DNA from: Bacteroidia bacterium
GTDB lineage: Bacteria; Bacteroidota; Bacteroidia; Bacteroidales; Azobacteroidaceae
Direction of reading: 5' to 3'
Length of the DNA stretch: 33,730 bases
Assembly: GCA_025996865.1 (NCBI GenBank)
Contig: BNTV01000050.1
Coordinates: forward strand, 1 to 33,730
This document shows positions 1-33,730 of the stretch, in pieces. Position numbers and translations under genes: made by a program. The notes under the pieces were generated by a model that did no database searches, was not told the DNA's origin, and saw only the letters and a list, made by a program, of their open reading frames with translations. How positions within the stretch are numbered: position 1 is the stretch's first letter; each line of letters starts with the position of its first letter.

Positions 1-132
1 GAAAAACGATATGTTTTTCAAAGAACGAACAGATACACGACAATGTTATTGGAATCTATATCGAAAGGTATTATTATAAAACAGGAACTTATGGAAATAA
101 TGTATTCTGATAATTTAGGACACTACCCATAA
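1..132 (+). CDS. Possible 3' end of an unidentified gene
   Basis: Frame 1 is open from the first base to a TAA at 130-132, giving 43 residues that end in ...SDNLGHYP. The translation is basic and hydrophobic in places (KGIIIKQEL) and matches no family I recognise. A 43-codon open run in AT-rich DNA can arise by chance, so this is only a possible C-terminus of a gene that starts left of the window. Confidence 0.25.
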   Translation, partial: EKRYVFQRTNRYTTMLLESISKGIIIKQELMEIMYSDNLGHYP

Positions 133-555
133 ATTTTATTGGAATAAGAATTAACAACTTATTTCGCACCTTTACTGCCTACTACGAATAGGAGGAACTA
201 AAAATCCCAATCATATTAACTTGTTGTTTATAAACGACATAGATAGTTGATGATTTTGAGTTAAACGAAAGGTTAAACAAATTGTAAAACAAACATTTTG
301 CAATACTTTCTTTGGAATAAATATCATATTATATTTCAACCGGATAGTTTTATGACAAAATTTTGGAAACTAAAAAATAATTAAATATCGTATTAAACAC
401 ACATAAAATCAACGACTTATGCGCATTTATCTCATCTTTTTATTATTATGATGTAATTTTTTTCGTTTTTATATCATTCTGATTGGCAAATATTTTGTAA
501 TTTTACGGCATTTATTTAGCATTTCAATACCACCTATTCGTAATAATCGGAACTG
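133..555. other. AT-rich intergenic stretch beside the recombinase
   Basis: No open frame with a believable protein is present on either strand. The base composition is strongly AT-rich compared with the chromosomal genes to the right. I looked for long inverted repeats, an attachment-site duplication and an invertible promoter, as expected next to some Bacteroidota tyrosine recombinases, and found none. It may be the inner flank of an integrated element whose other end is outside the window. Confidence 0.5.
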
Positions 556-1752
556 CTATTTCAACCTGATTATCTCTGCATTTGCCTTATCTACAACGGA
601 TTGTCCTAATGAAGCCAAATAAATCCGGGTAGTGGTCTCGTTTTCGTGTCCCATACTTTCACTGATAACTTCCACCGGAACGCCTTTGCGCAATGCCAAT
701 GTAGCCCAAGTATGGCGGGAAACATACGAACTTAACGGCTTTTCCAATTTCAGTATCTCGGAAATACGTTTCAGGCGTTTGTTGTGATTGCGCAGCTGGC
801 TGGTATTATCATGATTTTGTGCAGTATAAATCGGCAATAAGTAATCATTGAGCGTTTGCCGTTCATAGCGGCTTATGATTTCCTGCATACAATCTTCTAT
901 TTTAACGCTTAGCGTTTGTTTGGTCTTACTTCGGACATAAACAATATAGCCGTTTTTCACATTATTTTTCCGAAGATTTGCCATATCCACGAACGATATT
1001 CCCCGCATATAAAAACTGAACATAAACAGGTCGCGGGCTAATGCCAACTCGCTGTGAGCGGACAAATCCATATTTTTAAGTTGAATAATTACTTCCTCAT
1101 TTACAGCACGTTTCACAGTTTTGTCAATGCGTGTAAAAATATTGGCAAAAGGATTTTTCTGTATTGTTAAACCGCGTTTAACCGCCTGATTATAAACAGA
1201 ACGTAAAGCCCGCATATAGCAGGAAACGGTATTTTTCATTACACCCGCAGTTTTCAACCAATTTTCATATTTTCGCATTAAATCGTTATCAATGTTGTCA
1301 AGTAAAATATCCTGACTGCAAAGGAAACGCTCGAAACTTTTCTTGGCTGTCATGCAAATACTTGCTGTTTTTTTGCGGTTATTGTCTGTCAGGTTTTTAA
1401 TAATATATTCAATAAACGGGAACAAATAGCCATTGAAAGAGTTGTTGGCGTACAAATCCGTCAGTTCCTCTACGGTGTAATCTCCCCGCATTTTAAGCAG
1501 GCAAACAAGGTCTGCCATTTGCCGCAATTCCGTTTCCAACCGTGTTTTTATGGATTGCAGGAATGTGTTGCGCTCAGAATCGGCAGTCAGGCAAACAACG
1601 GTTTCCTTTTGCTTATCCCATTCGTGCAGGTGCAAATGAAAACGGGTTCTCAACAACTTGATTTTCCGGTTGTGAATCAGTTGCAGACAGATAACGCCCT
1701 CTTTTTCTTTTACTTTCGAGGGTATGAATTTCAATTTGATTGATGTACTCAT
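556..1752 (-). CDS. Tyrosine recombinase / phage-type integrase
   Basis: A 398-residue site-specific recombinase of the Bacteroidota integrase group that moves or inverts DNA through a phosphotyrosine intermediate. The N-terminal ~90 residues fit an arm-type DNA-binding domain, residues ~105-205 the SAM-like core-binding domain, and ~220-398 the catalytic domain. Visible catalytic residues are Arg250 (MRGISF), a beta-hairpin Lys at 276 or 278, the YVSRHTWA box with Arg346, Gly368-His369, and the nucleophile Tyr378 (TRIYLASL). Length is normal and the frame unbroken, so it is probably active. It reads away from the toxin-antitoxin pair, sharing a divergent promoter. No target site or mobile-element cargo is visible, so whether it serves a conjugative element, a phage or a DNA inversion system is open. 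Confidence 0.93.
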   Translation of the reverse strand: MSTSIKLKFIPSKVKEKEGVICLQLIHNRKIKLLRTRFHLHLHEWDKQKETVVCLTADSERNTFLQSIKTRLETELRQMADLVCLLKMRGDYTVEELTDLYANNSFNGYLFPFIEYIIKNLTDNNRKKTASICMTAKKSFERFLCSQDILLDNIDNDLMRKYENWLKTAGVMKNTVSCYMRALRSVYNQAVKRGLTIQKNPFANIFTRIDKTVKRAVNEEVIIQLKNMDLSAHSELALARDLFMFSFYMRGISFVDMANLRKNNVKNGYIVYVRSKTKQTLSVKIEDCMQEIISRYERQTLNDYLLPIYTAQNHDNTSQLRNHNKRLKRISEILKLEKPLSSYVSRHTWATLALRKGVPVEVISESMGHENETTTRIYLASLGQSVVDKANAEIIRLK

Positions 1753-1841
1753 TGGATATTTGAATTAGAATGAGTACAAAATTTGTAATAAAAGCGAAAA
1801 GATTTGTTGATGTCCTGCAAGTGGCGGTACTTTGCGTCGGT

Positions 1842-1875
1842 TTGCAAATATACGATTATTTTCGTATTTTTGCAA
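1842..1875. promoter_or_regulatory. Palindromic divergent promoter of recombinase and TA pair
   Basis: Plus strand: TTTG at 1841-1844, 20-base spacer, TATTTTTG at 1865-1872. Minus strand: CTTG at 1876-1873, 20-base spacer, TATATTTG at 1852-1845. Both fit the Bacteroides -33/-7 consensus TTTG/TAnnTTTG, the minus-strand -33 with one mismatch. The two boxes lie in an inverted repeat, 1842-1855 against 1862-1875, matching at 13 of 14 positions around six bases. Antitoxins commonly bind such palindromes to repress their own operon, so this is also a candidate operator that could tie recombinase expression to the TA system (inference). Confidence 0.6.
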
Positions 1876-1903
1876 GATAAAAATCATTCTTAGAGATGTA
1901 ATT

Positions 1904-2167
1904 ATGGAAGCATTAAGAAGAATTGTAGATACTGATACATTAAAAACACTGTTATCTTTGCCTGAATCGTTTAGAAGTAAGCAGGTTGAGATAATAGTGT
2001 TACCTGTTGTTGAAAACAAAAGAAGTCCTCAATTGACGAAATCTGCAATTGATAATATGCTTCAAGACTCTATTACTCAGTCGTTAATTGGGTCTGTTCC
2101 ACTTTCGAATATATCTCTTGACGATATAAAAAAAGAAAGATTGCAAAAACATGAAAATATTGATTGA
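1904..2167 (+). CDS. Antitoxin of a PIN-toxin type II TA pair
   Basis: 87 residues starting at the ATG at 1904. The frame is open upstream to 1832, but that stretch holds the promoter -7 box, so the longer start is excluded. The N-terminus (MEALRRIVDTDTL...LPESFRSKQVEIIVLP) resembles the short DNA-binding half found before Bacteroidota PIN toxins; the charged C-terminal half (DDIKKERLQKHE) would be the toxin-binding arm. The 3' end overlaps the toxin start by 17 bases, the usual translational coupling. It should neutralise the downstream RNase and, with it, repress the promoter at 1842-1875. Assignment rests on size, position and overlap more than on a strong motif. Confidence 0.75.
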   Translation: MEALRRIVDTDTLKTLLSLPESFRSKQVEIIVLPVVENKRSPQLTKSAIDNMLQDSITQSLIGSVPLSNISLDDIKKERLQKHENID

Positions 2168-2570
2168 CACTAATATAGCTCTTGATGTTTTACTAAAAAG
2201 AGAACCGTTTTATGAAGATGCTGCAAAGGTTATACTTTTATCGGAAAAAGATATTATTGATGCGTATGTATCTGCATCGGCTGTAACTGATATTTATTAT
2301 GTTGCAAGAAAATATTATAAAGATAAGGCTGTCACATCGGAATTATTAAAAAAATTGTTGCAAGTAATTTATGTTGCGACAATTACTGATGACAATATTT
2401 ATAAAGCATTAAATTTGGAATGGAATGATTTTGAAGATTCGGTTCAATATATAGTGGGAGAGAGTATAGAAGCGGATTATATTATAACCAGAAATCCAGG
2501 TCATTTTTCAAATAGTTCTATTAAAGTCATCAATCCTAACGATTTTTTGAATATTATTACTTCCATGTGA
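2151..2570 (+). CDS. PIN-domain toxin (VapC-like RNase)
   Basis: 139 residues with the layout of a PIN nuclease: MKILIDTNIALD at the start (Asp6), a mid-protein acidic position in SAVTDIYYV (Asp47), Glu95/Asp96 in DFEDSVQY, and the IITRNPGHF segment near the end, typical of the PIN_3 branch. PIN toxins cut RNA in a metal-dependent way when the antitoxin is lost. Starts inside the antitoxin gene (17-base overlap). The complete acidic set suggests an active enzyme; the RNA target cannot be told. Such pairs near a recombinase often stabilise integrated DNA, but linkage to an element is inference. Confidence 0.88.
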   Translation: MKILIDTNIALDVLLKREPFYEDAAKVILLSEKDIIDAYVSASAVTDIYYVARKYYKDKAVTSELLKKLLQVIYVATITDDNIYKALNLEWNDFEDSVQYIVGESIEADYIITRNPGHFSNSSIKVINPNDFLNIITSM

Positions 2571-2617
2571 TAGATAATAAAATGTTAAGGCACTGGACGA
2601 AGATTGCTGAAGAAAAT

Positions 2618-2648
2618 ATTGATATAGAGAAATATTTTACTAAATTTG
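2618..2648 (+). promoter_or_regulatory. Putative promoter of the nitroreductase/MBL gene
   Basis: ATTG at 2618-2621, 19-base spacer, TAAATTTG at 2641-2648; the -7 box is a full match to TAnnTTTG and the -33 box has one mismatch. Transcription would start near 2655, about 20 bases before the ATG at 2675. This supports the start at 2675 over the GTG at 2567 that overlaps the toxin stop. Confidence 0.5.
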
Positions 2649-2674
2649 CAAATCTGATTAAAAAATTATCTTTT

Positions 2675-4114
2675 ATGAAACACTTATTATTCATTTTGCT
2701 TGTTTTTAATGTTTGTACAACAATGTCTGCACAAAAACTTGAACCGATAAAACTGAATGCGCCGGATAAAACGCGCGGTTCGGTAGTGATGAAAGCTTTT
2801 GCCGACCGGTATTCCGAACGTAATTTTTCCGAAAGGAAATTGAGTTTGCAAGACCTTTCGGACTTGCTTTGGGCTGCTTGCGGAATTAACCGTCCCGAAA
2901 AAGGCATGATAACGGCTCCGTCCGCTCTGAATAAACAGGACGTCGATGTTTACGCGATTATGGAAGAAGGAGCTTATTTGTACGATCCCAAAGCGCATGA
3001 ACTTAAACCGGTTGCCGCCGGCGATTTCCGTCCTTTAATTGCTTCCGGACAGGATTTTGCGCTGAAAGCGCCAGTCTCCCTGTTGGTGGTATCCGAACTT
3101 TCCCGTCTCGGAAATGCAAATGATGAAGGAACACGGTTGTGCGGAGCGATTGATGGCGGAATTGTTTCCCAGAATATTTCGCTCTTTTGCGCCGGTTGCG
3201 GATTGGCGACAGTTCCCAGAGGTACGATGAATAAAAACGAATTAGTTAAAGCGCTGAAATTGAATCCGACTCAACTATTGGTCATCAATCATCCGGTGGG
3301 ATATTCCGGAACATCCGACGATAAAGATGTTTTTACTTTCAACCTTGGACAATTCAAACTGAGTACCTTAGCCGAAAAGATGGGTGCCGGAAATCCGAAA
3401 ATACTCATCGGTGCAACGCCGGAACTGATTCAAAAATATCTTCCCAACGGATTTCAATCGCAAGTCAATGCTTTTTTGCTTCAAACGCCCGGTAAAAATA
3501 TTCTGATAGATGCCGGCTTGGGAAGAGGCAACTTGTTGAAAAATCTGAAATCCCTGCATGTTACGCCCGAACAAATCAATGTCATTCTGCTTACGCACAT
3601 GCACGGCGACCATATCGGCGGATTGCTTGCCGACGGCAAAAAAGTATTTCCCAATGCTGATTTGTACATCGCCCAACCCGAATACGACTATTGGATGAAG
3701 AGTGATAATAAATTGGCGCATAATGTTTTGGATGTTTATAAAACCCGTTTGAAATTATTCCAACCCGAAGCATTGGGGAGTAAAAAGCAAAACATTTTTT
3801 CAGGTATTCAAGGCATTGCCGCTTACGGACATACGCCCGGCCACACGGCTTACCTGCTTGAATCGGGCAACTCTCGTTTGTTGGTTTGGGGTGATTTGAC
3901 GCATGTGACGGCCGTTCAACTGCCTCACCCCGAGTTGGCGGTTACTTACGATACGGATGCCAAGCAAGCCATTGCATCTCGTAAGAAACTAATGGAGTTT
4001 GCTGCTAAAAACAAAATTCCGGTTGCCGGAATGCATGTGGCTTCGCCGGCTGTGGGTGCGATTCAGGCTGACGAGCAAGGATATGTTTTATCCCTTACCC
4101 CCGCCCCTAAATAG
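2675..4114 (+). CDS. Secreted nitroreductase-MBL hydrolase fusion
   Basis: 479 residues. The frame is open from 2567, but the ATG at 2675 begins a clear signal peptide (MKHLLFILLVFN...MSAQ) and follows a promoter-like site. Residues ~25-220 match SagB-type nitroreductase-like dehydrogenases of Bacteroidota (ADRYSERNFSERKLSLQDLSDLLWAACGINR, ending NHPVGY), usually a free FMN-binding protein of about this size. Residues ~235-475 are a complete metallo-beta-lactamase-fold hydrolase: H308-M-H310-G-D312-H313, GHTPGHT, WGDLTH and AGMHVAS give the zinc ligands. Both halves look intact, joined by a short linker. Exported, probably periplasmic. Substrates unknown. The next gene starts 8 bases on, so the two are probably co-transcribed. 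Could be a true two-domain enzyme or a local fusion of neighbouring genes. Confidence 0.88.
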   Translation: MKHLLFILLVFNVCTTMSAQKLEPIKLNAPDKTRGSVVMKAFADRYSERNFSERKLSLQDLSDLLWAACGINRPEKGMITAPSALNKQDVDVYAIMEEGAYLYDPKAHELKPVAAGDFRPLIASGQDFALKAPVSLLVVSELSRLGNANDEGTRLCGAIDGGIVSQNISLFCAGCGLATVPRGTMNKNELVKALKLNPTQLLVINHPVGYSGTSDDKDVFTFNLGQFKLSTLAEKMGAGNPKILIGATPELIQKYLPNGFQSQVNAFLLQTPGKNILIDAGLGRGNLLKNLKSLHVTPEQINVILLTHMHGDHIGGLLADGKKVFPNADLYIAQPEYDYWMKSDNKLAHNVLDVYKTRLKLFQPEALGSKKQNIFSGIQGIAAYGHTPGHTAYLLESGNSRLLVWGDLTHVTAVQLPHPELAVTYDTDAKQAIASRKKLMEFAAKNKIPVAGMHVASPAVGAIQADEQGYVLSLTPAPK

Positions 4115-4122
4115 TTTTGTCC

Positions 4123-7100
4123 ATGAATACAATTTTTTCCAATTTCCGGAACAGTATCCTGTTGTGCCTTTTGGTATCAGGAGTATCTGTATCCTGTACT
4201 ACCCTGTCAACACAGGAAGACAACATCAACGATTTCGAATCCTTGCGTAAAAAATTTGCCGAACCCTCGAAAGAATACGGCACAGCGCCGCTTTGGGTGT
4301 GGAACACCAAGATAACGCGCGAAATCATCGACCGCTCGCTGACCGAACTGAAAGCCAAAAAGTTTGGCGGCGTGTTCGTGCATCCCCGTCCGGGATTGGT
4401 GACCGAGTATCTTGGCGATGAGTGGTTTGCGCTCTACCGTTACACCGTCGATAAAGCCAAGGAGTTGGACATGAACGTGTGGATATATGACGAAAACTCG
4501 TATCCCAGCGGCTTTGCAGGCGGTCATGTGCCTGCGCAGATGCCCGAAAGTTACAATCAGGGGCAGGGCTTGCGACTGACCAAAGCGGAAGTTTTGCCTG
4601 ACAATGTTGCCGATTATTTTATCTGCCTGAAAGAAGACAGCGAAAAATTCATCGATATTACCGCCAGTCTGAAAGACGAAGCGGGAAAAACCGGTAATTA
4701 CTATCTGTTTTCAAAAACATATCATGGCAAATCCGAATGGTATGGCGGTTTTTCGTATGTAGATTTGTTATATCCGGGGGTTACGCAGAAATTTCTTGAA
4801 GTAACCATGCCGGGATATGAAAAAGCGATTGGCGATGAATTTGGCAAGTCGGTGCTCGGTGTTTTTACCGATGAACCTCAGATAGAGTCCCCCGGCGGTA
4901 TCCGGTGGACGCCCGATTTGTTTGAGGTATTCCAAAGCCGTTGGGGTTACGATTTGAAAAACGCTTTACCATCGCTTTACGAAGAGACGGGTGAATGGAA
5001 GACGGTTCGTCACAACTATCAGCAAACTTTGCTGCAATTGTTTGTTGACCGGTGGGCAAAGCCCTATTCCGCATATTGTGCAGCGCATGACCTCAAATTC
5101 ACAGGTCATTATTGGGAACACGGTTGGCCCGGCATGGGGCATGGTCCCGACAATATGGCGATGTATGCCTGGCATCAGATGCCTGCTATTGACATGCTGT
5201 TCAATCAGTTCGACGAGGAAAGTACGGGCGCGCAGTTTGGCAATGTGCGTTCGGTAAAAGAATTAAGCAGTGTAGCCAATCAGATGGGCTATCGCCGCAC
5301 CCTTAGCGAAACTTACGGTGGCGGCGCGTGGGAAGAAACTTTTCGCGACTACAAACGGCTTGGCGACTGGGAATATGCGCTGGGTGTCAATTTCATGAAC
5401 CAGCATATCGCTGATTTGAGCATTTCCGGTGCACGTAAGTACGATTACCCGCCTGTATTTTCTGAGGTGGAGCCTTGGTGGGACTATTACAGTTATCTCA
5501 ACCTGCATTTTGCCCGTTTGTCAATGGCTTTGTCCGCAGGAGAGCAACTGAACGATTTGCTCATTCTTGAACCGACTACATCGGTTTGGCTGTATCACAG
5601 CAGTAATCGGAAATTCGCCGAGATAGGACAGGCTTTTCAGACATTCGTTACCAGACTCGAAAAAGCGCAGATAGAATATGACCTCGGCTCTGAAAATATC
5701 ATCAAAGACCACGGAAAATCAGACAAAGAAAAATTTGTTGTCAATAAACGGGCTTACTCCAGAGTGGTGATTCCGCCATTGACGGAAAATCTGGATGCTC
5801 CTACATTCAATCTATTGAAAGAATTTGTGAAAAAAGGCGGTATAATATTGGCATTTTCCAAGCCCAACGTTTTGGAGGGTAAACCCGATACGGAAATGGA
5901 AAGATTTTTTGCCGAAAACAAAAATGTTCACTATTTTACGGAACTGAATGATGAAGTGATTGCAAATTATTTTACTTCGCCTGATATTGCTTTTACCGGA
6001 CAGGGAGGCAATCTGTTTCATCACCGTCGTGTGATGGCCGACGGGCAGGTGCTGTTCTTAGTGAACTCAAGCCTTGAAGAAGCGACCCGGGGAACGATTT
6101 CCACGGTGGGCAAGGATGCGGTGTTGCTGAATACGCTCACAGGCGAAATGCAGGATTATCCCGAAACTGCCGACGGAAAAAATATTCAACTGAATTTTGA
6201 CATTCCGCCTGCCGGAAGCCTTTTACTGTATGTCTTTAACAAGAAACAACAAGGTTTTGAACCGTCCGCAGTGGCAGGCAAATTTGTTGCATTGCAGGAA
6301 TCATCGCCGCTCACGGTTACCCCGCAAGGAAACAATGTGCTGACCATTGACTTTTGTGATTTGCAGTTGGATAAGGAAACATTCCGCGACCTGCATATTT
6401 TCGATGCAGCCGATAAAACCTTCAAACATCACGGGTTCACATCGGGCAACCCGTGGAACACTTCCGTGCAGTACAAAGACAACACGGTCAGCCGCGACAC
6501 CTTCAAAACAGGCGGTTTCAAGGCTACTTATCATTTCACCGTGGCAGGCGATTTTGACAGGTCGGGGATGCAGGCTGTGGTGGAGCGTCCTGACTTGTAC
6601 AATATCACGCTGAACGGAAAAGCGCTCAAGCCCGAAGCCGACAAATGGTTTCTCGACCGCGATTTAAGGGTATTCAATATCGGCGAAGTGGTGAAGAAAG
6701 GCGAAAACAGCCTTGTGATTGACCTCTCGCCTATGAAAATCATGGCAGAGATTGAGCAGGTCATCATCTTGGGTAACTTCTCCGTGCAACCTGCTGCCAA
6801 AGGCTGGACTATCCATCCGCCCGTTTCGCTTACAACGGGCAGTTGGAAAACACAGGGTTGGTCGTTCTATCCGGGCATCGTATCCTATTCAAAAACTTAC
6901 GAAATATCGGAAAATGCTTCTTATCGCGTCAATTTGGGCGAATGGACGGGAACGGTAGCCGAAGTCTCGGTCAACGGCGAATCCGCAGGAATTATCGGCT
7001 TTGAGCCATACAGCGTCAATGTGACGGACAAACTGAAACAGGGCGCCAACACCATTGAAGTGAAAGTGGTGGGCAGCAACAAAAACCTGTTCGGTCCCTT

Positions 7101-7230
7101 CCATAATTCCGAAAAGGGAATAGTAAGTCCCTGGCATTTCAGGGGTGTGAAAAACTACCCGGCAGGCAACGATTACCGACAATTGGATTATGGATTGATG
7201 GGAGACTTTATACTGGAAAAAACAGATTAA
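4123..7230 (+). CDS. Lipoprotein glycoside hydrolase, GH106-related
   Basis: About 1035 residues from the ATG at 4123 (a TTG two codons earlier is less likely). The signal peptide ends in a lipobox (VSVSC, Cys25), so it is an outer-membrane or surface lipoprotein. The catalytic part begins with APLWVWNTKITREIIDRSLTELK and VFVHPRPGLVTEYL...WIYDENSYPSGFAGG, a signature of large Bacteroidota glycosyl hydrolases related to GH106 alpha-L-rhamnosidases. Acidic/aromatic patches such as GHYWEHGWPGMGHG and LSETYGGGAWEE probably line the active site, but I do not assign catalytic residues. The C-terminal ~250 residues look like GH2-type beta-sandwich and carbohydrate-binding domains. Likely cuts a rhamnose-like or other deoxy-sugar linkage; exact activity is uncertain. 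No SusCD pair is adjacent. Confidence 0.85.
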   Translation: MNTIFSNFRNSILLCLLVSGVSVSCTTLSTQEDNINDFESLRKKFAEPSKEYGTAPLWVWNTKITREIIDRSLTELKAKKFGGVFVHPRPGLVTEYLGDEWFALYRYTVDKAKELDMNVWIYDENSYPSGFAGGHVPAQMPESYNQGQGLRLTKAEVLPDNVADYFICLKEDSEKFIDITASLKDEAGKTGNYYLFSKTYHGKSEWYGGFSYVDLLYPGVTQKFLEVTMPGYEKAIGDEFGKSVLGVFTDEPQIESPGGIRWTPDLFEVFQSRWGYDLKNALPSLYEETGEWKTVRHNYQQTLLQLFVDRWAKPYSAYCAAHDLKFTGHYWEHGWPGMGHGPDNMAMYAWHQMPAIDMLFNQFDEESTGAQFGNVRSVKELSSVANQMGYRRTLSETYGGGAWEETFRDYKRLGDWEYALGVNFMNQHIADLSISGARKYDYPPVFSEVEPWWDYYSYLNLHFARLSMALSAGEQLNDLLILEPTTSVWLYHSSNRKFAEIGQAFQTFVTRLEKAQIEYDLGSENIIKDHGKSDKEKFVVNKRAYSRVVIPPLTENLDAPTFNLLKEFVKKGGIILAFSKPNVLEGKPDTEMERFFAENKNVHYFTELNDEVIANYFTSPDIAFTGQGGNLFHHRRVMADGQVLFLVNSSLEEATRGTISTVGKDAVLLNTLTGEMQDYPETADGKNIQLNFDIPPAGSLLLYVFNKKQQGFEPSAVAGKFVALQESSPLTVTPQGNNVLTIDFCDLQLDKETFRDLHIFDAADKTFKHHGFTSGNPWNTSVQYKDNTVSRDTFKTGGFKATYHFTVAGDFDRSGMQAVVERPDLYNITLNGKALKPEADKWFLDRDLRVFNIGEVVKKGENSLVIDLSPMKIMAEIEQVIILGNFSVQPAAKGWTIHPPVSLTTGSWKTQGWSFYPGIVSYSKTYEISENASYRVNLGEWTGTVAEVSVNGESAGIIGFEPYSVNVTDKLKQGANTIEVKVVGSNKNLFGPFHNSEKGIVSPWHFRGVKNYPAGNDYRQLDYGLMGDFILEKTD

Positions 7231-7266
7231 ACAAGAAGATATCGGGAACAAGAACCTAAAATATTA

Positions 7267-7304
7267 TTCGCTTAAACCCTGTATTTTTTATGAGTTTAAG
7301 CGAA
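7267..7304. repeat. 11-bp inverted repeat after the hydrolase gene
   Basis: TTCGCTTAAAC (7267-7277) pairs perfectly with GTTTAAGCGAA (7294-7304) around a 16-base AT-rich loop. It lies 37 bases after the glycoside hydrolase stop and could terminate that operon, though only AAAATAA follows rather than a T run. Alternatively it belongs with the other T-loop hairpins around the nuclease genes, since its loop reads GTATTTTTTATGA on the plus strand. Confidence 0.7.
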
Positions 7305-7394
7305 AAATAAAACAATATATCTTGCTGAAACTGTATAAAAATACCCGGTTTCCGCAGATAATTCTCCTGTTTTACACGATTTTTTTGTTTTTAA

Positions 7395-7442
7395 TATAAT
7401 CAGCCATAACTCACTATTTTTACATACTTATGGCTGATTATA
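7395..7442. repeat. 47-bp repeat, left copy, forming a 15-bp hairpin
   Basis: Arms 7395-7409 and 7428-7442 (ATAATCAGCCATAA and its complement) are perfect over 15 bp with an 18-base T-rich loop. Bases 7395-7441 are identical to 8490-8536. It sits directly before the promoter of the truncated ATPase gene. The perfect conservation of arms and loop indicates recent duplication or active copying rather than two independent terminators. Confidence 0.9.
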
Positions 7443-7451
7443 AAATCATAT

Positions 7452-7482
7452 TTTGAAATATCGCAACTTTTTTATACCTTTG
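7452..7482 (+). promoter_or_regulatory. Promoter left in front of the truncated ATPase gene
   Basis: TTTG at 7452-7455, 19-base spacer, TACCTTTG at 7475-7482: an exact match to the Bacteroides consensus. Transcription should start near 7490, already inside sequence homologous to the middle of the ATPase family. The promoter therefore appears to have survived a deletion that removed the original start codon and 5' coding region. Confidence 0.65.
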
Positions 7483-7485
7483 TGG

Positions 7486-8481
7486 CTGATTGTCTGTGGC
7501 TCTGCTACTTCGTGGATTATCAACAACTTAATCAACAATCACGGCGGACTATATAATCGCCTTACGGCAAGCATTTTCCTCCAACCATTTAGTTTATTGG
7601 AATGTGAATTGTATTTCAAAGCAAAAAAAATAGAATTGAGCCGTATGCAAATTGCTGAATATTATATGATTATGGGCGGTATTCCGTTTTATTTGAGTAA
7701 AATTAAAAAAGGTTTGAGTATCGCGCAGAATATTGACAATCTGTTTTTTTCGCAAAAAAGTGAACTCCGAAACGAATTTAACAATCTTTATGCGGCTCTG
7801 TTTCGCAAGTCGGAAGAATATGTTAAAGTGGTGAAAGCATTGAGCAAAAAAGGCAAGGGATTGAGTCGCAGCGAAATAGAAACGACTGCAAAAATCAAGG
7901 GAGGCGGCACGCTGACGAAAATTCTGCAAAATCTTGAATATTGCGATTTTATCAGAAAATACGCCACTTTCGACCGAAAAAAACGTGACAGGCTTTATCA
8001 ACTTATCGACCCTTTCACGCTGTTTTATTTCAAATTTATCGCCCAAAACGAATATAACAACGAACATTTTTGGACAAATTCGTTAGACACGCCGCTGCAC
8101 AACACTTGGGCGGGTTTTGCCTTTGAGATGCTGGTTTTGTTGCACACGGCAGAAATCAAACAAACAATGGGAATTTCGGGAATTCAGTCGTCTGTGTCGG
8201 CGTGGCGCAGCGAAAAATCAAATCCTGCCGCTCAAATCGACTTGGTAATCAATCGAAAAGACGGCATTATCAACCTGGTAGAAATAAAATTTGCGGGAAA
8301 AGAATTTGCCATTACCAAAGAATATGAATCCAATTTGCGCAACAAGATTTTTGCTTTTAAAGAGGAAACAGGCACGCAAAAAGCCGTCCATTTATTGATG
8401 CTTACTACTTTTGGCGTAAAACAAAATAAATATTCGGGAATAATCCAAAATGAATTGAAACTCAATAATTTATTCTGTTAG
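7486..8481 (+). pseudogene. 5'-truncated AAA-ATPase/DUF234 nuclease gene
   Basis: Homology to the intact ATPase at 20290-21702 starts abruptly at LIVCGSATSW, matching CIVCGSSTSW there, and runs to the end of the family. The ~140 N-terminal residues with Walker A and Walker B are missing. The frame is open back to a TTG at 7453, but that codon lies upstream of the expected transcript start, and the residues before LIVCG are promoter DNA read as codons. What remains holds the winged-helix segment and the DUF234 PD-(D/E)XK nuclease core (AAQIDLVIN...LVEIKFAGK), without stops or frameshifts, so the deletion may be recent or the remnant may still be expressed from an internal start. Confidence 0.8.
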
Positions 8482-8489
8482 CATAATTT

Positions 8490-8536
8490 TATAATCAGCC
8501 ATAACTCACTATTTTTACATACTTATGGCTGATTAT
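8490..8536. repeat. 47-bp repeat, right copy
   Basis: Identical over 47 bases to 7395-7441 and in the same orientation; arms of 14 bp close around the same T-rich loop. It begins 8 bases after the stop of the truncated nuclease gene, so the two copies frame that gene as a ~1.1-kb unit. It could also act as a terminator for the gene before it. Confidence 0.9.
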
Positions 8537-8627
8537 GATATTTTTAAATCCTCAATACTTTACCACACATTCCACAAAGCCCCTCTTTTTAGGGATGTTT
8601 CTGTCAGGAAAATACCCTAATTACGGG

Positions 8628-8659
8628 ATTGTGGATAGGTTTCCTTATATATACTTTTG
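8628..8659 (+). promoter_or_regulatory. Putative promoter of the TonB receptor operon
   Basis: ATTG at 8628-8631, 20-base spacer, TACTTTTG at 8652-8659 (full match to TAnnTTTG). Transcription would begin near 8667, 18 bases before the ATG at 8685. This would drive the ten-gene run ending at 20282. No clear iron-repressor box could be recognised by eye. Confidence 0.55.
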
Positions 8660-8684
8660 CACATTATCAAGTACGATACTTAAA

Positions 8685-11621
8685 ATGCGAATAGCTTTTG
8701 TTTTTATTTTCTTATGTGTTTGCCACATAGCCGCTTGTCAGTATTCCTTGTCGGGGAGGATTCTGGAAGATAAAACCAATAATCCGATAGAATATGCTTC
8801 GGTGGAGATTACGGCCAATGAGTTGCGGGCAATCACGAATGAAAAAGGAGAGTTTCTTTTGAAAAATATTTCGAGAGGCGAGATTCGTATAATGGTATCT
8901 TGTTTGGGATATGCCAAAAAAACCTTTGATGTGAAACTTACCGGCAACATGCGGGATTTGGTATTTTATTTGCCGCAAGATAATCTGGCGCTTAAAGAAG
9001 TGGTGATTACCGCCAAAAGCAAATCCGGCGAAACAGCAACTTCATACGTTATCGACCGCGCGGGACTCGACCATTTGCAGATGTCCGGCGTGTCCGATGC
9101 GATGAGCTTGCTTCCCGGCCGGCAAACCAATCGCAACCTGCATCTTGCCTCCGGCGTCCAACGCTTGGCTGTCCGCGGCGCTACCGGCGAACAGGGTAAT
9201 TCTACTTTTGGGACGGCGGTAGAAGTGGACGGCGTCCGCCTGTCCAATAATGCGGCTTTCAATGCCGGGTCAACATCTTCTATCGGAGAAGTTTACGGAA
9301 TAGATACGCGGAATATTGCAACGCATAACGTCGAATCCATCGAAATTATCACCGGAATCCCTTCCGTGGAATATGGCGATTTGTCGAATGGAGTCGTCAG
9401 AATCAATTCCCGGAAAGGAAAATCACCCCTACTTGTTGAATTGGCTACGAAACCGAACACCAAACAAGTGTCCGCAAGCAAGGGTTTTGACCTGAAACAC
9501 AATGCCGGCGTGCTTAACGCTTCCATCGAATATACCAAATCCATATCCGAATTGGCTTCTCCCTATACTTCTTACGACAGGAACAGTTTATCGTTGATTT
9601 ACGAAAATACGTTTAACAAACAAAACCAACCGCTGACGCTTACGGCCGGTATCTCCGGAAATACCGGAGGATACGACAGCCACGCCGACCCGGACAGTTT
9701 CAGGGAAACATACGTTAAAGAAAAAGACAATACGCTGAGAGGAAATCTAAAACTCAATTGGTTGCTCAATAAACCCTGGATTACGCTTGTTGAATTTTCC
9801 GCAGCGCTAAGTTATTCCGATAATTTAAGCACTGAAAAAGTCAATAAATCAAGTTCCACTTCCGTTGCAGCCATTCATGGATTGGAAGAAGGATATTTTG
9901 TTGCACAAAAATACGATGAATTTCCCGATGCACCTGTCGGACTTCTTCCCGGAGGTTATTGGTATGAAACGGCTTATACCGATAGTAAACCGTTGAATTA
10001 CACAGCCAAACTAAAGGCAAAATGGGCAAAGAAATACAATGCCATACAAAGTAATTTAATGTTGGGAGCAGATTTCAACAGTTCCGGAAACAAGGGCAAA
10101 GGCCTCTATTATGACAATTTACGGAATGCGCCGGATTGGAGGGAATATCGTTACGACCAAGTGCCGTTCATGAATACGGTTTCCGCATATCTCGAAGAAA
10201 AATTAGATATCGCACTCGGTAAATCCATGTTAAAACTACTGGCCGGTTTGCGTTCGGATGTCACATTGATTAAAAATTCGGCTTATGGAAATGTCGGCAG
10301 TTTGTCGCCCCGTTTCAATGCCAAATATATCATAGAAAAATTTACCATACATGCCGGCTGGGGGGAAGCGGTTAAACTCCCTTCATTTTCGATTCTTTAT
10401 CCTTCTCCCGCCTATTCGGATAAACTCGCTTTCGCTCCCGGAGCCATGCCCGACGGAACGATTTTTTACGCCTACTATTTACGTCCCTACGTCTCGAAAT
10501 ACAATCCGGACTTGAAATGGCAATACAATCAACAGGCGGAAATCGGATTTGAAGCACGGCTCAAAGGCGTCAATATTTCCGCAACATTTTACAGGAACAA
10601 ACTTAAAAATTCTTATACTACCTCGACGGAATATACGCCGTTTGAATATAAATTTACAGACCAGAAACAGTTGGAATCGTCAAATATTCCCGCCGGAAAC
10701 AGGATTTACTCAATCGACCGGACAACAGGAATTGTTACGGTTTCCGATAAAACCGGCGGACATCCCGCCGAAACGCTTGCATACCGGGAAATGAAAACGT
10801 TTAAATCAAACAACATGTACATAAATGGTTCTCCTTCAACGCAAAACGGTATAGATTGGGTGATCGATTTCAACAAAATAGAGGCGATTATGACTTCCAT
10901 CCGCCTCGACGGAAATTATTACCGCTACAAAGGCGTAGAAGAGAAAATAACCGCCAGTTCTCCGGTATCTCAAATGATGACGGATGGCAATCCCTACAAA
11001 TATATCGGCTATTATGTCGGTACATCAGGTGTTTCCAATGGCAGTGAAAAAAAGAATCTTACGACTAATTTGACCCTGACAACGCATATTCCTGCTATCC
11101 GGATGATTTTTTCATTACGTCTTGAAGGCACTCTCTACAATTATACCCAAAATCTGAGCGAATACAGCGGCGGACAACGCGGTTTTGCATTGGATGACCG
11201 CGCCGGTTATTTTCCGTCAAACGATAATCCTTCCGGAATCTACAATTCCGACCGTTATATTGGTGTTTATCCTTTATATTATACGTCTTATGAGGATATG
11301 AATACAAAAATTCCTTTTGCCGAAAAATTGGCATGGGCAAGGGACAACGACCGGGAGTTGTATAATGAATTGGCTAAATTGGTGGGAAAATCCAATACCG
11401 ATTATTATTTCAATGCCAACACGCTGTCGGCCTATTATTCCGCCAATATCAGCGTTACGAAAGAAATCGGCGACCATGTTTCCATGACATTCAATGCAAT
11501 TAACTTTTTGAACAACACGCAGTTGATTAAATCCGGAAATCGAGATTCGGAAATAACAATATACGGCACATCCTATATTCCCAAGTTTTATTACGGATTG
11601 ACGTTGCGGATAAAAATATAA
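8685..11621 (+). CDS. TonB-dependent outer-membrane receptor
   Basis: 978 residues from the ATG at 8685; the frame runs back to 8535, but the signal peptide (MRIAFVFIFLCVCHIAAC) and the promoter favour this start. After it come a carboxypeptidase-regulatory-like beta domain (SGRILEDKTNNPIEYASVEI...GEFLLKNI, ~residues 20-105), a plug domain (LKEVVITA... SDAMSLLPGRQT...VRGATGEQG...VEIITGIPSVEYGDLSNGVVRI) and a long beta-barrel ending in YYGLTLRIKI. It imports a ligand using TonB-ExbBD energy. It is a single-protein receptor with no SusD partner, which points to metal chelates, heme, vitamins or peptides rather than polysaccharide (inference). The following lipoprotein starts 6 bases later. Confidence 0.93.
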   Translation: MRIAFVFIFLCVCHIAACQYSLSGRILEDKTNNPIEYASVEITANELRAITNEKGEFLLKNISRGEIRIMVSCLGYAKKTFDVKLTGNMRDLVFYLPQDNLALKEVVITAKSKSGETATSYVIDRAGLDHLQMSGVSDAMSLLPGRQTNRNLHLASGVQRLAVRGATGEQGNSTFGTAVEVDGVRLSNNAAFNAGSTSSIGEVYGIDTRNIATHNVESIEIITGIPSVEYGDLSNGVVRINSRKGKSPLLVELATKPNTKQVSASKGFDLKHNAGVLNASIEYTKSISELASPYTSYDRNSLSLIYENTFNKQNQPLTLTAGISGNTGGYDSHADPDSFRETYVKEKDNTLRGNLKLNWLLNKPWITLVEFSAALSYSDNLSTEKVNKSSSTSVAAIHGLEEGYFVAQKYDEFPDAPVGLLPGGYWYETAYTDSKPLNYTAKLKAKWAKKYNAIQSNLMLGADFNSSGNKGKGLYYDNLRNAPDWREYRYDQVPFMNTVSAYLEEKLDIALGKSMLKLLAGLRSDVTLIKNSAYGNVGSLSPRFNAKYIIEKFTIHAGWGEAVKLPSFSILYPSPAYSDKLAFAPGAMPDGTIFYAYYLRPYVSKYNPDLKWQYNQQAEIGFEARLKGVNISATFYRNKLKNSYTTSTEYTPFEYKFTDQKQLESSNIPAGNRIYSIDRTTGIVTVSDKTGGHPAETLAYREMKTFKSNNMYINGSPSTQNGIDWVIDFNKIEAIMTSIRLDGNYYRYKGVEEKITASSPVSQMMTDGNPYKYIGYYVGTSGVSNGSEKKNLTTNLTLTTHIPAIRMIFSLRLEGTLYNYTQNLSEYSGGQRGFALDDRAGYFPSNDNPSGIYNSDRYIGVYPLYYTSYEDMNTKIPFAEKLAWARDNDRELYNELAKLVGKSNTDYYFNANTLSAYYSANISVTKEIGDHVSMTFNAINFLNNTQLIKSGNRDSEITIYGTSYIPKFYYGLTLRIKI

Positions 11622-11627
11622 AATGGT

Positions 11628-12980
11628 ATGAAAAGTAAAATAAACACAGTCAAACAGATATTCTCGTTAGCGATGATTGGCATACTTCTCGCGACAGCCC
11701 ATTCGTGCGATGAGAAAAATGAAGACATAAAAACCATTGAGGTGAAAATCCGGTTGGTCTATCCGGCCGGATATGAGCCGAGAGCAGGCGTCCCCGTCAA
11801 ATTAACCGGTAACTATGCCGTATTCGAAGCACAAACAGATGCATCGGGTATGGCCGATTTTACGGTTGCAGTAGGAGTGTATGAAGCCATGTCATTCGAA
11901 TCTTATTTGGAAGACAAAAATTATATCCTGTTCAACGGTACCAAAAGCAATATGGTCGTGAATGAAAGCCTGTCGCAAAACGTATTTGATATGCCACTGA
12001 CAATGTCAAAAACAAGTCAATTGGTTATCAAGGAAATATATAACGGCGGTTGTCAGAAAGACGATGGGTCGGGGGCTTTCCAAAATGACAAATATGTAAT
12101 CCTGTACAACAATTCATCCGGGCCTGTTTCACTGAAAAACTACTGCTTGGGGGCTTGTATGCCTTCCAACGGACACGCCACCAACAATTTTATGTCGGGA
12201 GGCGAATTAAGTTATCTAAAACAGGGATGGATACCGGCGGGTTTCGGCATTTGGGCATTGGAAAGCGACGTAATGCTTGAGGCCGGCCGGCAAATTGTGA
12301 TTGCTTTGGAAAACGCCATCGACAACACGCAAACTTACAGCAACTCCGTCAATCTCGCCAACGCCGGTTATTACACAGCTTATGATATTGCTGTGTGGCC
12401 AAATACTACTTATTACAAAGTGGCCGACGTCATACCCGGCAACCATTATCTGAAAGCGTATAAAATAGCGGGAGCAGTAGGCAACGCATGGCCGTTAAGC
12501 GTAAGTTCCCCCGCATTTTTTGTTTTCCAAACGAAAAATAGTACGCCGGCTGCTTTTGCAAACAATGCAGATAACATCGTTTTACACGGAACGTCGTCAA
12601 GTCAGGCAAATCTGAAAACGCCCGTAGATTGGATTGTTGACGGAATAGAAATATTCCAGAAAGGGCAGGAAGCAAACAGCAAGAAACGGCTCACGGACAA
12701 TGTCGATGCCGGATCTATTTATCTGACAAATAATCAGGGATATACCTTGTACCGGAATGTAGATAAGGAAGCAACCGAAATGATTCCTGAAAATGCCGGA
12801 AAAATGGTCTATGACTATGACAAAGGAACAGCCGGCCTTGTTGAAGGCGGAACCACCGATCCCAGCGGCATCGATGCGGAAGCCTCTCTCAAACTCGGCG
12901 CAAGAATTATTTACAAGGATACAAATAATTCCACCGTCGATTTTCATCAGCGAAAACAAGCGTCACTAATTCAAATGTAA
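11628..12980 (+). CDS. DUF4876 lipoprotein, first copy
   Basis: 450 residues. Signal peptide with lipobox-like HSC (Cys27) anchors it in the outer membrane. Residues ~35-125 form a carboxypeptidase-regulatory-like beta domain (VPVKLTGNYAVFEAQTDASGMADFTV). From ~133 the DUF4876 region begins with LVIKEIYNGGCQKDDGSGAF.NDKYVILYNNSSGPVSLKNYCL, a layout like lamin-tail (LTD) beta folds. This region is repeated with roughly three quarters identity by eye in the protein at 13540-14682. As the lipoprotein encoded right after the TonB receptor it may sit on that receptor as a surface ligand-binding lid or partner (inference). No catalytic motif seen. Confidence 0.85.
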   Translation: MKSKINTVKQIFSLAMIGILLATAHSCDEKNEDIKTIEVKIRLVYPAGYEPRAGVPVKLTGNYAVFEAQTDASGMADFTVAVGVYEAMSFESYLEDKNYILFNGTKSNMVVNESLSQNVFDMPLTMSKTSQLVIKEIYNGGCQKDDGSGAFQNDKYVILYNNSSGPVSLKNYCLGACMPSNGHATNNFMSGGELSYLKQGWIPAGFGIWALESDVMLEAGRQIVIALENAIDNTQTYSNSVNLANAGYYTAYDIAVWPNTTYYKVADVIPGNHYLKAYKIAGAVGNAWPLSVSSPAFFVFQTKNSTPAAFANNADNIVLHGTSSSQANLKTPVDWIVDGIEIFQKGQEANSKKRLTDNVDAGSIYLTNNQGYTLYRNVDKEATEMIPENAGKMVYDYDKGTAGLVEGGTTDPSGIDAEASLKLGARIIYKDTNNSTVDFHQRKQASLIQM

Positions 12981-12996
12981 TTTAATTTTTAACAAT

Positions 12997-13500
12997 ATGA
13001 AAAAGAAAAAAATTGTTTTGGGAATGGTTCTCGTAGCGCTAATATGCACGGGAACGGCAACGAAGGCGGATGATGTTCCGCAACTGACCGTACAGTGGAA
13101 CTTTACGGACGATTCCAACAAAGCGTATTATTTTGCCGATTGGAGTAAAATAACTTTCGACGCCAATGGGAATGCCGTTTTTGCCTTGGTGAACGGAGAT
13201 ACAAAAACCTATGCGCTCGATGATTTGAAAAGCGTTACCTTTCCGGTACAAACGTTGGGAACATCCATTCCGGAAATAAAGGTTCCGAAATTAACGGCGT
13301 ATCCGAATCCGGTTGTGAGCAATTTAACCATCGAAGCGGAAAATCCGTTGGGGATAATTATCTTGGTGGATTTGAGCGGGCGAAAAGTAAAATCATTTGA
13401 GAGTAAAGAGACCAAAGTTTCTTTGGATTTATCCGGTCTTCCCAAAGGCATTTACATTTTGCAAGCCGGCGGGAAAACGAGTAAAATCGTAAAAAATTAA
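12997..13500 (+). CDS. Small T9SS-sorted secreted protein
   Basis: 167 residues: a signal peptide (MKKKKIVLGMVLVALICTGTATKA), a short N-terminal region with the WSKITFDANGN...YALDDLKSVTF pattern common in small Bacteroidota exported proteins, and from ~90 a type A C-terminal sorting domain (LTAYPNPVVSNLTIEAE...VDLSGRKVKSF...LSGLPKGIYILQ...SKIVKN). That domain directs export by the type IX system and usually removal or surface anchoring, so the organism should have PorSS. The mature cargo would be only ~70 residues with no recognisable activity. Lies between the two DUF4876 genes, 16 and 39 bases away, so probably part of the same transport locus. Confidence 0.85.
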   Translation: MKKKKIVLGMVLVALICTGTATKADDVPQLTVQWNFTDDSNKAYYFADWSKITFDANGNAVFALVNGDTKTYALDDLKSVTFPVQTLGTSIPEIKVPKLTAYPNPVVSNLTIEAENPLGIIILVDLSGRKVKSFESKETKVSLDLSGLPKGIYILQAGGKTSKIVKN

Positions 13501-13539
13501 AATCAATGTATTATCTAATCAATTAAAAATGTTATTAGA

Positions 13540-14682
13540 ATGAAAAAAAATATACTTTTACTCATTGTTGCCACATTCGCATTAAGTTTGGCAAACAGCG
13601 CAAAAGCGCAAGAGATTGTGCCTACCATTAAAATCTGGAAGGACAACGCATTTCAGGAATTTACCGTTTCCGGCATTGATTCGATTACGCCGGGTGTAAA
13701 AACGATTTATAACGCAATCGGTCGTGTAGTTATCAAGGAAATATACATCGGCGGATGCCAGAAAAACGACAATTCCGGTGCATTTTACAATGACAAATAT
13801 GTGATTCTGTACAACAATTCATCCGAACCGGTTTCGCTGAAAAATCTCAGCATAGGAACTTGTATGCCGGGAAACGGACACGCTACCAACAACTTCATAT
13901 CAGGCGGCGAATTGATTTATAAAAATGAAGGATGGATACCGGCAGGTTACGGTATCTGGTCGTTGGAAAGCAACGCAGTATTAGATGCCGGCAAAGAAAT
14001 TGTGATTGCTTTGGAAAATGCCATCGACAATACGCAGACGTACAGCAATTCCGTCAATTTTGCCAATCCCGGCTATTACGCAGCTTATGATCTTGCCGTT
14101 TGGACAAATCCCACTTATTATAAAGTAGCCGACGTCATACCGGAAAGCCATTATTTGAAAGGATACAAAATAGCCGGCTTAACAGTAAACGCTTTTGTAA
14201 CAAGCAACAGTTCGCCCGCATTTTTTATCTTCCAGCCGCAAGGAACTACGCCGGACGTTTTTGTAAACGATGCTAACAATATCGTTCTGCATGGATCGTC
14301 TGCAACTCAAGCCAACCTGAAAACACCGGTAACATGGGTTGTTGACGGTATAGAAATCTTCCAGAAAGAGCAAGAAACCAAAAGCATCAAACGTCTTACG
14401 GACAATGTGGATGCCGGCTCTGCTTATCTGACGAATGCTCTGGGCTATACCTTGTATCGCAATGTGGATAAAGAAGCAACCGAAGCGATTTCCGAAAATG
14501 CCGGAAAAATTGTCTATGACTATGACAAAGGAACAGCCGGAGTCGTTGAAGGCGGAACCACCGATCCGAGCGGCATTGATGCGGAAGCCTCGCTCAAACT
14601 CGGCGCAAGAATTATTTACAAGGACACCAATAACTCCACCGAAGATTTCCATCAGCGAAAACAAGCTGCTTTGAAAGATTAA
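13540..14682 (+). CDS. DUF4876 protein, second copy with a different N-terminus
   Basis: 380 residues. The signal peptide (MKKNILLLIVATFALSLANSAKAQ) lacks a lipobox cysteine, unlike the first copy. Residues ~25-60 (TIKIWKDNAFQEFTVSGIDSITPG) resemble the N-terminal region of the small T9SS protein upstream rather than the beta domain of the first copy. From residue ~64 the DUF4876 region follows (VVIKEIYIGGCQKNDNSGAF), nearly colinear with copy one to the end (DFHQRKQAALKD). So a duplicated domain has been given a new export head, changing a lipoprotein into a soluble or loosely bound secreted form. No sorting domain is present. Function unknown; likely handles the same ligand as copy one. Confidence 0.85.
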   Translation: MKKNILLLIVATFALSLANSAKAQEIVPTIKIWKDNAFQEFTVSGIDSITPGVKTIYNAIGRVVIKEIYIGGCQKNDNSGAFYNDKYVILYNNSSEPVSLKNLSIGTCMPGNGHATNNFISGGELIYKNEGWIPAGYGIWSLESNAVLDAGKEIVIALENAIDNTQTYSNSVNFANPGYYAAYDLAVWTNPTYYKVADVIPESHYLKGYKIAGLTVNAFVTSNSSPAFFIFQPQGTTPDVFVNDANNIVLHGSSATQANLKTPVTWVVDGIEIFQKEQETKSIKRLTDNVDAGSAYLTNALGYTLYRNVDKEATEAISENAGKIVYDYDKGTAGVVEGGTTDPSGIDAEASLKLGARIIYKDTNNSTEDFHQRKQAALKD

Positions 14683-14694
14683 TAGTTCGTAATA

Positions 14695-16302
14695 ATGTTC
14701 GACAAAGTAAAAATACAAATTGTAGCATGGTTCGGCGGAGTTTTACTAAGCGCTGCCGGACTAACTGCACAAACGCCTTCGCAAAGTTGGCGCAACATGG
14801 ATGATATCCGCCTGCGGGATGCTGCCCTCACCGGCGAAAATGCCGCCGGACTGCATCACTTGTCTGTTGACGGTATCTCATACGCCGAAATATCAGCCAA
14901 CAAAAGTCAAGGCGACTTTGTCAATTATTTCCAATCGAATAACAGTTTGGAATTCAGTGTCGAATCCGAATCATTCTATCGCCTGAATCCTCAAACAGTC
15001 TTTTACGGCAAGATAAAATACGCCGGTTTTCAAGGGAAAAACATGGATGGCTCCATGCTTATCAATCCCTATTACAATGCGTTTGACATCGTTGAAGTAA
15101 CCTCCGGTACGGCAGGCGACAAAGCCAAAGAAGATTATTGCCTTACGGGAGCAATTGCTTACGACCTGTCTAAACGATGGACTTTGGGCGGGAAAATAGA
15201 TTACGAAGCATCCAACTATGCCAAGTACAAAGATTTGCGGCATACTAATTCGCTATTGGACTTTTCGTCAAGCCTTGGCGTCAGCTATCGCTTAAATTCA
15301 CGCATTGAATTGGGATTCAATTATTTGTACCGGAAAAGCGTGGAAGACCTGCGTTTTAAAACCTACGGAACCACCGACCGGAAATATACCTCGTTTATCA
15401 GTTTCGGAAACTTCTTCGGAAAGAATGAACTCTTTGGCGGTGAGGGCTATACCGACAGCAACAACAGCAATCCCATCGTAAATAATTTCAATGGAATATC
15501 CTTGCAATTGCATATACAAGCAAATGATAAACGGACTATTTTCAATGAATTATCTTACCGGAAACGGGAAGGCTATTACGGCAAACGCTCTACCGTGACC
15601 CCTGTTTATTCGGAACACAACGCCACTATTTTTGCCTACCGCGGACAAGTCTCATGGTTACAGGCGCAACACCGGCACGACTGGCGGCTCAGTTTGGAAC
15701 GGGAACAATTGGAAAATTTTGAAAATATTTGGCGTAAGGATAATAACGCAGGCAACCGCACCGACATCGTCTATTTCGGAAATAATAAAGTATTGAACAA
15801 AAGTTTATTACATGCTCGTATGGATTATACGGCCAACTTGTTTGTGCAGGATTTTCATCCCGAATGGAAACTCCGTGCAGGAATGGATTTCTATCGCCGG
15901 CAACAAACAACAATGCTTTATCCTTATTTCCGTAAACAGGATATCCATGCTTACAATCTCTTTTTATCAGCTGAAAAACAACTGATTAAAAACAAAAACC
16001 GCTACGATTTCCTGTTAGGGGCAAGCTATGGAAACGGCGGAAACGAAGCCGCAATCGACGGAAGTTATGCTCCCGGACAAACGCAATCGAAATCGTCCGG
16101 CGAACACCTTTACCGCGAATATGAATACCTGACCGCCCCGCGATTCTCAGGAAATACGAGCATCGGCTACAATCGCTTGCTGACTGCGTCTCTCCGCGGA
16201 TATGTCCGTCTTCAATACGAATACATCCAAGCGTTGAATATTAGTTACTTAAACGGAAAAACACACCATTCCGCCACATTGGCTGCCGGATGTGTGTTCT
16301 AA
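14695..16302 (+). CDS. DUF6850-type outer-membrane beta-barrel protein
   Basis: 535 residues with a signal peptide ending near SAAGLTAQ, followed by alternating amphipathic strands rich in aromatic girdle residues throughout (for example LFVQDFHPEWKLRAGMDFYRRQQ, LRGYVRLQYEYIQALN) and a final residue Phe (LAAGCVF), the hallmark recognised by the barrel assembly machinery. No plug domain or TonB box, so it is not a second TonB receptor. The WRNMDDIRLRDAALTGENAAGL start is familiar from Bacteroidota barrels in loci with DUF4876 and DUF4857 proteins. It may form a passive pore or assist surface display of the neighbours; the role is not established. Twelve bases separate it from the preceding gene. 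Confidence 0.8.
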   Translation: MFDKVKIQIVAWFGGVLLSAAGLTAQTPSQSWRNMDDIRLRDAALTGENAAGLHHLSVDGISYAEISANKSQGDFVNYFQSNNSLEFSVESESFYRLNPQTVFYGKIKYAGFQGKNMDGSMLINPYYNAFDIVEVTSGTAGDKAKEDYCLTGAIAYDLSKRWTLGGKIDYEASNYAKYKDLRHTNSLLDFSSSLGVSYRLNSRIELGFNYLYRKSVEDLRFKTYGTTDRKYTSFISFGNFFGKNELFGGEGYTDSNNSNPIVNNFNGISLQLHIQANDKRTIFNELSYRKREGYYGKRSTVTPVYSEHNATIFAYRGQVSWLQAQHRHDWRLSLEREQLENFENIWRKDNNAGNRTDIVYFGNNKVLNKSLLHARMDYTANLFVQDFHPEWKLRAGMDFYRRQQTTMLYPYFRKQDIHAYNLFLSAEKQLIKNKNRYDFLLGASYGNGGNEAAIDGSYAPGQTQSKSSGEHLYREYEYLTAPRFSGNTSIGYNRLLTASLRGYVRLQYEYIQALNISYLNGKTHHSATLAAGCVF

Positions 16303-16313
16303 TTATTATCTAC

Positions 16314-17030
16314 ATGGCACCAGTTATTCAATGTGAAAATATTACTCATTATTATGGAAATCGTTTGATTTACAAAGATTTAAATTTTGAGGTACAGAAA
16401 GGTAAGATTTTAGGCTTATTGGGAAAAAACGGAACCGGCAAAACCACCATCATCAATATCCTGAACGGTTATCTGAAACCGCAATCGGGTATTTGCCGGA
16501 TGTTCGGGGAAAGCATGGACAAGCTTACGCCGCAAACGAAGGGACGCATTGGTTTGCTTTTGGAAGGACATATCCAGCACAGTTATTTCAATGTTCGGCA
16601 AATCGAACGCTATTACAGCCGGTTTTTCCCGAATTGGAAACGGGATGCTTATTTCCGCTTGCTCGAAAAGTTGCAGGTTACCCCAACGCAGAAAATCAGT
16701 ACCATGTCCTGCGGGCAACGTTCGCAAGTGGCTTTGGGATTGCTGTTTGCACAAGACCCGGATTTGCTGATTCTCGACGATTTTTCCATGGGATTAGACC
16801 CCGGTTACCGGCGGTTGTTTGTCGAATATCTCAAGGAATTTGTCGAAAGCGGAAACAAAACCGTCTTTCTGACTTCTCATATCATTCAGGATATGGAAAT
16901 GCTGATTGACGATTGCATCATTCTCGATTACGGCAAAATTTTGCTGCACAAATCAACCAAAGCGTTGATGGAGGAACATCCGGGACAAACGATGGAAGAT
17001 GTTTTTATCGAATTAACGGGGAAATATTAG
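16314..17030 (+). CDS. ABC transporter ATP-binding protein
   Basis: 238 residues from the ATG at 16314 (the earlier GTG at 16290 overlaps the barrel gene). Walker A is GKNGTGKT (37-44), the signature is MSCGQRSQ (Cys133 instead of the usual Gly), Walker B is LLILDD (151-156), and the H-loop is in FLTSHI. The catalytic glutamate after Walker B is Asp156 in LDDFSMGLD where most relatives have LDEP; this conservative change usually slows hydrolysis. Pairs with the permease at 17083. The ABC-2-like pairing suggests export or mechanical work in the inner membrane rather than classical binding-protein import. Confidence 0.92.
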   Translation: MAPVIQCENITHYYGNRLIYKDLNFEVQKGKILGLLGKNGTGKTTIINILNGYLKPQSGICRMFGESMDKLTPQTKGRIGLLLEGHIQHSYFNVRQIERYYSRFFPNWKRDAYFRLLEKLQVTPTQKISTMSCGQRSQVALGLLFAQDPDLLILDDFSMGLDPGYRRLFVEYLKEFVESGNKTVFLTSHIIQDMEMLIDDCIILDYGKILLHKSTKALMEEHPGQTMEDVFIELTGKY

Positions 17031-17033
17031 TTA

Positions 17034-17057
17034 ATTACGAATTACGAATTACGAATT
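17034..17057. repeat. Three tandem ATTACGA heptamers
   Basis: ATTACGA occurs three times in a row at 17034-17054, followed by ATT. It fills the 52-base gap between the ATPase and permease genes. Short AT-rich tandem heptamers of this kind are frequent between Bacteroidota genes; no function is known to me. Confidence 0.8.
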
Positions 17058-17082
17058 AAAAATTGTTATACAATTATTGTTT

Positions 17083-17751
17083 ATGTATCAATCAATTATT
17101 TACAAAGAGTGGATTAAAACCCGGAGTATGATTGTCCTTATGGCAATTGTTTTCTTGGGTGCCGGAATTTATTCCTTTATGAAAATTGCAGAGACAGGCC
17201 GGTTGATGGGGATGATTAATTATTGGGAGGGAACGATTGAAAAGGGCGTGTCTTTTTTCGAATATTTCAAATATTTACCGCTGTTGTTGGGCATATTGTT
17301 GGCTGTGACTCAATACGTTCCGGAATTACAATTCAAGCGCTTGAAACTGACTTTGCATTTGCCGCTTCCCGAAAAGAACATCATTGCGGTGATGCTGGCT
17401 TACGGTCTGGCGGTTGAGCTGTTGTTCATTCTCATCACCGTGCCATTGTTATTGCTTGGATTGAGTTTTGGTTTTCCGCGGGAAATAGTTTGGGGCGCTT
17501 TCTGGCTGATATTGCCTTGGTTTTTGGCAGGATTAGCCGCTTATCTGATTGCGTCGTGGATTTGTTTGGAACCGCAATGGAAACAACGGGTTTTGGATTT
17601 CATTCCCGGAGCGGGAGTGATTTCGTTCTTCTTTATGGGTGTAAAAGCAGGGGCTTATCAGCCGTTTGTGATTTATTTGGTCGGGTTTATTTTGTTGGCT
17701 TTTGCTTTTTCGTTTTATTCGGCGATACGGTTCAAGGAAGGGAAAAGTTAA
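17083..17751 (+). CDS. ABC transporter permease, ABC-2-like
   Basis: 222 residues from the ATG at 17083. The N-terminus (YQSIIYKEWIKTRSMIVLMAIVFLGAGIYSF) has the cytoplasmic 'KEW' elbow followed by a first membrane helix typical of ABC-2 permeases. About six hydrophobic segments follow (FKYLPLLLGILLAVTQYV, LAVELLFILITVPLLLLGL, GAFWLILPWFLAGLAAYLIASWI, PGAGVISFFFMGV, FVIYLVGFILLAFAFSFYSAI). Forms the membrane half of the transporter with the ATPase encoded just before. Substrate not evident. Confidence 0.85.
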   Translation: MYQSIIYKEWIKTRSMIVLMAIVFLGAGIYSFMKIAETGRLMGMINYWEGTIEKGVSFFEYFKYLPLLLGILLAVTQYVPELQFKRLKLTLHLPLPEKNIIAVMLAYGLAVELLFILITVPLLLLGLSFGFPREIVWGAFWLILPWFLAGLAAYLIASWICLEPQWKQRVLDFIPGAGVISFFFMGVKAGAYQPFVIYLVGFILLAFAFSFYSAIRFKEGKS

Positions 17752-17839
17752 TACCCCCCTGCCCCCTGAAGGGGAGGGTAGGGCAGTGAGTTTGAACATT
17801 ATGCTGCGGCAAAAGTCCCCTTCAGGGGATTTAGGGGTA
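17752..17839. repeat. Paired CCCCTGAAGGGG repeat, upstream copy
   Basis: A left unit at 17752-17774 (TACCCC..CCCCTGAAGGGG) and a right unit at 17817-17839 (CCCCTTCAGGGG..GGGGTA) face each other, so the block is an inverted repeat whose halves are themselves palindromic. It closely matches the block at 19076-19179. This is a dispersed intergenic repeat of the REP/BIME kind common in Bacteroidota. It could slow or end transcription between the permease and DUF4857 genes. Confidence 0.88.
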
Positions 17840-17854
17840 AAAAATAAAAATAGT

Positions 17855-19102
17855 ATGAACAAAAGAATTATATATATCATTTTGTTGCTTTTCGTAACAA
17901 TTGCGGGCTTATGGGGAATCCCCGAATTAGTAAAAACGGCGACTTCTTCGAAAAGTCACTATCCGTTTGTATATTTCAGTTCGGTCAAAAAGAAACTGAT
18001 GTTTCGCGAATCGGACGGACGGAAGAATCCTTTTCATGACGACGAAGGTACGGTTTACACCGACGACGAATATGACAAGTCGTTGCCGCTGTTCAATTTC
18101 AGACAACTAACGGTCAATGGGGAAATGCCCGACAGTATAGATGGAATTGCCATAGACCCAAGGGAATTAAGAGTTAAAATGGTCAATTTCCGTTATGCGC
18201 CTGCCGAAATACACAGGCCCGAAACAGGTCTGTACATCATGTACGAATCTTTACCGAAGAAAGCCAAACTGGAATCTCCGGGCGATGTTTTCCGCATGAA
18301 AGACAAAATCGAATTTATTGATGATGAAACAAATACGTTAAATCAAAAAAAGAGCGAGCTTTTCCAGTCCGCCCTTTTGAAAGCCGGATATACTTTTCCG
18401 GCGCAATGGACGTATGGGGATTTGAATATCCGGAAACCATACGATGAAGGATATTTTTCTTTGGATGCCAAGGATGAGCTTTACCATATCAAAATGGTGA
18501 ATGGACGTCCGTTTGTGAAGAATACACAATTGGATTCCACGATTAAACCGGCTTATTTTTCGATGTTGGAAGTAGCCGATAAACGGTTTTACGGATTTCT
18601 TTTTGATAAAAAAGGGAATGTTTATATTATCGAAGAAGCCGGTGGAAAATACAATCCGGTACAATTGGGAATTGATCCGGTCAATTTGGATACGGATGAC
18701 TTGATGATTTTAGGAAATATGCTGTACTGGACAGTTTCCGTTCAAAATGAATCGGGTAAGCGTGTTTATGCTTTGGGTGCGCAAACGCTTGAACGGGTGC
18801 GGGATACATTCATTGCCGCGTCTCCTGATAAATGGGATGTCGTTGCCGGCAAGATTTTCCCGTTTTACTTGACATTTCAGAAAAAAACAAACGATTACGT
18901 TGTGCCTCAAATTAATTTTACGGCTTATTTAGCTTTATTTTGTAATTTTGCATTGGCATTGCTGATTGCATTTTTGATTTCCGGTAAATCGAAAAAACAA
19001 AAGATTTTTTCAGGGATTTATACGTTGGTTTTTGGCATCGCTGGTGCAGTTGCATTGCTGATTGTTCCAGCTCCAACCCCCAACCCCCTGAAGGGGGCTT
19101 AG
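17855..19102 (+). CDS. DUF4857 membrane-anchored protein
   Basis: 415 residues from the ATG at 17855; the frame is open upstream to 17702, but that part only translates the repeat. One N-terminal membrane helix (RIIYIILLLFVTIAGLWGI), a large periplasmic domain (~30-350) with beta-propeller-like lysine/aspartate-rich turns (FYGFLFDKKGNVYIIEEAGG), then two C-terminal helices (LALFCNFALALLIAFLI, IYTLVFGIAGAVALLIV). DUF4857 proteins regularly follow an ABC-2 ATPase and permease in Bacteroidota, so it is probably the third subunit of that complex (family context plus inference). The last ~10 residues (APTPNPLKGA) and the stop codon are supplied by the downstream repeat, so the original C-terminus has been replaced. 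Confidence 0.85.
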   Translation: MNKRIIYIILLLFVTIAGLWGIPELVKTATSSKSHYPFVYFSSVKKKLMFRESDGRKNPFHDDEGTVYTDDEYDKSLPLFNFRQLTVNGEMPDSIDGIAIDPRELRVKMVNFRYAPAEIHRPETGLYIMYESLPKKAKLESPGDVFRMKDKIEFIDDETNTLNQKKSELFQSALLKAGYTFPAQWTYGDLNIRKPYDEGYFSLDAKDELYHIKMVNGRPFVKNTQLDSTIKPAYFSMLEVADKRFYGFLFDKKGNVYIIEEAGGKYNPVQLGIDPVNLDTDDLMILGNMLYWTVSVQNESGKRVYALGAQTLERVRDTFIAASPDKWDVVAGKIFPFYLTFQKKTNDYVVPQINFTAYLALFCNFALALLIAFLISGKSKKQKIFSGIYTLVFGIAGAVALLIVPAPTPNPLKGA

Positions 19103-19179
19103 CGCCATGATATTGAAAGAGAGTAGATAAACAAATAATAAACTTGCTTTCCGTCTCCCCCTTCAGGGGGCTGGGGGTA
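19076..19179. repeat. Paired CCCCTGAAGGGG repeat, downstream copy
   Basis: ACCCCCAACCCCCTGAAGGGGG at 19076-19097 faces CCCCCTTCAGGGGGCTGGGGGTA at 19157-19179. Same architecture as 17752-17839 with slightly longer G/C runs. The left unit overlaps the end of the DUF4857 frame and gives it its stop. The two blocks thus frame one gene of the operon and could recombine to delete it. Confidence 0.88.
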
Positions 19180-19193
19180 AAAACAACAACAAA

Positions 19194-19730
19194 ATGAAAC
19201 AATTATTTTTATTCGCAGTATTAGCCGTTGCTCTTTTTTCATGCAGCGGAAACAAAAAAACAGAAACCCTTGCAGAAAACACGCCGGCAACTGTTGACGG
19301 CCAACTTCCGGTTTTTGGTTTGGATAGTTTAATGAAAGTCGCTGACCGGGAATTGGATAAAAACGTAAAAGTAACCGGTTATGTAACCCACACTTGCAAA
19401 CATTCCGGAAAACGTTGCTTTATTGTCGGGGAATCTCAGGCCATTGCCATGCGCGTGGAAGCCAAGGGCGACATCGGCGGATTTAACCGCGAATTGGTCG
19501 GTTCGAAAATCGAAGTTTCAGGAATCCTGAAAGAACGCCGGTTGACCAAGGATTACATTGCCGAAATGGAAAAAGACGTTGAAATCAAGAAGACAGAAGA
19601 TGGCGCTGCCGAATCTTGCGCCGCCGAATTAAGCAACATTGCCGATATGCGTAAGTGGATGAAAGACAACGGCAAAGACTATTATTCCATCTATTATATG
19701 GATGGTTTGAATTTCACGGTTTTGGACTAA
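19194..19730 (+). CDS. Lipoprotein with an OB-like fold and HxCxH...C motif
   Basis: 178 residues, lipoprotein signal MKQLFLFAVLAVALFSC (Cys17). The core reads like a small OB-type beta-barrel (KNVKVTGYVTHTCKHSGKRCFIVGESQAIAMRVEAKG...GSKIEVSGILKERR). Its striking feature is His66-x-Cys68-x-His70-x4-Cys75 on the first strands, a likely metal or heme ligand set or a redox pair. The C-terminal part has further Cys (ESCAAEL). Encoded 9 bases before the PepSY-type membrane protein, which suggests the two act together at the inner-membrane end of the TonB locus. I do not recognise a named family; the metal-binding role is inference from the motif. Confidence 0.75.
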   Translation: MKQLFLFAVLAVALFSCSGNKKTETLAENTPATVDGQLPVFGLDSLMKVADRELDKNVKVTGYVTHTCKHSGKRCFIVGESQAIAMRVEAKGDIGGFNRELVGSKIEVSGILKERRLTKDYIAEMEKDVEIKKTEDGAAESCAAELSNIADMRKWMKDNGKDYYSIYYMDGLNFTVLD

Positions 19731-19739
19731 AAAATTCAA

Positions 19740-20282
19740 ATGATGAAGATTAGATACTGGTTGCGGGTTATCCACCGGGATTTGGGATTTTTGGTAGTCG
19801 GCATATCGTTAGTGTACGGAATTTCAGGGATTTACCTCAATCACATGAACGGCAAGGATCCGGCTTTTCGTACCGAAGAAGGATCCTTGCAATTGTCTCC
19901 CAATCTGACTCGGAAAGAGTTGGAAGAAATTTGGATTGCTCAAAAAAATTTGCCGTCGCTCAAAAAAATCCTCCGTATGGACGAAACCCATTCCCGTTTG
20001 ATGCTTGACGGCGGCGTTGGCGTGTACAGTTCCGAGGACGGACATTTGGATTATGAAAAGCATACGAAACGGGTTTTTATCTATTGGATTAACCGGTTGC
20101 ATTACAGTAAAGTAAAGCATTGGAGTCCGGTAGCGGATTTTTTTGCCGCTTCGCTTATTTTTCTGGCGCTTTCGGGTTTATTCATCATCAAAGGGAAACA
20201 TGGATTGGCAGGGTACGGGAAGTGGTATTTGATTGCCGGATTATTGGTGCCGGTGATTTATGTGCTTTTGGGAACAAAATAA
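19740..20282 (+). CDS. PepSY-associated inner-membrane protein
   Basis: 180 residues (ATGATG start; either may be used). Helix 1 is preceded by WLRVIHRDLGF, then VVGISLVYGISGIYLNHMNGKDP; the periplasmic part contains a PepSY-like segment (PNLTRKELEEIWIAQ..., GGVGVYSSEDGHLDYEKHTKRVFIYWINRLHYSK); then two helices (DFFAASLIFLALSGLFIIKG, WYLIAGLLVPVIYVLLGT). Several membrane-edge histidines (HRD, NHMNG, RLHYS, KHW) fit the pattern of PepSY-TM proteins that handle iron chelates or heme. It is short for the family, with one repeat unit. Last gene of the run; its stop is 7 bases from the stop of the convergent ATPase gene. Confidence 0.85.
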   Translation: MMKIRYWLRVIHRDLGFLVVGISLVYGISGIYLNHMNGKDPAFRTEEGSLQLSPNLTRKELEEIWIAQKNLPSLKKILRMDETHSRLMLDGGVGVYSSEDGHLDYEKHTKRVFIYWINRLHYSKVKHWSPVADFFAASLIFLALSGLFIIKGKHGLAGYGKWYLIAGLLVPVIYVLLGTK

Positions 20283-20289
20283 CCTCAGT

Positions 20290-21702
20290 TTAATGCAAGA
20301 AAAGGTCGTCCATAACAATTTCCGATTGCGCGATGCTTCTGTATCCTTTTTCGGACAAACCGTAAGTGGTTACCATAGTGATGTGAAGCGCGCTTCTTGT
20401 TTTCGTTTCCGATGCAAACAGTCTTTTTTTATGCTCCAATGTTTCGGCACAGGTCTTGTCGATAAGGTACGGATGCTTGGTGTATTTCATCTCGCACAAA
20501 TTGATTACGCCATCGCGACGGTTTATCAATAAATCAATTTGTGCGGCAGGCATAGACTCCTTACTTCGCCATGACGAAACGCTTGTCGAAATGCCGGCAA
20601 TACCCAATTTTGCTTTCATTTGCCGTAAATGGCTTCTGCATACAAGCTCAAAAGCGAAACCGCTCCATGCCCTGTGGCCTCCGTCCTCGGAATAGTTTGT
20701 CCAAAAATATTCATCTTTGGTATTGTTGTTTTTTATATATCGCAGGAAGAACAGTGAAAAAGGGTCTTTGAGATAATAATAGGCGCCGTTTTTAGGGCGC
20801 GTAAAATCGGTATATTTTTCAATGAAATCACATTGTTCAAGTTCGGTCAGTGTATTGGTCAGATGACCGTTTGCCGGAATACCGCTCTTTTCGCTGATTT
20901 CGTTTCTTGTCATACCTGACGCTTTGGCAGACAGCGTTTCGACTACTGCCAGATGACGTTCCGGGTTATTGAACAGTGAATAATACAAAGACTTGTATTC
21001 ATTTCTCAATGCCGCTCCATCGGCAAAGCACAATCGGTCAACATTCTGCGAAAATGAGGCGCTTTTGTCGAAAAAATGGAGATAATACGGGATGCCTCCG
21101 AATATCATATAGCTCTCAAGAATTTGATAGCGCGTGATAACAATGCCGCGACTTTTGAAAAAATCCTCACATTCGCCGAGTGAAAAAGGAGCGAGATGTA
21201 TTCTTCCCGTTACGCGATTGTGGAGTCCGCCCCGATTGAGAAACAATTTTTTCGTTATCCATGATGTGGACGAGCCGCAAACGATACAGAGGATTTCAGG
21301 GTTTGACGAAGCCCAACTGTTCCAGAAATAATCGAAAGCGGTCAGGAAATCCGAACCGGGCACATCAAGCCAGGGCATTTCGTCAAGGAAAACCACTTTC
21401 CGTCCTTTATCATGAGCGGACAGCAACATTTTCAATTTGCCGAAAGCCTCACGCCAATTCGCAGACTTTTTGCCTTTAACGCCGCCATATTCCGCGATAG
21501 CTTCGTCGAAATTGCTCAGATGGACGGCATTTGTTTCACCCATCGTGCCGGTAAAATAAAAAACGAAACGGTTAAAATACTCCTTAATAAGGAATGTTTT
21601 TCCAACACGTCGTCGTCCGAAAACAACTACAAGTTCGGGTCTGCCTGAATCGTAATAGCGTTTCAGTTCCCGTTTTTCATTATTTCTGCCAATCAGTTCC
21701 AT
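20290..21702 (-). CDS. AAA ATPase with DUF234 PD-(D/E)XK nuclease domain, intact
   Basis: 470 residues. The ATPase part (ATPase_2 family) has Walker A GRRRVGKT (29-36), Walker B VVFLDE (103-108) and the CGSSTSW sensor region (142-148). A winged-helix segment lies around 262-295 (MTRNEISEKSGIP...LEQCDFIEKY). The C-terminal DUF234 domain has a PD-(D/E)XK core: Glu352, Asp390 in QIDLLIN, and Glu404-x-Lys406 in CEMKY. Length is standard and all key residues are present. These genes are numerous in Bacteroidota and archaea, often strain-specific, with no settled function; defence or selfish behaviour are proposals, not facts. Homologue of the truncated gene at 7486-8481. Its 5' flank carries two GGGCTAAAA hairpins. 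Confidence 0.92.
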   Translation of the reverse strand: MELIGRNNEKRELKRYYDSGRPELVVVFGRRRVGKTFLIKEYFNRFVFYFTGTMGETNAVHLSNFDEAIAEYGGVKGKKSANWREAFGKLKMLLSAHDKGRKVVFLDEMPWLDVPGSDFLTAFDYFWNSWASSNPEILCIVCGSSTSWITKKLFLNRGGLHNRVTGRIHLAPFSLGECEDFFKSRGIVITRYQILESYMIFGGIPYYLHFFDKSASFSQNVDRLCFADGAALRNEYKSLYYSLFNNPERHLAVVETLSAKASGMTRNEISEKSGIPANGHLTNTLTELEQCDFIEKYTDFTRPKNGAYYYLKDPFSLFFLRYIKNNNTKDEYFWTNYSEDGGHRAWSGFAFELVCRSHLRQMKAKLGIAGISTSVSSWRSKESMPAAQIDLLINRRDGVINLCEMKYTKHPYLIDKTCAETLEHKKRLFASETKTRSALHITMVTTYGLSEKGYRSIAQSEIVMDDLFLH

Positions 21703-21724
21703 ATTTTTGCTCTGTTTGAAATAC

Positions 21725-21760
21725 GGGCTAAAAGTAATAAAAAAAATTGTATTTTAGCCC
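21725..21760. repeat. GGGCTAAAA hairpin, gene-proximal
   Basis: GGGCTAAAA at 21725-21733 pairs with TTTTAGCCC at 21752-21760 (9 bp, 18-base loop that is T-rich on the gene's strand). It begins 22 bases upstream of the ATPase start codon, so it lies in the 5' untranslated region or over the promoter. On the minus strand TACTTTTA at the loop-arm border is one mismatch from a -7 box. Confidence 0.85.
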
Positions 21761-21797
21761 TATAATTGTATCTTTTTTGCCTTAATTCTTTTTCACA

Positions 21798-21833
21798 GGG
21801 CTAAAACATATAAAAATATCCTGGTTTTAGCCC
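21798..21833. repeat. GGGCTAAAAC hairpin, gene-distal
   Basis: GGGCTAAAAC at 21798-21807 pairs perfectly with GTTTTAGCCC at 21824-21833 (10 bp, 16-base loop containing ATATTTTTATAT on the gene's strand). Starts 73 bases from the proximal hairpin and uses the same arm word, giving four copies of GGGCTAAAA in alternating orientation. No T run follows on either strand, so a simple terminator is not the obvious reading. Confidence 0.85.
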
Positions 21834-21981
21834 GATCAAATGCGATAAATATGTACTCGGCGGCGTTAAGAACAAGGCCCTTGCCTTCGAACTGCGTAGA
21901 GTAGTTCAATCCCTGAACGGGGTTGATGGATTGTGTGAAGACAAAATTTTATTTTTCAACCGATTAAAAAATAAAAATCAC
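21834..21981. other. Intergenic DNA with a possible gene remnant
   Basis: From 21840 to about 21945 one plus-strand frame reads like real protein (DKYVLGGVKNKALAFEL followed by RRVVQSLNGVDG), with higher GC and ordinary codon use compared with the flanks. It has no start codon and its frame runs on into unrelated sequence over the next gene. I do not recognise the family. It may be a leftover fragment of a gene whose beginning was lost at the hairpin boundary, or chance. Confidence 0.3.
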
Positions 21982-21989
21982 TATCTTTG
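21982..21989 (+). promoter_or_regulatory. -7 box of the metal efflux operon
   Basis: TATCTTTG is an exact match to TAnnTTTG, 14 bases before the ATG at 22004. No good TTTG lies at the proper distance upstream, so the promoter may need an activator or use a weak -33 element. Confidence 0.45.
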
Positions 21990-22003
21990 CAAAAATTTTC
22001 GGA

Positions 22004-22345
22004 ATGAAACAAATTTTGGTAAAAACGGGAAAATGGATGCTGATAGTTCTTTTTTTGAGCTATTATCTTTCGGCTACTTCTTTTTATCATGCCCATTATT
22101 ACAGTTGGGGAGTTGTTTCGCATTCACATTTCACTTTCCCGTTTGGCGATAATCCGGCGCAACACAACCATTCGCAAATCCAATGCCAGACGATTCAATT
22201 TTTGTCGTACATTGCGTTGGCTTTCCTGATTACGGCTTTTATTTTTAAATTAATGAAAATCCGGCGGACAGAGATTTTTGTCCGAAAATACAAAACCCAT
22301 TTTTATCATATTACCTCTCCGCTTCGGGCGCCGCCTATTTGTTAA
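22004..22345 (+). CDS. Small membrane protein with a His-rich periplasmic loop
   Basis: 113 residues with two membrane helices (WMLIVLFLSYYLSATSFY and FLSYIALAFLITAFIFKLM) around a ~45-residue loop dense in histidine: FYHAHYY, SHSHFTF, QHNHSQ. A basic tail follows (KIRRTEIFVRKYK). The loop should face the periplasm and could bind Zn, Ni, Co or Cu. It is the first gene before the CzcBA-type pump, with a 51-base gap. Possible roles are a metal-binding chaperone or a sensor for the efflux system. I recognise no named family. Confidence 0.75.
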   Translation: MKQILVKTGKWMLIVLFLSYYLSATSFYHAHYYSWGVVSHSHFTFPFGDNPAQHNHSQIQCQTIQFLSYIALAFLITAFIFKLMKIRRTEIFVRKYKTHFYHITSPLRAPPIC

Positions 22346-22396
22346 TATTCTGTTTTTTTAACACGAGTATTTACAATTATTCACACTAAATTATAA

Positions 22397-23506
22397 ATGA
22401 AAAAATTAATTATACCAATAGGCTTGTTGGTATTGTCGGCATGTGGAAACCGTTCCGGCAACGACGAGGCAAGCAACAAATTTTTCACAATCGAAGGAAA
22501 TCAAATCACCGTGTCGGAAAATTCGCCGGTGTTGCAACATATAAAAATTCAAACTGCGGAAACCGGCGAATACCAGCCCTCGTTTTCAGCATCGGGAACG
22601 GTGAAAGCCATTCCCTCACACTATGCCGAAATCGCCGCCCCTTTCGCAGGACGCATTACCCGGTCGTTTGTCCGGTTGGGACAAAAAGTTTCTCCCGGAA
22701 GTCCCATTTTTGAAATCAGTTCGCCTGCGGTTCTTGAAGCCGGAAAGGCTTATTTTCAGGCGAAACAGGAAATGGAACTCGCTTTGAAAAACCTGAACCG
22801 CGAACAAGATTTGCTCGCAAATAAAGTCGGCGTAGCCAAAGAAGTTGAAGAAGCCGAAGTCAATTACAAACTTCGGGAAAAAGATTATGAACAGGCTTTG
22901 TCGGCGCTGAAAGTCTATCAAATCGATCCGGAAAAAATGACGCCCGGACAGCCGCTGATTGTCCGTTCGCCCATCGCCGGCGAAATAGTGAAAGACCAAA
23001 TCACTATCGGACAATACATTCGCGAAGATGCCGAAGCGCTTGCCGTTGTCGCCGATTTGAACAAGGTGTGGGTAACGGCGAACGTCAAGGAAAAAGACAT
23101 TCCGTTCATCCGGCAAATTAAAGATGTCCGGATCAACCTGACGGCATTGCCCGATACGCCCGTTGCCGGAAAAATATACTATACCGGTGATATGCTGGAC
23201 GAAGAAACCCGTTCGGTGGAAATCATCATCGAATGTGAAAACCGCGATCACCGGATGAAACCGTTTATGTACGGCGTCGTCAACTTTGTCAATGCGCCGG
23301 TGCAGGTGGTCATCATTCCCAACTCCGCTGTCTTGCAGGACGAAGAAAGTCCATACATCATTGTCAGCGAAAAAGAAAACAGGTTCCGTAAGAGCTTTAT
23401 TACGATTGCTTCCGCCGGAGAGGCGCAAACCGCTGTGTTTTCCGGCATCAGCCACGGAGACCGGATTGTTTCGGAAGGCGCTTTTTACTTTATAGATGCC
23501 CGATAA
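22397..23506 (+). CDS. RND efflux periplasmic adaptor (CzcB/CusB type)
   Basis: 369 residues. Lipoprotein signal with lipobox LSAC (Cys16). The two halves of the lipoyl/barrel-sandwich domain are visible at ~75-110 (YAEIAAPFAGRITRSFVRLGQKVSPGSPIFEISSP) and ~178-205 (QPLIVRSPIAGEIVKDQITIGQYI), with an alpha-hairpin between them (AKQEMELALKNLNREQDLLANKVGVAKEVEEAE). A beta-barrel and membrane-proximal domain follow, with IIPNSAVLQDEESPYIIV. It links the inner-membrane pump to the outer-membrane channel. Its stop lies 3 bases before the pump gene. No Met-rich copper-binding tail is seen, which argues against a strict CusB role. Confidence 0.93.
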   Translation: MKKLIIPIGLLVLSACGNRSGNDEASNKFFTIEGNQITVSENSPVLQHIKIQTAETGEYQPSFSASGTVKAIPSHYAEIAAPFAGRITRSFVRLGQKVSPGSPIFEISSPAVLEAGKAYFQAKQEMELALKNLNREQDLLANKVGVAKEVEEAEVNYKLREKDYEQALSALKVYQIDPEKMTPGQPLIVRSPIAGEIVKDQITIGQYIREDAEALAVVADLNKVWVTANVKEKDIPFIRQIKDVRINLTALPDTPVAGKIYYTGDMLDEETRSVEIIIECENRDHRMKPFMYGVVNFVNAPVQVVIIPNSAVLQDEESPYIIVSEKENRFRKSFITIASAGEAQTAVFSGISHGDRIVSEGAFYFIDAR

Positions 23507-23509
23507 GCC

Positions 23510-26500
23510 ATGTTGAAAAAGATTATTCATATTGCAGTGCATCGGCGGGGACTGATGCTCGTGCTGTTTATTTTTCTGGCGTTGGTAGGGTATTATTCGT
23601 GGTCAAGACTGTCGATTGACGCTTATCCCGATATTGCGGACACCTCTGTACAGGTAGTTACGCAAGTACCGGGTTTGGCTGCCGAAGAAATTGAGCAGCA
23701 GATAAGTATTCCTATTGAACGCGCGTTGAATGGAATTCCGGGATTGAACGTGATGCGAAGCAAAAACACCTTCGGTTTATCAACGGTGATTCTGGTTTTC
23801 GACGACGGTGTGGAAGATTACTGGGCGCGCCAACGGATACAGGAACGGCTGACGGAAGTCGAACTTCCCTACAATGCTGTTCCGGGATTGAATCCGCTGA
23901 CTTCGCCCACGGGTGAAATTTTCCGTTACATCATCGAAAGCGACCGGCTGAGTCTGCGCGAAATAACCGATTTGCACAAATGGGTGATTATCCCTCGCCT
24001 GAGGCAAATAACCGGTATCGCTGATGTGAGCAATTACGGAGGAATCACTACACAATACCAGATAGAGGTGGATCCTCATAAAATGGAAGAATACGGCATT
24101 ACGCTGGACGATATTACCGAAAAAGTAAACAAAAACAACGTCAATGCCGGCGGGAGTATGCTCAACAAAGGCGATTTGAGTTATGTGATACGGGGAATCG
24201 GTCTGGTGAAAGACTTGGATGATTTGGGGCGCATCGTTATCAAAACGGTGAACGGCATTCCCATTTACCTGAACGACATCGGCGGATTAAAATACGGCAA
24301 CCTTGAACGGAAAGGTGTTTTGGGATTTATCGACGATACCCGCAACTATTCCGATGGCGTGGAAGGCATTGTGCAAATGCTGCGTGGTTCCAACCCGTCG
24401 CAAGTATTGGGAGAAGTTCATAAAGCGGTGGACGAACTCAACAGCGAAATTCTGCCGGAAGGCACGCGGATTCATCCGTTCATGGACAGGACGATATTGG
24501 TAAACCAGACTTTAAATACGGTTTCCCATACATTGCTTGCCGGAATGGCGTTGGTTGTTCTGGTGCTGATTCTTTTCCTGCGAAGCTGGCGGGGCGCTTT
24601 GCTCGTAGCGCTGACGATTCCGTTTTCGCTGCTCATCGCCTTTATCCTGATGCACCTTACCGATATTCCGGCGAATCTGCTTTCGTTGGGCGCTATCGAC
24701 TTCGGGATTTTGGTGGATGGCGCTATCGTCATGATGGAAACAATTTTGAAAAAACGGGAAAGTCATCCGGACGAAATCCTGAAAAAAAAGTCGATTCTCG
24801 ACAGGGCTGTAGAAGTCGCCAAACCTATTTTCTTTTCCACACTGATTATCATCACGGCGTATTTGCCGTTGTTCGCGTTTGAACACATCGAGAAAAAACT
24901 GTTTACCCCAATGGCTTATACCGTTGGATACGCTTTGCTCGGCGCATTGGCGGTCGCTCTGTTTCTCATTCCGGGACTGGCTTTCATCGCCTATAAAAAG
25001 CCCCGGAAAATTTCCCGCAACCGCTGGTTGGAACGTTTGACCGAAAGTTATCACCACCAGATGACACACTTGTTGAAAAAACCGAAGCAAGTGCTGGCTT
25101 TTCTGCTGATTGTCCTTGCCGCAGCCGGCGTTTTGAGTTATACGGCGGGAAAGGATTTTCTGCCGCCCTTGGATGAAGGGGCGATATGGATACAGGTACA
25201 ACTTCCTTCGGGCATCTCCATTGAGAAATCGAAAGCGATGGGCGAAGAATTACGGAAAACATTGAAATCGTTCGACGAAGTTTCATACGTGATGACGCAG
25301 GTGGGGCGCGACGATGAAGGTGCGGAAGCCTTTTCTCTTTCCCACGTGGAATGTGGCGTCGGCCTGAAACCTTACCATACATGGAAACGCGGCATGACGA
25401 AAGCGAAGCTGATTGAACAGATGAACGAAAAATTGTCTGCCCTGCCCGGTTACACCGTAGGATTTTCCCAGCCGATTATCGACATGGTAATGGATATGGT
25501 TGCGGGGGCGCATAGCGATTTGGCATTGAAAGTGTATGGCGAAGACATTATCGAAACGCGGCATATTGCCGACCGGATTGTCAATGTCCTGCGTAAAATT
25601 CCCGGTGCGGCGGATGTCGCCGTCGAACAAGATCCGCCCTTTCCCCAGATGCAGATTATTGCCGACCGCGAACGCATCGCCCGATACGGACTGAATGTTT
25701 CCGACGTTACCGATATGATTGAATTGGCTATCGGCGGCGCATCCATCTCTCAGGTTTATGTGGGCAGCAAAAATTACGATGTTATTTGCCGTTTCGGCGA
25801 TGAAACCCGCAATTCACCGGAAAAAATCGGCGACCTGCTATTGACAACGGCTTCCGGTGCGAAAATTCCTCTTTCGCAAGTTGCGGAAATCAAAATGACT
25901 ACCGGTCCCAGTATGATTACCCACGAAATGAACAAACGCCACCTGACAATTCGCATCAATCTCCGCGGAATTGACTTGACGGGTTTCTTGAATAAGGCGA
26001 ACGACGTCATCAAAAAAGACGTGAATTTCGACCGCAATGCCTATACCCTGAAATGGGCGGGACAGTTTGAAAATCAAAATCGCGCTTACAGTCGTTTGGC
26101 AGCGGTGATTCCGCTGGCGCTCGGCGTGATGCTGTTGTTGTTGTTCGGCGCGACGGGGAAATTCCGTCAGGCTGCCTTGATGATGTCCATTGTTCCGTTG
26201 GCGGTTTTCGGTGGAATGTTAGCGCTTAACGTGCGGGGCATGACGCTCAATGTATCCTCTGCGGTAGGCTTTATCGCCTTGATTGGCGTCGCTATACAGA
26301 ACGGTGTGATTATGCTTTCGCACATCAATCACCTGCGCGAAAGCGGGTACGGTTTGGAAGAAGCTGTCATTGACGGTGCGCGGCACCGGTTTCGTCCGGT
26401 GTTGATGACTGCCTCGGTGGCGGTGCTTGGATTGTTGCCGGCATCGGTCAGTACCGGCATTGGTTCGGATGTGCAGCGGCCGCTGGCTACGGTGATTGTG

Positions 26501-26590
26501 TATGGATTGCTTTTCGCTACGGTGATTACTTTGTATATTTTGCCGGCGATTTATTATTGGGTAGAAAGACGTGCAGAGAAAAAATTGTAA
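23510..26590 (+). CDS. czcA: CzcA/CusA-family heavy-metal efflux RND pump
   Basis: 1026 residues, the normal size: twelve membrane helices and two large periplasmic loops. The N-terminus (RGLMLVLFIFLALVGYYSW...IDAYPDIADTSVQVVTQVPGLAAEEIEQQI) is diagnostic of the heavy-metal efflux branch. Transmembrane helix 4 carries IDFGILVDGAIVMME, that is Asp397, Asp403 and Glu410, with the same spacing as the Asp402/Asp408/Glu415 proton-relay triad known for CzcA. This favours divalent ions (Co, Zn, Cd, Ni) over Cu(I)/Ag(I). It extrudes metal from periplasm or cytoplasm using the proton gradient. The channel gene follows 3 bases on. Confidence 0.95.
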   Translation: MLKKIIHIAVHRRGLMLVLFIFLALVGYYSWSRLSIDAYPDIADTSVQVVTQVPGLAAEEIEQQISIPIERALNGIPGLNVMRSKNTFGLSTVILVFDDGVEDYWARQRIQERLTEVELPYNAVPGLNPLTSPTGEIFRYIIESDRLSLREITDLHKWVIIPRLRQITGIADVSNYGGITTQYQIEVDPHKMEEYGITLDDITEKVNKNNVNAGGSMLNKGDLSYVIRGIGLVKDLDDLGRIVIKTVNGIPIYLNDIGGLKYGNLERKGVLGFIDDTRNYSDGVEGIVQMLRGSNPSQVLGEVHKAVDELNSEILPEGTRIHPFMDRTILVNQTLNTVSHTLLAGMALVVLVLILFLRSWRGALLVALTIPFSLLIAFILMHLTDIPANLLSLGAIDFGILVDGAIVMMETILKKRESHPDEILKKKSILDRAVEVAKPIFFSTLIIITAYLPLFAFEHIEKKLFTPMAYTVGYALLGALAVALFLIPGLAFIAYKKPRKISRNRWLERLTESYHHQMTHLLKKPKQVLAFLLIVLAAAGVLSYTAGKDFLPPLDEGAIWIQVQLPSGISIEKSKAMGEELRKTLKSFDEVSYVMTQVGRDDEGAEAFSLSHVECGVGLKPYHTWKRGMTKAKLIEQMNEKLSALPGYTVGFSQPIIDMVMDMVAGAHSDLALKVYGEDIIETRHIADRIVNVLRKIPGAADVAVEQDPPFPQMQIIADRERIARYGLNVSDVTDMIELAIGGASISQVYVGSKNYDVICRFGDETRNSPEKIGDLLLTTASGAKIPLSQVAEIKMTTGPSMITHEMNKRHLTIRINLRGIDLTGFLNKANDVIKKDVNFDRNAYTLKWAGQFENQNRAYSRLAAVIPLALGVMLLLLFGATGKFRQAALMMSIVPLAVFGGMLALNVRGMTLNVSSAVGFIALIGVAIQNGVIMLSHINHLRESGYGLEEAVIDGARHRFRPVLMTASVAVLGLLPASVSTGIGSDVQRPLATVIVYGLLFATVITLYILPAIYYWVERRAEKKL

Positions 26591-26593
26591 ATT

Positions 26594-27868
26594 ATGAGAA
26601 AAGAAACAGTATTGATGATTTTTTTATTCGCTTGCCTTGTTTCTCATTCACAGGAAATAGAAACAAAGCGACAAGTGATTGATTATAAGACCTATATTGA
26701 TTTGGTTCGGAAACAAAACTTGGAATACGCTGCCGAAAAGCTCAACGTCAGCGTCGCCGAAGCGGAAATAAAAGCCGCCAAAGTATTCAACGACCCGAAT
26801 TTAAGTGTAGAATACGCCGATAATGATGACCGCCGTATGCAAATGGGACGTTCGGTATCGGTAGAATTAAGCAAAACGTTCTCCATCGGTAAACGTGGCG
26901 CCAATATTGACTTGGCAAAAAGCGGAAAGGAGTTGAACGAAGCCTTATTGACGGATTATTTTCACCGCTTGCGGGCGGAAGCAACATTGGCTTATCTTGA
27001 AGCGCTGAAACAGTCGGAATTGTATGCCGTGAAAAAAGATTCTTACGACAATATTCGCCGGCTGGCTGAGGGAGACAGCATCCGTTTCAAATTGGGTAAA
27101 ATCACGGATGTGGATGCCGTGCAAAGCAAACTCGAAGCGGATATTGCCGGCAATGATCTTTTGCAGGCGCATGTTGAGTTGCTTAATTCGTTTTCTTCTT
27201 TAGGATTGTGGGCGGGTGTCTTTCAACAAGATAAGATTTACAATCCTGCCGGAAAATTGCAAAAACAAGAGCGTTTATTCGATACCGGACAATTGTTGGA
27301 AACGGCGCTTGCCAACCGCGCCGACCTTGCTGCCGCTCTGAAAAATGTTGATGTAGCCCAAAAGGAATTGAAAGTAGTCCGGCGTGAACGCAACCCGGAT
27401 TTTGACCTCGCACTCGGTTACAATTACAACACCGAAGTCCGGAACGAAATCGCCCCTGCGCCGAAATTCAACGGCGTGACGGTGGGTGTCGCCGTTCCTT
27501 TGAAATTTTCCAATACCAATAAGGGAGCGGTACTGGCAGCAGAATTCCGGAAACAGCAAGCCGAGTTGAATTACCGTCAAGCCGAACTGGAAGTACAGAC
27601 ATCCGTCATGCAAAGTTTACGGCAATATCAAGCGTCGCTCAAGCAGGTCCGGCAGTACGAAACCGGTATGTTGGACAATGCCCGTACGGTGCTTAACGGG
27701 AAAATTTACAGTTACGAGCGCGGCGAAACCTCGCGTCTGGAAGTGCTGGTCGCCCAACAAACATTCGACGAACTCCGGTCGGCTTATATCGAAACGGTTT
27801 TCGGCAGTCTTTCGGCGTTGATAGCGTTGGAACGGAATGCCGGAATTTGGGATATTGAAATTGACTGA
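26594..27868 (+). CDS. Outer-membrane efflux channel (TolC/CzcC type)
   Basis: 424 residues with a signal sequence (MRKETVLMIFLFACLVSHS). Cleavage could be by signal peptidase I before QEIE, or LFAC (Cys14) could serve as a lipobox, so lipidation is undecided. Two outer-membrane-efflux repeats follow, ~30-215 and ~230-420, each of two long coiled helices plus barrel strands (YIDLVRKQNLEYAAEKLNVSVAEAEIKAAKVFNDPNLSVEYAD; LETALANRADLAAALKNVDVAQKELKVVRRERNPDFDLALGYNYN). Supplies the exit duct for the pump encoded just before. The operon ends here, facing the convergent ferredoxin-domain gene. Confidence 0.92.
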   Translation: MRKETVLMIFLFACLVSHSQEIETKRQVIDYKTYIDLVRKQNLEYAAEKLNVSVAEAEIKAAKVFNDPNLSVEYADNDDRRMQMGRSVSVELSKTFSIGKRGANIDLAKSGKELNEALLTDYFHRLRAEATLAYLEALKQSELYAVKKDSYDNIRRLAEGDSIRFKLGKITDVDAVQSKLEADIAGNDLLQAHVELLNSFSSLGLWAGVFQQDKIYNPAGKLQKQERLFDTGQLLETALANRADLAAALKNVDVAQKELKVVRRERNPDFDLALGYNYNTEVRNEIAPAPKFNGVTVGVAVPLKFSNTNKGAVLAAEFRKQQAELNYRQAELEVQTSVMQSLRQYQASLKQVRQYETGMLDNARTVLNGKIYSYERGETSRLEVLVAQQTFDELRSAYIETVFGSLSALIALERNAGIWDIEID

Positions 27869-27921
27869 CCTACGGCGTCAAACGGAAGTGGGAATGGAGG
27901 ATTTGTCTGGGAAATAATTTA

Positions 27922-28446
27922 TCAAATCTTCCTGTCAAAAAACGGATTCTTGGACGAAGCCGAAACCGGAATGGCGAAAACCGTCCGGCAACCTTCCGGC
28001 CAATTCAAAGCTTGTGCGGAATAACCAACCGAAAACATAACCCGCGTATCCAACCGGAAATCGGCAGCGATGGAGCAAGCCGATCCGATAGCGATTCCTA
28101 CATCGACGGAATTGATGGCGCAAGGCACTGCTTGGGGTTTGTCCGCACAAGTCGGATAACCGCAATAAGCGCAGTTCAAATTTTGTACCGATTGACGGGT
28201 TCCTATCAATACGACGGCTTCTGCGGAGAGGATGTTTTCGGCATCTCGGAGAAAAAAATTCATACCGTTTTTTTCGCCTAATTCCTTGGTTTTAGCCGAT
28301 AACGTTTCAATCTCTTTTCCTTCGACGGCGATGATTTCAAGAATATCAACCCCTTTTCCTTTGGGAGCCGTCCGGGCAGCCGTCATCATTTGTTTGACGG
28401 CTGTCATTACTTGCGCGTGGCGCGTTTCTCTTTCGTTTAAAATCAT
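27922..28446 (-). CDS. DUF2148 ferredoxin-domain protein
   Basis: 174 residues from the ATG at 28446; a longer frame to 28503 overlaps the upstream nuclease gene and adds only a lysine/arginine-rich leader. The protein has an alpha/beta start (MTAARTAPKGKGVDILEIIAVEGKEIETL) and a cysteine cluster at 92, 95, 100, 109 and 124 (NCAYCGYPTC, PCAINSVDVGIAIGSAC). This is the pattern of the DUF2148 'ferredoxin domain-containing' family, thought to hold an iron-sulfur cluster. Cytoplasmic, no export signal. It starts 46 bases after the DUF1703 nuclease gene on the same strand; a functional link is not implied by what is known of either family. Confidence 0.88.
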   Translation of the reverse strand: MILNERETRHAQVMTAVKQMMTAARTAPKGKGVDILEIIAVEGKEIETLSAKTKELGEKNGMNFFLRDAENILSAEAVVLIGTRQSVQNLNCAYCGYPTCADKPQAVPCAINSVDVGIAIGSACSIAADFRLDTRVMFSVGYSAQALNWPEGCRTVFAIPVSASSKNPFFDRKI

Positions 28447-28492
28447 AATATGAAAAATATTTGGAATTTTCCTTTTACGCTTTCGTGCAATT

Positions 28493-30076
28493 TTAATTTT
28501 CAACGGTCAATTGTTCTATCCTGCAAGCGACCTCTTTTCCACTGAATGCGATGCCCAGCAGAATGACTTTCCGGTCAAGAAACGGCTCATAATAGCGTTT
28601 TTCCCGGATTTGCGCGATAGCCTGGTCGAGTAGGGTATCCGGTTTTGTGGCGGCGTGGTATTTCAACTCTGCCACTACCGCCAGTCCGGGTTGCTGCAAC
28701 ACCGCGTCTATACGCCCTCGATTGGTCGGCTTTTCGCTTTGAATATTGAAACCGAGCATGGTCATCCATACCTGAAACATGATGTGATAACGGGCTTCAT
28801 TGGCATCTTCGCTTATATTGTCTTCCGGCTGCAAAGGGTAGGGAACGTCGGCAAGCATTCTACGCATATTATTTGTAAAACCCTCTGCATCGAAATCAAG
28901 TATCTGCTGCAACATTTCCCGCCCAAGTTCCGACATTTTCGAAAGGGGATAATTGGTATATGCGTTTAACAAATGCTCCATCAACGACTCTTTTACCTCC
29001 ATGTTAGGTACCTCAAGGGTGTAAAGAGGGTCACCGTTAGTCACCGTTTCATCTGTAATGGTCAAATATCCCGTTTGAAACAGCAGGGGAATATCCTCAA
29101 GCGCATCGGGATCGTAACTGTTGAACGCCGTCGGACCTACAACAACCGGTTCCAGTACGGTTTTGGCAAGGCTGCGTTTTTTCAGCCGGTCTATCAAAAA
29201 AGTAGGCGTACCCGTTTCAAACCAGTAATTGGAAAATTTTTGATTACGGAAAAACATCAGTGTAGAATACGGATTATAAACAGACGTTTTGCCGTCCCAT
29301 GTATAGCCATCATACATTTCACGAATCTTTGCCAACAAATCGTCTCTCGTCATCTTTAAAGATGCTGCCGTTTCGTTGATGTATTCCGAAAAATTACTTT
29401 CCAACTCTTTCTGAGTATAACCACAAATGGAGGCAAACTTATTGTTCATTGTAATGTCGTCGGGACTGTTCAGTACTGAAAAAATCGACACTTTGGCGAC
29501 CTTCGTTACGCCTGTCAGAAAGATAAATTTCAGGTGGTCGTCGTCGGCTTTCAATACCATGTAAAATTTCTGAAGAAATTCACGTACCCCTTCGGCTTCC
29601 GGTTTACCCGTTGAGTTTAATATCGGACGGTCGTATTCGTCAATTAGCACAACCACTTTTTGTCCTGTTTTGCGGTGCAATGATTCTATCAATTCCGAAA
29701 AACGGCTGGAAGCAAACCGGCGGATAAGGGTTATGTCGTTGGCAGTTGCGATTGACTGCAAAAAATCGGACATATCCATTTCCATATTTTCCCTGCTGCC
29801 ATGCTCAATATTCGTCCAGTCTATCCGGATAACAGGATATTGTCGTGTCCAGTCCCATTTGTCGTAGATGTAAAGCCCCTCAAAAAGCGATTGATTGCCT
29901 TTGTAAAGTTCACCCAGCGTACTGACAAGCAGCGACTTTCCAAAACGGCGAGGACGCGAAAGAAAAACAATGTGCGAATTTGTAAGTTGATGTATTTCTT
30001 TTGTTTTGTCAACATACAAAAAATTTCCACTGCGCAATTCTTCAAACGATTGGATGCCAATTGGTAATTCTTTCAT
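28493..30076 (-). CDS. AAA-ATPase-like/DUF1703 PD-(D/E)XK nuclease
   Basis: 527 residues from the ATG at 30076 (MKELPIGIQSFEELRSGNFLYVDKT is the standard start of the family; the frame open to 30178 translates the hairpin region). N-terminal AAA-ATPase-like domain: the P-loop is RPRRFGKS (41-48) and Walker B is LIDEYD (144-149). The C-terminal DUF1703 nuclease domain has Asp457 (RGRIDAVL) and Glu470-x-Lys472 (AVVAELKYHA), the PD-(D/E)XK core. All key residues are kept and the length is typical. The family is hugely multiplied in Bacteroidota and a few fungi and eludes functional assignment. Unrelated in detail to the DUF234 ATPase at 20290 but with the same ATPase-plus-nuclease plan, and likewise preceded by a strong hairpin. 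Confidence 0.92.
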   Translation of the reverse strand: MKELPIGIQSFEELRSGNFLYVDKTKEIHQLTNSHIVFLSRPRRFGKSLLVSTLGELYKGNQSLFEGLYIYDKWDWTRQYPVIRIDWTNIEHGSRENMEMDMSDFLQSIATANDITLIRRFASSRFSELIESLHRKTGQKVVVLIDEYDRPILNSTGKPEAEGVREFLQKFYMVLKADDDHLKFIFLTGVTKVAKVSIFSVLNSPDDITMNNKFASICGYTQKELESNFSEYINETAASLKMTRDDLLAKIREMYDGYTWDGKTSVYNPYSTLMFFRNQKFSNYWFETGTPTFLIDRLKKRSLAKTVLEPVVVGPTAFNSYDPDALEDIPLLFQTGYLTITDETVTNGDPLYTLEVPNMEVKESLMEHLLNAYTNYPLSKMSELGREMLQQILDFDAEGFTNNMRRMLADVPYPLQPEDNISEDANEARYHIMFQVWMTMLGFNIQSEKPTNRGRIDAVLQQPGLAVVAELKYHAATKPDTLLDQAIAQIREKRYYEPFLDRKVILLGIAFSGKEVACRIEQLTVEN

Positions 30077-30137
30077 GACTTTTTGTTTTAAAATATCTAC
30101 GAAGATAAACAAAATAATTGAAAGCAAAAAAAATAAA

Positions 30138-30182
30138 ATAAGTGGCGGAATGTCTGTATAAAATAAACATTCCGCCACTTAT
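30138..30182. repeat. Perfect 16-bp inverted repeat between secG and the nuclease gene
   Basis: ATAAGTGGCGGAATGT (30138-30153) and its exact complement (30167-30182) flank a 13-base loop reading TTATTTTATACAG on the minus strand. Its edge is 61 bases from the nuclease start codon and 55 bases past the secG stop. On the minus strand it is followed by ATTTTATTTTTTTTG, so it fits an intrinsic terminator for the secG operon well. The length and perfection of the arms exceed what a terminator needs, and its position matches that of the hairpins before the other two nuclease genes. Confidence 0.9.
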
Positions 30183-30237
30183 GCGAACATTTCCGTTCCG
30201 TTGGGGACAAAAAGATTGATGACAAAAGACAGTCGTA

Positions 30238-30597
30238 TTATTCCACCGGAGTTTGCGTACCGCTTTCTTCATCGGGAACAGCGGTTCCAAACGGAGCGGT
30301 AGTATTCGGATTTGTTGTATTTTCTCTTAAATTTATAATTTCGTTTTTGAGAGAATCGTCACTCGAACTTGTTTTATTGGCTACTGCAACAGAAGCGATT
30401 ATGCTTCCAAGTACAACCAAACCGGCTAAAGTTGCAGTTGCTTTTTCAAGAAAATCGGTCGTTTTGCGAACGCCCATTACTTGATTGGATGAAGAAAAAC
30501 CTGCTGCCAAACCTCCTCCCTTGGAGTTTTGAATAACTACAAAAAAGATTAACGCGAGCGAAAAAATTACAATTAAAATAGTAATAAAGATATACAT
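30238..30597 (-). CDS. secG: Preprotein translocase subunit SecG
   Basis: 119 residues. Two membrane helices (YIFITILIVIFSLALIFFVVIQ and ATATLAGLVVLGSIIASVAVA) joined by the diagnostic loop QNSKGGGLAAGFSSSNQVMGVRKTTDFLEKAT. SecG assists SecYE during protein export across the inner membrane. The C-terminal ~45 residues are a polar, Asn/Thr-rich tail (NTTNPNTTAPFGTAVPDEESG), longer than in E. coli but usual in Bacteroidota. Starts 1 base after the TPR gene's stop, so translation is probably coupled. Confidence 0.95.
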   Translation of the reverse strand: MYIFITILIVIFSLALIFFVVIQNSKGGGLAAGFSSSNQVMGVRKTTDFLEKATATLAGLVVLGSIIASVAVANKTSSSDDSLKNEIINLRENTTNPNTTAPFGTAVPDEESGTQTPVE

Positions 30598-30598
30598 T

Positions 30599-31342
30599 TT
30601 ATCCTGTTTTATTTTTGTTAATATTAATTAAATCTTCCAACATTTGAATTTGGTCTGCAAAGTAACTACTTTTTTCCGGATAATGCAAGACTATTTTACA
30701 AATAATTTCCAAAGCTTTGTCATATTTTCGCTGTTTGATATAAATTTTTGCTAAAGTTTCGGAGAAAAAATCGCTGTCATCGACTCGTTCCACGTCCGGA
30801 ACTGGCGTTTTCTCGTCTTTATCCGGGTCTTTTAATTCAATTTTTACAGGAGAAATTTCGTCTTTTGCCAAAAATTTGTCAATGGCATCCTGAAATTGCA
30901 AGGGTTTGATCTCCTCCGGTTTTTCTTCCTGATTTTCAGATAAATAGTAGTTGAGATAATCGGTTGAAATAGCAGAAGGATTTTGTATTTCTTCTGTTTC
31001 TGCAACCAATTCTTCTTTTTCGGACAAAAAAGAATCAATTAAATTGAAAACGGACTCCGAATTTTGGGGAATTTCATGTTGCAAGGCTTCAATCTTATCC
31101 AAGTCGAAATAATGATTTTCAACCAAAAAGAAAAGCTTTCTCCGGTCGTTCAGATAAATCGCCGTTTTCCGCAAGTCATACAGGAAGTACGCATCTTCTA
31201 AATGAAAGAGATTCAGCGTATAAAGCAAATGCGCCGTTTGGAAATAAGGATATTCTTCGATTATTTTCGATAAACTTGCCAGCGTTTTCTCGTCATACCG
31301 GGAATCTTCGTGCATTAAAGCAATTATATTTTCTGTATGCAT
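30599..31342 (-). CDS. TPR-like protein of the lptE-secG cluster
   Basis: 247 residues from the ATG at 31342 (a TTG three codons earlier is possible). Predicted soluble: no signal peptide or membrane helix. Helical N-terminal part (IIEEYPYFQTAHLLYTLNLFHLEDAYFLYDLRKTAIYLNDRRKLFFLVE), an acidic low-complexity middle (~110-190, rich in Glu and Lys), and a C-terminal TPR unit (SETLAKIYIKQRKYDKALEIICKIVLHYPEKSSYFADQI). Found between lptE and secG in many Bacteroidota genomes; role unknown, presumably protein-protein contacts in envelope assembly. 12 bases after lptE. Confidence 0.85.
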   Translation of the reverse strand: MHTENIIALMHEDSRYDEKTLASLSKIIEEYPYFQTAHLLYTLNLFHLEDAYFLYDLRKTAIYLNDRRKLFFLVENHYFDLDKIEALQHEIPQNSESVFNLIDSFLSEKEELVAETEEIQNPSAISTDYLNYYLSENQEEKPEEIKPLQFQDAIDKFLAKDEISPVKIELKDPDKDEKTPVPDVERVDDSDFFSETLAKIYIKQRKYDKALEIICKIVLHYPEKSSYFADQIQMLEDLININKNKTG

Positions 31343-31354
31343 ATTCTTCAAAAT

Positions 31355-31873
31355 TTACCAGTTCGCAACCGTTGCATTATAAATCATATCGACTATTTCA
31401 TTCACGATTTCTTTAACTAACTCATCTTCAACAGACTCCAACGGTCTATTGCTGTCAAATTCCCGGAAACCCGAAAATGTTTGATCTACATCCTTGTTGG
31501 TTTCCTTGTTATTGATGTAATGAACCCGGATAGAAATAGTCAGTCGAGTTTTTGAAGCATAGTCATCTTCCCGGACAGCTTGTCCCGCCAACTGATAACC
31601 GGTAATTTCGCCTTCTATCTCAATATCCGCATTGTTATCCATTTCTTTCAGCCGGGTCTGTTCGATAAACCTCTTTTTCAACGCAAGGTCAAAAACCTGA
31701 GTAATAAGCGGATAATTAGGTGTCCGGTTGGGAAATTCGGAAATATGAATGGTTTTTGTCATGTCATAATTGATACTTCCGCCTTCAAATTTATAGGAAA
31801 TCGAGCAAGCCCCCCAAATACCCCCCACAACTAAACCAATGAATAGATACACAATATGCTTCTTAACATCCAT
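31355..31873 (-). CDS. lptE: LPS assembly lipoprotein LptE
   Basis: 172 residues from the ATG at 31873. Lipoprotein signal with Cys23 (GIWGAC), then the Bacteroidota LptE pattern SISYKFEGGSINYDMTKTIHISEFPNRTPNYPLITQVFDLALKKRFIEQTRL and the beta-strands IEIEGEITGYQLAGQAV. LptE plugs the LptD barrel and helps insert lipopolysaccharide in the outer leaflet. Family member by pattern and by its place between the sigma-54 activator and the TPR gene. Confidence 0.92.
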   Translation of the reverse strand: MDVKKHIVYLFIGLVVGGIWGACSISYKFEGGSINYDMTKTIHISEFPNRTPNYPLITQVFDLALKKRFIEQTRLKEMDNNADIEIEGEITGYQLAGQAVREDDYASKTRLTISIRVHYINNKETNKDVDQTFSGFREFDSNRPLESVEDELVKEIVNEIVDMIYNATVANW

Positions 31874-31874
31874 A

Positions 31875-31894
31875 ATTCTCAATTTTCAATTTTC
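31875..31894. repeat. AATTTTCAATTTTCAATT-type spacer repeat
   Basis: The 27-base gap between the regulator and lptE is made of CAATT/TTCAATT units, the same kind of AATTGAGA-like repeat as at 33140-33222. A Bacteroidota intergenic simple repeat; no role seen. Confidence 0.6.
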
Positions 31895-31900
31895 AATTCT

Positions 31901-33133
31901 TCACTCCAGCCCATATTCCTTAATCTTCCGGTACAAAGTCCGTTCCGAAATTTTCAGATCCAAAGCGGCATTCCGCCGTTTACCTTTGTGTCGTTCCAAA
32001 GCCTTCCGAATCATTTCTTTTTCAACCTCATTCAACGACATAGTCGCTGTCGGGAAAATATCCGGTTCGTGTTCCTTCTCCTCTTCTTCCGTATATTCAT
32101 CGGCATACGGAACCGGTTCATCAACGATTATCTTTTTGGGAATATCCTGACTGACAGGATGTTGATATACCGGATGATTCAAATCCGTTGGAACTTGCGA
32201 ATTGAGCTTGCCCAATTCCGGTACCAACTTCTTTAAATCGTTAATATCCTTCCGCATATCGAACAGAATCTGATACAAAATTTCCCGTTCGTTGTTGAAT
32301 GTCCGTTGATCGGAATCCGAATTCATCAAAGCGGGCAACTGGTCAAATTCGGGAGTGACTAAATATGCTTTCAGAACATCCGCCGAAATCGCCCGTTCCT
32401 GCTCGATGATAGACATCCGCTCTGTAATATTTTTCAATTCCCGGATGTTTCCCGGCCAACGATATTTGACCAAAACCGCTTTGGCTTCTTCCGTCAAATG
32501 AATCGGAGGCATCTGATATTTTTCGGCAAAATCGCTCGAAAATTTCCTGAATAACAGGAGGATGTCATCTTTCCGGTCACGCAGGGGCGGAATATTAACC
32601 GGAACCGTATTCAAACGATAATACAAATCTTCCCGGAATTTTCCGTTGCGGATGGCTTTCAATAAGTCCACATTGGTAGCGGCAACAATACGCACATTCG
32701 TTTTCTGCACTTTGGACGAACCGACTTTGATAAACTCGCCGTATTCCAAGACTCTCAACAAACGCGCCTGGGTGGCCAAAGGCAATTCCCCAACTTCGTC
32801 CAAAAAAATAGTGCCTTTGTCGGCTACTTCAAAATATCCTTTTCGTTCGGCCAAAGCTCCTGTAAATGAGCCTTTTTCATGCCCGAAAAGTTCCGAATCA
32901 ATCGTTCCTTCGGGAATGGCTCCGCAATTGACGGCAATGTACGAACCATGTTTCCGGGAACTGTTCTGATGAATAATCTGGGGAAAAACTTCCTTCCCTA
33001 CCCCACTCTCGCCAATAATCAATACCGTCAGGTCAGTAGGGGCAATCAAAATCGTTTTTTCAATTTCCCGATTGAGTAAGGGGCTGTTTCCAATAATCCC
33101 GAACCGTTGCTTTATTTGTTGAATATCAAGCAT
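31901..33133 (-). CDS. Sigma-54-dependent transcriptional activator
   Basis: 410 residues. No receiver or sensor domain; it starts almost directly with the AAA+ domain: Walker A GESGVGKE (41-48), the sigma-54 contact loop as GSFTGA (88-93; most relatives have GAFTGA), Walker B TIFLDEVGE (~108-116), and ATNVDLLKAIRNGKFREDLYYRLNTVPVNIPPLRDR. A ~100-residue acidic, poorly conserved linker leads to a Fis-type helix-turn-helix (ALERHKGKRRNAALDLKISERTLYRKIKEYGL). It opens RpoN promoters. Being first in the operon with lptE, TPR and secG, this single-domain activator is a conserved Bacteroidota neighbour of envelope genes; its inputs are unknown. Confidence 0.95.
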   Translation of the reverse strand: MLDIQQIKQRFGIIGNSPLLNREIEKTILIAPTDLTVLIIGESGVGKEVFPQIIHQNSSRKHGSYIAVNCGAIPEGTIDSELFGHEKGSFTGALAERKGYFEVADKGTIFLDEVGELPLATQARLLRVLEYGEFIKVGSSKVQKTNVRIVAATNVDLLKAIRNGKFREDLYYRLNTVPVNIPPLRDRKDDILLLFRKFSSDFAEKYQMPPIHLTEEAKAVLVKYRWPGNIRELKNITERMSIIEQERAISADVLKAYLVTPEFDQLPALMNSDSDQRTFNNEREILYQILFDMRKDINDLKKLVPELGKLNSQVPTDLNHPVYQHPVSQDIPKKIIVDEPVPYADEYTEEEEKEHEPDIFPTATMSLNEVEKEMIRKALERHKGKRRNAALDLKISERTLYRKIKEYGLE

Positions 33134-33139
33134 TTTTTT

Positions 33140-33222
33140 AATTGAGAGTTGAGAATTGAGAATTGAGAGTTAGAAGTATTCAATTAAAAAAATTCTCAAC
33201 TCTCAATTCTCAATTCTCAATT
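33140..33222. repeat. AATTGAGA repeat array forming a 32-bp hairpin
   Basis: 33140-33171 is made of AATTGAGA/GTTGAGA units and faces its near complement at 33191-33222 (29 of 32 positions paired, the rest G-T wobbles). It fills the gap between the thrA stop and the regulator start on the minus strand and could end thrA transcription. Such arrays are dispersed in Bacteroidota genomes. Confidence 0.85.
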
Positions 33223-33224
33223 GT

Positions 33225-33730
33225 TTATCTGATGTTTACAATACTGATAATATCGGCAAAAACGCCGGCTGCCGTAACCGCTGCACCGGCGCCGTAACCT
33301 TTGATAACCATCGGAAACTCGTTGTAGCGTTCCGTCGTTATCATGATGATGTTGTTGCTGCCTTCCAATTCGTAGAACGGATGATTCCGGTCAACAGCTT
33401 GTAATCCCAAGCGACATTTACCGTTATCCATTTCAGCTACAAAGCGGTAACGTTTGCCTTGTGATTCTAATTCTTTCCGTTTACTTTCAAATTCGGCATC
33501 CAACTCGGAAATTGTTTCCCAGAAATTGTCCAAAGAACCATTGAAAAACTTGTCGGGAATGAACAAGTGTTTTTCCACATCCGACTGATTTACTTCACAA
33601 CCGGCTTCGGAGACAAATATATCTTTCGTAATCAACAGCCGCTACCTCCGGAAAGCCTTAAATTCGATTCACGATTCTTTCTTCCTTTCGGAATACCAAG
33701 TGTTGAATATTTTCCTGATTGGAATCGGTA
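33225..33730 (-). CDS. thrA: Bifunctional aspartokinase/homoserine dehydrogenase, C-terminal part, disrupted at the window edge
   Basis: The frame from 33225 to about 33610 encodes the well-conserved ThrA C-terminus: EAGCEVNQSDVEKHLFIPDKFF...FVAEMDNGKCRLGLQAVDRNHPFYELEGSNNIIMITTERYNEFPMVIKGYGAGAAVTAAGVFADII. This is the homoserine dehydrogenase end that makes homoserine for threonine and methionine. Just before EAGCEV the expected family sequence (LSG..V.RKI.ILS RE) continues only in another frame (LSG at ~33648-33656, then RKIYLS), implying a missing base near 33609-33614 and further damage upstream, including an in-frame stop. Either assembly error at a contig end or a decayed gene. The kinase half is outside the window. 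Confidence 0.85.

Follow-up and report, generated by a model that had tools for sequence, protein, structure and literature searches.

The IS200/IS605 group and the tnpB-only elements are small single-gene units with subterminal palindromes, TnpB being an accessory gene in the tnpB-only IS elements. In Tn7-like systems, TnsA is a PD-(D/E)XK nuclease working together with the ATPase TnsC. As described in the available portion of PMC3733652, REPtrons comprise a gene beside or between palindromes, further palindromes elsewhere and REP arrays, the RAYTs being HUH tyrosine transposases that act on GTAG-tagged repeats. PDC-S27 is an abundant single-gene candidate obtained by 'guilt-by-embedding', most PDCs still awaiting validation, and one survey counts 3503 members in archaea and 4562 in bacteria (PMC12988326, available portion). 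The portions at hand of that paper and of PMC13356809 mention neither flanking palindromes nor a mobile unit. Moreover, no description of palindromes at PDC-S27, DUF234 or DUF4143 genes was found in the literature searched, in which subscription papers and preprints were mostly not included (PMC3733652, PMC10969869, PMC12988326 and PMC13356809, each in part).

The DNA considered here (the window) is a stretch of 33,730 nucleotides from a Bacteroidia bacterium, contig BNTV01000050.1. Compared with its relatives, the PDC-S27 gene seems to move from genome to genome in a small single-gene unit, with private palindromes as ends and switch; this may point to a type of mobile element new to description. 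The cassette resembles REP-RAYT in its layout of gene and palindromes, but its gene codes for a STAND-like ATPase fused to a PD-(D/E)XK nuclease, its arms are copy-specific and, in the two best-tested genomes, there are few palindromes and these are local. Thus, the REP-RAYT analogy drawn in an earlier note on this DNA is kept for the layout and abandoned for the rest: no HUH transposase domain was found, and REP-like dispersal of the window arms was rejected for this genome, since the half-site of 7395-7442 (up to one mismatch) occurs four times in 5.4 Mb of genome, always at the cassette. In the genome of locus L113, the 14 half-sites of its arms all fall inside 5.6 kb. With IS200/IS605 and tnpB-only elements the cassette shares the small single-gene palindromic unit, but neither HUH Y1 nor TnpB is among the Pfam families matched by 42 aligned proteins. 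Finally, it shares with TnsC/TnsA the partnership of ATPase and PD-(D/E)XK nuclease, but it gives no DDE transposase match and is a single fused protein within about 1.5 kb.

Palindromes and genes of the window

The window holds one decayed cassette, two orphan palindromes and, at 20290-21833, one intact gene whose palindromes all lie on the same side of it:

7262..7309, no strand: palindrome, 16-nt arms TTCGCTTAAAC matching at 94%, loop 16; apparent orphan of another cassette type
7395..8541, + strand: PDC-S27 palindrome cassette with internally deleted gene, from alignment to G001:C327
7395..7442, no strand: left-end palindrome, perfect 15-nt arms TATAATCAGCCATAA, loop 18
7453..8481, + strand: truncated ATPase-nuclease ORF (PADLOC PDC-S27, E 1.7e-138, profile positions 140-473)
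8490..8537, no strand: right-end palindrome, arms and loop the same as at 7395-7442
20290..21702, - strand: intact 470-aa PDC-S27 gene (STAND-like ATPase, winged helix, PD-(D/E)XK nuclease)
21725..21760, no strand: proximal palindrome of the intact gene, perfect 9-nt arms GGGCTAAAA, loop 18
21798..21833, no strand: distal palindrome of the intact gene, perfect 10-nt arms, loop 16, arm sequence as at 21725-21760
30138..30182, no strand: orphan palindrome between secG and the DUF1703 gene, perfect 16-nt arms ATAAGTGGCGGAATGT, loop 13

The earlier note had reported five hairpins 5' of the truncated, intact and DUF1703 genes. A scan of the window located all five, and they are real; four are perfect repeats, as had been stated, but not that at 7262-7309. 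The hairpin 3' of the truncated gene had been overlooked. The claim that arms differ between genes holds across copies; the two palindromes at the intact gene have one arm sequence. The T-rich loops proved to be a tendency, 48 of 87 loops (median 15 nt) being T-rich and 24 A-rich instead.

The truncated gene is bracketed by a 52-nt direct repeat (7395-7446 and 8490-8541, 96% identical). The intact cassette G001:C327 aligns with positions 7395-7491 at 91.8% identity and with positions 7480-8547 at 86.7%, and the flanks of 7395-8541 gave no alignment in this comparison. The ORF has lost some 139 residues at its N terminus, Walker A and B among them, and retains the wHTH and nuclease parts. At 7470..7491 (+ strand) lies what we take to be the promoter -7 box, TACCTTTG, with the right half-site GTGGCTGATT directly after it.

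Both genes that had been called DUF234 belong to PADLOC family PDC-S27, a phage-defence candidate. The intact product matches this profile over its full length (E 2e-190, positions 3-473 of 474), as well as Pfam ATPase_2, and its structure model has a pLDDT of 93. With Pfam DUF234 (PF03008) it scores 18.5 bits, below the curated cut-off of 22.5, and this family is matched by 12 of 42 relatives at E 0.01. Residues E352, D390, E404 and K406 are invariant across the 42 aligned proteins and fit a PD-(D/E)XK motif, by our own assignment. Among the 20 Pfam families matched by these proteins (E 0.01) there is no known recombinase, and no HUH, HUH Y1, TnpB or DDE transposase domain. NCBIfam gave no matches for three proteins; against PHROGs the window protein had a single weak match, to a clamp loader, and a Wolbachia WO protein had none. 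In structure comparison the protein is related by fold to STAND/NLR proteins, the VIA-align list spanning residues 1-359 only, so that the C-terminal domain lies outside it. At E 0.01 the PDB yielded a single matching molecule, VchTnsC, with a best E of 0.001 and an alignment that covers the ATPase. The alignments to the archaeal ATPases PABY2304 (2qen) and SSO1545 (2fna) stop before the C-terminal nuclease domain, and the titles of these two entries do not mention a mobile unit.

Enrichment and specificity of the palindromes

A strong hairpin was defined as an arm of at least 12 nt with at most one mismatch, a loop of 3-26 nt and at least three G/C, in the 200 nt upstream. From 80 loci related to the intact gene, 76 were used, three having no clean frame and one a short flank. 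Strong upstream hairpins were found in 54/76 PDC-S27 relatives, against 5/380 dinucleotide shuffles, 25/382 neighbouring genes from these loci and, of the latter, 14/171 controls with at least 120 nt of intergenic space, so the enrichment proposed in the earlier note is present for this family. In the genome of the window, three of the seven copies examined pass this measure (L030, L036 and L039); the perfect arms of the window's intact gene, at 9 and 10 nt, fall under it.

The wider statement that every ATPase-nuclease gene has such hairpins fails, as this genome has 21 PF09820 (DUF1703-type) genes whose start is usable and only 3 of them have a strong hairpin, that of the window included; with 25/382 for the controls in other loci, this family was rejected as hairpin-linked. 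Another ATPase_2 clade of the same genome also has copy-specific palindromes close to gene starts.

The arms vary among copies within one genome and follow the clade of the protein. An arm word of at least 8 nt is common to 22 of 26 pairs at 72% protein identity or more, against 94 of 600 pairs below 55%, and the Mantel correlation between arms and protein (0.158) exceeds all 500 permutations. The expected covariation is thus found, and the pairing of each nuclease with its own palindrome, once suggested for both families, can be kept for the PDC-S27 clade but not for DUF1703. Arm specificity could not be assigned to a domain: the correlation peaks at residues 251-310, in the winged-helix region, at 0.091, below the permutation 95% limit of 0.104 and therefore not significant.

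Furthermore, in roughly 30% of copies the same arms recur 3' of the gene, where the palindrome sometimes extends over the stop codon. Words of at least 11 nt are common to both flanks of one gene in 22/75 copies, against 14/600 mismatched pairs, and words of at least 13 nt in 16/75 against 2/600. Half-sites are regularly spaced.

The arms at 30138-30182 match those of the PDC-S27 cassettes L309 and L311, from other genomes, at 13/14 positions (score 11.5, the top-5% level for shuffled arms being 6.0), and the arms at 7262-7309 match L048 at 14/15 and both L292 and L207 at 14/16. Because their arms match PDC-S27 copies elsewhere, both look like orphans of such cassettes. Orphan palindromes with no adjacent gene also occur in relatives. 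One of them, in genome G008, lies upstream of a DUF349 gene and has no match on 12 other DUF349-gene contigs (15-mer, up to one mismatch; 30 genomes have the gene); as a presence/absence case it was set aside, its boundary not being resolvable.

Block boundaries and occupied sites

Seven of the eight de-duplicated pairs at 90% identity or more have about 1.5 kb in common and no homology in the flanks (96.0, 95.6, 94.1, 92.1, 91.1, 90.1 and 90.1%, the last two pairs with one member in common). In these pairs at 90% or more, the blocks stop on the left about 10 nt or less from an outer palindrome end in whichever copy has fewer units; on the right they stop at the stop codon, or reach as far as the downstream palindromes or past them. 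Among pairs at 76% identity or more, 28/39 share only the unit and 11/39 also have common flanks; in all 28 the common block extends at least 61 nt 5' of the start. In the controls, 13 of 93 nrdJ pairs extend at least 50 nt upstream and 73 of 93 have non-homologous flanks, while for pstB, which pstA adjoins, 10 of 21 pairs extend that far and 13 of 21 have flank homology. These controls behave partly alike and, therefore, only the pairs at 90% or more are strong evidence. The unit-only blocks measure 1.50-1.68 kb for a gene of about 1.4 kb, so there is no space for a HUH transposase besides.

A filled and an empty site can also be compared. In G029 a cassette lies between nrdJ and an epimerase gene, and the same genes adjoin without it in G016 and G034 (NrdJ 94% identical, right flank 91% identical), where the right flank resumes 76 nt and 59 nt, respectively, past the NrdJ match; in G029 this distance is about 1.7 kb. 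Neither of the two empty sites has the G029 arms. They hold other inverted repeats (13-nt arms with 2 mismatches and loop 6 in G016; 18-nt arms with 2 mismatches and loop 17 in G034) and are therefore not bare DNA. Neither a target-site duplication nor a base-exact junction was found at the G029 site, which is blurred, with some 50 nt unalignable on each side, and inspection of high-identity pairs by eye showed none either. Moreover, in Wolbachia phage WO the gene is present at the gpC/head-protein junction of MN180249 and absent from that junction in ten other records.

Other candidate empty sites were rejected: the split pst operon of G007, a rearranged region where both break ends nevertheless have a window-type palindrome, and G007:C154 (95% identical to window positions 4225-7221) and G010:C11 (97% identical to one flank of L219), both with diverging flanks. 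Searches with the flanks of L293 and L292 yielded no empty sites.

Readings of the cassette and their alternatives

The earlier note had offered an operator, a transposition end or a self-marker as roles for the palindromes. The transposition-end-like role is the best supported of the three, by block boundaries, sharing between two ends and presence/absence, and an operator role in addition is likely because a promoter-like box lies inside the palindrome in 17 of the 70 elements having one. With slightly better than even confidence, the block of palindrome and PDC-S27 gene can be read from its sequence as a discrete single-gene mobile cassette of about 1.5 kb, the palindromes being both ends and promoter-operators. 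Block boundaries, copy-specific arms at two ends, tracking of the clade, filled and empty site and orphans are established at the level of comparison; the steps linking them may be as follows. The cassette would consist of one gene with one or more private palindromes upstream and, in about 30% of cases, also after the stop. The protein would use its winged helix to bind the palindromes of its own cassette, repress its own promoter there and cut at the palindromes, by which the cassette could be mobilised or re-inserted; orphans may be scars of recombination between two direct palindromes, in the manner of solo LTRs, or units moved in trans. Against the mobile cassette weigh the missing target-site duplication and base-exact junction, the lack of a known recombinase in the unit, the 11/39 pairs with common flanks, the 22/76 copies with no strong upstream palindrome, the 53/75 with no shared downstream one, the fit of upstream palindromes to an operator alone, and the finding that copies in one genome are at most 68% identical, unlike multiplying insertion sequences.

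That PDC-S27 itself drives a new class of autonomous transposable elements, as an enzyme that recognises and cuts copy-specific hairpin ends and moves the gene encoding it without the help of a DDE, HUH, serine or tyrosine recombinase, is a tentative and rather unlikely proposal. If it were true, thousands of listed phage-defence candidates would be selfish cassettes, or defence genes with their own mobility; if their own ends drive the spread of PDC-S27, tallying it as immunity becomes uncertain, and a protein that did the moving would be a new transposition enzyme. The palindromes also offer a handle on what the nuclease recognises, a candidate DNA site being readable beside most of the copies examined, with natural specificity variants for swaps.

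The palindromes might instead only autoregulate an anti-phage ATPase-nuclease that spreads by the usual routes of horizontal transfer and recombination in the host, the ends having no recombination role. This is a serious though unlikely alternative, in keeping with the box inside the best palindrome, with an own arm word after the box in 9 of the other 53 elements (2.5 expected, at most 7 in 200 permutations), with evenly spaced half-sites, with the listing of PDC-S27 as a defence candidate and its STAND/NLR fold kinship, and with the palindromes near gene starts in a second ATPase_2 clade. However, it leaves unexplained the same private arms after the stop codon, the 90-96% blocks ending at palindrome or stop, and the orphans with no nearby gene. 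These orphans, the palindromes at the ends and the fact that no known recombinase domain was matched would suit a passenger whose ends are recognised by a transposase encoded elsewhere (e.g. HUH TnpA), the nuclease being accessory, but a trans-acting enzyme would need many specificities, since the arms vary within a genome and track the clade of the carried protein, and such a passenger seems improbable.

It is more improbable still that the palindromes mark self and that the nuclease serves defence or addiction by sensing or cutting palindromes of its own type in DNA that has invaded or been rearranged. Private arms and the status of defence candidate agree with this, as does the absence of within-genome pairs at 70% identity or more (0 against 2.9 expected, P 0.039), but that signal of copy exclusion, borderline only (P 0.127 at 80%) and rejected as a result, may be an artefact because short-read assemblies collapse identical copies. 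Finally, chance or ordinary terminators can hardly account for the palindromes: downstream hairpins do occur in 57 of 422 control genes, but the upstream excess over shuffles and controls, the arms common to both ends of one gene, and a median loop of 15 nt against 3-8 nt in terminator-like sites point away from them.

The ATPase family that carries the palindromes

The five hairpins that an earlier note had claimed in the window are all there (5/5), the window being contig C50 of a source genome of 5.4 Mb in 421 contigs. The claim that every ATPase-nuclease gene has such a hairpin fails for the DUF1703 type (PF09820, 27 matches in the source genome), since a strong hairpin (arm of at least 12 nt with at most one mismatch, loop of 3-26 nt, at least three G/C) lies within 200 nt of the start in 3 of the 21 genes with a usable start. 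ATPase_2 has 11 over-cut-off matches in that genome, and the hairpin clade is a 470-residue 'GRRRVGKT' ATPase (the phage-defence candidate family PDC-S27), with 8 copies in the source genome and present in 18 of 38 genomes of the genus (E 1e-60).

A search of GTDB contigs confirmed at least 580 relatives, the best 80 loci being taken for palindrome counts. Among these, 54 of the 76 with enough upstream sequence carry a strong palindrome within 200 nt of the gene's 5' side, as against 5/380 shuffles, 25/382 other genes of the same loci and 14/171 of those other genes whose intergenic space is 120 nt or more, so that for this clade the predicted excess over controls was borne out. The downstream excess is weaker (23/76 relatives vs 57/422 control genes, again for the best 80 loci). 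By the strict upstream measure 3 of 7 checked copies in the source genome pass, others having shorter or less perfect arms. Copy-specific palindromes are also found near the start codons of a second ATPase_2 clade of that genome (L029, L031, L032 and L035; 436-455 aa), where a spacer of 3-4 nt takes the place of a long loop.

The truncated PDC-S27 gene has the same hairpin before and after it, the second copy being absent from the earlier list:

7395-7446 and 8490-8541: direct repeat round the truncated gene, 96% identity, loop included
7453-8481, plus strand: truncated ORF, without about 139 N-terminal residues, both Walker motifs gone

At 7480-7499 the deletion fuses the promoter-side half-site GTGGCTGATT with the gene sequence CTGATTGTCTGTGG; two alignments of genome G001 to this cassette overlap by 12 nt at the joint, which suggests that the deletion arose by short homology at a half-site. 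The intact gene has a perfect 14-nt inverted repeat within its nuclease-coding part (20493-20545).

Copy-specific arms and orphan palindromes

At 22 of 75 loci a gene's two flanks share a word of at least 11 nt, vs 14 of 600 mixed-gene flank pairs; for words of at least 13 nt the counts are 16/75 vs 2/600. Judged by these words, the arms belong to the individual copy. Half-sites form regularly spaced arrays, the G001 array (period 52 bases) having four units plus one overlapping the promoter upstream, and three downstream, while in several copies the stop codon is inside the downstream arm. The proposed covariation of arms with protein clade was also found: an arm word of at least 8 nt is common in 22/26 pairs with at least 72% protein identity and in 94/600 with less than 55%, the Mantel correlation (0.158) being above 500 of 500 permutations. 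Shared ancestry of the upstream DNA accounts for part of this agreement. The winged helix (residues 251-310) tracks the arms best, but not significantly after correction for taking the maximum over windows.

The truncated gene is the sole site of its arms in the source genome; in related genomes these arms are found without the gene inside the fetched stretch. In G008, for example, they lie upstream of a DUF349 gene, with no cassette gene in the fetched stretch, and in G007 two near-identical palindromes stand one at each break end of a pst operon split between pstA and pstB, pointing to an insertion or rearrangement at the palindromes:

L210 7664-7711 and L209 894-941: gene-less palindromes of the window type

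Two window hairpins had probably been assigned to the wrong partners. That at 30138-30182, paired with the DUF1703 gene, matches the L309/L311 cassette arms at 13/14 positions, and that at 7262-7309, paired with the truncated gene, matches those of L048 at 14/15, both well above shuffled arms; they are read as orphans derived from different kinds of cassette. In viral contigs L461, L462 and L465 orphans of one type adjoin a cassette of another, as at 7262-7309; such sites may be where cassettes cluster, or may be their targets.

The palindrome-gene block as a unit

Copies in two genomes (G000:C2 and G010:C2) share 91.1% identity across 1520 nt; this common stretch opens at the outer edge of the upstream palindrome and closes, to within 2 nt, where the downstream palindrome stops. 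There is no alignment between the fetched flanks. After de-duplication, 7 of 8 pairs with at least 90% identity are without flank homology (96.0, 95.6, 94.1, 92.1, 91.1, 90.1 and 90.1%, the last two having one member in common); the eighth (L109/L112, 98.4%) has just 24 nt upstream, and its downstream flank is common to both. Left block ends lie about 10 nt or less from an outer palindrome end in whichever copy has fewer units, and right ends coincide with the stop codon or are found at or past the downstream palindromes.

Among 39 pairs with at least 76% identity, 28 have nothing but the unit in common within 2.5 kb (less at contig ends) and 11 have common flanks. For the control gene nrdJ flank homology is missing in 73/93 pairs, and alignments extend at least 50 nt upstream in 13/93, against at least 61 nt in 28/28 unit-only pairs; for pstB, which in most genomes inspected has pstA next to it upstream, 10/21 pairs extend upstream and 13/21 have flank homology. 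Given this behaviour of the controls, the strong evidence of mobility is that of the pairs at 90% or above. The block of palindromes and gene is very probably a mobile unit.

Filled and empty sites could also be compared:

G029, L303 4506-6112: filled site, cassette with nrdJ on one side and a convergent epimerase gene on the other

In G016 and G034 (NrdJ 94% identical) the right flank, with 91% DNA identity, restarts 76 and 59 nt past the NrdJ match, and in G029 about 1.7 kb past it; the breakpoints are imprecise, as roughly 50 nt to either side cannot be aligned. The G029 arms are missing from both empty sites. The G016 gap holds another inverted repeat (13-nt arms, 2 mismatches, 6-nt loop) and that of G034 (L412, just after nrdJ) an unrelated 53-nt palindrome (18-nt arms, 2 mismatches, 17-nt loop); given the convergent genes both may be terminators, and the latter, being of cassette-palindrome size, might be an orphan from a different type of cassette.

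In Wolbachia phage WO (MN180249) gpC and the head decoration gene flank the gene, which lies behind two tandem palindromic units; the gene is missing there in 10/10 WO records examined, of 15 other matching ones. Nine of these ten were read across the junction, which has one unit in six records, two in L401 (one of them degraded), two to three ahead of an IS in L399, and no unit in L406; L405, the remaining record, was covered by alignment only. Thus, palindromes can persist without the gene.

Against the cassette reading count the 53/75 copies having no long word in common with the downstream flank, the lack of any target duplication found, and the fact that near-identical copies within one genome were not seen (top identity 68%, 79 pairs). 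The signal for copy exclusion within a genome is borderline. Genomes of the genus are also split into many contigs, and in such assemblies repeats can be collapsed.

A proposed mechanism and other repeats

On sequence comparison the cassette has defined ends, arms of its own and a single gene, and it can be present or absent at a given site. The protein, as a dimer or in an array, would bind its own palindromes; this would account for their symmetry and regular spacing, and upstream binding would restrain its own promoter. A promoter-like box is inside the palindrome in 17 of the 70 copies having one; among the 53 others, the box is followed by the copy's own arm word 9 times (2.5 expected). 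In the proposed movement, the palindromes would be both where the ATPase assembles and where the nuclease cuts; that the protein mobilises its own cassette is a tentative and rather doubtful proposal. Direct palindromes at both ends would allow the host to delete the gene with one palindrome remaining, and orphans would then need no extra assumptions.

Other arrangements were also observed. One arm type forms four arrays in 5.6 kb of L113 (G038:C12 12546-18164), two flanking the ATPase gene and the other two enclosing a 527-aa ORF which, judged from its start, resembles a DNA methylase. Next to the efflux operon of the window (17741-17858 and 19077-19183) lies a short CCCCTGAAGGGG-type repeat; the first stretch matches many contigs across several genomes of the genus and, unlike the cassette palindromes, looks like a truly dispersed REP-like repeat. 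Finally, 33140-33220 is an inverted repeat made of AATTGAGA units, and a similar motif forms a hairpin with 23-nt arms upstream of a PF09820 gene (L003) elsewhere in the source genome.
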